Source of the DNA: Xestospongia bergquistia
Lineage: Eukaryota > Porifera > Demospongiae > Haplosclerida > Petrosiidae
Direction: 5' to 3'
Length of the DNA: 64,000 nt
Assembly (NCBI GenBank): GCA_963965975.1
Contig: OZ014420.1
Coordinates: forward strand, 3,126,001-3,190,000
Shown here in pieces: positions 1 through 64,000 of this stretch. The notes beneath the pieces are model-generated. The model was given only the letters and a program-made list of their open reading frames with translations, did no database searches and had not been told where the DNA came from. Each line of letters begins with the position of its first letter. Position 1 is the first letter of the stretch. The position numbers and the translations under genes were made by a program.

Positions 1-1039
1 ATGAAGAGCTTGGATAGTACACTGGGAAAAAGATTGACACTTTGAATGCCTGGAGTATTAGAGATGCCTTATTTATAGAGGTGAATGTTAAAGTCATTAC
101 AATTGTATTTATACAGATACTTTGTTTTTTAGTATATTCATAATCTGACAATGCCACCTTGGTTCTCAGTAGATTTGTTAATGTCTCTTAAGCCTATATC
201 TGACTTTTCGTTAAGTTTATTCTCTGATACCTTCACAAAAAAACAAATAATGGGAGGTAATAACTATTTTGATTGGAGTGTAATTTATATGATGTGACTG
301 ATGTCATAGGTTTATGGACTGATAAAGTATTGTCTGATATGGAAATGAAAGCTACTAATAATGATAGTATGAGAGATCTAAAATTGGCCTTGTATTCTGC
401 TGTAAGTCTATGTTTTCTTAACTAATCTGACATTGTTTTCAGCATGATACAACAGTATCAGCATTTTTAAGTACATTTGGATTGTATGATGGTATTCAAC
501 CATCCTACGCTGCAGCATTTGTCATTGAATTGTACTATAATAATGGGTAGGTAAACAGTTAGCATGCTTTTATCATTTCATGGAGTATTATTTTAGTCAC
601 TATTATGTGAAATTTCTCTATCACAATGAAACATGGGATGATGATTTTCATGAATTACATCATCCTGATTGTTATAATAATCTTTGTTCCTTAGAAGAAA
701 TACAAAAGTATGCACTAGATTTATCTTTTTTTAATTATTTTTGTAGTATTATGCAACCTTACAGACTGACTGAAGATCTTTGGTTGAGTATTTGTGGACT
801 TGTTACACCTATCTCTTCATCTATTCCTTCTGTTCAAAATGAAACACAAGGTTGGATTGCTTAATAACTGTATCATTTTGTTATCTGTCGATTTTATAGT
901 GATAGCATTGAGTGCTGCTTTTGATTTTGTTTGCATCCTTTTGATAGTATTAATGACTGGATGTTTAATTAGTATAGTTGCCTGCTATTACAAAAGAAGA
1001 CATAATTTGTATAAACATGTTGTGCAGGATTCACTTTAG
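1..1039 (+). pseudogene. ACP2-like histidine acid phosphatase, copy A, 3' part (probable pseudogene)
   Basis: This is the 3' half of a lysosomal-type histidine acid phosphatase; the 5' part lies outside the window. Exon by exon it matches the complete copy at 36138-40164 at near identity, introns included (offset 39137, then 39125). Visible parts are the exon with the catalytic HDTT motif (near 443-452), the lumenal Cys-rich end, a C-terminal membrane helix (about 900-990) and a short basic tail with YKHV. Two changes stand out. Codon 15-17 is TAG where copy B has CAG, a premature stop before the HD motif. Copy A also carries 12 extra in-frame bases in the membrane helix (about 943-958). The rest stays open, so the decay is recent. 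A sequencing error at base 15 cannot be excluded. Confidence 0.8.
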
Positions 1040-1266
1040 TTGTTTAAAGAATAGTATTTTGTTAGTATCTAATTTATTTAAGTCTTTATGTAAATGTTAC
1101 ACCTGATATCTAGAAGTAAATAATTGTTTTACAAGTAATAGCACTTACTACAAACCAATTTGCTTCACATGTATTAAATATGTATTATTAAAAACAGAAT
1201 CATGAGAGAAAATTTATAGTTATAAATAAAATAGTATAATGTAGACATTATTTTTCATATTAACAA

Positions 1267-3295
1267 TTATTTTTCGTTATCTTCTATTGTTGAAAGAGCA
1301 AGACGTGATCTATGAATGAGATACAATGATATAGTAGCAAATAAACATGCTTTACCTGTTTAAAGTTAAATGACTTTTAACTAAGTGACCTGCAGCAAGA
1401 GCAGAAACAAGAGAGAGTTCACCAGACAACACTGTCCCACAAATGATACGAGCTAATAGTCCTGCATTGTCACCTGGTTGTCCTTTGAGGGATGGGCCAT
1501 GAACACCTAAGATCTATCACACAAAAAGTGTCTTATTTGAGTGAGGTATTTGTCATAAGCTTACTTCAAGACAGGCTGCCTGTGCATGTAAGAATGTACC
1601 TCCTCCTACAGTTCCTACTTCCAATGATGGCATAGTACAGCTAATATATAAATCTTTATTATAAGGTCCTCCTCTCTCCATAAGTGTGATACAATTGGAG
1701 CTACCAACTACTTGAGCAGGGTCCTAACAATATATCACACAAGTCTTCATACAAACAAAAGCTAAGTGAACAACCTTACCTGACCAGTTGCAATAAAAAT
1801 GGCAGTAACTATGTTGGCAGCATGTGCGTTGAAACCACCAATTGAGCCTGCCATTGCTGACCCTACAAGGTTCTTATTGGTATTAACATCAATGAGAGCA
1901 TCTACTGAAGTTTTGAGAACCTGATGTCCCAAGAATAGGGTTATTGCATATATTAAAATTAACATACATTTTCTACTACTTGAGCGGGTATTGTTGCATC
2001 ACACACAACATATTTACCACGACCTTCTATCCAATTAATAGCAGAAGGTTTCTTGTCTGTACAATAATTACCACTAAGACTAATTACTTCTAACTCTGGA
2101 AACTGCTTCTGAAGAAACCTCAAGGAATTCTCAACACCCTAAACAATAATTATCAAAATTGATAAGCAACTAAAATTTTTAAAAAATTGCACTTTCTTTT
2201 ACACAAACAGGCATAGTACATAAAATGTTTACCTTTGACAACATATTCATTCCCATAGCATCTCCAGTATCAGCACAGAACCTAACATATATTAATCTTC
2301 CGGCAACAGCAGTGTGGACAGACTTCAATTTAGCATATTTACTGGTAGAATTGAATACCTCAGCTAGCTCTGGAAAGTGACTAGAATCATCCAACCACAG
2401 TTTAAGAGAGCTACATATGACCAAAATAATATAACAGTAACACATAAAGATACTATAGTTCTAGACAGTAAGGTGTGAAAAGTATCACCTTTGAAAACAG
2501 TAAGTGTTTTTACCTGGCTTTTGATGCACATGGCATTCTGATAACTGGTCCTCGAGTCATACCATCACCCACAATTTGACTAGTAACACCACCAGCACTC
2601 TAATAAAAAAATTATATTACTGGTATGAGGAATACTCACTTACAGTTATTGCTCTACAACCTCTGTTTGTACTGGCTACAAGACAGCCCTCAGTAGTAGA
2701 CATAGGTACATAATACTGACAGCTATCTAGTAGAAGTGGACCAGCCACACCCACAGGAATTGGTATATAACCAATAACATTTTCACAACATGCTCCAATA
2801 ATCTGCCGATAATCATAGCCAGAGTATGGTAAACTAAATGTACATGATATTATACTCATTTAAAGCATTACCATTGAATACCTCTCTAAAGCTTCTGTGT
2901 TGGATAAATCAAAGGAAATCAACTTTCTTCGGACAACCACACCTCTTTCTGGATCTCCTAAAACGGATTCTAGTTTATATGCTGGAATGTGTTTAGCTTT
3001 AACAAGTGAAATAACTTCTTCATCCGTTAACAAAGAAGGGCCATCCTGCAGAAATAGTAATTGAGCATAATAGTGTCTATCAATATAATTGTAACTTGGT
3101 TTCATCAACATGGAACAAACTCTTGATTAGACTAACAAAGTCATTAATATAGTACCACAATTTCAAAGTCACTCAAATCAAGATCTATACAGACTACTAA
3201 CCTCTCCTTTGAAAATTTTCAGACATTCTTCAAGCGACCTTTGAAGTGCAATAATGTGAGGCTCAACAAGTTTATCCTCAATGTCATCAGATTCA
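1267..3295 (-). pseudogene. HMG-CoA reductase, copy A: catalytic region only, 5' end replaced by satellite
   Basis: Minus-strand exons encode the whole HMGCR catalytic domain: the linker end, then [25 protein letters not shown] (catalytic Glu), DAMGMN (NADPH site), [11 protein letters not shown] (catalytic Lys), GQD (catalytic Asp), GTVGGGT and LVKSH (catalytic His), ending at TAA 1267-1269. It is almost identical to copy B (40392-45340). Homology stops abruptly after 3295 (42420 in copy B), inside the large linker exon, leaving about 92 nt of that exon. Beyond the break is satellite DNA with an in-frame TGA shortly upstream and no recognisable start or promoter. The whole sterol-sensing membrane half is missing. 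All retained catalytic exons are open; I noticed P-to-L, R-to-C and R-to-K differences from copy B. It is either a dead 5'-truncated duplicate or a soluble-enzyme remnant if some new promoter drives it. Confidence 0.85.
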
Positions 3296-6200
3296 GAGAT
3301 AGAACAATCATCTCCAATAGATCAGTAAACAGACCTATTCTACTCTATCCTAAAAGAAGGTATCATTTAAATTGTTGAGTTTATAACTCTCAATTAGTTG
3401 TTGATCATCTCCAGTAGAAAACAGTCCTACTATAAAATGAAAAATAGTTATTACAACAGAGCAGCAATAATAATGATTATCATTATAAATTGACAAGAGT
3501 CTGTTGTATATTAAAATTGCTTGTAATTATAGTGTACAACGGTCCAAGTCAGTTATTAGTGATAAAGAGAAGAGTTTAGATTTCATTGACATCAGCTACA
3601 AAACAAAACCATCAAACCCTCCAGCCAATACAAACCATGAATGAAAACTTACCAAAAGCCCCGATGCCAATCAATAGGACACGAAAAATTGTAAATGCCA
3701 TACTGAATAAAAAACTTTTAAATGTCAGTAAAAAATACTGAACTAAAGTTCTAGATACCAGTGAAAAAGATTGTAGTAAAATTTTAGATGCCAATAAAAA
3801 ATACTGTAGTCAATTTTTAGATGCCAGTAAAAAACTGAAGTAAATTTTTAGATGCTAGTAATAAAGTACTTCTGAAGTAAATTTTTAGATGCTAGTAATA
3901 AAGTACTTCTAGTAATAAAGTAATTCTGATCCTTCTGGATAATAATGAAAGCTTAAAACAAATTCTTTGGCTAAAGATTAACTGAAAAGGATAAGATGAA
4001 TTGGTACATTTACAGCTCTTTATCCACATGGAAAACAATAGTAATACTTGACGTTTGTCATCTGGTACATCAGATCATCACTACCAGTGATCATTAAACC
4101 TGTCATCATTCCCAGCACTCAACTAGAACATGTTGCAACTAGCGAATAAAAATGGGCAATTAGAATTAATGATATATAAAAAATCAATCTTACATAGAGT
4201 AGTTATTAGACAACTTCGCTACATCATCTCCAGTCTAGTCATATATCATAGGACTATAATAGATCTAGATCATCACATGTTGATGTAGAATAAATTACTA
4301 TTATAATAGAAGAGAATAAACATTAAAAACATTTGATTTAATAAGTCTTTCTATTAACTTACTAGAAGTAGGACAATCATCTCCAATAGATCAGTAAACA
4401 GACCTATTCTACTCTATCCTAAAAAAAGGTATCATTTAAATTGTTGAGTTTATATCTCTCAATTAGTCGATCATCTCCAGTAGAAAACAGTCCTACTACA
4501 AAATGAAAAATAGTTATTATAACAGACCAATAAAATTATTACAAATTGACAAGAGTCTGTTGTATATTAAAATTACTTAGTTATTAGGGATAAAGAGAAG
4601 AGTTTATATTTCACAGACATCTGCTATAAAACCTAACCTTCAAACCCTCCAGGGTAATACAAAAACATGAATGAAAACTTAACAAAAGCCCTGATGCCAA
4701 TGAACAGGACACGAAAAATTCTAGATGCCATACTGAAGTAAATTTTTAGATGCGAGCAAAAAATACTGTAGTAAATTTTTAGATGCCAGTAAAAAACTGA
4801 AGCCAGTTCTTAGATGCCAGTAATAAAGTACTTCTAGTAATAAAGTAATTCTGATCCTTCTGGATAATAACGAAAGCTTAAAACAAATTCTTTGGCTAAA
4901 GATTAACTCAATACGATAAGATGAATTGGTACATTTACAGCTCTTTATCCACATGGAAAACAATAGTAATACTTGACGTTTGTCATCTGGTACATCAGAT
5001 CATCACTACCAGTGATCATTAAACCTGTCCATCCTATTAAATAGTTCATTCGGTAGAAAATTTTACTATTTAACAAGTCAACTTACAGTCAATGTAGAAT
5101 AGATCATAAATCTATATAGAGTGACAAAAGGGTCAGTAGTATCGTACTTATAACATAGTATAAGTATTATGATACAGCTGTCATCATACCCAGCACTCAA
5201 CTAGAACATCAACTAGAGACTAAAAATGGCCAGTTAGAATTAATGATATATAAAAAATCAATCATACATGGAGTAGTTATTAGACAACTTCGCTACATCA
5301 TCTCCAGTCTAGTCATATACACTATATCATAGGACTATAATAGATCTAGATCATCACATGTTGATGTAGAATAAATTACTATTATAATAGAAGAGAACAA
5401 ACAGTAAAAACATTTGATTTAATAAGTCCTTCTATTAACTTACTAGAAGTAGGACAATCATCTCCAATAGATCAGTAAACAGACCTATTCTACTCTATCC
5501 TAAAAGAAGGTATCATTTAAATTGTTGAGTTTATAACTCTCAATTAGTTGATCATCATCTCCAGTAGAAAACAGTCCTACTATAAAATGAAGAATAGTTA
5601 TTATAACAGAGCAATAATAATTATTATAAATTGACAAGAGTCTGTTGTATATTAAATTACTTAATAATTTTAGTGTACAACAGTCCATGTCACTTATTAG
5701 GGATAAAGAGAAGAGCCTACACTTCACAAACACCAGCTAATAAAATGTAACCATCAAATCTTCCAGGCCAGCACAAACCTAACCTCCAAACCTATCCAGA
5801 TACCAGTAATACAATGACAATGAGTTGTCAGTGTTAGAGATGTCAGCATTAATTTACAAAAAGATTATAAAGGGAGTTAAATAAGTCAGGCTTATACAGC
5901 ACACATAAGGGGTAAATGTGCAACACACTCAATGGTTAACAATTACCAAACAGAAGGGGTTAAATTATTCAGGATTATACAGCACACATAAAGGGATAAA
6001 TATCCAACACAACGGTAACAAATATGAAATGGAGGGTTAAATAATTCAAGATTATACGACACGCACAAGGGGTTAATACACAACACACTCAATGGTCAGC
6101 AATTACGAACCAGAAGGGGTTAAATAATTCAAGATTACACAACACAAAGGGAGTTAATATGGCAGACATAAGTTATAGAACATTATGACACAGTAACAGA

Positions 6201-7430
6201 CACACACAAAGGGATTAAAATAAATATGGAAGGGTCTGACATCAGGTTTAATATCAAGAGAAAGGGTCACCGTTATACATCAATAACACCTAGAAGGTTA
6301 TACAGGGATAGTTTATATATAGATGCACAAAAGACAAAGATGAATGAGATGTGAGGTACCACGAGACAAGGAGGATACAATATTAGAAAGTATTGACAAA
6401 ATAACATACAAACAGTTCTTCCAAGTCCAAATCCACCTATTAATACCCCAGACTCATCAACCACCTACAATCACATTATGATGTCCATATACACAACCCA
6501 GAAACTGATCCCTGACCATACTCAACACACAAAGACTGTCAACCTCAAGAACCAAGATAAAGAGCCACAATCAGCAATGTTGAATATTTTCCAGGCCCAT
6601 AAACAATTATTGATGACCACACAGTGTTAGTAGTAGATAAACCAATTATAAAGGAGACCAAGACAGTTTATAATCATACTATAGTGTAACTATTAATATA
6701 CAACCATCATCTCCATCACCATCTCAATCATCATCATCACCACCATCTCCATCACCATCTCAATCATCATCATCATCACCATCTCCATCAATCATCATCA
6801 TCACCACCATCTCCATCACCATCTCAATCATCATCATCATCACCATCTCCATCATCATCTCAATCATAGTCTCCATCATCGTCTCGTTCATCATCTCCAC
6901 CATCTCCAGCAGTTGAAGTACACTCAACTTGGACATCACTACAGAATGAAAAGTTTAACAAAAGGTATACAAAGATCAATCTTATATAGAGTGATTATTG
7001 AAGAACATCACTGCATAACCTCCAGTCTAGTCATCAAAACTCACATAGAGTGGTTATTAGGGAACGTCACTGCATCATTTCTAGTCCAGTCATCAAAACT
7101 CACATAGAGTAATTATTAGAGAACATCACTGCATATCCTCCAGTCCAGTCTGGTCATCAAAAGTCACATAGAGTTAATGATACATCAAAATTACAGTCTA
7201 AGTAGACATTGTACTATTTAATAATTCAACTTACAGTAGGTATATTAACAAATGTTATCAGATCATCTCTTATTAGTTTAAGAATTTGTTTTGTTTTAAC
7301 ATTATCATTACACTACAGAACAAGTAGTTAGTAAATTAGTAATTTAATAATAGATATGACTTACATATATAGTATATCATAGGACTATACTAGATCTAGA
7401 TCACATGTTGATGTGGAATAAATTACTATG
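3296..7430. repeat. Satellite higher-order unit 1 (A-B-C)
   Basis: Subunits start near 3303, 4370 and 5447. The first is chimeric: its opening marker is the B/C form (GATCAGTAAACAG), while the following sequence is type A. It abuts the broken HMGCR exon through about seven bases of filler (GAGATAG). Type C holds a ~95 bp repeat (5870-6240, GGGGTTAAATAATTC core), a CATCATCTCCATCACC minisatellite (6703-6910), and three ~65 bp repeats containing CACATAGAGT (6985-7180). Confidence 0.9.
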
Positions 7431-10400
7431 AACACTAATAGATCAGCAAACAGACCTATTCAATCCTAAAAGAAGGTATCATTTAAATTGTTGAGTTAAT
7501 AACTCTCAATTAGTTGATCATCATCTCCAGTAGAAAACAGTCCTACTATAAAATGAAAAATAGCTATTACAACCGAACAGCAATAATAATGATTATCATT
7601 ATAAATTGACAAGAGTCTGTTGTATATTAAAATTGCTTGTAATTATAGTGTACAACGGTCCAAATCAGTTATTAGTGATAAAGAGAAGAGTTTAGATTTC
7701 ATTGACATCAGCTACAAAACAAAACCATCAAACCCTCCAGCCAATACAAACCATGAATGAAAACTTACCAAAAGCCCCGATGCTAATCAATAGGACACGA
7801 AAAATTGTAAATGCCATACTGAATAAAAAACTTTTAAATGTCAGTAAAAAATACTGAACTAAAGTTCTAGATACCAGTGAAAAAGATTGTAGTAAAATTT
7901 TAGATGCCAGTAAAAAATACTGTAGTCAATTTTTAGATGCCAGTAAAAAACTGAAGTAAATTTTTAGATGCTAGTAATAAAGTACTTCTAGTAATAAAGT
8001 AATTCTGATCCTTCTGGATAATAACGAAAGCTTAAAACAAATTCTTTGGCTAAAGATTAACTGAAAAGGATAAGATGAATTGGTACATTTACAGCTCTTT
8101 ATCCACATGGAAAACAATAGTAATACTTGACGTTTGTCATCTGGTACATCAGATCATCACTACCAGTGATCATTAAACCTGTCCATCCTATTAAATAGTT
8201 CATTCAGTAGAAAATTGTACTATTTGATAAGTCAACTTACAACAGCAGTCATCAGTTAATGTAAATTAGATCATAAATCTACTAGAGTGACAAAAGGGTC
8301 AGTAGTATCGTACTTATAACATAGTATAAGTATTATGATACAGCTGTCATCATACCCAGCAATCAACTAGAACATCAACTAGAGAATAAAAATGGCAAGT
8401 TAGAATTAATGAGATATAAAAAAATCAATCTTACATAGAGTAGTTATTAGACAACTTCGCTACATCATCTCCAGTCTAGTCATATATCATAGGACTATAA
8501 TAGATCTAGATCATCACATGTTGATGTAGAATAAATTACTATTATAATAGAAGAGAACAAACAGTAAAAACATTTGATTTAATAAGTCTTTCTATTAACT
8601 TACTAGAAGTAGGACAATCATCTCCAATAGATCAGTAAACAGACCTATTCTACTCTATCCTAAAAAAAGGTATCATTTAAATTGTTGAGTTTATATCTCT
8701 CAATTAGTCGATCATCTCCAGTAGAAAACAGTCCTACTACAAAATGAAAAATAGTTATTATAACAGACCAATAAAATTATTACAAATTGAAAAGAGTCTG
8801 TTGTATATTAAAATTACTTAGTTATTAGGGATAAAGAGAAGAGTTTATATTTCACAGACATCTGCTATAAAACCTAACCTTCAAACCCTCCAGGGTAATA
8901 CAAACCACGAATGAAAACTTAACAAAAGCCCTGATGCCAATGAACAGGACACGAAAAATTCTAGATGCCATACTGAAGTAAATTTTTAGATGCGAGCAAA
9001 AAATACTGTAGTAAATTTTTAGATGCCAGTAAAAAACTAAAGCCAGTTCTTAGATGCCAGTAATAAAGTACTTCTAGTAATAAAGTAATTCTGATCCTTC
9101 TGGATAATAACGAAAGCTTAAAACAAATTCTTTGGCTAAAGATTAACTCAATACGATAAGATGAATTGGTACATTTACAGCTCTTTATCCACATGGAAAA
9201 CAATAGTAATACTTGACGTTTGTCATCTGGTACATCAGATCATCACTACCAGTGATCATTAAACCTGTCCATCCTATTAAATAGTTCATTCGGTAGAAAA
9301 TTCTACTATTTAACAAGTCAACTTACAGTCAATGTAGAATAGATCATAAATCTATATAGAGTGACAAAAGGGTCAGTAGTATCGTACTTATAACATAGTA
9401 TAAGTATTATGATACAGCTGTCATCATACCCAGCACTCAACTAGAACATCAACTAGAGACTAAAAATGGTTAGAATTAATGATATATAAAAAATCAATCA
9501 TACATGCAGTAGTTATTAGACAACTTCGCTACATCATCTCCAGTCTAGTCATATACACTATATCATAGGACTATAATAGATCTAGATCATCACATGTTGA
9601 TGTAGAATAAATTACTATTATAATAGAAGAGAACAAACAGTAAAAACATTTGATTTAATAAGTCCTTCTATTAACTTACTAGAAGTAGGACAATCATCTC
9701 CAATAGATCAGTAAACAGACCTATTCTACTCTATCCTAAAAGAAGGTATCATTTAAATTGTTGAGTTTATAACTCTCAATTAGTTGATCATCATCTCCAG
9801 TAGAAAACAGGCCTACTATAAAATGAAGAATAGTTATTATAACAGAGCAATAATAATTATTATAAATTGACAAGAGTCTGTTGTATATTAAATTACTTAA
9901 TAATTTTAGTGTACAACAGTCCATGTCACTTATTAGGGATAAAGAGAAGAGCCTACACTTCACAAACACCAGCTAATAAAATGTAACCATCAAATCTTCC
10001 AGGCCAGCACAAACCTAACCTCCAAACCTATCCAGATACCAGTAATACAATGACAATGAGTTGTCAGTGTTAGAGATGTCAGCATTAATTTACAAAAAGA
10101 TTATAAAGGGAGTTAAATAAGTCAGGCTTATACAGCACACATAAGGGGTAAATGTGCAACACACTCAATGGTTAACAATTACCAAACAGAAGGGGTTAAA
10201 TTATTCAGGATTATACAGCACACATAAAGGGATAAATATCCAACACAACGGTAACAAATATGAAATGGAGGGTTAAATAATTCAAGATTATACGACACGC
10301 ACAAGGGGTTAATACACAACACACTCAATGGTCAGCAATTACGAACCAGAAGGGGTTAAATAATTCAAGATTACACAACACAAAGGGAGTTAATATGGCA

Positions 10401-11762
10401 GACATAAGTTATAGAACATTATGACACAGTAACAGACACACACAAAGGGATTAAAATAAATATGGAAGGGTCTGACATCAGGTTTAATATCAAGAGAAAG
10501 GGTCACCGTTATACATCAATAACACCTAGAAGGTTATACAGGGATAGTTTATATATAGATGCACAAAAGACAAAGATGAATGAGATGTGAGGTACCACGA
10601 GACAAGGAGGATACAATATTAGAAAGTATTGACAAAATAACATACAAACAGTTCTTCCAAGTCCAAATCCACCTATTAATACCCCAGACTCATCAACCAC
10701 CTACAATCACATTATGATGTCCATATACACAACCCAGAAACTGATCCCTGACCATACTCAACACACAAAGACTGTCAACCTCAAGAACCAAGATAAAGAG
10801 CCACAATCAGCAATGTTGAATATTTTCCAGGCCCATAAACAATTATTGATGACCACACAGTGTTAGTAGTAGATAAACCAATTATAAAGGAGACCAAGAC
10901 AGTTTATAATCATACTATAGTGTAACTATTAATATACAACCATCATCTCCATCACCATCTCAATCATCATCATCACCACCATCTCCATCACCATCTCAAT
11001 CATCATCATCATCACCATCTCCATCATCATCTCAATCATAGTCTCCATCATCGTCTCGTTCATCATCTCCACCATCTCCATCACCATCTCAATCATCATC
11101 ATCATCACCATCTCCATCATCATCTCAATCATAGTCTCCATCATCGTCTCGTTCATCATCTCCACCATCTCCAGCAGTTGAAGTACACTCAACTTGGACA
11201 TCACTACAGAATGAAAAGTTTAACAAAAGGTATACAAAGATCAATCTTATATAGAGTGATTATTGAAGAACATCACTGCATAACCTCCAGTCTAGTCATC
11301 AAAACTCACATAGAGTGGTTATTAGGGAACGTCACTGCATCATTTCTAGTCCAGTCATCAAAACTCACATAGAGTAATTATTAGAGAACATCATTGCATA
11401 TCCTCCAGTCCAGTCTGGTCATCAAAAGTCACATAGAGTTAATGATACATCAAAATTACAGTCTAAGTAGACATTGTACTATTTAATAATTCAACTTACA
11501 GTAGGTATATTAACAAATGTTATCAGATCATCTCTTATTAGTTTAAGAATTTGTTTTGTTTTAACATTATCATTACACTACAGAACAAGTAGTTAGTAAA
11601 TTAGTAATTTAATAATAGATATGACTTACATATATAGTATATCATAGGACTATACTAGATCTAGATCATATGTTGATGTGGAATAAATTACTATGATAAT
11701 AGAAAAGAATAAATAATAAAAACAATTATTTAATAAGTGTTTCTATTAACTTACTAGAAGAA
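7431..11762. repeat. Satellite higher-order unit 2 (A-B-C)
   Basis: Subunits start near 7431, 8607 and 9682. The A marker is the GATCAGCAAACAGACC form. Compared with the junctions of units 3-6, about 70 bp upstream of the marker (an AT-rich stretch ending in TTACTAGAAGAAA) is missing at 7430. The CATCATCTCCATCACC minisatellite is at 10936-11173 with two blocks of its ~80-100 bp super-repeat. Confidence 0.9.
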
Positions 11763-14700
11763 AAACACTAATAGATCAGCAAACAGACCTATTCAATCCT
11801 AAAAGAAGGTATCATTTAAATTGTTGAGTTTATAACTCTCAATTAGTTGATCATCATCTCCAGTAGAAAACAGTCCTACTATAAAATGAAAAATAGTTAT
11901 TACAACAGAACAGCAATAATAATGATTATCATTATAAATTGACAAGAGTCTGTTGTATATTAAAATTGCTTGTAATTATAGTGTACAACGGTCCAAGTCA
12001 GTTATTAGTGATAAAGAGAAGAGTTTAGATTTCATTGACATCAGCTACAAAACAAAACCATCAAACCCTCCAGCCAATACAAACCATGAATGAAAACTTA
12101 CCAAAAGCCCCGATGCTAATCAATAGGACACGAAAAATTGTAAATGCCATACTGAATAAAAAACTTTTAAATGTCAGTAAAAAATACTGAACTAAAGTTC
12201 TAGATACCAGTGAAAAAGATTGTAGTAAAATTTTAGATGCCAGTAAAAAATACTGTAGTCAATTTTTAGATGCCAGTAAAAAACTGAAGTAAATTTTTAG
12301 ATGCTAGTAATAAAGTACTTCTAGTAATAAAGTAATTCTGATCCTTCTGGATAATAACGAAAGCTTAAAACAAATTCTTTGGCTAAAGATTAACTCAATA
12401 CGATAAGATGAATTGGTACATTTACAGCTCTTTATCCACATGGAAAACAATAGTAATACTTGACGTTTGTCATCTGGTACATCAGATCATCACTACCAGT
12501 GATCATTAAACCTGTCCATCCTATTAAATAGTTCATTCAGTAGAAAATTGTACTATTTGATAAGTCAACTTACAACAGCAGTCATCAGTTAATGTAAATT
12601 AGATCATAAATCTACTAAAGTGACAAAAGGGTCAGTAGTATCGTACTTATAACATAGTATAAGTATTATGATACAGCTGTCATCATACCCAGCAATCAAC
12701 TAGAACATCAACTAGAGAATAAAAATGGCAAGTTAGAATTAATGAGATATAAAAAAATCAATCTTACATAGAGTAGTTATTAGACAACTTCGCTACATCA
12801 TCTCCAGTCTAGTCATATATCATAGGACTATAATAGATCTAGGTCATCACATGTTGATGTAGAATAAATTACTATTATAATAGAAGAGAACAAACAGTAA
12901 AAACATTTGATTTAATAAGTCTTTTTATTAACTTACTAGAAGTAGGACAATCATCTCCAATAGATCAGTAAACAGACCTATTCTACTTTATCCTAAAAGA
13001 AGGTATCATTTAAATTGTTGAGTTTATATCTCTCAATTAGTCGATCATCTCCAGTAGAAAACAGTCCTACTACAAAATGAAAAATAGTTATTATAACAGA
13101 CCAATAAAATTATTACAAATTGAAAAGAGTCTGTTGTATATTAAAATTACTTAGTTATTAGGGATAAAGAGAAGAGTTTATATTTCACAGACATCTGCTA
13201 TAAAACCTAACCTTCAAACCCTCCAGGGTAATACAAACCACGAATGAAAACTTAACAAAAGCCCTGATGCCAATGAACAGGACACGAAAAATTCTAGATG
13301 CCATACTGAAGTAAATTTTTAGATGCGAGCAAAAAATACTGTAGTAAATTTTTAGATGCCAGTAAAAAACTGAAGCCAGTTCTTAGATGCCAGTAATAAA
13401 GTACTTCTAGTAATAAAGTAATTCTGATCCTTCTGGATAATAACGAAAGCTTAAAACAAATTCTTTGGCTAAAGATTAACTCAATACGATAAGATGAATT
13501 GGTACATTTACAGCTCTTTATCCACATGGAAAACAATAGTAATACTTGACGTTTGTCATCTGGTACATCAGATCATCACTACCAGTGATCATTAAACCTG
13601 TCCATCCTATTAAATAGTTCATTCGGTAGAAAATTCTACTATTTAACAAGTCAACTTACAGTCAATGTAGAATAGATCATAAATCTATATAGAATGACAA
13701 AAGGGTCAGTAGTATCGTACTTATAACATAGTATAAGTATTATGATACAGCTGTCATCATACCCAGCACTCAACTAGAACATCAACTAGAGACTAAAAAT
13801 GGCCAGTTAGAATTAATGATATAAAAAAAATCAATCATACATGCAGTAGTTATTAGACAACTTCGCTACATCATCTCCAGTCTAGTCATATACACTATAT
13901 CATAGGACTATAATAGATCTAGACCATCACATGTTGATGTAGAATAAATTACTATTATAATAGAAGAGAACAAACAGTAAAAACATTTGATTTAATAAGT
14001 CCTTCTATTAACTTACTAGAAGTAGGACAATCATCTCCAATAGATCAGTAAACAGACCTATTCTACTCTATCCTAAAAGAAGGTATCATTTAAATTGTTG
14101 AGTTTATAACTCTCAATTAGTTGATCATCATCTCCAGTAGAAAACAGTCCTACTATAAAATGAAGAATAGTTATTATAACAGAGCAATAATAATTATTAT
14201 AAATTGACAAGAGTCTGTTGTATATTAAATTACTTAATAATTTTAGTGTACAACAGTCCATGTCACTTATTAGGGATAAAGAGAAGAGCCTACACTTCAC
14301 AAACACCAGCTAATAAAATGTAACCATCAAATCTTCCAGGCCAGCACAAACCTAACCTCCAAACCTATCCAGATACCAGTAATACAATGACAATGAGTTG
14401 TCAGTGTTAGAGATGTCAGCATTAATTTACAAAAAGATTATAAAGGGAGTTAAATAAGTCAGGCTTATACAGCACACATAAGGGGTAAATGTGCAACACA
14501 CTCAATGGTTAACAATTACCAAACAGAAGGGGTTAAATTATTCAGGATTATACAGCACACATAAAGGGATAAATATCCAACACAACGGTAACAAATACGA
14601 AATGGAGGGTTAAATAATTCAAGATTATACGACACGCACAAGGGGTTAATACACAACACACTCAATGGTCAGCAATTACGAACCAGAAGGGGTTAAATAA

Positions 14701-16088
14701 TTCAAGATTACACAACACAAAGGGAGTTAATATGGCAGACATAAGTTATAGAACATTATGACACAGTAACAGACACACACAAAGGGATTAAAATAAATAT
14801 GGAAGGGTCTGACATCAGGTGTAATATCAAGAGAAAGGGTCACCGTTATACATCAATAACACCTAGAAGGTTATACAGGGATAGTTTATATATAGATGCA
14901 TAAAAGATAAAGATGAATGAGATGTGAGGTACCACGAGACAAGGAGGATACAATATTAGAAAGTATTGACAAAATAACATACAAACAGTTCTTCCAAGTC
15001 CAAATCCACCTATTAATACCCCAGACTCATCAACCACCTATAATCACATTATGATGTCCATATACACAACCCAGAAACTGATCCCTGACCATACTCAACA
15101 CACAAAGACTGTCAACCTCAAGAACCAAGATAAAGAGCCACAACCAGCAATGTTGAATATTTTCCAGGCCCATAAACAATTATTGATGACCACACAGTGT
15201 TAGTAGTAGATAAACCAATTATAAAGGAGACCAAGACAGTTTATAATCATACTATAGTGTAACTATTAATATACAACCATCATCTCCATCACCATCTCAA
15301 TCATCATCATCACCACCATCTCCATCACCATCTCAATCATCATCATCATCACCATCTCCATCATCATCTCAATCATAGTCTCGTTCATCATCTCCACCAT
15401 CTCCATCACCATCTCAATCATCATCATCATCACCATCTCCATCATCATCTCAATCATAGTCTCCATCATCGTCTCGTTCATCGTTTCCACCATCTCCAGC
15501 AGTTGAAGTACACTCAACTTGGACATCACTACAGAATGAAAAGTTTAACAAAAGGTATACAAAGATCAATCTTATATAGAGTGATTATTAGAGAACATCA
15601 CTGCATAACCTCCAGTCTAGTCATCAAAACTCACATAGAGTGGTTATTAGGGAACGTCACTGCATCATTTCTAGTCCAGTCATCAAAAGTCACATAGAGT
15701 AATTATTAGAGAACATCACTGCATATCCTCCAGTCCAGTCTGGTCATCAAAAGTCACATAGAGTTAATGATACATCAAAATTACAGTCTAAGTAGACATT
15801 GTACTATTTAATAATTCAACTTACAGTAGGTATATTAACAAATGTTATCAGATCATCTCTTATTAGTTTAAGAATTTGTTTTGTTTTAACATTATCATTA
15901 CACTACAGAACAAGTAGTTAGTAAATTAGTAATTTAATAATAGATATGACTTACATATATAGTATATCATAGGACTATACTAGATCTAGATCATATGTTG
16001 ATGTGGAATAAATTACTATGATAATAGAAGAGAATAAATAATAAAAACAATTATTTAATAAGTGTTTCTATTAACTTACTAGAAGAAA
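11763..16088. repeat. Satellite higher-order unit 3 (A-B-C)
   Basis: Subunits start near 11763, 12944 and 14018. It has nearly the same length as unit 2 (about 4.33 kb) and the same order. The minisatellite at 15276-15500 has one shortened super-repeat block relative to units 2 and 4. Scattered substitutions set this unit apart from unit 2. Confidence 0.9.
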
Positions 16089-19000
16089 AACACTAATAGA
16101 TCAGCAAACAGACCTATTCAATCCTAAAAGAAGGTATCATTTAAATTGTTGAGTTTATAACTCTCAATTAGTTGATCATCATCTCCAGTAGAAAACAGTC
16201 CTACTATAAAATGAAAAATAGCTATTACAACAGAGCAGCAATAATAATGATTATCATTATAAATTGACAAGAGTCCGTTGTATATTAAAATTGCTTGTAA
16301 TTATAGTGTACAACGGTCCAAGTCAGTTATTAGTGATAAAGAGAAGAGTTTAGATTTCATTGACATCAGCTACAAAACAAAACCATCAAACCCTCCAGCC
16401 AATACAAACCATAAATGAAAACTTACCAAAATCCCCGATGCCAATCAATAGGACATGAAAAATTGTAAATGCCATACTGAATAAAAAACTTTTAAATGTC
16501 AGTAAAAAATACTGAACTAAAGTTCTAGATACCAGTGAAAAAGATTGTAGTAAAATTTTAGATGCCAATAAAAAATACTGTAGTCAATTTTTAGATGCCA
16601 GTAAAAAACTGAAGTAAATTTTTAGATGCTAGTAATAAAGTACTTCTGAAGTAAATTTTTAGATGCTAGTAATAAAGTACTTCTAGTAATAAAGTAATTC
16701 TGATCCTTCTGGATAATAACGAAAGCTTAAAACAAATTCTTTGGCTAAAGATTAACTCAATACGATAAGATGAATTGGTACATTTACAGCTCTTTATCCA
16801 CATGGAAAACAATAGTAATACTTGACGTTTGTCATCTGGTACATCAGATCATCACTACCAGTGATCATTAAACCTGTCCATCCTATTAAATAGTTCATTC
16901 AGTAGAAAATTGTACTATTTGATAAGTCAACTTACAATAGCAGTCATCAGTTAATGTAGATTAGATCATAAATCTACTAGAGTGACAAAAGGGTCAGTAG
17001 TATCGTACTTATAACATAGTATAAGTATTATGATACAGCTGTCATCATACCCAGCAATCAACTAGAACATCAACTAGAGAATAAAAATGGCCAGTTAGAA
17101 TTAATGAGATATAAAAAAATCAATCTTACATAGAGTAGTTATTAGACAACTTCGCTACATCATCTCCAGTCTAGTCATATATCATAGGACTATAATAGAT
17201 CTAGATCATCACATGTTGATGTAGAATAAATTACTATTATAATAGAAGAGAATAAACAGTAAAAACATTTGATTTAATAAGTCTTTCTATTAACTTACTA
17301 GAAGTAGGACAATCATCTCCAATAGATCAGTAAACAGACCTATTCTACTCTATCCTAAAAGAAGGTATCATTTAAATTGTTGAGTTTATATCTCTCAATT
17401 AGTCGATCATCTCCAATAGAAAACAGTCCTACTACAAAATGAAAAATAGTTATTATAACAGACCAATAAAATTATTACAAATTGACAAGAGTCTGTTGTA
17501 TATTAAAATTACTTAGTTATTAGGGATAAAGAGAAGAGTTTATATTTCACAGACATCTGCTATAAAACCTAACCTTCAAACCCTCCAGGGCAATACAAAC
17601 CATGAATCAAAACTTAACAAAAGCCCTGATGCCAATGAACAGGACACGAAAAATTCTAGATGCCATACTGAAGTAAATTTTTAGATGCGAGTAAAAAATT
17701 CTGTAGTAAAATTTTTACATGCCAGTAAAAAACTGAAGCCAGTTCTTAGATGCCAGTAATAAAGTACTTCTAGTAATAAAGTAATTCTGATCCTTCTGGA
17801 TAATAACGAAAGCTTTAAACAAATTCTTTGGCTAAAGATTAACTCAATACGATAAGATGAATTGGTACATTTACAGCTCTTTATCCACATGGAAAACAAT
17901 AGTAATACTTGACGTTTGTCATCTGGTACATCAGATCATCACTACCAGTGATCATTAAACCTGTCCATCCTATTAAATAGTTCATTCAGTAGAAAATTGC
18001 ACTATTTGATAAGTCAACTTACAACAGCAGTCATCAGTTAATGTAAATTAGATCATAAATCTACTAAAGTGACAAAAGGGTCAGTAGTATCGTACTTATA
18101 ACATAGTATAAGTGTTATGATACAGCTGTCATCATACCCAGCAATCAACTAGAACATCAACTAGAGAATAAAAATGGCCAGTTAGAATTAATGAGATATA
18201 AAAAAATCAATCTTACATAGAGTAGTTATTAGACAACTTCGCTACATCATCTCCAGTCTAGTCATATATCATAGGACTATAATAGATCTAGGTCATCACA
18301 TGTTGATGTAGAATAAATTACTATTATAATAGAAGAGAACAAACAGTAAAAACATTTGATTTAATAAGTCTTTCTATTAACTTACTAGAAGTAGGACAAT
18401 CATCTCCAATAGATCAGTAAACAGACCTATTCTACTTTATCCTAAAAAAAGGTATCATTTAAATTGTTGAGTTTATATCTCTCAATTAGTTGATCATCTC
18501 CAGTAGAAAACAATCCTACTACAAAATGAAAAATAGTTATTATAACAGACCAATAAAATTATTACAAATTGACAAGAGTCTGTTGTATATTAAAATTACT
18601 TAGTTATTAGGGATAAAGAGAAGAGTTTATATTTCACAGACATCTGCTATAAAACCTAACCTTCAAACCCTCCAGGGTAATACAAACCATGAATGAAAAC
18701 AAAAGCCCTGATGCCAATGAACAGGACACGAAAAATTCTAGATGCCATACTGAAGTAAATTTTTAGATGCGAGTAAAAAATACTGTAGTAAAATTTTTAC
18801 ATGCCAGTAAAAAACTGAAGCCAGTTCTTAGATGCCAGTAATAAAGTACTTCTAGTAATAAAGTAATTCTGATCCTTCTGGATAATAACGAAAGCTTTAA
18901 ACAAATTCTTTGGCTAAAGATTAACTCAATACGATAAGATGAATTGGTACATTTACAGCTCTTTATCCACATGGAAAACAATAGTAATACTTGACGTTTG

Positions 19001-21552
19001 TCATCTGGTACATCAGATCATCACTACCAGTGATCATTAAACCTGTCCATCCTATTAAATAGTTCATTCAGTAGAAAATTGTACTATTTGATAAGTCAAC
19101 TTACAATAGCAGTCATCAGTTAATGTAAATTAGATCATAAATCTACTAAAGTGACAAAAGGGTCAGTAGTATCGTACTTATAACATAGTATAAGTATTAT
19201 GATACAGCTGTCATCATACCCAGCAATCAACTAGAACATCAACTAGAGAATAAAAATGGCCAGTTAGAATTAATGAGATATAAAAAAATCAATCTTACAT
19301 AGAGTAGTTATTAGACAACTTCGCTACATCATCTCCAGTCTAGTCATATACACTATATCATAGGACTATAATAGATCTAGGTCATCACATGTTGATGTAG
19401 AATAAATTACTATTATAATAGAAGAGAACAAACAGTAAAAACATTTGATTTAATAAGTCTTTCTATTAACTTACTAGAAGTAGGACAATCATCTCCAATA
19501 GATCAGTAAACAGACCTATTCTACTCTATCCTAAAAGAAGGTATCATTTAAATTGTTGAGTTTATAACTCTCAATTAGTTGATCATCATCTCCAGTAGAA
19601 AACAGGCCTACTATAAAATGAAGAATAGTTATTATAACAGAGCAATAATAATTATTATAAATTGACAAGAGTCTGTTGTATATTAAATTACTTAATAATT
19701 TTAGTGTACAACAGTCCATGTCACTTATTTGGGATAAAGAGAAGAGCCTACACTTCACAAACACCAGCTAATAAAATGTAACCATCAAATCTTCCAGGCC
19801 AGCACAAACCTAACCTCCAAACCTATCCAGATACCAGTAATACAATGACAATGAGTTGTCAGTGTTAGAGATGTCAGCATTAATTTACAAAAAGATTATA
19901 AAGGGAGTTAAATAAGTCAGGCTTATACAGCACACATAAGGGGTAAATGTGCAACACACTCAATGGTTAACAATTACCAAACAGAAGGGGTTAAATTATT
20001 CAGGATTATACAGCACACATAAAGGGATAAATATCCAACACAACGGTAACAAATATGAAATGGAGGGTTAAATAATTCAAGATTATACGACACGCACAAG
20101 GGGTTAATACACAACACACTCAATGGTCAGCAATTACGAACCAGAAGGGGTTAAATAATTCAAGATTACACAACACAAAGGGAGTTAATATGGCAGACAT
20201 AAGTTATAGAACATTATGACACAGTAACAGACACACACAAAGGGATTAAAATAAATATGGAAGGGTCTGACATCAGGTTTAATATCAAGAGAAAGGGTCA
20301 CCGTTATACATCAATAACACCTAGAAGGTTATACAGGGATAGTTTATATAATAGATGCACAAAAGATGAATGAGATGTGAGGTACCACGAGACAAGGAGG
20401 ATACAATATTAGAAAGTATTGACAAAATAACATACAAACAGTTCTTCCAAGTCCAAATCCACCTATTAATACCCCAGACTCATCAACCACCTATAATCAC
20501 ATCATGATGTCCATATACACAACCCAGAAACTGATCCCTGACCATACTCAACACACAAAGACTGTCAACCTCAAGAACCAAGATAAAGAGCCACAACCAG
20601 CAATGTTGAATATTTTCCAGGCCCATAAACAATTATTGATGACCACACAGTGTTAGTAGTAGATAAACCAATTATAAAGGAGACCAAGACAGTTTATAAT
20701 CATACTATAGTGTAACTATTAATATACAACCATCATCTCCATCACCATCTCAATCATCATCATCACCACCATCTCCATCACCATCTCAATCATCATCATC
20801 ATCACCATCTCCATCATCATCTCAATCATAGTCTCCATCATCGTCTCGTTCATCATCTCCACCATCTCCATCACCATCTCAATCATCATCATCATCACCA
20901 TCTCCATCATCATCTCAATCATAGTCTCCATCATCGTCTCGTTCATCATCTCCACCATCTCCAGCAGTTGAAGTACACTCAACTTGGACATCACTACAGA
21001 ATGAAAAGTTTAACAAAAGGTATACAAAGATCAATCTTATATAGAGTGATTATTAGAGAACATCACTGCATAACCTCCAGTCTAGTCATCAAAACTCACA
21101 TAGAGTGGTTATTAGGGAACGTCACTGCATCATTTCTAGTCCAGTCATCAAAAGTCACATAGAGTAATTATTAGAGAACATCACTGCATATCCTCCAGTC
21201 CAGTCTGGTCATCAAAAGTCACATAGAGTTAATGATACATCAAAATTACAGTCTAAGTAGACATTGTACTATTTAATAATTCAACTTACAGTAGGTATAT
21301 TAACAAATGTTATCAGATCATCTCTTATTAGTTTAAGAATTTGTTTTGTTTTAACATTATCATTACACTACAGAACAAGTAGTTAGTAAATTAGTAATTT
21401 AATAATAGATATGACTTACATATATAGTATATCATAGGACTATACTAGATCTAGATCATATGTTGATGTGGAATAAATTACTATGATAATAGAAGAGAAT
21501 AAATAATGAAAACAATTATTTAATAAGTGTTTCTATTAACTTACTAGAAGAA
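16089..21552. repeat. Satellite higher-order unit 4 (A-B-B-C)
   Basis: Subunits start near 16089, 17306, 18388 and 19480. The type B subunit is present twice in a row (1082 bp period). Both copies share private changes, such as AAATTTTTACATGCCAG near 17706 and 18789. This is the expected product of a local unequal exchange or slippage event. The minisatellite is at 20727-20963. Confidence 0.9.
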
Positions 21553-24500
21553 AAACACTAATAGATCAGCAAACAGACCTATTCAATCCTAAAAGAAGGT
21601 ATCATTTAAATTGTTGAGTTTATAACTCTCAATTAGTTGATCATCATCTCCAGTAGAAAACAGTCCTACTATAAAATGAAAAATAGCTATTACAACAGAG
21701 CAGCAATAATAATGATTATCATTATAAATTGACAAGAGTCCGTTGTATATTAAAATTGCTTGTAATTATAGTGTACAACGGTCCAAGTCAGTTATTAGTG
21801 ATAAAGAGAAGAGTTTAGATTTCATTGACATCAGCTACAAAACAAAACCATCAAACCCTCCAGCCAATACAAACCATAAATGAAAACTTACCAAAATCCC
21901 CGATGCCAATCAATAGGACATGAAAAATTGTAAATGCCATACTGAATAAAAAACTTTTAAATGTCAGTAAAAAATACTGAACTAAAGTTCTAGATACCAG
22001 TGAAAAAGATTGTAGTAAAATTTTAGATGCCAGTAAAAAACTGAAGTAAATTTTTAGATGCTAGTAATAAAGTACTTCTGAAGTAAATTTTTAGATGCTA
22101 GTAATAAAGTACTTCTAGTAATAAAGTAATTCTGATCCTTCTGGATAATAACGAAAGCTTAAAACAAATTCTTTGGCTAAAGATTAACTCAATACGATAA
22201 GATGAATTGGTACATTTACAGCTCTTTATCCACATGGAAAACAATAGTAATACTTGACGTTTGTCATCTGGTACATCAGATCATCACTACCAGTGATCAT
22301 TAAACCTGTCATCATTCCCAGCACTCAACTAGAACATGTTGCAACTAGCGAATAAAAATGTGCAATTAGAATTAATGATATATAAAAAATCAATCTTACA
22401 TAGAGTAGTTATTAGACAACTTCGCTACATCATCTCCAGTCTAGTCATATATAGTGTATCATACAACTATACTAGATCTAGATCATCACATGTTGATGTA
22501 GAATAAATTACTATTATAATAGAAGAGAACAAAAAGTAAAAACATTTGATTTGATAAGTGTTTCAACTTACTAGAAGTAGGACAATCATCTCCAATAGAT
22601 CAGTAAATAGACCTATTCTACTCTATCCTAAAAGAAGGTATCATTTAAATTGTTGAGTTTATAACTCTCAATTAGTTGATCATCATCTCCAGTAGAAAAC
22701 AGGCCTACTATAAAATGAAAAATACTTATTATAACAGAGCAATAATAATTATTATAAATTGACAAGAGTCTGTTGTATATTAAATTACTTAATAATTTTA
22801 GTGTACAACAGTCCATGTCACTTATTTGGGATAAAGAGAAGAGCCTACACTTCACAAACACCAGCTAATAAAATGTAACCATCAAATCTTCCAGGCCAGC
22901 ACAAACCTAACCTCCAAACCTATCCAGATACCAGTAATACAATGACAATGAGTTGTCAGTGTTAGAGATGTCAGCATTAATTTACAAAAAGATTATAAAG
23001 GGAGTTAAATAAGTCAGGCTTATACAGCACACATAAGGGGTAAATGTGCAACACACTCAATGGTTAACAATTACCAAACAGAAGGGGTTAAATTATTCAG
23101 GATTATACAGCACACATAAAGGGATAAATATCCAACACAACGGTAACAAATATGAAATGGAGGGTTAAATAATTCAAGATTATACGACACGCACAAGGGG
23201 TTAATACACAACACACTCAATGGTCAGCAATTACGAACCAGAAGGGGTTAAATAATTCAAGATTACACAACACAAAGGGAGTTAATATGGCAGACATAAG
23301 TTATAGAACATTATGACACAGTAACAGACACACACAAAGGGATTAAAATAAATATGGAAGGGTCTGACATCAGGTGTAATATCAAGAGAAAGGGTCACCG
23401 TTATACATCAATAACACCTAGAAGGTTATACAGGGATAGTTTATATATAGATGCATAAAAGATAAAGATGAATGAGATGTGAGGTACCACGAGACAAGGA
23501 GGATACAATATTAGAAAGTATTGACAAAATAACATACAAACAGTTCTTCCAAGTCCAAATCCACCTATTAATACCCCAGACTCATCAACCACCTATAATC
23601 ACATCATGATGTCCATATACACAACCCAGAAACTGATCCCTGACCATACTCAACACACAAAGACTGTCAACCTCAAGAACCAAGATAAAGAGCCACAACC
23701 AGCAATGTTGAATATTTTCCAGGCCCATAAACAATTATTGATGACCACACAGTGTTAGTAGTAGATAAACCAATTATAAAGGAGACCAAGACAGTTTATA
23801 ATCATACTATAGTGTAACTATTAATATACAACCATCATCTCCATCACCATCTCAATCATCATCATCACCACCATCTCCATCACCATCTCAATCATCATCA
23901 TCATCACCATCTCCATCATCATCTCAATCATAGTCTCCATCATCGTCTCGTTCATCATCTCCACCATCTCCAGCAGTTGAAGTACACTCAACTTGGACAT
24001 CACTACAGAATGAAAAGTTTAACAAAAGGTATACAAAGATCAATCTTATATAGAGTGATTATTGAAGAACATCACTGCATAACCTCCAGTCCAGTCATCA
24101 AAACTCACGTAGAGTGGTTATTAGGGAACGTCACTGCATCATTTCTAGTCCAGTCATCAAAACTCACATAGAGTAATTATTAGAGAACATTACTGCATAT
24201 CCTCGAGTCCAGTCTGGTCATCAAAAGTCACATGGAGTTAATGATACATCAAAATTACAGTCTAAGTAGACATTGTACTATTTAATAATTCAACTTACAG
24301 TAGGTATATTAACAAATGTTATCAGATCATCTCTTATTAGTTTAAGAATTTGTTTTGTTTTAACATTATCATTACACTACAGAACAAGTAGTTAGTAAAT
24401 TAGTAATTTAATAATAGATATGACTTACATATATAGTATATCATAGGACTATACTAGATCTAGATCATATGTTGATGTGGAATAAATTACTATGATAATA

Positions 24501-24561
24501 GAAGAGAATAAATAATAAAAACAATTATTTAATAAGTGTTTCTATTAACTTACTAGAAGAA
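21553..24561. repeat. Satellite higher-order unit 5 (A-C, B missing)
   Basis: Subunits start near 21553 and 22575. The B subunit is absent, giving the shortest unit (about 3.0 kb). It is the reciprocal kind of product to the B-B duplication in unit 4. The minisatellite (23831-23973) has only one super-repeat block. Confidence 0.9.
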
Positions 24562-27500
24562 AAACACTAATAGATCAGCAAACAGACCTATTCAATCCTA
24601 AAAGAAGGTATCATTTAAATTGTTGAGTTTATAACTCTCAATTAGTTGATCATCAATCTCCAGTAGAAAACAGTCCTACTATAAAATGAAAAATAGCTAT
24701 TACAACAGAGCAGCAATAATAATGATTATCATTATAAATTGACAAGAGTCCGTTGTATATTAAAATTGCTTGTAATTATAGTGTACAACGGTCCAAGTCA
24801 GTTATTAGTGATAAAGAGAAGAGTTTAGATTTCATAGACATCAGCTACAAAACAAAACCATCAAACCCTCCAGCCAATACAAACCATGAATGAAAACTTA
24901 CCAAAAGCCCCGATGCCAATCAATAGGACACGAAAAATTGTAAATGCCATACTGAATAAAAAACTTTTAAATGTCAGTAAAAAATACTGAACTAAAGTTC
25001 TAGATGCCAGTGAAAAAGATTGTAGTAAAATTTTAGATGCCAGTAAAAAATACTGTAGTCAATTTTTAGATGCCAGCAAAAAACTGAAATAAATTTTTAG
25101 ATGCTAGTAATAAAGTACTTCTAGTAATAAAGTAATTCTGATCCTTCTGGATAATAACGAAAGCTTAAAACAAATTCTTTGGCTAAAGATTAACTGAAAA
25201 GGATAAGATGAATTGGTACATTTACAGCTCTTTATCCACATGGAAAACAATAGTAATACTTGACGTTTGTCATCTGGTACATCAGATCATCACTACCAGT
25301 GATCATTAAACCTGTCATCATTCCCAGCACTCAACTAGAACATGTTGCAACTAGCGAATAAAAATGGGCAATTAGAATTAATGATATATAAAAAATCAAT
25401 CTTACATAGAGTAGTTATTAGACAACTTCGCTACATCATCTCCAGTCTAGTCATATATAGTGTATCATACAACTATACTAGATCTAGATCATCACATGTT
25501 GATGTAGAATAAATTACTATTATAATAGAAGAGAACAAAAAGTAAAAACATTTGATTTGATAAGTGTTTCAACCTACTAGAAGTAGGACAATCATCTCCA
25601 ATAGATCAGTAAATAGACCAATTCTACTCTATCCTAAAAGAAGGTATCATTTAAATTGTTGAGTTTATAACTCTCAATTAGTTGATCATCATCTCCAGTA
25701 GAAAACAGTCCTACTATAAAATGAAAAATACTTATTATAACAGAGCAATAATAATTATTATAAATTGACAAGAGTCTGTTGTATATTAAATTACTTGTTG
25801 TATATTAAAATTACTTAGCTGTTAGGGATAAAGAGGAAAGTTTAGACATCTGTTATAAAACCTAACATTCAAAACCCTATAGGACAATACAAACCATGAA
25901 TGAAAAATTACCAAAAGCCCCGATGCCAATGAACAGGACACAAAAAATTCTAGATGCCAGTAAAAAATACTGTAGTAAATATTTAAATGCAAGTAAAAAG
26001 AAAAGTGAAGTAAATTTTTAGATGCTAGTAATAAAGTAATTCTGATCTTTCTGGATAATAATGAAAGCTTAACAACAAATTCTTTGGCTAAAGAGATTAA
26101 CTCAATAGGATAAGATGAATTGGTAGCTCTTTATCCACATGGAAAACAACAATAATACTTGACGTTTGTCATCTGGTACATCAGATCATCACTACCAGTG
26201 ATCATTAAACCTGTCCATCCTATTAAATAGTTCATTCAGTAGAAAATTGTACTATTTGATAAGTCAACTTACAATAGCAGTCATCAGTTAATGTAGATTA
26301 GATCATAAATCTACTAGAGTGACAAAAGGGTCAGTAGTATCGTACTTATAACATAGTATAAGTATTATGATACAGCTGTCATCATACCCAGCAATCAACT
26401 AGAACATCAACTAGAGAATAAAAATGGCCAGTTAGAATTAATGAGATATAAAAAAATCAATCTTACATAGAGTAGTTATTAGACAACTTCGCTACATCAT
26501 CTCCAGTCTAGTCATATATCATAGGACTATACTAGATCTAGATCATCACATGTTGATGTAGAATAAATTACTATTATAATAGAAGAGAATAAACAGTAAA
26601 AACATTTGATTTAATAAGTCTTTCTATTAACTTACTAGAAGTAGGACAATCATCTCCAATAGATCAGTAAACAGACCTATTCTACTTTATCCTAAAAGAA
26701 GGTATCATTTAAATTGTTGAGTATATATCTCTCAATTAGTCGATCATCTCCAATAGAAAACAGTCCTACTACAAAATGAAAAATAGTTATTATAATAGAT
26801 CAATAAAATTATTACAAATTGAAAAGAGTCTGTTGTATATTAAAATTACTTAGTTATTAGGGATAAAGAGAAGAGTTTATATTTCACAGACATCTGCTAT
26901 AAAACCTAACCTTCAAACCCTCCAGGGCAATACAAACCATGAATCAAAACTTAACAAAAGCCCTGATGTCAATGAACAGGACATGAAAAATTCTAGATGC
27001 CATACTGAAGTAAATTTTTAGATGCCAGTAAAAAATACTGTAGTAAATTTTTAGGTGCCAGTAAAAAACTGAAGCCAGTTCTTAGATGCCAGTAATAAAG
27101 TACTTCTAGTAATAAAGTAATACTGATCCTTCTGGATAATAACGAAAGCTTTAAACAAATTCTTTGGCTAAAGATTAACTCAATACGATAAGATGAATTG
27201 GTACATTTACAGCTCTTTATCCACATGGAAAACAATAGTAATACTTGACGTTTGTCATCTGGTACATCAGATCATCACTACCAGTGATCATTAAACCTGT
27301 CCATCCTATTAAATAGTTCATTCGGTAGAAAATTCTACTATTTAACAAGTCAACTTACAGTCAATGTAGAATAGATCATAAATCTATATAGAGTGACAAA
27401 AGGGTCAGTAGTATCGTACTTATAACATAGTATAAGTATTATGATACAGCTGTCATCATACCCAGCACTCAACTAGAACATCAACTAGAGACTAAAAATG

Positions 27501-29075
27501 GCCAGTTAGAATTAATGATATATAAAAAATCAATCATACATGGAGTACTTATTAGACAACTTCGCTACATCATCTCCAGTCTAGTCATATACACTATATC
27601 ATAGGACTATAATAGATCTAGATCATCACATGTTGATGTAGAATAAATTACTATTATAATAGAAGAGAACAAACAGTAAAAACATTTGATTTAATAAGTC
27701 CTTCTATTAACTTACTAGAAGTAGGACAATCATCTCCAATAGATCAGTAAACAGACCTATTCTACTCTATCCTAAAAGAAGGTATCATTTAAATTGTTGA
27801 GTTTATAACTCTCAATTAGTTGATCATCATCTCCAGTAGAAAACAGGCCTACTATAAAATGAAGAATAGTTATTATAACAGAGCAATAATAATTATTATA
27901 AATTGACAAGAGTCTGTTGTATATTAAATTACTTAATAATTTTAGTGTACAACAGTCCATGTCACTTATTTGGGATAAAGAGAAGAGCCTACACTTCACA
28001 AACACCAGCTAATAAAATGTAACCATCAAATCTTCCAGGCCAGCACAAACCTAACCTCCAAACCTATCCAGATACCAGTAATACAATGACAATGAGTTGT
28101 CAGTGTTAGAGATGTCAGCATTAATTTACAAAAAGATTATAAAGGGAGTTAAATAAGTCAGGCTTATACAGCACACATAAGGGGTAAATGTGCAACACAC
28201 TCAATGGTTAACAATTACCAAACAGAAGGGGTTAAATTATTCAGGATTATACAGCACACATAAAGGGATAAATATCCAACACAACGGTAACAAATATGAA
28301 ATGGAGGGTTAAATAATTCAAGATTATACGACACGCACAAGGGGTTAATACACAACACACTCAATGGTCAGCAATTACGAACCAGAAGGGGTTAAATAAT
28401 TCAAGATTACACAACACAAAGGGAGTTAATATGGCAGACATAAGTTATAGAACATTATGACACAGTAACAGACACACACAAAGGGATTAAAATAAATATG
28501 GAAGGGTCTGACATCAGGTTTAATATCAAGAGAAAGGGTCACCGTTATACATCAATAACACCTAGAAGGTTATACAGGGATAGTTTATATATAGATGCAT
28601 AAAAGACAAAGATGAATGAGATGTGAGGTACCACGAGACAAGGAGGATACAATATTAGAAAGTATTGACAAAATAACATACAAACAGTTCTTCCAAGTCC
28701 AAATCCACCTATTAATACCCCAGACTCATCAACCACCTATAATCACATTATGATGTCCATATACACAACCCAGAAACTGATCCCTGACCATACTCAACAC
28801 ACAAAGACTGTCAACCTCAAGAACCAAGATAAAGAGCCACAACCAGCAATGTTGAATATTTTCCACGCCCATAAACAATTATTGATGACCACACAGTGTT
28901 AGTAGTAGATAAACCAATTATAAAGGAGACCAAGACAGTTTATAATCATACTATAGTGTAACTATTAATATACAACCATTATCTCCATCACCATCTCAAT
29001 CATCATCTCCACCATCTCTAGCAGTTGAAGTACACTCAACTTGATCACTACGGAATGAAAAGTTTAAGAAAAGGT
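24562..29075. repeat. Satellite higher-order unit 6 (A-hybrid-B-C), end truncated
   Basis: Subunits start near 24562, 25583, 26642 and 27720. The second is a hybrid: C-like at its start, then a short internal duplication (GTTGTATATTAAA twice near 25790-25810), then A/B-like sequence. It is also the most divergent copy. The terminal C subunit loses most of its CATCATCTCC minisatellite (28976-29030) and ends shortly after, near 29075. Raised divergence at the array edge is typical of satellites that homogenise from the centre. Confidence 0.85.
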
Positions 29076-29079
29076 ATAA

Positions 29080-30060
29080 GTTATATATAGTTGAGTCATT
29101 TGTATATATTAAATTGAAACAATAGGACATTATATGGTTGTACAACAAGAGGTTCGTACATGTACATGTCAGAGAGTGAGTTTATACCATATTGTAGTAC
29201 ATTACAGGATAAAAACATGTCACAGGATTAAATTGCATCATAAGGGTCACAAAAGGTTTTATGCATGCATGTCACAGGACTACGTTGTATCATAGGATAT
29301 AATGTAGTATGAGTAAGAAGATATTTGTGCATAAATATATCAAAAGATTTGTATATGTGTGTGTCACAGGACTAGGTTGCATCATAGGACACAATGTCGG
29401 TACCATATTTATGTATAAATATGTCAAAATGTTTGTGTACATACATGCCATAGGACTAGGTTACATAAGATTATGTGGTTGTATGAGGTTTGTATATTGT
29501 ATGTAACAGGGCTAGGTTGTATTGTACTACAAAAGGTTGGGTATTAAAACATTTGTATGTATTGGGTTGTATAATAGGACATTATGTGGTATGGGTAATT
29601 AGACATTCAAACATGTACATGTCAGAGACAAGGTTATACCATATTGTAAAAATGTGCCACAGAGCTAGTAACAAGAGATTTGTGTATGAATTTGTCAAAA
29701 GGTATATATACGTACATGTCACAGAACTAGGTTGTATTATAGGACATAATGTGGTACGAGTAACAAAACATTTGTGTATGAATATGTCGAAAGGTTTATG
29801 TATGTACATGTCACAAAACTAGGTTGTATCATAAAACAAAACATTTGTGTATGAATATGTCAAAAGTTTTGTATATCGACAATTTCACAGGACTAGGTTT
29901 ATTACCATAAATTAAAGAGAGAAGTTACAAGTGTGTCTGAATGTACATGTTATAGGACTTACAAGAGGTTGGGATATGTAGATGTCATACTGTGATAGGA
30001 TTACCAAAAGGTGTGTGTATGTAAATGGAATTAAAAAAGGATAGGCCACATACATGCTAT
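29080..30060. repeat. Degenerate ~0.1 kb tandem repeat
   Basis: Roughly nine diverged copies share cores such as CACAGGACTAGGTTGTATC, ATAGGACATAATGTGGTA and TGTGTATGAATATGTCAAAA, at about 100-115 bp spacing. It is unrelated to the neighbouring satellite as far as I can see, and much older by divergence. Short ORFs here (such as 29490-29822) repeat the same peptide words and look non-coding. Confidence 0.75.
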
Positions 30061-32106
30061 GTTGACCACAAGAGTTATAACACTTGCTTTATATAACACA
30101 ACAATGGATAGTATAATTGTCACTGAACACACAAGACTTGGATCATTAGATATTGCAATGATTTAGTTTCTATATGATGGTACAATATAAGACCAAAGTG
30201 ACAAAACATCTAAAACTATGTAAAGTGTCTATCATAAAAATCTATGATAGAAATTATTAATATGTTAATTTTTTAAGGGTACTTTTAAAGTTGGTCTCAA
30301 AAGCTTGCACAAACTACAATTATTATGCAAAGTGTCTATCATAAAAACGTATGATAGAAATTATTAATATGTTAAGAAATTATTATGTTAATTTTTTAAG
30401 GTTACTTTTAAAGTTGGTACAATTATTAATTAATACATACAGGACTTGTACTCTAGTTATTCAGTTGACATGTATTAGACCAAAATATTACAATAGGGTT
30501 GTGAACTTGTGAGCATGTTCTAAAATTAGACTGTTGGTCCCACAGAGTTCATGTACTTAGCAGGGAGGCTCCGCTAATAATTATAGTTAACAAGATGACT
30601 TTTCATTAGCTAGACTGTCTACAAATAAGAAGAAAGCTAGCCCGCTATATCGAAACTGCTGGTACAAGTAAGCTTCGTATTCTATCGAAGTGCTTATATA
30701 TTCCAGGGTTCAAATCTGGTTCTCAATGTGAAATACAGCTACTCAGCTTGTCAGCTAGCTGCCGGACCTTCTAACTTAAAAGCTCCATGGTTATTGTCAG
30801 CTATAGCATTCATGAAAAGTTACTCAGTACTCACAACCTATCTATCTGGGAGAGATTTGCACTAGCCATTTTGGTTGTGTTTAGGACAGGAAAATCCTCT
30901 ATACTCTGAATACATCTAATCAATAACAGCTTTCTGTACAATTCTACCTCGGATCGGTGCTACACATGTACAGCTGCATAGGCTAACTAAATACTGACTT
31001 AAACTGAGGTAGAACTAAACTTTGATAATATACTATAGAATTAGGCAGCCTCAACAGATTAAAGGGTCTCAAAGTCATACGAAAGTAGCTAGAAGAGGCT
31101 ATAAGTATGTGAAACAACAGCAACTGTCTGGGCCAAACAAAGCTAGAATATCTGAATTAGGCTTTCCACATATACACATGGCGTACATTAACTCTTACCT
31201 GAATACTTTCTCTGCTTGTGTACGTGCTGGAACAAAGCGTATCTTTGATCGTTGCCGTCGAGTTGACTGTAACGTTTTTCTGCATTAGAGGTGAACGAGA
31301 ATTGAAGGAATGTACGTATTAGCTTGACTGGATACAAAAGCAACGGACTGTAGACAGCAGCACAGTTATCTCTTCTTCTTTAAAACATATCGGTCCTGCA
31401 GTAGCACAAAATAGGCATAGTCACCTTGAGGCGGTCTACCTAATGCATAGTAGTAAAATTGGCGTCACTTTAGCGGTTTGTTGAACTGAGCATGCTCAGT
31501 TTACTAAAACTAAAGCAGCGTGTTAAACTGAGCATGCTCAGTTCATTGGGTACAGATAAGAATGCGTGATAAAATCATAGTAAAAATAAACTGACAATAA
31601 AACATATCTGTCAGTACATTGTCTATTTATTTTGTTTGTAACAATGCGAAGTAATTAAGAACTAGGTATAATTTCATCAGTACAATCTTGAACACTAATG
31701 CATTATCAGATTTGTATACATGTTAATATCAAAATAATAAACTATATAATATAGGTTTTGTTTGTGTTTGAATGGGCAGAGCAGGAGGATGTTGAGGTGA
31801 TGACAGAAGGGAAACTTCACTTGGATTAGTAGATAGTTTGCATTTCTTTGTGACAATTTAGTGTTGATTACCATGATTATAATATAATTTCAATAATATG
31901 CATCATGTATACTAATTTTTTATATATTAAAAGTATTATTCAATTTAGCATAATTATGTATTTATGTTTACACTAGCTACTTATGAAGTGGGAATTTTCA
32001 CCTTACTTATGATAACAAATCCAGCTGGACAAATGTCCACTTTTTTAAGTGCATGGATTAATTGATTTTCCATCACCCAACTATCACAAATTTATAATAA
32101 TGATTA
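30061..32106. other. Gene-poor spacer with a short direct repeat and paired palindromes
   Basis: No gene recognised. A direct repeat of about 108 bp lies at 30221-30320 and 30329-30440 (shared TAAAGTGTCTATCATAAAAA and TTTTTTAAGG); each copy contains a small hairpin, CTATCATA/TATGATAG. An 18 bp palindrome occurs twice (31484-31501 and 31526-31543). An 88-codon ORF at 31022-31288 (plus) has no recognisable similarity. The remainder is AT-rich with no open frame of note. Confidence 0.55.
31484..31543. promoter_or_regulatory. Two copies of an 18 bp perfect palindrome, 42 bp apart
   Basis: AACTGAGCATGCTCAGTT is found at 31484-31501 and again at 31526-31543. Both are perfect palindromes while the sequence between them is not repeated, which suggests a dimeric protein-binding site rather than slippage. 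The core TGAGCATGCTCA resembles, but is not, the NRF-1 palindrome TGCGCATGCGCA. Which gene it would serve is unclear. Confidence 0.35.
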
Positions 32107-35001
32107 TTAATATATTAAAAATAAAGCTCTTTTCCCACTAACTTTCAATACAACATTTTTTATTAGTTCATTAAATGTCAACTCTGCAGCTTCTGATAAA
32201 CTTAGTTTCTTCAATTTGGTTAGTTTAGCTTCCATAGCAAACAGAGGGTCTGCAGAATTTATCAATTCTGGGTCTGGAGCAGAACTATCCACATCAGCAG
32301 TTGGCTGTTCTGAGGGGATAGCAGTCTTTTGTGAGAGAGGACTTAATTTGATTGGCAAGCTATCTTTTTGCGAGGCTGTCTCAGTGACTAGACAAATCCT
32401 GCATAAGTGAAGAAGAAAGTCAGTTGCTTCCAGACTCAATGGAAGAAATGTTTCACAGAAGAGGATGACAAAGGGTAAAAGAGGTATGAAACTTCATGAC
32501 GTTTCTCAGATGGAATCTCTTCTGTAAATCGATGGAGACGTTTGAAGATATCTCTGATCAGACCCAGGGATTCAGGAAGTGGGTATTGGTTTGTGACATA
32601 GGCTGCTAATTGAACTACAAACACCTGAGAGAGGTGATTAAACTATTTTAGACTTATTCACTTGTCTAACCTATTTTTCTAGCTGAGGTTGAGCCAGGAG
32701 TTCAGACAAAAAGTCCATCACAATATACATTGATGGAACACCAGACACCATTAATGGTAATAACTGTAGAGGATAGCCTTGAAAATGGATTAGTTTGACC
32801 ATATTGGGTTCAGAAATGAAAACCTGTGATCATAATGACAACATTATCACTCTCTCTCTCTCTCCAAACCTGATGAAGATATGAACAAACTAAACAGTGA
32901 ATTTCTTGAAGTGATGTTAACAGAGGACCAAAAACAGCTGTATCCTATGTGACAGACAAACTCATCATTAACATTTCAATTTATTGATCTATTATTTTTT
33001 TATCTTGTTCATTAGGTAGACATATTTCTAATAATAACTGTATCATGCTACTCTCTTGAGCAGCTGTTAGTGCAATTCTGAGCTCCTCCCTCTCTTGCCT
33101 ATTTAATTGTTGACCTAGAGTAACATGAGATGAATTATTGGGGGATTAGAATGAATACACTGAAAAGTAATGGTAGCATAGGAATGAATAAATGGTATGG
33201 GATTGGAATGAAGGTTATGGGACTGAGACTGGATGGTATGGGAGTGAGGCAAACATAGTATGAAAATTAAGAACAGTTAGTATAGGAATAAGATGTGATT
33301 CAGACTATACAATATTGTATAGAGAATGTAGAATATGGGAGTGAGACTGCATGGTCAATGGCGTAGCGACACTGGGGCACACTGGGGCACGTGCCCCAGT
33401 ACTGTTAAAATGTCCCCCAGCAACTTCAACTTCCATACTAATAATTAAGTAAATGTTTTTACAATCAATGTTAATTATGTTATTATAGTAAAGTGGGGGG
33501 GTGGGTACTAGTTTACCATATATGTCAATTTAAGTGGCTGTAAGCCTGTAAACACGTGTGTGGTGAGGACAAACATGAAAAGACATTTGATTGTGTTAGT
33601 AAGAAGCCTAGCCTGTCTGTAACAGAGAATCAGGCAATGGAAAATACAAGTACATGTAGTACAAGTAGGCATTGTAATGAAACTGATGACCAGCTGTAAC
33701 TGCAAGATCCTGTTCTAAGTGAATTAGAATCAGATACTGATGACAATCATGAGAATATAGGAATGAGTAAGACTGCATTGTTTTGGAATAAGGAAATGGT
33801 ATGGGATTGGAATGAATATTATGGGACTGAGACTGGATGGTATGGGAGTGAGGCAAATATAGTATGAAAATTAAGAACGGATGGTATAGGAATAAGATGT
33901 GATTCAGACTAAACAATATTGTATTGAGAATGTACAGTATGGAAGTGAGACTGCATGGTATGAGATTAAAACATACAGTATGGGAATAAGACTGGACAGT
34001 ATGGGAGTGAGACTAGGAATTAAATACCTGAAGGTGTTTCTGGCATTGCTACGGTTGTACAATTAAGATGTGGGCATGTTCTAATAGCCACACACAAGAA
34101 GCTGATGAGTAAGCTGCTAAAATTCTTAAAAGGATTTCAAAGACTGCAGGACATCTGTAATAAAATAACCAAAAATTTTTTCAATTTATGAGAATCAGTC
34201 TCACCCATATACCTGAAAACACGAGTATCACATCTTAACATAGTTAATGGATCTTCAACAAAATTTTGATGGGTATAGGGTGGGTGTGTCTTTTGTTTGG
34301 CAGGCCGAAGGGCATTAACTGTCTCCACCACAACCTACAAATCATATGAATAATTTAACATAAAATACTGTACATGTAATTAGCAAGTTTTATAAGGGAT
34401 TAAAATTATAGTATCTGGTACTCTGAAATGTATACAAATCTGAATATTTATAAAATTTGTCTTAAAAGACATCAAAATCAACCAGACATTTATTTTTATA
34501 TTTATTTTTATTTCATACTAAAACAACACTATTTAACATTCTCACCTTTGTGATATAATTGAGTTAAGTCACGTCCACAATGACAAGTACAGGACCTATA
34601 CATGTACAAAATACATGAACATATACAAATACATGTTTATAATAATGACCAAAATGGACAGATATTATGGGTGTGTTAAATAATTTGGGTACCTTGACGA
34701 AGTGTGTCTTGTTTTATCCAGTTCTCAGGAAGACAAGGTACGGAAAATGGGAGATGATTAAACAAAGTAGAGAAGAATATATAGTCCGATAAGCTTCCTG
34801 ATTGTGAGTGTGTGTTTGAGAGAAAGATAATAATAGCAAGTCATTCCGTGCTTGGAGGCAATATAGTGTTGTCATAGCAACCATACTGAGTTGATACATG
34901 TTGTAACAATCTCTTCACTTGTAATTGTAACAACATATTAGGACTATAAGCCTTGGGAGAGAGTATACCACCAGCTGTACCATTAACAGTTGAGAACATC
35001 A
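32107..35001 (-). pseudogene. Integrator complex subunit 2 (INTS2), decayed C-terminal fragment
   Basis: Minus-strand exons resemble the C-terminal part of INTS2, a helical-repeat scaffold of the snRNA 3'-processing Integrator complex. Recognisable pieces in order are: DPLTMLRCDTRVFR then CPAVFEILLRILAAY (34030-34335); EELRIALTAAQESS then LLLEICLP (32990-33121); LQEIHCLVCSYLHQ (32873-32945); IHFQGYPLQLLPLMVSG then SELLAQPQLEK (32682-32826); YPLPESLGLIRDIFKRL and CETFLPLSLEATDFLL (32400-32624). Lesions: TAG replaces the expected Gln codon after LAQPQLEK, just before the donor near 32682; a one-base frame change lies near 32480; the exon at 34030-34160 needs a frame change to splice in phase. 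The N-terminal two thirds is absent; a transposon-like element sits just upstream. I read it as a pseudogene. Several assembly errors would be needed to make it intact. Confidence 0.7.
33191..33959. repeat. 165 bp direct repeat split by a 439 bp insert with a 20 bp palindrome
   Basis: 33191-33355 and 33795-33959 are near-identical copies rich in TATGGGA(G/T)TGAGACTG words. Between them, 33356-33794 begins with GGCGTAGCGACACTGGGGCAC and contains the perfect palindrome ACTGGGGCACGTGCCCCAGT (33381-33400). GGCGTAGC-type ends are common in hAT-like non-autonomous elements, so the insert may be a transposon relic; no complete inverted ends were found. The whole lies in an intron of the INTS2 relic. 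Confidence 0.5.
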
Positions 35002-35051
35002 CTAGAACAAAAATACAAATTGTAAGGATTTTATACAATTTGGTACCAATT

Positions 35052-35987
35052 CCCATGAGATCAACTCTCACAAAATCAACTCTTTTTGGATCAATCTCGT
35101 GAGATCAACTCTTAGTGTTAAAAGTTATAAATTAACTGTTATTAACATTCCTGTTAATAAGTAACAACTATTAATATATAATTCATTCTACTGGCGTAAT
35201 TTAAAGTGCAGGTAAACGTTTCATAACTTCAAGATAGTCATTTAAGCTACACTTTCCCTTGTTGAAACACTCAAAGGAAGTTTGTATCCTCTTCCTTTTC
35301 TCTAATTTTTCTTCTTGGTGGCAGTGTAGTAAGTAGCTGTCATGGGAAATTTGTTCCTAATTAAAATTGGACCATTATGCAAGTTAAATTTGGACCTAGG
35401 ACCCAATTTTGCTGCCTAATTTGGACCTATACTGCAAATTTTGTTCCCAGAGATAGGTCCACTTTTGGCAGCAAATATATTATATTAATTCAAAAAAAAA
35501 CATTTTTTTAAAGTCAATCTTAACTTTAGTTTCAAAGATATTAAAGTTAATTATTATACAATTCAATTAGAATTCAATTTGTTGAATAAGTTTAGGATTC
35601 AATTTCTTTGAAACTAACTTTTTCAAAATGCAATACATGTTTAATTGCTATAATACTTTCTGGCTTTTATAATACCTTATCTTTAATCTAACTTCTTTAA
35701 TAAGTAACTACAATCAGTTTACTTACCAAGCTAGAGCCAACTCCATCTCATATATTTCGACAAATTCAGACATATTAACATGTAATTGGCACATGTAACT
35801 GTTCTTGCAATAGAGAAGTTTTACACTTGTGAAGCTATGACTAGATTTTGATAAGTGAAAGTTAATTGCTCAAAGAAGTTAGGTCTTTGATGAAGTTAAG
35901 TGTGTGAATTTAATTATTGTACAAAGGGAGTTGATCTCATAGGATTGATCAAAAAAATGTTGATAATGAGAGAGTTGATCTCATGGG
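35052..35987. mobile_element. Non-autonomous DNA-transposon-like element with ~62 bp inverted ends
   Basis: 35052-35113 and 35926-35987 are imperfect inverted repeats of about 62 bp. Each contains two copies of TGAGATCAACTC (outer form CCCATGAGATCAACTCT) separated by about 40 bp, with GATCAAT between. The ~810 bp interior has no long ORF. This architecture fits a MITE or other cut-and-paste derivative. No clear target-site duplication is visible, so the superfamily is undetermined. Confidence 0.6.
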
Positions 35988-36003
35988 ATGAACCCTTTTA
36001 TAA

Positions 36004-36050
36004 ATATATACACACACATATATATATGCGCGCACACACACACACACACA
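36004..36050. repeat. TA/CA/CG-alternating microsatellite
   Basis: This is a run of alternating purine-pyrimidine dinucleotides (TATATA, CACACA, TATATA, GCGCGC, then a CA run), a potential Z-DNA-forming tract about 90 bp upstream of the acid phosphatase start codon. Confidence 0.8.
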
Positions 36051-36137
36051 ATATTTTATTTTTAACTCTGACAAACCTTACATTTTAGTAGGAGAACATG
36101 CCTATTTGTTGGGTGTGGCTTTCTGTATATCTCAAAG

Positions 36138-39100
36138 ATGAGGTGGTTGTTTTTCCTCAGTTTATTGGGAGTTTATGGTGAAAGTGAAGTGTTAGAGTTT
36201 GTATCAGTAGTAAGTTTATTAAATAGTAGATAAAGGTATAATAAAGAAAGATATTCTCTCAAATGTTTTAGGAAGAAACATTAGTGTTTTTTTGTTTCAG
36301 AGATATTTAGGATGTGTGGATCAGTGTAATACTAAACAAATTATATAGACTTCTTGCTGGACATATAAATACTGTTTTTGTTGAGGTTGTCTATCCAGTG
36401 TGCAATTTTTTACATACACCATTAGTCTCATATGGCCGAATTTACAAGAAGAATACATTTGGGGAAACTGCTTGAGACCAGGTTAGAATGTAGCAATGAA
36501 GGAAACCGTGTCATTAATTTTCATATTTTGCCAATCTCGGCTAAAAATAAAAGTCTATAATAGCAATCCCTTTGTGTGGTTTGGTGGAATATAACCTAGA
36601 GAGTATTTCACTTTCTTTATTGAGTGTTTCCTATAATCTGACATTGTTGCCCCTTCCTCTCTAAGTAAAGGGGTTGGCAACACCAGGCTTAATTTCCTAG
36701 TAACTTGCTCAGAGCAATAATTATGTCATTCTTGTACTTGAGGTAATTGCATTCATTAGTTGGATCATGTGAATTTAATTGTATTAATTAATGACTATGG
36801 TGTAATCTGATTGGACTACACAAATTCTTACAGTGATCTATAGCAGTTTTCCCAGGCATATCTTTCTGTATGTCTGGCCAAATGAGACTATACTCACCAT
36901 GTACCTAGTTATCATCATGGTCTGACACAAGCCAGAATGGTATATGAGTTTTCAATGAATTTTTTTGTGGTTTCAAAATCTACTGACCTCTAAATCTAGT
37001 ATACAGACACAAATGTTTTTTTAGTGATTTCAGACATTTCAATACTAAAAGTGAACCTCGTCAATACCTAGTTTTTGGTAACACCACATCTACATCATGG
37101 TTAGCAAACTTTTAACAAACACAAAATTTAATGTACAAAATATTTGCATTTAGCAGTTTACATGATTCCTTTTAATATCTAGTTTGGCTACACTCTACTT
37201 GGCATTGTGACCAACTTTACAGAAGCAGTCTTATCAATATCTATGGCAATTAATATATTTTGTGAATTACCATGATATAAGTAGATGTCTATGGGTATGA
37301 ACATGTAAGATGTCTCATTAAGGGTCTTTGACTATGTCGTCAATAATAAATATATCTCCAGTTCAGGTTATTCTTAGTCTGGTAACTGCCTTTGAGAGAA
37401 GAGTGTTAAGTAGTATACATGTCAATTAATTTATGCAATGTTTATGAATTTCATTTCAAAAGTCTTTGTCTCAAATTAGGTATTCCGACATGGTGATCGA
37501 AGCCCTGTTGAAACTTATCCTAATGACCCATATCAGGAAGATGCATGGCCTCAAGGATTTGGACAACTAACAACTGTAAGTTGAATACATTGCTGTCTGT
37601 CTATTCTCATATTTCATAGCTTGGAATGAAAGAAGCTTATAATCTTGGACTTATATTGAAGTCGAAATACATTAAATCTGGTTACATGTATAAAAATTAT
37701 TCCAGAAACCAGGTGAATTTAGTTTATGAGGGATTTTTTCATGCATAAAAATATACATTTAGGTATATATCCGGAGCACAGATTTAGATAGAACATTAAT
37801 GAGTGCAGAGAGTCTGCTAGCTGGATTATACCCACCTGATGAATCACAAGTATACAATTTTATTTTAACATCCATAATAAGTAATTTCTATTGTAGAAAT
37901 TTAAGACTGATTTATACTGGCAGCCTATTCCTGTCCATACTGTACTAAAAGAAGATGATAAGGTGTAGTTTAGTTTTCTGTTGGGTGGATGAATTTAGAA
38001 TTAATGTTTTTATAACAATTAACAAGTTAATTTTCATAAACAAATCATATGGGAAGTTGATTTCTGAATAAAAAGTCTCTTACCATAAACCAAAGCTAAT
38101 GACTTGAAACCTTTATATTTAGAATTGGCAAATCTATTAAAATAAAAGTGATGTGTCCAAAGTTGAATTTCCATTATGATAACTAATTTTAAGCCTCCTC
38201 CAAATGACATCAACCCCTACTAAGTCCACTTTGATGAATACATTAATGCCATTACTGATTTGAGGTTGTTTTAAGATTAATTTAATAGTTTTTTGTTTTC
38301 TATTGACAATAAAAAATTAGTTTTAGACTGTAAGACAAGATTATAATCTAAAAAATCTGGTCCCTTTTGGTGTAACTTGTATGATGATGTAACTTGTACT
38401 ATGATGATGACATCACAATGTGTCATAGTGTTTTGGTTTAGATGATGGATTTAGATATCATATATATGATGACATCACTATGTGTCATTTAATGATGATG
38501 TCATCATAGTCAAGTTACACCAAGAACCACCCAAAAATCCTATAACTGTTTTGGAAGATACTGATTTCATAGTGAAATACTGTATGCATTACTGATAAAA
38601 TTGATTGCTTGTTTTAATCAAATCATTGTCACTAGGTATTATAGATTGCATTGGGCATTATATATACTGCATTGAAAATGTATTAACAATATATGATAAT
38701 CTGATTACTAATACTATGGAATTGACAGTTCATTTACTTCAACAAACAACTTCTCAGAAAGGACAAGTATGTGGCATATAAGACTGTCCTGTTATAAATT
38801 CCATAGTGACAGCCCTCACACATAGCCAAGCATTCGTGAAAGTTCTTGCATCTAATTAATGAGACATTAAATAGAATATTCATAGCTCTTACAACATGGC
38901 TACAAAGTGCCATCCCTGTATTCCATGCATTTTTCTGTATTGTTGTATTATTTTTTATGTGACATCTAAGTTATTTTATTGCAGTTATTAAAAGCATACT
39001 CTACATATTGTCCCGAGTATACAAAATTACGAGATAATGATAAAAACACTACTAAATACAAAGAAATGGAGCAACAACACCAAGTAAACCATCACATTTA

Positions 39101-40164
39101 TTGACAATTAAAGTGATTAGATTTATTTAGCATTTGTATGAAGAGCTTGGACAGTACACTGGGAAAAAGATTGACACTTCAAATGCCTGGAGTATTAGAG
39201 ATGCCTTATTTATAGAGGTGAATGTTAAACTCATTACAATTGTATTTATTTAGATACTTTGTTTTTTAGTATATTCATAATCTGACAATGCCAACTTGGT
39301 TCTCAGTAGATTTGTTAATGTCTCTTAAGCCTATATCTGACTTTTCATTAAGTTTATTCTCTGATACCTTCACAAAAAAACAAATAATGGGAGGTAATAA
39401 CTATTTTGATTGGAGTGTAATTTATATGATGTGACTGATGTCATAGGTTTATGGACTGATAAAGTATTGTCTGATATGGAAATGAAAGCTACTAATAATG
39501 ATAGTATGAGAGATCTAAAATTGGCCTTGTATTCTGCTGTAAGTCTATGTTATCTTAACTAATCTGACATTGTTTTCAGCATGATACAACAGTATCAGCA
39601 TTTTTAAGTACATTTGGATTGTATGATGGTATTCAACCATCCTACACTGCAGCATTTGTCATTGAATTGTACTATAATAATGGGTAGGTAAACAGTTAGC
39701 ATGCTTTTATCATTTCATGGAGTATTATTTTAGTCACTATTATGTGAAATTTCTCTATCACAATGAAACATGGGATGATGATTTTCATGAATTACATCAT
39801 CCTGATTGTTATAATAATCTTTGTTCCTTAGAAGAAATACAAAAGTATGCACTAGATTTATCTTTTTTTAATTATTTTTGTAGTATTATGCAACCTTACA
39901 GACTGACTGAAGATCTTTGGTTGAGTATTTGTGGACTTGTTACACCTATCTCTTCATCTATTCCTTCTGTTCAAAATGAAACACAAGGTTGGATTGCTTA
40001 ATAACTGTATCATTTTGTTATCTGTCGATTTTATAGTGATAGCATTGAGTGCTGCTTTTGGTTTTGTTTGCATCCTTTTCATGGTATGTTTAATTAGTAT
40101 AGTTGCCTGCTATTACAAAAGAAGACATAATTTGTATAAACATGTTGTGCAGGATTCACTTTAG
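36138..40164 (+). CDS. Lysosomal-type histidine acid phosphatase (ACP2-like), copy B
   Basis: A multi-exon gene for a membrane-anchored histidine acid phosphatase that hydrolyses phosphomonoesters in the lysosome. The start at 36138 gives a signal peptide ([14 protein letters not shown]). Exon 2 (37480-37576) has the catalytic RHGDRSP; later exons carry IRSTDLDRT, the AWSIRDALF region, the second catalytic motif HDTT (about 39580), then a Cys-containing lumenal end, one membrane helix and a short tail with YKHV. Vertebrate ACP2 ends in a tail with a YRHV lysosomal sorting signal, so the tail supports ACP2 rather than secreted prostatic phosphatase. Introns have GT-AG ends and phases agree, including the GG|GTAGGT donor near 39686. 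It ends at 40164, converging on HMGCR (stop 40392). A foldback element sits in one intron (38367-38525). Confidence 0.9.
38367..38525. repeat. Intronic foldback (inverted repeat)
   Basis: The arms TTGGTGTAACTTG (from 38367) and CAAGTTACACCAA (ending 38523), together with flanking ATGATGATG/CATCAT blocks, form a hairpin of about 160 bp inside an acid phosphatase intron. It resembles a small MITE. No coding content. Confidence 0.6.
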
Positions 40165-40391
40165 TTGTTTAAAGAATAGTATTTTGTTAGTATCTAATTT
40201 ATTTAAGTCTTTATGTAAATGTTACACCTGATATCTAGAAGTAAATAATTGTTTTACAAGTAATAGCACTTACTACAAACCAATTTGCTTCACATGTATT
40301 AAATATGTATTATTAAAAACAGAATCATGAGAGAAAATTTATAGTTATAAATAAAATAGTATAATGTAGACATTATTTTTCATATTAACAA

Positions 40392-43300
40392 TTATTTTTC
40401 GTTATCTTCTATTGTTGAAAGAGCAAGACGTGATCTATGAATGAGATACAATGATATAGTAGCAAATAAACATGCTTTACCTGTTTAAAGTTAAATGACT
40501 TTTAACTAAGTGACCTGCAGCAAGAGCAGAAACAAGAGAGAGTTCACCAGACAACACTGTCCCACAAATGATACGAGCTAATAGTCCTGCATTGTCACCT
40601 GGTTGTCCTTTGAGGGATGGGCCATGAACACCTAAGATCTATCACACAAAAAGTGTCTTATTTGAGTGAGGTATTTGTCATAAGCTTACTTCAAGACAGG
40701 CTGCCTGTGCATGTAAGAATGTACCTCCTCCTACAGTTCCTACTTCCAATGATGGCATAGTACAGCTAATATATAAATCTTTATTATAAGGTCCTCCTCT
40801 CTCCATAAGTGTGATACAATTGGAGCTACCAACTACTTGAGCAGGGTCCTAACAATATATCACACAAGTCTTCATACAAACAAAAGCTAAGTGAACAACC
40901 TTACCTGACCAGTTGCAATAAAAATGGCAGTAACTATGTTGGCAGCATGTGCGTTGAAACCACCAATTGAGCCTGCCATTGCTGACCCTACAAGGTTCTT
41001 ATTGGTATTAACATCAATGAGAGCATCTACTGAAGTTTTGAGAACCTGATGTCCCAAGAATAGGGTTATTGCATATATTAAAATTAACATACATTTTCTA
41101 CTACTTGAGCGGGTATTGTTGCATCACACACAACATATTTACCACGACCTTCTATCCAATTAATAGCAGAAGGTTTCTTGTCTGTACAATAATTACCACT
41201 AAGACTAATTACTTCTAACTCTGGAAACTGCTTCTGAAGAAACCTCAAGGAATTCTCAACACCCTAAACAATAATTATCAAAATTGATAAGCAACTAAAA
41301 TTTTTAAAAAATTGCACTTTCTTTTACACAAACAGGCATAGTACATAAAATGTTTACCTTTGACAACATATTCATTCCCATAGCATCTCCAGTATCAGCA
41401 CGGAACCTAACATATATTAATCTTCCGGCAACAGCAGTGTGGACAGACTTCAATTTAGCATATCTACTGGTAGAATTGAATACCTCAGCTAGCTCTGGAA
41501 AGTGACTAGAATCATCCAACCACAGTTTAAGAGAGCTACATATGACCAAAATAATATAACAGTAACACATAAAGATACTATAGTTCTAGACAGTAAGGTG
41601 TGAAAAGTATCACCTTTGAAAACAGTAAGTGTTTTTACCTGGCTTTTGATGCACATGGCATTCTGATAACTGGTCCTCGAGTCATACCATCACCCACAAT
41701 TTGACTAGTAACACCACCAGCACTCTAATAAAAAAATTATATTACTGGTATGAGGAATACTCACTTACAGTTATTGCTCTACAACCTCTGTTTGTACTGG
41801 CTACAAGACAGCCCTCAGTAGTAGACATAGGTACATAATACTGACAGCTATCAAGTAGAAGTGGACCAGCCACACCCACAGGAATTGGTATATAACCAAT
41901 AACATTTTCACAACATGCTCCAATAATCTGCCGATAATCATAGCCAGAGTATGGTAAACTAAATGTACATGATATTATACTCATTTAAAGCATTACCATT
42001 GAATACCTCTCTAAAGCTTCTGTGTTGGATAAATCAAAGGAAATCAACTTTCTTCGGACAACCACACCTCTTTCTGGATCTCCTAAAACGGATTCTAGTT
42101 TATATGCTGGAATGTGTTTAGCTTTAACAAGTGAAATAACTTCTTCATCCGTTAACAAAGAAGGGCCATCCTGCAGAAATAGTAATTGAGCATAATAGTG
42201 TCTATCAATATAATTGTAACTTGGTTTCATCAACATGGAACAAACTCTTGATTAGACTAACAAAGTCATTAATATAGTACCACAATTTCAAAGTCACTCA
42301 AATCAAGATCTATACAGACTACTAACCTCTCCTTTGAAAATTTTCAGACATTCTTCAAGCGACCTTTGAGGTGCAATAATGTGAGGCTCAACAAGTTTAT
42401 CCTCAATGTCATCAGATTCATCAATATCAAACAGACTAATAGAGAACTTGGCTTTAGGCTTCATAGCAGTTAGTTCAGTCTGTACTTCTACCGATGTTGT
42501 TCCCTTTTTCCAAGAATCTAATTCACTCTGAAAATTATCTTGTAAAATTTTTTTGACATCATCAGGTGAAGACAGTTCAATACCAGAATCTTTGCGGCAA
42601 GTCGTTTCTATTTTTTTATCATTTTGTTCATAATAATTTGTAACAGAATTGATGGATATCCTTCTTTTACGAAAATAAGCAGCAGTTATGTCTTTATCAT
42701 TGAAAGGATTCTCAGTAGATGCTTTTGGAGTGACAGAAGAGACGGGTTTGTTATTGGACAATGAATTGGTAACAGGTTTATCATAGAATATGTATTTGAG
42801 CAGCAACAGGATTGCTAAACCAACTGTAACCAACTGATCAACAGAGGGATTCAATGTTTTCCACCAAATATATTCTTGCAATGGGACTTGTTCATAACTT
42901 TGGTCATTTCCAGTTGTTTGTAACAAAGCTGGTGAGGTAGTTGATGATGAAGAGAATGAGAGAGATACGCCAGTAACTTGAGAGAGGAATCTACTATGAA
43001 TATGGACTACAACAAGACCAAGTGCCATTATAACTTTAACACGTTGCACTACCGGGTTTGGCTTTTTCTTATCCTCTTCTTGTGTCATCCCTCTTGCCAG
43101 TCGATCAATGTGCCAAGTTACATTGGATGGATTATGAGGACATACCTAATATATATATATATATATAATAAAGTATCAGAGATAGATGAAGTAAGTTAAG
43201 TTAACCTCCAGTATGAGAGCTAGGGATGCTGGAAAGAAGGTCATAAACACGAGGTAGTTAGCAAGAAGTGACAAGCACCCAAAGTAGCATACAATTTCAA

Positions 43301-45340
43301 GTTGACGAACACCTGATAATATAATAAACAATACATCTTATGGAAAGAAGTGTGATTACCAGATATTGTTCCAATACTGATAATAAGAACTTCTACTAAA
43401 GTATCCAATGATAACGTGGGGCCCAATATTGCCATTCCATTACCAATAGTTAGTCGTATTTCACCCTAATAACATAATAAAGTTAACAGCTTTAGGGGAA
43501 GAGTAATATTATGTAAATACAATGTAAACAAAAGTTGATTATATATGAATGGAGCTCCATTCCTACAATTATATTTAACAAGGCCAACAACACTAACAGC
43601 TTATCTCATTGCAACAAACTGCAGTACATGGTTCATAAATATGTAGTTTTATATCACAGATATAGGTGGAAAATAATACATTAACTCCATATTTATGAAG
43701 ATGTGACTCACTCTGTTAGTTGACCCAGAGGCAAATTGTGCTAGCGAAGTTGCTTTAGAAAGATCAATAAGAAGAAGGAAGAATGGCAGAGCTTCACTAA
43801 AAAGAAAATTAAATTACATTCATAAAAAATCCTCTAGATTTATATTATGTTGTTATTTGATCTAGGATGCATTGAGAATGACCACTAACTCAGTGTTATA
43901 ACTCTGGCTAGGAATGAGCTAGAGAGCTATGGTTTGCACTATTCGAAATGCCTTTTAAGTCTGCAAATACTATCAAAAAACTAGAGCACTATCTATCTAG
44001 GAACCAGAAATATCAAATAAAGTGAATGGTGTTCTTTGCATTCCACCATGACTGACGTCACACCTATTTCACATATTATTAATGAACATTTGCACAAATG
44101 TTCTCCAGCTTCTGTAGAAAAGTTCAGATTTGTTGAAAAAAACCATTAAGAGTAAAAGTAAGATAGATTAAGAAGAGACAACTGCAAAGAACCATGAAAA
44201 GCTTTAATATCATTCACCAAAACTTTGCAACTATAACATCACACCCAAGTTAGGTTGATAACAACACTGTCATAATTGAAATTCCACTAGACTATAGTCA
44301 TTATCAATGCAAATAGAATATACAACAATTTAGATGTTAAAAGTAACAAACATTTCTAATAATAAAGTAACTGCAGGAATGATAGTCCCTTACAAAGAAT
44401 GGGATAGCAGTTGCATTACCCTACATAATAGCATAGGCACAAACAATGAAATGATGTTAACTGACTACAATTAAAATGTACTTTTTTTCTAAATGAAGTG
44501 TTTAAACAAGCGTCAAAGTTTAGTCATCATTTCTAGGTCTTAAAAGAACACTTTTAAATATAAATTTAATAAAAGAAACACACACAGCTTTATTGGATCT
44601 ATATAAAATAGAATATTAGATAAGCATGGATGAAGACACTCCTTGATTGATATGAAAGTATGGAGTCTGTGTATACAGATACAGAATGATGACTTAATCT
44701 CTTTAGAAAAACTATCACCCTTTTAAATGGCACATCGGCCATTTCTTTACTAAACCTTTGCTGGGAAATAATGTCATTACTTTAATACTTACTACAATTA
44801 TGTTAACCTCACTTTAATCCGGTGGCCTTTGAATCAATAAAATTAACAACACTACTTCCAAAAACAAAACTAGCAAAGATAGTGAACAAAGTGGCAATAC
44901 CTATATTAAAAAATAACAACTTTAATTAATATTCTCTTAATTACTTTTCCTTACCTAATAAATACTTTGAACCAGCTTTGCGAAGACTACTAAATTGGTT
45001 ATATAAATATAGAATGGCCAAACTATTGACAATGATCATAAGAAAAGTATCAGCATTCTAAAATGTACTGATATTATCAAAATGATAACCAAACAATCAA
45101 AATTACCTCTTCCTCGAGTGATTTCTTTGGGCAATTAAACATACTGAAACCACATACAGCCCCAACTTTTCCTCCATTGAGGAAACTCATAGATAGAATA
45201 CACACAGTCAACGTAACTGTAGTTACGATAACCTCCCAAGGATGAGAGGCACAAAACCTCCCATGAGCCTCAAAGTATCTGCTCATTTTAGCCTTCAAAG
45301 AGGCTGTCGAAAGCTGGTGTAACATTGGATTTGACTTCAT
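40392..45340 (-). CDS. HMGCR: 3-hydroxy-3-methylglutaryl-CoA reductase, copy B (complete)
   Basis: An ER membrane enzyme converting HMG-CoA to mevalonate with two NADPH. The start at 45340 ([10 protein letters not shown]) leads to a multi-spanning half with a sterol-sensing domain: [75 protein letters not shown] long linker exon follows (about 42330-43095), then the catalytic domain with [52 protein letters not shown] and LVKSH, so all four catalytic residues (Glu, Lys, Asp, His) are present. It ends [16 protein letters not shown]; the Ser after LNR aligns with the AMPK-inhibited Ser872 of human, and the Arg-Ser codons straddle the last intron. The YIYF motif that binds Insig in vertebrates reads YLYN here (44998-45009). 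It is divergent from CERT and convergent with the phosphatase. Confidence 0.95.
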
Positions 45341-45596
45341 TACGCTCGCTCAATCACAACTGATAGATCTGGTCGTTTTAATCCTCAAAAATCGACAAAC
45401 ACACACCAGAGTCATGAGAGTGGTCTCACTATAGCACCATATAGCACGTTCATCTCACGGCCATAACTCGAAAGATTTTTATAGTGACAACAATGTTACT
45501 AAAAATAGTTAGCGTAGCTAGCCCCACCCATCAGATGTTACACGCCTATCAACGTGATGCCACACCTACTCAGTAAAGATCATCACCTTGGGGAAG
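45341..45596. promoter_or_regulatory. Shared HMGCR/CERT intergenic region (256 bp)
   Basis: This is the entire gap between the HMGCR start codon (45340, minus) and the CERT start codon (45597, plus). Both transcripts must start here unless they have distant 5' exons, so it is a candidate bidirectional promoter. No classical sterol response element (ATCACCCCAC) is visible; ATCACCTTGGGG at 45582-45593 is only loosely similar. Confidence 0.6.
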
Positions 45597-48500
45597 ATGG
45601 CTAGGTTAGTAAAGAGTTTTATTGGAGGTATTGCATCTAAAGTGACTGGAGGAGATGTCTATGATACGGAAGATGAGGAAGACGAAGAACAAAAAGAAGA
45701 GAACCATGCATCATCTGAAGGGGTAGAGGAAAGAAAGATGCCACAGTTCTCAAGTAGTGAAGAAGAGGAAGAGGATGAAGACACTTTTGCCTATAAGCCA
45801 CCAAGTAAAATGGGAACATTACTTAAATGGACAAATTATTTGTCGGGGTGGCAAGATCGTTATGTTGTAGTCCGTGATGGTGTACTCTCTTACTATAAAT
45901 CTGAGATTGATTTACAATATGGCTGTCGAGGATCAATCAGTCTTCAAAAAGTGAAAGTATTTGTAAGTTCATTACTACTGACTGTTATATTATTGCATGA
46001 CTTATTCTTTTTCCATTTAGCTCCATGAATTTGATGAGTTACGTTTTGATATACGAGCACATGATTGTACTTACTTCTTTCGATCAAGTTGCGCTGATGA
46101 GAAACAGTCCTGGGTTGATGTCATTGAGTCCAACAAAGTAAATTTTCTAATTATAGTATAGCAGATGTTATTCTACAATATAGACAATGATATTCATAAT
46201 ATGATGATCGTGAACACAGTAAGGTATAATGTATAATTTGAAAACTGGAATATAAATAGTGACAGGGTTCATAAAAATGCAGAGTAAGAGTGTGCAACAC
46301 CAACTCAAATAATTAATTTTCATGTCTTAGACTTGTTACTATTTTTAGACCATTTGTGAAGCCATGCCAGCACACTTATAGGCCATGAACTATTTCTAAA
46401 TCAAAGTTTCCTGCCAATAAAAGAAAAGAAATAGTTACTAAGATACAGAAAGAAACTCAAGAAGACATCATAGAGGAATTTTGTCAGCTATGCATGCAGA
46501 TCTTCTAATAGTACCAGTGGTCATGTTCATTTGTGTGTGGGTGTGGCTTCACAAGTAACAGCTTTAAAACTTTGAAAACATAAAAATTAATTATTTATAT
46601 GTGTGGTGCATGCATGCTCTTATGTCGTGTTCTTTATAATGTTGTTTTAGTGAGGAAAAAGTATTTTAGTGTAGTTTAGTATTAGTGAAAATACATTTTA
46701 GTTTAGTGTTAGTATGTAACCAGAAAAGTAATTTTAGTTAGTATTATTTTATTAGCTTGATATAATATTCTATTTTAATGAATATTATTTTACTTGATTC
46801 ACTTAATTTTGGAATCATGTAAGAAAGGCAATCAAATAATGACAGGTCAAAGATACACATATTTTCTGTTTTTTCTAAGAAGGACTTCACATTCTAAGGT
46901 GTGGTTTGTCAGTCTATTAATATTAGTAAATACTAGTTGAATAACATCATGTCAGCTTTAATTTTAGTATTATTTTAGTTTTTGGCAGCTAAAACTTTTA
47001 GTTTTAGTTGGTCATGAAAGAAATTTTTTAGTTTAGTTTACTAAAAGTTTTAGGGTGTACTAAAATACATTTTAGTTTTAGTTTAGTTTACTATAACAAC
47101 ACTAGTTCTTTATGAACTCCTGGTATTGATCATACAACAGACTTGAGTTGCTCTATACCGACTTGTTCAATCGATGTTTGATTTATGCATACTTACACAG
47201 TTTATGACAATAATATCTTTATAGTGGTTGTTAATAATTATTAGACTCCCTCTTTTGTGAAGGAAGTAATAAATGAGATAATACATAGATGTGTAAACTG
47301 TCACTTTTATCCATTTTTAATTCTTTATTTTGATGCTGCGTTATTTCAACATCTGTTGGTATATTGCCACCATTTTGTTGTATGCTCTGTACTTGATTCA
47401 TTTTATGTTTCAGAAATACATTATGGAGAGTGGAATTGGCAAAGGACTCATTTCTAGACAGGGATCAATATTGTCTCTGTCAGGACTCTCACAAGCCTCA
47501 ACTTCTTCTTTTAAGGTATTATAGTATAGTGTCACATCCTGTGAGTGATTAAACATTGTTCTATTCTGTTTTATCTTTAGAGGATAATTGTCACATCATG
47601 TGTCTAATTTAACAGATGTCACATAAATGTGGCATACATTACTTATGCCCGTTTGATAGCTGCTAAAAGCTTTTCTTAAAGTTTGGTTTTATTTGTAATA
47701 ATATGAATATTGATTTGGTTTGACAGTTACTGATGTTTTGCCATTGGCAGCACTGCAACACTTCCATGCTAAGGCAAATCTGATATTTATGGACATACAT
47801 AGAGACGTTTCACAGGAATATAACAAATGTGGCAATTATATGTTTCTCTAAAATAAAGGATATTAGATTCCAGGAATTTTTCACAATATCATAAGAAAGC
47901 CAAGAAAACAAAACAATAATAACTAAAGTGTTTATGCTTGCCCTAAAAAGTCTATTGCATGTGTATTAAGTACAAATAACTTCTAAAATGACTTCATGCT
48001 TTTAGTGCTCTACATAAATATGTTGTTTGATTTTCCATAAATAAACATAGTCTTGATTCCTTTTATTTCTCTAATAATGTGCTCAGTATTTTATTGTTTC
48101 TTTCTTTTTCAGACTAGTCATGGTTTACAAGTCAAACTGGCAGAAATGGAGACTTATCGAGACATTCTGTGTAAACAGATTGATATTTTGCAGGTTTATT
48201 TTGATGCTTGCGCTGAAACTACCGCCAATAGTAAGTTTGGGACTTAGTAATATATCTGTTTCTGGCAATCGCATCCACTCTAATCATTTTTCTTTCTCTG
48301 TTACTAGTAAATTTTTATTTCAGGTAATACTGGAGTTAATGGTATTGTTAACTCTACTGAATCTATTGATGAGTTACCTGAAACCTTAAAAACAGAACAG
48401 GACAACGAGACACAGTATCTAAGAAGTCATGAACACCATGTCTCAATGCCTTCTTCTCCCCTCACTCGGTCTAGTGACAACCATCGTCCCTATGGCAACA

Positions 48501-50698
48501 GTCTTCAAAGTTCGAATAGTGCCCAGCACTCACCTATAATAGGGCGCATAACTCCAAAAGGTCACCGTCGAACTGGAAGTGACCCCTTTGCTTTTCGTCA
48601 ATTACCTCCTCCTTCACACGGTCGCTCTCCACAGGTTCGATTTAGTGTTGGAGGTAATGGCCTTAGCAATACACCTGATTCAAATCAGATAGATTTTCGA
48701 GGTGAAGCAATCACATTTAAAGCTACTACAGCTGGCATCCTGTCATCTTTGAGTCATTGCATTGACTATATGAGCAAAAGAGAAGAATATTGGCAAAAAA
48801 AATTTGAGAAGGTATGTTTGTGTATGTAGATATCTATTTTATTATATATTGTAGGAACAAGAGAGAAGAAGGAAAGCTGAAAGAGCTGCTCATTCTGCAT
48901 TGAATGGACCACGCGTTAGAGCCTATGAATATGCTGGACCTGATTTTCAGGTGATTAATATTGTTAATAGTGTTGGGTGTCTGTAGTCATGGAGTAATAG
49001 CAATCATAACAATTATGTCACACCACATGCTTAACATGTGGTGTGTAAACAAAAGAGAAACTATGAAGTAAGAAAAAGTTTAGTGTGTCTGTAATGGCAG
49101 TTGTCATGTCATGGAGTTTGGCCTCTTTCTTCCAGGAAGGTCCTCATAGTGCTCTGAATGAAGATGAATTTTTTGATGCTCTTGAGATGGCTTATCAAGA
49201 AGATGAATTAGAATCAGTAAGATATTGTGTGTGTTATAGTGTATTGATAATATATATAACAAGGGTCAAACTTTACAAAAGAACAGCCCAGTTAAAGATA
49301 CAGATACTAAGGAACATGTAAGAATTGATTGCCTGCTGAATAATTATAGTTAAGTCTCTCTCTGTAGGTAAAAGAGAGTGGAGAATTGTCTATTTCTAAT
49401 GATATTATAATAGAACATAAATCTCACTCTGGTGTTGAGCATAGACTAACACCTCTGGTAAGTTACTACATATACTTTGACCTATGTTATCTTGTTAGCA
49501 TGATATTAATCAGCTGACCTGGCCAATGTAAATGTACTACATATACTGTTGATACATCACATGATGAAAATAATGTAATCTCAAAAGTACTTTCTATAGT
49601 AATATTGTCTAGATAATGTTGTGATGACCATTCCTTGATGTTAGGTGAACAGTAATGTCAGTCAGTATGCAAAATATATTTTTGAACCTGTTGATACAAG
49701 TAGTGGTAATTGGCAGTTAGCTCATGAAGATACTGACATGAAGGTGTGTAAAGCTATTATTGTTGTTGTCATTTCTGGCCAATTTCCTTCAGGTTTATCG
49801 AAGGGAATTAGAAGAGGATGGTGTTGTAGTAGATCCACTTAAGGCTCAATATACTGCGAAGGTACAATTAAAACTCACATTTTATTTGCTTTAACTAACA
49901 ATGCTCTGTTTTTGATAGGGTGTATCTGCTATAGAAGTTATTAGATATTTCTTTGAAAAAGATACCCGTTTAGATTGGGAAGGTATATAATATTCATATG
50001 TAAAGATTCTATATTTTCTATTTCTAGGTACTATTGAGAGTTTTTCAGTATTAGAGACTCTAGCAGAAGATTCCATTATTTTTCATCAATTACACAAACG
50101 TGTGTGGCCATCAACACAACGAGAGACTGTTTTCTGTTCTCACTTATGTACTCTAACAAATGCTCCTCAACCAAAAGACATGATTGGTCACACGTGGATG
50201 GTATCAAACTTTTCTCTTGATCATCCTCAGGCACCAGTAAGTACCTTGTAATACTAATTTGTAAACATACACATTCTATTCTGTTATGCTGAATATAAAC
50301 ATTGTATTACTAAGAGGTTTTCTTTTTCTTCTTGCTTTTTGTTATGTGTTAAAAGGAATTATCTGTAATTTTTATACAACACAGGTTACATCTAAAATGA
50401 TTAGAGCTACTCTTAATGTTGGTATGGTTTGTCAAACCATTACAAACAAACCTGTAGAGCCAGGTAAAGAGTATGAATTGAGCCGTGATGATGTGTCCTG
50501 CAAAATAATATATGCAGCTAATGGTATGTCTGTGAACAATAGTGGAATTTAACTCTATCTTTTTTAATAGTCAATCCTGGTGGATGGGCTCCTCCTTCTG
50601 TTGTACGTTCAATTGGTAAAAGAGAGATTTGTAAATTCTTGAAGAAGTTTTCATCATGTGCACAAAAAGCATGTTCAGATAGCCCATTAACTATATAA
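45597..50698 (+). CDS. CERT1: Ceramide transfer protein CERT (StARD11 / COL4A3BP)
   Basis: CERT carries ceramide from ER to trans-Golgi through the cytosol. I take ATG 45597 ([11 protein letters not shown]) as start; an acidic stretch precedes the PH domain ([28 protein letters not shown]; ending WVDVIESNK, 46138), which in the family binds Golgi PI4P. Then comes a Ser-rich motif ([17 protein letters not shown], 47460-47515) like the regulatory phosphorylation repeat of human CERT, followed by a coiled-coil ([19 protein letters not shown]), [16 protein letters not shown]-type middle region (here [19 protein letters not shown]), and a FFAT motif EFFDALE (near 49170) for binding ER VAP proteins. 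The START domain runs from [18 protein letters not shown] to [18 protein letters not shown], stopping at TAA 50696-50698. All functional modules are present and in the expected order. Head to head with HMGCR. Confidence 0.95.
46640..47105. repeat. T/A-rich degenerate TTTTAGTTTAG repeat in a CERT intron
   Basis: Many irregular copies of TTTTAGTT and TAGTTTAGT occupy part of the intron between the PH exon (ending 46138) and the Ser-rich exon. Repeated TTTAG units resemble 3' splice-site tracts. No coding content seen. Confidence 0.5.
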
Positions 50699-50869
50699 AT
50701 ATCAGTTATTAATTCTGTCTGTATACAATATAAGTATATAATTTGTTGTTTCTGCTCTGTATTTTGACTTGTACGATAATCGCAACATCTGCAGAAAAGG
50801 TGTCTGGGCGTGACACATACTCTTAATAACGCGCATGTTTGCCAATTCTAATTAATGCACATTTTCGCA

Positions 50870-51076
50870 ATGGAAGAACAAAAGAAGACATTTGGTGATC
50901 AAATTGCTACAGAACGAAGTGAAGAACCTACTTTGACTGATCGATTGAACAAGAAGTTACTACAGTCTTTTTTAAATCGGCTTGACGAAGGGAGTTTTCA
51001 GGTTCGACTTAATTCAGCAACGGAATCTCAAGAAAGTGAAGAAACAAGTTCATTTGACGAACAGGAAGGAAACTAA
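50870..51076 (+). CDS. Small acidic hypothetical protein (68 aa)
   Basis: A single-exon ORF in the ~490 bp gap between the CERT stop (50698) and the convergent G-beta5-like stop (51191). I prefer the second ATG (MEEQKKTFGDQIATERSEE, 50870), which has a purine at -3 and G at +4; an upstream in-frame ATG is at 50855. The protein is charged, with a short amphipathic stretch (LTDRLNKKLLQSFLNRLDEG) followed by a Ser/Glu-rich tail. I do not recognise it. It could be a genuine small nuclear or cytosolic protein, or chance. Confidence 0.45.
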   Translation: MEEQKKTFGDQIATERSEEPTLTDRLNKKLLQSFLNRLDEGSFQVRLNSATESQESEETSSFDEQEGN

Positions 51077-51190
51077 TTTTTAAAATGAATATTACATAGA
51101 TTTTAAAAAATATATACATTAATTTTGTTAGTCTCACACAGTTCCATGATTGCTATAATGATTAGAAATGCTTTATTAACAGGATGACCG

Positions 51191-53688
51191 CTATGCCCAT
51201 ATCTGTGAGAGTTAGGAAAGTAACAATATAAAAGTGATTATACGTACTCTAATGGTGGAGTCCCAACTACATGTACCAACAGCTGTACCATCAGGAGACA
51301 CCTGAACATGACTTATCCGATCTTCATGATCATACCATAATGCAAGCTGTTCACCCTATATGTATACATGTCACATACTAATATACCTTCTACTTATTGA
51401 TAACCTTCAATACATCCCATGCTCTAAGTGTGTGATCAACATATCCAACAAACACCAGTCTCCCTGCATTATACATATAAACATAAATGTAGTTAACAAA
51501 TTATAATTTCATTTTACATACATTACATGCATGTAGCTATGTTGTCAAGAGAGCATAATTATTAATGATAACACAATTGATCACTAGCAGAGTTTTAAAC
51601 TGTTACTTTTTCGGACAATAGTGAATGTTTACCAGTATATATATTGTTGATGGAATTAATGAAACACTCAATGATCCAATGTTATCTTATAGTGCACTTA
51701 TAAATAAGAGTAGTGCATCAAAATAGTTTAAGTTACGTTGTTGGGTGACTGAAAAGTAGAAATGCTACTTTTGTCAAGTTTGCTAGCAATCAATCAGGTT
51801 AACATTTTAAAACAGACTTTAACATACCACTTCTGGAGAAATCTAGAGATGAAGCAGATAGCAAGATGCTAGGTTTGGAATATAGCATCACTTCTTGATC
51901 TGCTTTGAGATCAAATAAACGTACCTATGTAATGCATCATAACAATTCTATAATTACAATATCAATAGTTTCACCATCCTTACAGTGCCATCATTGGCTG
52001 CAGTAGCAATGGCATTCCCTGTAGGAAAAAATACGACCTCATTTATTTCTGACTTGTAATCATCAATTCTTCTAACACATTCACCAGATCGTGCATCCCA
52101 GAGACATGTACATTGATCATTACCCTAAATAACACATTAATGTCAGGAATATTGAATATTAACTTGACTAACACAAGATGCAAAGACTGAGTATGGGTTA
52201 GACTGGTGTATGGCTAGACTATAAGTAAATGACAAACAATTTAAGAGATAGAATCTATAATAATACCCCATCACTTCATTTCTATGTCCTAGAAATTCTT
52301 GAACTGCACTCTCTTTCTCCATATCCCATAGCCCAATCTTGGTATCAGCACTGGCTGTCAACAACTAGATAAATAATATTATGATTCTGTCCTATAATAA
52401 TAACAATATGAAATACTTGTTGGTCAGATCCAAAGAAAAGACACTTTGTGATATATTTATCGTGAGTTGCAACTTCTGTTTTGGGCATTCTGATATTTTT
52501 TTCATTACTTTCAACAGACACAGAATATATCATGCACTTCTTATTCAAACCACTATGTAAAAAAGTTGATAATGTATATTGCATATTAATACAAGTATTG
52601 TCATAGACTAAACATTAAACACTTACCCACAAGCCACTAGTGTTGTTGATGGTGAATACACACATGATAGAATACATCCACATTTTGTTTCAACCAACAA
52701 TTCCTTAATATAAGCAGTTAATTTAATAAACTTATATAACGCTATACTCACTCTTTGAGAGGTAAAGCCATCCCAGATTATTGCATGACCATTCTAAAAA
52801 ACAAATGACATATTTGAAAATGTTGTTAAAGCTTCCATGACAATAGAGCTATAGAGCTATGGTTAACCCTTCTCCAACTCATTGACACTATGGTATCCAT
52901 CAGAGACCACTCCCATACTACACAAACTATCACAATGAAAGTTACTCATGATAGCTAGCTAATAGTCTGTCCATTTACAAGACAGAACTATTGTAACGTT
53001 AAAGTTTATAGTTTAATCATCTCATACCAATCCTCCACTAATAATATGTCTCTGATCGTTAAAGTTTATAGTTTAATCATCTCATACCTCTCCTCCACTA
53101 ATAATATGTCTCTGATCAGGAGACCAATCAAAAGCCATCACTTTATACTGTGATTTTAGTATCTTTCTTGTTTTCATTGAGAGCAATGGGGAAACAAGAG
53201 ACACTTCTGCAACCTTTGAACTTGCTTCTTTTACTAGAAAGGAAGTTGATGTCATACACGACACAAACTGTTATTCAGGCAGCAAGTAAGTCAGAGTGAT
53301 AAGATAAAGACATATTTCATTTTTAGAGCCACAAAATCTCAACATTATTATTAACACTTACATGAGAGATTTCAATGTTAAGTTTGTGTTTGAAAGGTAT
53401 ATTAACGTATGTACTAAATTAACTAAGAGGCACCTAGTTATATAACTGGCTACAGCTTAAAACTGTGCATAAACTTAATACAATATAGCATTTTTATAAC
53501 CAATACTCATTATTAAAAACTATTGTAGAATTGTAATATAAAACATTAACTACAAACATACGTGTTGTGTCGGCATATTTCATTCTTTCCAACTTTATAG
53601 TGTCTTTCAGTTGACTTGCCTCATCTTGTAATGCCTGTATCGAATGAGGAATGTGACTGCCATTGACAACAGTTTCATTAGTAGCCAT
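51191..53688 (-). CDS. G protein beta subunit, Gbeta5-like
   Basis: A WD40 propeller of heterotrimeric G proteins. The start at 53688 ([10 protein letters not shown]) opens an N-terminal coiled-coil ([18 protein letters not shown]), then [135 protein letters not shown] and a final tiny exon IWA-stop (51191). The MKTRK region, [15 protein letters not shown] and the WA terminus fit vertebrate Gbeta5 (ends RVWA) better than Gbeta1-4 (end IWN). Gbeta5 partners R7 RGS proteins; whether this one does is inference. The sequence is divergent, for example a missing Asp in GLNKKC compared with GLDNKC. A 60 bp tandem duplication overlaps the end of one exon. Confidence 0.8.
52998..53117. repeat. 60 bp tandem duplication across an exon/intron boundary
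   Basis: 52998-53057 and 53058-53117 differ at two bases. The right copy contains the true end of a Gbeta5-like exon (HIISGGE) and its donor (GAG|GTATGAG, 53087); the left copy duplicates the last exon bases and the donor, placing a second GGTATGAG site 60 nt downstream in the intron. Confidence 0.85.
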
Positions 53689-53784
53689 ATCGAAGAAAGG
53701 AGGGATTTAATATTTTAACCCCTTATCTACGCTATTTTGGTCGCATGTGACAATCTCCTTTGTTTCTACTTCAGACTTACAATC

Positions 53785-55938
53785 ATGCTGAAATCTGTCT
53801 TAGTAAGTTAAAAATACTCTCTAGCATCATCATAATAATGTGCCATCCTTCATACAGTTATTGTCTGTAGTTCTAATTGCCTGGTTACCTGTATCTTATG
53901 GTACTGCTCATCTGTTGGCCTCAAAAACATTTTTAAACGAGTTTTTGGTCGAAGGAAGGGACTTGACAGTTCGATATTCCATTTATAATGTTGGAACAAG
54001 GTGAGACAGTTGTTTCTTATTGATTTATGACCTCAAGCACATTGTGTATTATTTACTAAGCCAGCCTCGGGTACTGTAATGTCTATGAGCTGGCAGAGAA
54101 TGCCATACTTTAATGTGAAATGACTGCTAATTTCTAGATCCTAAATTTTGCAACCAAAATGCATTAATTTTGCAGTACGACAGTCTAGATATTGTGTTAA
54201 AAATTACTATGGATACATATTGTGTAAAACTTCCTCACTCAGTGAAAATATCTTAACATGATAAAAAATATTCTAATGGGGTTTGTCTTCAAGAGGTGTG
54301 TCTTTACTGTTATGGCTAAGTTGAAGTTTTATAACAAAATATTATAATGGAAGTTATAAAAATGAAAAATGTTGTTTGACCACCACCATAAGTGCATTGT
54401 CCTGAAGTAGCCTCACTTTGCTTTGAACTAGAGTGTCACACCTTTTATAGCAATTTAGCCATAGTATATTTTATTCTAAAACATGTTAAAATGTGTGCTT
54501 TTAAGATACGTGCTTGTTCATTCCATTGGGATACACTCATTGATACTTTGCTTTACTGTAGATGTTTATTATATGTATTTCTGACATTGTAGTAAATACT
54601 AGGTCTTTGCTAACATTATAACTGGAGCAACAGAAGAGATTGGAGTTAATTGTGTAATGAATAAAATACATTTCAAAGCTTGATTAGTCACACTCATCAT
54701 TGTAGCACTGATGAATTGTTGCTATATGTGCATGTGCTTTGGCAGTAGATTGTTGGGGATTAGTATCATTTCAGTAGTTGAAAACTATAAGGTGGATTAA
54801 CAGTCTAGCGTGTAATTGTGCTGGCAGACTCATGTTGAAGTTAACTATATTATTTTTAAAAAGCGAGAAACATACTCTGGATTTTGCTCATTATAATTAT
54901 AATATCGTTTAATTGCCTTCAAAAGATGGATATAGCTTAGAATCATTCTGCTAGTCCTACATATGACAGAAATTTTTCCTACAGTTAAGCACAAAATAAT
55001 CCATTTGTATTTAAAAACCTCTGTTCAAAGTATATTGTTTGCTTTTAGCACTGCTCAAAATGTCCAACTAACAGATGAATCATTCTCTTCTAATGACTTC
55101 AAACTAATACATGGACTTCTATCAACTAGTTGGGACAGAATACCAAAGTAAATATCGTTTTTATTATCTCTGTATATAATGTTTAATGTTTTCTAGCACC
55201 GCTAATGTTACACACACAGTCATATTACGTCCATTGGCTGCTGGTGTGTACAATATATCATGGGCTACTCTGAGTTATGTGAATGGTGAGGAAGGTCAAA
55301 CTCATGTAAGTTATGTTCATAATGATATCAATGACTTCCTTACTTGCTTAGGTTGGTTTTACTAGTGCTCCAGGTAACACTGGAATTTTGGCTTTGTCTG
55401 AATTCTCTCGTACGCACTCTTCACACATAGTAAGCTACTATTACATTACATTGTAGTGTTGTAATATAATAGTACTATTGCATTAGTTGTCAAAAAGTGG
55501 TTAAGACTGATGAACTGTGTAGTTGATCAAAGTCCTAACAATGGCTTTCATTTGACACAATGACAACTGAATATCAAATTATAAAGCAAATAACTTTTTG
55601 AGTGTCTGTGCAAGTTGCTTCAAAGTTTACTATTACATTAAGAGTTTAAGACTCCGGCCCCTCTTTCATCTAAATGAGAAGTGTGGATTTTTTAGGACCT
55701 TCAGGTAGTCCAGTGTCATGGAACAACCTGTGGCTGTATAATGTCAATTATCTAATGTACTATTTCAAATTGGATCTAGGTCTGGAGTCTGTATATATTA
55801 AATTGTTTATCCTTCCTTCCTTCTCAGACTGAATGGATTGCTTTCTTTCTCATATCTACTCCTACTGTTCTCCTTCCATTTTTTGTTTGGTATTCAAGTC
55901 ATTCCAAATATGAAAAGCTGAAAAACAAGAAGGCATAG
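53785..55938 (+). CDS. SSR2: Translocon-associated protein subunit beta (TRAP-beta / SSR2)
   Basis: An ER membrane glycoprotein of the TRAP complex that sits beside the Sec61 channel and helps insertion of some nascent proteins. Six exons: 53785-53802, 53858-54000, 55050-55147, 55198-55304, 55352-55430 and 55828-55938. A signal peptide is split by the first intron (MLKSVL|LLSVVLIAWLPVSYG), followed by TAHLLASKTFLNEFLVEGRD, YSIYNVG, TANVTHTVILRPLAAGVYN (N-glycosylation site NVT), GFTSAPGNTGILAL, then a membrane helix (IAFFLISTPTVLLPFFVWY) and the cytosolic tail SSHSKYEKLKNKKA. Length (about 183 aa) and motif order match the family throughout. Its start lies 97 bp from the divergent Gbeta5-like start (53688), so the two may share a promoter. 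Confidence 0.95.
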
Positions 55939-56686
55939 TCAGTGACATTTTTGAACACCACTAGGAAAAATTAATCATTTAGCAATGTAATTTCTTTGAT
56001 AATATTTTCATGAAAATTTATCAGGTACTGTGCCTGTCATTCATATTGCTACTATAGGTGACTTGAATTCTCAAAAGCTGCATAACTAAATGCAATTACT
56101 ATTAGAAACCTAACATATTAATGTCATTACTTGTGTTTTTTTCAAAATAATATATATTCATCACCTTGCAGTAATGCACCTTGGTTGTCCTAGATGTGAT
56201 AATATTATTATTCTCTAGAAAGCTTTAAATCATTCATCAGTATCTCAACTGTCTCAAGACTCAGATGATCGAAGGAAGCTGCTTTAGAATATGCTAGAGG
56301 GCTTAGTCATCAAGAAACGCAAACATTTAGTCAACTTATAGCTATGTTGCATGTATGTGTATCGTTTTCTTCAACCTTTTCTAAATTTGCGTACTAACGA
56401 AAAAATGAACTAAACAATAATTGTTATGCTATAATTGTAACCTCAATGTGCATTATCAGCGTAAGTGAATATACACACAACGTTGTCCTATTGAGTGGGC
56501 GCCCGACACTTCGCTGATAACATAATTATGGTAGGTAGATGGCTTACTAGCTTTGGATTCTGATGCTAAATTTCCTTGTAATGTACAAGTCGAAATTGAT
56601 TTTCTTTTCCACTGTTTCTAAACCAAATAAAACTGATAGAAAGGAACGATTTTAAATTAAAACGACTCCGCCCAACGACTCCACCC
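55939..56686. other. Intergenic spacer between SSR2 and the HCN gene
   Basis: It contains the SSR2 3' UTR and the HCN 5' region. I see no further gene. A short open stretch with an upstream TCTCTAG (about 56215-56290) has no recognisable similarity. Confidence 0.5.
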
Positions 56687-58962
56687 ATGCCCAGCAACAG
56701 TCCGAATTGCGCGCGTCTAATGGATGTGCGGCCAGTGCCATCCAGTAGGAATCTCTTATTAAGTAGATTTATGGATTTTGTTACACCAGTGAATAATAGA
56801 GTTATCCCTGGTACAACAAGTGATTTAGTAGCTGTCCCACCAGAAGAAAATGTTTCCATTTCATCAGAGCAGATTCATTCTGCTGTACTTGTTGATCTGC
56901 CATTTCAGTGCAAGGAAGTGGATGAGGAGAGTTTACCTCAAAACTACACAGATATGCATCATCTCAGTTATGGGAATGTTCATATTGGAGAAAATAGTCA
57001 TCAACATTTATCCTCTTTGCATCATAACGGATTAATTCACAAAAGAAGAAATATAATGCGGAATCTTTTTCATGTATGGGACAGTCGTTTGTCTCTAAAG
57101 ATGTTTGGTACTAAAAGGCGAATTATTGAGGAACAGGAAAGGCAAGAAAGCTGTACACATTGGGTTATTCATCCATGTAGTAAATTCAGGTATTTGTCAG
57201 TAATAATATTATCTTTTATTACTGTGATTGTTTACCCTTGCATCATATACACATGCAGGATTGTCTGGGATATCATCATGCTTCTGATTCTAGCAGTGAA
57301 TGTTACACTGCTTCCAGTAACTGTAGCTTTCTTTGATAACTCTATTAATCCTGGATGGATAGTTCTTAATGCACTCTCAGATCTAGTCTTCATAATAGAC
57401 ATTTTTCTCAATTTTTGGACTGGAATAATCACTACTGACAACACAGTTGTTTTAGACCTTTGTCAAATAAGAAGGGCATACTTCAAAAAGTGGCTTCCTA
57501 TTGATTTTGTAGCAGTTTTTCCATTTGATTACATAGCTTTGTTTGTAACACATATAAAGTCAATGAAGTCTTTATTAAAAGCATCAAGAGCTTTAAGAAT
57601 TCTACGAATGATGAGGTTACTCAGCCTGATAAGACTTCTTCGGGTAGCACGATTCATGCGTTATCTGGCCAAATGGGAAGAGGTAATAATTATGATGTTA
57701 TTTACAATTTTTCAAATACATTTAATTTATAGTTCTTCAATGCTACAAAGAGTGTTCTACGTATTATTAACCTAGTGTTGATAATGCTAATGTTAGCCCA
57801 CTGGGATGGTTGTATTCAATTTCTTATCCCTTATCTCCAAGATTTCCCACATAATTCTTGGGTCACTATCAACAGATTGACGGTACAGAACAAACTGATT
57901 ATTGTGTATTGATTTCTGGTGTAGGAATCATCTGTGTTTGTACAGTACACGTGGTCATTATTTAAGGCTACATCACACATGATATGCATTGGATATGGTC
58001 GATTTCCACCTCAAAATTCCATTGAAGTATGGATGACAATAATCAGTATGCTTATAGGGGCATCCTTTTATGCCATGTTCATCGGACACATATCAACTCT
58101 AATTTACTCAGTGGATTCATCTAGTAGACAGTATAATGAAAGAGTAAGCTAATACATTAAAACATATGGGATATGACTGTTTATTTCACTGCAGATAAGG
58201 CAAGTAGAAGAATACATGCGATATAGAAGGTTACCATTCGAGCTGAGACAACAAGTCCATGAGTACTATTTTCATAAATATAATGGACAGTTTTTCAATG
58301 AACAAAATATCCTCAGTGAACTTTCACACTCCCTTAAAGAGGTAGAGAAAGATATGACTATTTGTATTTAATAATATTCTTTCTAGAGAATAGTGAGTCA
58401 TAACTGTCAAGATCTGGTAAAGATTGTCCCTTTTTTTGCAAATGCTGATGAAGCTTTCATTACTTCAATTATTACAAGACTGACATTTGAAGTTTTCCTT
58501 CCTGGAGATTTAATTATCCGTCAAGGTAGCTTCGGATCAAAAATGTATTTCATTCAACAGGGAGTGGTTGATGTGATAACAACACAGAATAGAGTAGCAG
58601 CTACACTCTCTGATGGATCTTACTTTGGAGGTATACAGTGTTGACAATAATGTCAATTCCTTTAATATGCATTTTTTGTAGAAATCTGTTTGCTGTTGAA
58701 ATGTCGACGAGTAAGCAGTGTAAAGGCAGTTACTATGTGTGACCTGTATGCTCTTTCTAATGATGATTTTCAACATGTTTTGAATGAATTTCCTTTTATG
58801 AGGAAACAAATGGAGACGATTGCTGGTGAGAGACTTCTTCTAATCAACTCGATGTGTCGCTCTTCCTTACAAGAGCAACAAGATTTCCAAACACAGACTC
58901 TATATCTTTCTACTGTTCCCAGTACTTCATTACATAATGATACCTCACAAGAAATAGCTTGA
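56687..58962 (+). CDS. Hyperpolarization-activated cyclic nucleotide-gated (HCN) channel
   Basis: A pacemaker-type cation channel of the plasma membrane. ATG 56687; an N-terminal region with SLKMFGTKRRIIEEQER (the HCN-type linker); S1-S4 in exons to 57682, with an S4 of regularly spaced basic residues (SRALRILRMMRLLSLIRLLR). S5 has IINLVLIMLMLAHWDGCIQ, the pore reads HMICIGYGRFPP (selectivity filter CIGYG, as in HCN), S6 MLIGASFYAMFIGHIS, the C-linker RQVEEYMRYRRLPFELRQQV, and a cyclic-nucleotide-binding domain from FFANADEAF to FGEICLL and RRVSSV, ending at TGA 58962. The binding-pocket Glu (GEIC) and Arg are kept, but the usual Thr after that Arg (RRTAS) is Val. A 69-nt intron at 57190-57258 is in frame and stop-free, so it can be mistaken for coding. 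The C-terminal tail is short. Confidence 0.93.
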
Positions 58963-59079
58963 CTGCTGTTTTTGTATATAAAAGCTGTTATAGTGTCTAA
59001 ATAGTATACTGTGTCTCTATTAATTTTAATATCTGTATGCTATTAATTTACATAATTATAATAACAATAAAATATAAAT

Positions 59080-59725
59080 TCAATGATTATCATGGTGAAA
59101 GTATGAGAACTTATATAGAGAGCTTAACTGATAGCCGAATGGGTTCAAACCAGACTCAGCTAATACATTTTTAAACTTGTCATTAACTTTAACATGTGTT
59201 TGTAGTGGAGTATTTGATTTTGTTGACAAAATATGACTTGAGTTCGATTCCACAAGGTGTTTAGTACTGTTATCAAGTTTTTGGATTTTTTTCTGAGGTT
59301 TTGGGGTAGCATTGAACTCAGACTGATCATTGCTAGAAGCAGCTAGATGCTTATTATGTAGAAGTGCCCAGGCTGGTGATGGTTTATGATTTAATTTCTT
59401 CTCTTTCTCAAATAATGGTTTTGAATAACTAATATTTATGTAGGATTGCTTTGGCTTGTTAACTTCTTTAGAGATAACAGATCTAATAGGGTTGGTTTCT
59501 TGGTCTATCTGGTATTGCCGATGGAGTGTAGTTGCTTGTCCTATTATACACTATAATGTGTAGTCATACCAGTCCTATAAAATATACATCATGGCTCACC
59601 ATATCTTTATGATGTGAATGTGGTTTAGCACTTGAAAGTATCAAATGATATCTTGTTTGCTGTCTTCTCAGTTCAAGCAAATCTGCATTATAGCCTTTAC
59701 TCCTCCAGTACTGGTACACACTCAT
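59080..59725 (-). CDS. Unassigned two-exon gene (about 198 aa, Lys/Asn/Ser-rich)
   Basis: Exon 1 (59600-59725) opens with ATG at 59725 and encodes MSVYQYWRSKGYNADLLELR and a His-rich end. A 49-nt GT-AG intron (59551-59599, phase 0) leads to exon 2 (59080-59550), open for 156 codons to TGA 59080-59082. Exon 2 is rich in Lys, Asn, Ser, His and Pro (for example KPSPAWALLHNKHLAAS), is predicted disordered by composition, and has no signal peptide or membrane helix. I do not recognise a family. The clean splice join and the long open frame in AT-rich DNA argue that it is real. It lies 257 bp downstream of the basigin-like gene on the same strand and converges on HCN (stops 118 bp apart). Confidence 0.5.
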
Positions 59726-59981
59726 AGCAACCAGTTAAGTGTACTTATCACTCCTGTTGTCTCTCCTGCAAGATGTGTTAACTAACACTATGTACATAAA
59801 CTGATTGTGTGGATGACCATAACCATATAGAACAGGAAGCATTATCATCACTACCAAAATAATCATTATACAAAGAGTACATGTAAAGACTTGTAGAAAA
59901 TACTTGAATATGAATAAAACAATATCAAAGATTAGTGGAAGTGTGTGCATACAAAATTATTAGCATTAGTGATTAACAATA

Positions 59982-62900
59982 TTATGACTGATTGACTATT
60001 ATTTCCTTTGAGCTAGAGTTACGTCTGTAATGAAGGGATTCCCTGACATCATCTTCTGAGGACCTATTGAAAACACCAATGCATTTACAAATGAAAATAA
60101 GTACATAACTTACACAGACAGTCGGCGTAATGCACCTGAGAAAAAAAAGAGACAAGCATAACTAAATACTTCTGTAAACACTTTTAATAGTACTTTAACT
60201 ATTATACGTAGCATTATTTACATGTTTACATACAAAAGCGACTAACAAACATAAATAAAATATCTTATTCATGCTTCTCGGCAAAACACTGGTTGTCTAA
60301 TGCAAACAAATTATGCTCTGAAGACTGGTAAGTTTGCAGAAGGTATTGATGGTGTTGTTAAGAAGTGTTTCCTTACTTACAAAATGCTCAAGGCTTTGAT
60401 CAGTCACATCTAAAGTTGTAGCACTCACAACATGAACAATTAATTCAATAGTTGTCACACGTGTTAACAGCAATGCGTATACATTATTTCACTTCCAAAG
60501 TTGCATGCAACATTCATGACAATCCATACTCCAAAACAATAGACTGTCTGACATGTAAAGCGTGTTAGGAAAATCAAAAGTACAAAAGTTATATTAGAAG
60601 ACAAAGATCCAATTAATAATGAAATTATTTTAACATGCATTATGGTGAGTGAAATAATCATATGATTTGATTTTTGGGACGCTAATCAAGTCATCTGTGA
60701 AACTACTATTAAAAGAAGCTTGAGGAGCAATAACAACAATATTATCTAAATTGTAAAGTCAATCTGGAAGATGCCTCTAATCCAGAGATAATATTGCAGT
60801 ATATTTGTTGCCACTTTTGCTTTCAATTGTTATCAAAGCAGGTGATGTCCATTTTACTTCCAAAATAAGGTCCATATACTCTGTGCTCAAATTTTATGAA
60901 TAAATTTAATGGCCAGATTTGTACACATTTTGTTGATTGAGTTTTGCTGTTTCTCATTGTCATTTCTATCATGTTATTTTCATTAATTAACACAGGAAGT
61001 GTTTTTTCACAACCACTAGGTGTCTATCCATGCACTAGAACACTAATTGCAGTCATTTACATTGCTTAGCCAGGAAAACAGACAAACACTATTAAACAAA
61101 CCAGTGCCTATGGTATCAAATGTTACCATGCAGTAAGCATACACAAATATTATCAGGACTATACCGTTAATTTCATCTGGGTCAAGTATCACCTTTTCAC
61201 CCCTGACTTTATCTACAATATATCCAGCAACAATAAAGACAGCGGTAATTACAAAGGAAGCAATAATTCCTAGAGCAGGCCAGAGAGGACGAAGAGGGTC
61301 TAGGGATAGATATTGTGAAATGAGAATCTAACCAAGGAGATGACCTACTTCTAACTCTTAACCTAATGTTACCACTGCTCGTGTTATAGCCATTATTAGC
61401 ATTGCAATGGAAGGTTCCTGAATCTTCATACTCAACCTGATTAATAATAAGTCCACCATTGATAGTCCATGTCAGATCTATATTGTCTAATTGAAAAGGA
61501 ACATTGCGATTGCGTTCTGTAATGTTAACAAAATCGTAATTGCCATTGTCAGATATCATCCTATTAGAATCAAATGTCCATGATACAACAGCTGATGGAA
61601 AGGAACGGAAAACACAATACAAATCATCATATCTGTAAGCTGTAGATGAATCATAGACAACTGTTTTAGTCATTACATTTGAAATTATCATAGGGCCATC
61701 TAAAAAATACAGAATGTAAGTAAATAAAAATTCATTAAAGTAAATTTTTTAGTAATCAATATGCCTAAAGGGGTAAGGAATTCATTAGTGAGATAATGAA
61801 TATGATGTAATTTCTGGGGTACATTCTTGCTCCATTTTGGGGTACTTTACTGTAGAAGTGAATAGAAAAACACATCAATTTTGAACTTCAACTGTTTCCC
61901 GCCTGTACCGTTTATTCTTATTTTTAAAAAAATCAATTAAAAGATTGAAATTTGGACTCTACAACAGTGTGTTTTTCATAACAAGATTTTGTCATGTTTT
62001 TTGTAAAAAAAGCATTTTACTTCCTGTTTGTTGGCAGCCATTTGTGCTGTATTTGCATTGATTAATGATAATTTACTATATAGGTTAAAAATGCCTAATT
62101 CTTGCTGTATTTGTGGATTAACAAAAGGAAATATCAATGTTTCGATTTCCTTTTTAGCTCTCTAATCCTACATGCCATTTAAATAAACAAAATTAATATA
62201 TGTAGATATTAGTATGCCATGGCAAGGGTGCTCACAAATTCTTTACATTTTAAATGAAATTTACATCTTTAAAACCGTTTGCTACAATTACAAGATTCTT
62301 ATTTGTGTACAGAACATCTAAAAACCACTTACAATAGATGATGAAAGTATGTAACACTGTGTTATCATCTTCATCACTTTCATTCATAACTTTGTAAAAT
62401 CCAGCAGAATAGTAAGTCATTCCTGTAATCTGTAATATATTGTTTTTTATTGTTCCATCAGTAAATGATACTACGTTCTTAGTAGCCTCTGGAGATGATC
62501 CAGGTGGTGCATATGGTCCCTCAATAAGATCAGTAAAATTATCATCCTGTGAGTATCCTATCTTCCAATTAATAGAGGAAATAGTTATGTCATCTGAGTT
62601 GTTACAACTACTGACAGGAATACATGTGAAATTAAAACTTTCGTTTTCGTTTACTTTTACATCCAGTGTAATATTTTTACATGATATTTTATCTAAACAA
62701 GAAATATAATACATCTGATGTGCCAATGCAATGGATACCTGTACCTTCACTGAATGTCAAGTTTATGGTATAGTTATGATTACCAATCTTAGCAAATATA
62801 TCTTCACGTGGTTTACATGGCTTTATCATAAAACTCTTACTAGTCTAAAGGAAAAACATAATAAGATTGAATTATAAACCACATACTTACTGATTTATTA

Positions 62901-63003
62901 GTACATGTGTCCTCTGCTACTGTCCAAATAACATCTTGTTTACTCCATAATATGACTTGATAGACATATGGCAATTCAATAGCTCCATTATATGTCACTT
63001 CAA
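59982..63003 (-). CDS. Basigin/neuroplastin-like Ig-domain membrane protein (5' end unresolved)
   Basis: A type I membrane protein of the basigin/neuroplastin/embigin type by its C-terminal half. Exons on the minus strand: 62890-63003 and 62745-62845 (extracellular, with NHNYTINLTF), 62329-62695 (first Ig-like region, FNFTC, INWKIGYS), 61351-61697 (second Ig domain: C, W, then YEDSGTFHCNANNGY), 61170-61299 (membrane exon), and two short tail exons (60115-60134, 59982-60063). The join LRVRNPLRPLWPALGII closely resembles LRVRSHLAALWPFLGIV of basigin, and the tail ends YRRNSSSKEIIVNQS (basigin ends RQRNSS). Basigins chaperone monocarboxylate transporters and Ca pumps; that role is inference here. 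The Glu inside the vertebrate membrane helix is absent (Ser/Phe). Upstream exons and the signal peptide could not be fixed; a Cys-containing stretch at 63130-63340 may belong. Confidence 0.72.
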
Positions 63004-63818
63004 CTACATAAGTATATAGAGACCATTTTTAATTTAAATTTCATCATCTTACACAATTAATATCTTTATAATTATAATATGGTTGTCCTTGTTTGGTGGA
63101 AAAGAATGACAGACACAAGATCTAATACTGGTTAATGTAGTGCTATATTAAGCAACCAAGATGAACTTGTGTTTCTTTAATAGGAACAACATTAATACAA
63201 TTTCCTGTAATGCAATTGCTGATTGTAAATGATTGACCAACAACAAGGCCTCTGGGTTGACAGAAAATGTGTAAAACATAACACTTGGTTCCTTTGTATA
63301 AGTTACTATACCATGTCCAAGTTGAGAAGAGCCCTTCATTAAAAAAAAGGTGTTTTATGCATGGAATGTAAGGTGAGGTATTTCCTCACCTATTATACAC
63401 AATTAGCGTTGAAGCACATTTTAATAATATTCATTACTTGTTCACGTGAATGTCATGCGAACACACCACGTTTTCTCTCGTGTTTGTGAACATGCCAACT
63501 GGAAAGAGATAGAGAGCGCAAACAAAGGAGGTTGTTGTGAATGTCTATGAATATTTTGAGGAACTTGGCAGGCGTGAACGGACTGAAGGAATCTCTGAAA
63601 TGAACCTCTGATGCTACAAAACTTTCACGTACCAGCATAAAGAGGTAGACATTCTCAGTCTTCCTTCTTTGTCGAAAGGTTTTTTTCAAAACTATGGTGG
63701 CTTTATAGCTGCCTCAAATCACAAAAGACGATACCTGGTTATTATTTTAATAATAATTGTTATAATATACCATTTGTTCATATAATTAGAATTGTAATTT
63801 TGAATTGCCACGTGACAG
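63004..63818. other. 5' region of the basigin-like gene and spacer
   Basis: It probably contains missing N-terminal exons of the basigin-like gene. On the minus strand 63135-63340 has an open stretch containing CQPRGLVVGQSFTISNC and INVVPIKETQVHLGC, whose cysteines suit an extracellular domain, but I could not place its splice sites. A 78-codon ORF (63453-63689, minus) is not recognised. Confidence 0.35.
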
Positions 63819-63891
63819 ATGGCTGACTTCTCAAAGCGAAAATTGTTTTTTATTAAACCCTCGAAGGTGTGCAATTTGAAGTATGTGAAAG
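63819..63891 (+). CDS. Possible first exon of a gene running off the window
   Basis: ATG at 63819 (purine at -3, G at +4) begins MADFSKRKLFFIKPSKVCNL and stays open to a GGTATGCC donor after 63891. It is basic and has no signal peptide. It is too short to assign, and is proposed only from the start context and donor. Confidence 0.25.
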
Positions 63892-64000
63892 GTATGCCAT
63901 TGAAAATGTATGGAGTTTTCTAGTTTGGTACTTTCTCGTAGTGCTAGAGAGCCAAATTTTATATATAAAATGCGCATTTGCGAGCTAAATCGATTGTGCA

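Follow-up and report, generated by a model that had tools for sequence, protein, structure and literature searches.

Whether a tandem array in a sponge chromosome is confined to one place or belongs to a genome-wide family is the question raised by the satellite at positions 3296-29075 of the window, by which we mean the whole 64-kb stretch of chromosome C10 analysed here (labels C1-C15 denote the 15 large contigs). Gene content, short introns as judged visually and a resemblance in karyotype point to a sponge. A preliminary description had read it as a higher-order satellite and a candidate centromeric, pericentromeric or euchromatic repeat.

Anatomy and turnover of the array

Boundaries obtained by BLAST of one B subunit divided the 26-kb array into 19 subunits without gaps (six each of types A, B and C, plus one H), arranged in six units of the order ABC, ABC, ABC, ABBC, AC and AHBC, within a window that contained no N. 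The three subunit types and six larger units previously claimed were recovered as stated, and the claimed ~4.3 kb period agreed with the commonest self-match offset of ~4335 bp, the units following one another head to tail at a constant spacing and units 4-6 differing in subunit number. All subunits below are on the plus strand, and rest on BLAST boundaries and identity comparison unless stated.

3296..4379, A1, short A, first part B-like
4380..5460, B1
5461..7436, C1 subunit, composite of 83-bp minisatellite, CAT tract and 59-bp repeats
7437..8620, A2, long A
8621..9696, B2
9697..11769, C2 subunit
11770..12953, A3, long A
12954..14033, B3
14034..16094, C3 subunit
16095..17315, A4, long A
17316..18402, B4a (BLAST boundaries; 99.0% to B4b)
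18403..19491, B4b, tandem gain
19492..21559, C4 subunit
21560..22588, A5, short A, abutting C5 (this unit lacks B)
22589..24568, C5 subunit
24569..25594, A6, short A
25595..26652, H6, A/B mosaic with private states (identity comparison)
26653..27732, B6
27733..29075, C6 subunit, truncated at the right edge

The subunit length of ~1.07 kb given earlier held for A (1026-1221 bp) and B (1076-1089 bp) but not for C (1976-2073 bp, the final C 1343 bp), a subunit of ~2 kb in which the middle of a B-like frame is replaced by ~1.4 kb of 83-bp minisatellite, CAT-rich tract and 59-bp repeats. The A subunits fall into two length classes, with ~150 bp present in A2-A4 and missing from A1, A5 and A6. The hybrid reported in unit 6 does mix A and B, but through several switches and with private states rather than as a simple two-part fusion.

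Subunits clustered by type in the pairwise identity matrix (same-type identity 96.9-99.6%), with values in ungapped columns of 97.0-99.2% for A, 96.9-99.4% for B and 97.7-99.6% for C. B1 matched the A subunits at 76-83% over the main BLAST stretches, at 91-93% over the final 0.28 kb of the short As, and at 92-96% in ungapped columns. Subunits within a unit are therefore diverged while same-position subunits of neighbouring units are nearly identical, which supports higher-order organisation; unequal exchange is supported as well. B4a and B4b are closer to each other (99.0%) than either is to the other Bs (96.9-97.9%), so unit 4 records a tandem gain, and the AC unit is a loss of B. The gain and the loss proposed in the preliminary description both stand; their reciprocity is not demonstrable, because the products of one exchange sit on different chromatids and the two events need not be reciprocal. 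Its ageing edge applies to the right end, where C6 has 97.7-97.9% identity to the C1-C4 subunits and 99.1% to the C5 subunit, but not to the left end, which is sharp (B1-B2 99.4%, C1-C2 subunits 99.6%). There the array coincides with a breakpoint inside an exon of HMGCR (HMG-CoA reductase) and is not at a natural array end.

The array contained no open reading frame of at least 120 aa from a start codon, and within 3296-12000 the longest frames between stops (136 and 148 aa) both cross the CAT tract, by which a protein-coding tandem array was rejected. An RNA gene was rejected on zero Rfam and zero tRNA matches in the window. Judged by its sequence, the array is most likely non-coding, without an encoded product.

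Gene fragments in the flanks and related arrays elsewhere

Unrecognized in the preliminary description, a mosaic duplicon has the array as its core and carries pieces of the acid phosphatase, HMGCR and INTS2 genes in its flanks. On chromosome C10 the relevant features are the following.

1..3295, array left flank: truncated HMGCR 3' part (~1300-3295, minus strand) beside the acid phosphatase 3' end (plus strand)
29076..35988, right flank: minisatellite, 30324-31952 segment and C-terminal INTS2 fragment (~32.1-35.0 kb, minus strand)
35051-35988, terminal-inverted-repeat element closing the right flank
37220..40160, plus strand, acid phosphatase gene (limits approximate, judged visually from exon-like frames)
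40380..45345, minus strand, HMGCR gene, likely donor of the truncated HMGCR copies

Positions 1-3295 are a 99.1% copy of 39138-42420, and no second place in the genome gave a whole-query match to 39138-43100. The acid phosphatase gene probably supplied the outer portion of the left flank of the duplicon, the HMGCR locus probably works as a gene, and chromosome C10 is the likely donor site for both. Its candidacy as founder of all copies is weakened by the INTS2 part, which derives from chromosome C14, and by daughter junctions located further inside HMGCR than the C10 copy reaches.

Relatives of the unit were found on many chromosomes, contrary to the single-locus outcome, unclustered by subunit type, that had been named as refuting. 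The B subunit and C unit had 244 and 235 genome matches, respectively, and a 31-mer allowed up to 3 mismatches had at least 644, against 0 for its reversed control. The right-flank segment 30324-31952 occurs in at least 40 copies, including that on chromosome C10, on 13 of the 15 chromosomes (47 rows before 7 that belonged to copies already counted were merged). Among the matches listed, INTS2 fragments lie on 12 chromosomes, and end-to-end INTS2 matches (9 of 54 rows) fall solely at chromosome C14:5.129-5.135 Mb, a distal position that marks the parent at 5.13 Mb; 43 of the other 45 rows listed are in family territory, with two outside its margins (chromosome C6:4.34 and chromosome C1:16.31 Mb). 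Truncated HMGCR copies break near window positions 41494, 42137, 42259 and 42501 at many loci, and daughter copies have deletions in common. The HMGCR/array junction is one and the same at the loci on chromosome C2 and at C12a and C12d, and the donor site there has a short run of bases in common. The family is thus a mosaic of gene fragments from other loci, copied to non-homologous chromosomes as in segmental duplication.

The two-layer (body)n-C plan was present in all seven arrays examined, on five chromosomes. Besides the 26 kb on C10, arrays measured ~7-30 kb, two extending beyond the stretch compared, and are short relative to centromeric satellites. C-cores were 98.5% identical within loci versus 95.6% between, and same-chromosome copies were more alike across the sampled arrays. 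A tree of 42 body segments that passed the length cut, from stretches sampled on six chromosomes, needed 5 chromosome-label changes, and one of 31 C-cores from five chromosomes needed 4, the minimum in each case. The chromosome C12 grouping is weakly supported, and that of chromosome C9 comes from 3 rows. Past duplication of whole blocks may explain part of this grouping: the two chromosome C12 right flanks pair as well, and six of the chromosome C9 blocks are 97-98% like the chromosome C2 block.

Chromosomal confinement and its explanation

On each of 13 of the 15 chromosomes the copies gather in a single interior territory (for example, 11.9-13.2 Mb on chromosome C2, 3.6-5.3 Mb on chromosome C9 and 3.7-4.2 Mb on chromosome C12), with none seen on chromosomes C11 and C15 among the matches listed. 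Over chromosomes with at least two copies, the mean copy span was 0.117 of chromosome length versus 0.512 at random (minimum of 10,000 draws, 0.268). The mean distance from the chromosome middle was 0.084 versus 0.25 at random, a value reached in 0 of 100,000 draws; relative positions are approximate, since the telomere repeat, searched as (TTAGGG)5, was not found anywhere in the assembly. The territories with 5% margins cover 15% of the genome and held 45 of 45 exact 31-mer matches, 37 of 40 C-cores and 52 of 52 HMGCR/ACP rows tested, whereas a dispersed element in the same kind of search had 21 of 32 matches there. All three outlying C-cores are on chromosome C14, where right-flank and array copies jointly span 0.32 of the length, and two weak acid phosphatase-part rows outside the margins (chromosome C13:4.33 Mb, 69-70% identity) were not among the tested 52. 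RVT_1 matches were closer to territories than random, with a slight enrichment within 5% of a territory (0.182 vs 0.150), and kinases were farther.

One interior territory on 13 of 15 chromosomes is consistent with a centromeric or pericentromeric home. The satellite may also be euchromatic, because HMGCR and a CERT-like gene lie ~11 kb and ~17 kb, respectively, from the array's right edge. On balance, we favour the explanation that the higher-order satellite is the core of a mosaic duplicon that has spread to a single interior and, judging from position and repeat context, probably pericentromeric territory on at least 13 of the 15 chromosomes. The duplicon carries acid phosphatase and HMGCR fragments on one side of the array and INTS2 fragments on the other. 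Each array would turn over through unequal exchange and gene conversion, mainly within its chromosome, which would give each chromosome its own variant. Blocks would travel between chromosomes by duplicative copying of the template-switch or break-repair type, and would survive in regions of low recombination where disruption does no harm. The C10 array, adjoining the likely donor HMGCR locus, appears to have had its original left edge removed by a later deletion. Most likely the satellite would be a passive tenant of pericentromeric chromatin, to whose formation it might contribute.

A less probable account is passive spread in interiors rich in transposable elements and low in recombination, unrelated to centromeres, with clusters arising by local re-duplication after one arrival per chromosome. 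The general interior enrichment of RVT_1 domains and the many same-chromosome copies that are near-identical blocks suit this account, but the territories are narrow (mean 0.12 of length) and the dispersed element was not confined to them (21 of 32 inside). It is rather unlikely that the family is, or forms part of, functional centromere DNA, with CENP-A chromatin on chromosome-specific arrays as on primate alpha satellite. The single interior territory on 13 of 15 chromosomes, the higher-order structure and the chromosome-specific variants would be expected of such DNA; however, the arrays are small, adjoin genes on C10 and were not seen on chromosomes C11 and C15, and several small arrays across up to 1-2 Mb suit a pericentromere better than a core. 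The CENP-B box is a mammalian motif, so its zero matches in the window are weak evidence against this reading.

Assembly artefact, with a wrong unit number or a second haplotype falsely joined at 3295/3296, is very improbable. The 99.1% match between 1-3295 and 39138-42420 might indicate a haplotype copy, but the leftward duplication continues as 88-99% pieces with indels, partly too divergent for alleles, neither the window nor a 200-kb stretch checked with it contains N, and the same plan recurs at other loci. We give equally little credence to a transcribed locus (a long non-coding RNA or small-RNA cluster) in which the right-flank segment would act as promoter and transcription would run leftwards through the array. 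The strand asymmetry of the array and a minus-strand GTAAGA resembling a splice donor near 31.2 kb in C10 point that way, but the donor is GTCAGA in four of five other copies and GTGAGA in one, short indels around it would break the reading frame, and the window has no Rfam match; the idea that the right flank holds a conserved promoter or first exon was rejected because neither donor nor frame is conserved. A very large transposable element carrying the array and captured gene fragments is the least credible, since, despite many copies of fixed left flank-array-right flank polarity and retroelement, Harbinger-like and MITE-like sequences in or beside some of them (by eye), outer ends differ among the loci compared, so that fixed ends were rejected, the chromosome C4 array lacks adjoining left-flank homology in the stretch compared, right-hand homology between chromosomes C2 and C9 reaches the end of the compared C2 stretch, and array edges are out of common phase.

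Comparison with known satellites and duplicons

For human pericentromeres a two-step seeding model has been proposed, and the surroundings of primate centromeres are crowded with satellites and duplications, which the gathering of this family in one inner region of most chromosomes resembles. Primate interspersed or pericentromeric segmental duplications with core duplicons are described as mosaic blocks copied from one chromosome to another, with a recurrent core such as LCR16a (PMC7419210); the counterpart here is the 30324-31952 segment with its at least 40 copies. Unlike LCR16a, which encodes a gene family, this core looks non-coding and accompanies a satellite array. Like primate alpha satellite as outlined in a review (PMC5615363), the sponge arrays hold diverged subunits in larger homogenised units (here 97-99%), and they share chromosome-specific variants and an interior distribution of one territory per chromosome. 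They differ in having minisatellite-built subunits of ~1.08 and ~2 kb rather than of 170 bp, in forming several arrays per territory of tens of kb or less, in being surrounded by copied gene fragments, and in having a centromere role that is putative. Higher-order organisation, introduced in the preliminary description as best known from primates, is indeed known there but is not restricted to them, dimeric and complex higher-order repeats being reported in beetles and several mammals (review PMC5615363). Compared by description in that review, those satellites also have higher-order units with extraneous elements, whereas the array here moves with host-gene fragments.

Among sponges, segmental duplication is reported in the chromosome assembly of Ephydatia muelleri, where, unlike here, the duplications are tandem and segmental gene clusters (PMC7385117). 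In the portions of that paper drawn on here, the one mention of a centromere concerns the probable site where a scaffold was split, and the word satellite is absent. No description of a centromeric or pericentromeric satellite in a sponge was found among the matches listed from the literature searched. Tentatively, and with more doubt than confidence, the family could be the first candidate centromere-region system in sponges, with chromosome-specific higher-order satellites in a gene-fragment duplicon marking nearly every centromere zone. If so, alpha-satellite-like organisation and pericentromeric duplication would have arisen independently in an early-branching animal lineage. The locus marks a testable candidate for a centromere region: were the territories centromeric, a single FISH probe taken from the array or the 30324-31952 segment would label these zones on most chromosomes, and primates could be compared with a non-bilaterian in how their chromosome-specific higher-order repeats evolve. 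At this locus, a satellite and copied fragments of housekeeping genes travel together, and, because the donors are still identifiable, the order of events can be reconstructed.

Two-layered organisation of the array and its edges

The satellite array runs without gaps from 3296 to about 29075 and is a higher-order repeat in which subunits have been gained and lost. Mapping one B subunit onto the window recovered the 19-subunit order of the preliminary description, namely ABC, ABC, ABC, ABBC, AC and A-H-B-C (A, B and C being subunit types and H the hybrid of unit 6), and its ~4.3 kb period reappears as the most frequent self-offset of the array, about 4335 bp. The accompanying subunit size of ~1.07 kb fits A (1026-1221 bp) and B (1076-1089 bp) but not C, which is about twice as long (1976-2073 bp; the final copy is shortened to 1343 bp). 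Pairwise comparison agreed with the typing, same-type subunits being 96.9-99.6% identical over ungapped columns. The C subunit has a B-like frame with its middle swapped for a minisatellite and CAT-rich sequence, A comes in two lengths, long in A2-A4 and short in A1, A5 and A6, and the hybrid is a mosaic of A and B with private states. The nearest relative of B4a is B4b (99.0% identity), the pair being a recent tandem gain. No coding or RNA product was seen for the array.

An ageing edge, also proposed earlier, holds for the right side alone: the right edge looks aged, its final, cut subunit C6 having diverged from C1-C4 (97.7-97.9% identity; 99.1% to C5), whereas subunits near the left edge have hardly diverged (B1-B2 99.4%, C1-C2 99.6%). 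The left edge is a breakpoint within an exon of HMG-CoA reductase (HMGCR). The left flank (1-3295) is 99.12% identical to 39138-42420, both copies carry the HMG-CoA_red Pfam match, and the top solved-structure match is HMG-CoA reductase (1dq8). Since this duplication extends leftwards past the window edge as far as the counterpart of 35047 (pieces 88-99% identical, with indels), the array and a segment bearing Integrator subunit 2 (INTS2) are flanked by a pair of direct copies, each about 7.4 kb long. The HMGCR copy on the left is truncated, without the N-terminal membrane part, and differs from the right-hand one by replacements such as Arg-to-Cys right before the conserved DAMGMNM stretch.

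Copies across the genome and their confinement

The window corresponds to C10:3126001-3190000 (from here on, C1-C15 denote chromosomes) in an assembly of 146.5 Mb, made up of 15 large contigs, 5.4-28.2 Mb in length, and a further 6 that are small. Contrary to the refuting outcome named in the preliminary description, the repeat is multi-locus, with at least 244 genome matches to the B subunit and at least 235 to the C unit. The right-flank segment 30324-31952 gave 47 rows, merged to at least 40 copies (the window copy included) on 13 of the 15 chromosomes by dropping 7 secondary pieces; these counts are lower bounds, the best 40 of 106 candidates having been scored, and no copy fell on C11 or C15 among the matches listed.

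These copies are confined to chromosome interiors. On the nine chromosomes bearing at least two right-flank copies, their mean span was 0.117 of chromosome length against 0.512 at random (minimum in 10,000 draws 0.268), and median copy position (one per chromosome, n = 13) averaged 0.084 of chromosome length away from the centre (expectation 0.25), with 0 of 100,000 draws that low. Territories, defined as copy spans plus 5% margins, make up 15.2% of the 15 chromosomes and hold 45/45 exact 31-mer matches among those listed (644 matches with up to 3 mismatches, 100 listed; reversed control 0), 37/40 full-length C-core rows and 52/52 HMGCR/acid phosphatase rows of at least 500 bits, 38 of the 92 rows being weaker. 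C14 holds the three remaining C-core rows, some 0.36 Mb away from the closest right-flank copy, and two of the weaker rows, matching the acid phosphatase part outside territories at C13:4.33 Mb (69-70% identity), may belong to a separate related gene. The left-flank and array tests are tied to the right-flank map, since all of these pieces move together.

Useful contrasts are the INTS2 parent and a dispersed element. The right flank holds a C-terminal INTS2 fragment (PF14750); end-to-end profile coverage was found in 9 of 54 rows, all at C14:5.129-5.135 Mb and nowhere else among the matches listed, and 43 of the other 45 lie within territories (exceptions at C6:4.34 and C1:16.31 Mb). The dispersed element, taken from one flank, had 21 of 32 matches inside territories and 11 outside. 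RVT_1 rows lie closer to territories than random (0.193 vs 0.249; 143/150 rows, 13 chromosomes), with slight enrichment within 5% of them (0.182 vs 0.150), whereas kinases are more distant (0.276 vs 0.213; 60 places, 13 chromosomes).

Gene fragments, junctions and neighbouring genes

The array sits in a multi-copy mosaic of gene fragments. The left flank is composed of acid phosphatase (nearest solved structure prostatic acid phosphatase, E 4e-4) and HMGCR, and a query covering the 3' end of acid phosphatase together with most of HMGCR (39138-43100) was matched whole only in the window, among the matches listed. Daughter copies share HMGCR breakpoints near 41494, 42137, 42259 and 42501. Loci on C2 and C12 (C12a, C12d) share an HMGCR (about 43764)/array junction, joined at a short run of identical bases; the C10 junction differs, lying closer to the HMGCR 3' side, perhaps through later deletion at the array edge. 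In alignment, 26 gap differences set the C10 right flank apart from all of C2, C4, C12a and C12c, a count made without C8. The right block of C2 also includes a guanylate-kinase-domain fragment.

A transposon was judged very unlikely as the source: the outer ends of the duplicon (array plus flanks) vary between the fetched loci and C2-C9 homology reaches the end of the C2 stretch fetched, which together resemble segmental duplication. Other features of the window are as follows.

35051-35988, MITE-like element, terminal inverted repeats of about 61 bp, 85% identical
56687-57775, HCN-like ion channel ORF, Ion_trans_N and Ion_trans
61209-62750, minus strand, two ORFs with an immunoglobulin-type domain look (by eye)

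At four of the fetched loci, right-flank homology to the window stops inside the MITE-like element, near 35945-35950; at one more it stops at 36002. The INTS2 fragment region contains a 175 bp direct duplication (33181-33355 and 33785-33959; 92%). A dispersed segment, 63305-64000, recurs in whole or in part (91-96%): three C12 loci carry it to the left of their acid phosphatase fragment, and one C9 locus has it in its right flank. At 40380-50500, HMGCR (minus) stands head to head with a CERT-like PH+START gene (plus), their frames separated by about 0.25 kb; in human, HMGCR and CERT1 are neighbours too, so this pair may be very old microsynteny.

Chromosome-specific variants and proposed mechanism

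All seven arrays examined (C2, C4, C8, C10 and three places on C12) follow the two-layer plan, subunits of about 0.9-1.2 kb being broken up by C subunits, and those sampled carry chromosome-specific variants. C-core identity was 98.5% within loci and 95.6% between. The subunit-body tree (42 segments passing the length cut, six chromosomes) required 5 chromosome-label changes, the minimum, versus 25.9 with labels shuffled; the C-core tree (31 C-cores, five chromosomes) required 4, again the minimum, versus 19.0. C9 was placed by three rows from a single 5-kb stretch, a second yielding none. Subunits of the three C12 loci intermingle, within a weakly supported group (90/28 and 67/74), and the two right flanks from C12 also pair, so chromosome grouping may partly be block-duplication history.

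We propose that arrays would be homogenised by unequal exchange and conversion within chromosomes, that blocks may be copied between chromosomes via replication-based repair, and that they could survive in a low-recombination, probably pericentromeric, zone. As outlined in a review (PMC5615363), higher-order repeats have subunits 70-90% alike inside a unit and more than 95% alike between units, form chromosome-specific subfamilies in human, and have also been noted in beetles and in further mammals. In their mosaic make-up the blocks resemble the interspersed duplications of primates, which are built around a core duplicon (PMC7419210). A literature search, with most subscription papers outside its scope, found no description of a sponge centromeric satellite.

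At C12:4.173-4.195 Mb, four successive C-unit matches have identical scores and a spacing of exactly 4192 bp; this array is likewise higher-order, very homogeneous and of similar period. At C8:4.409-4.439 Mb, ORFs resemble by eye a Harbinger-type transposase that has inserted into a satellite array.
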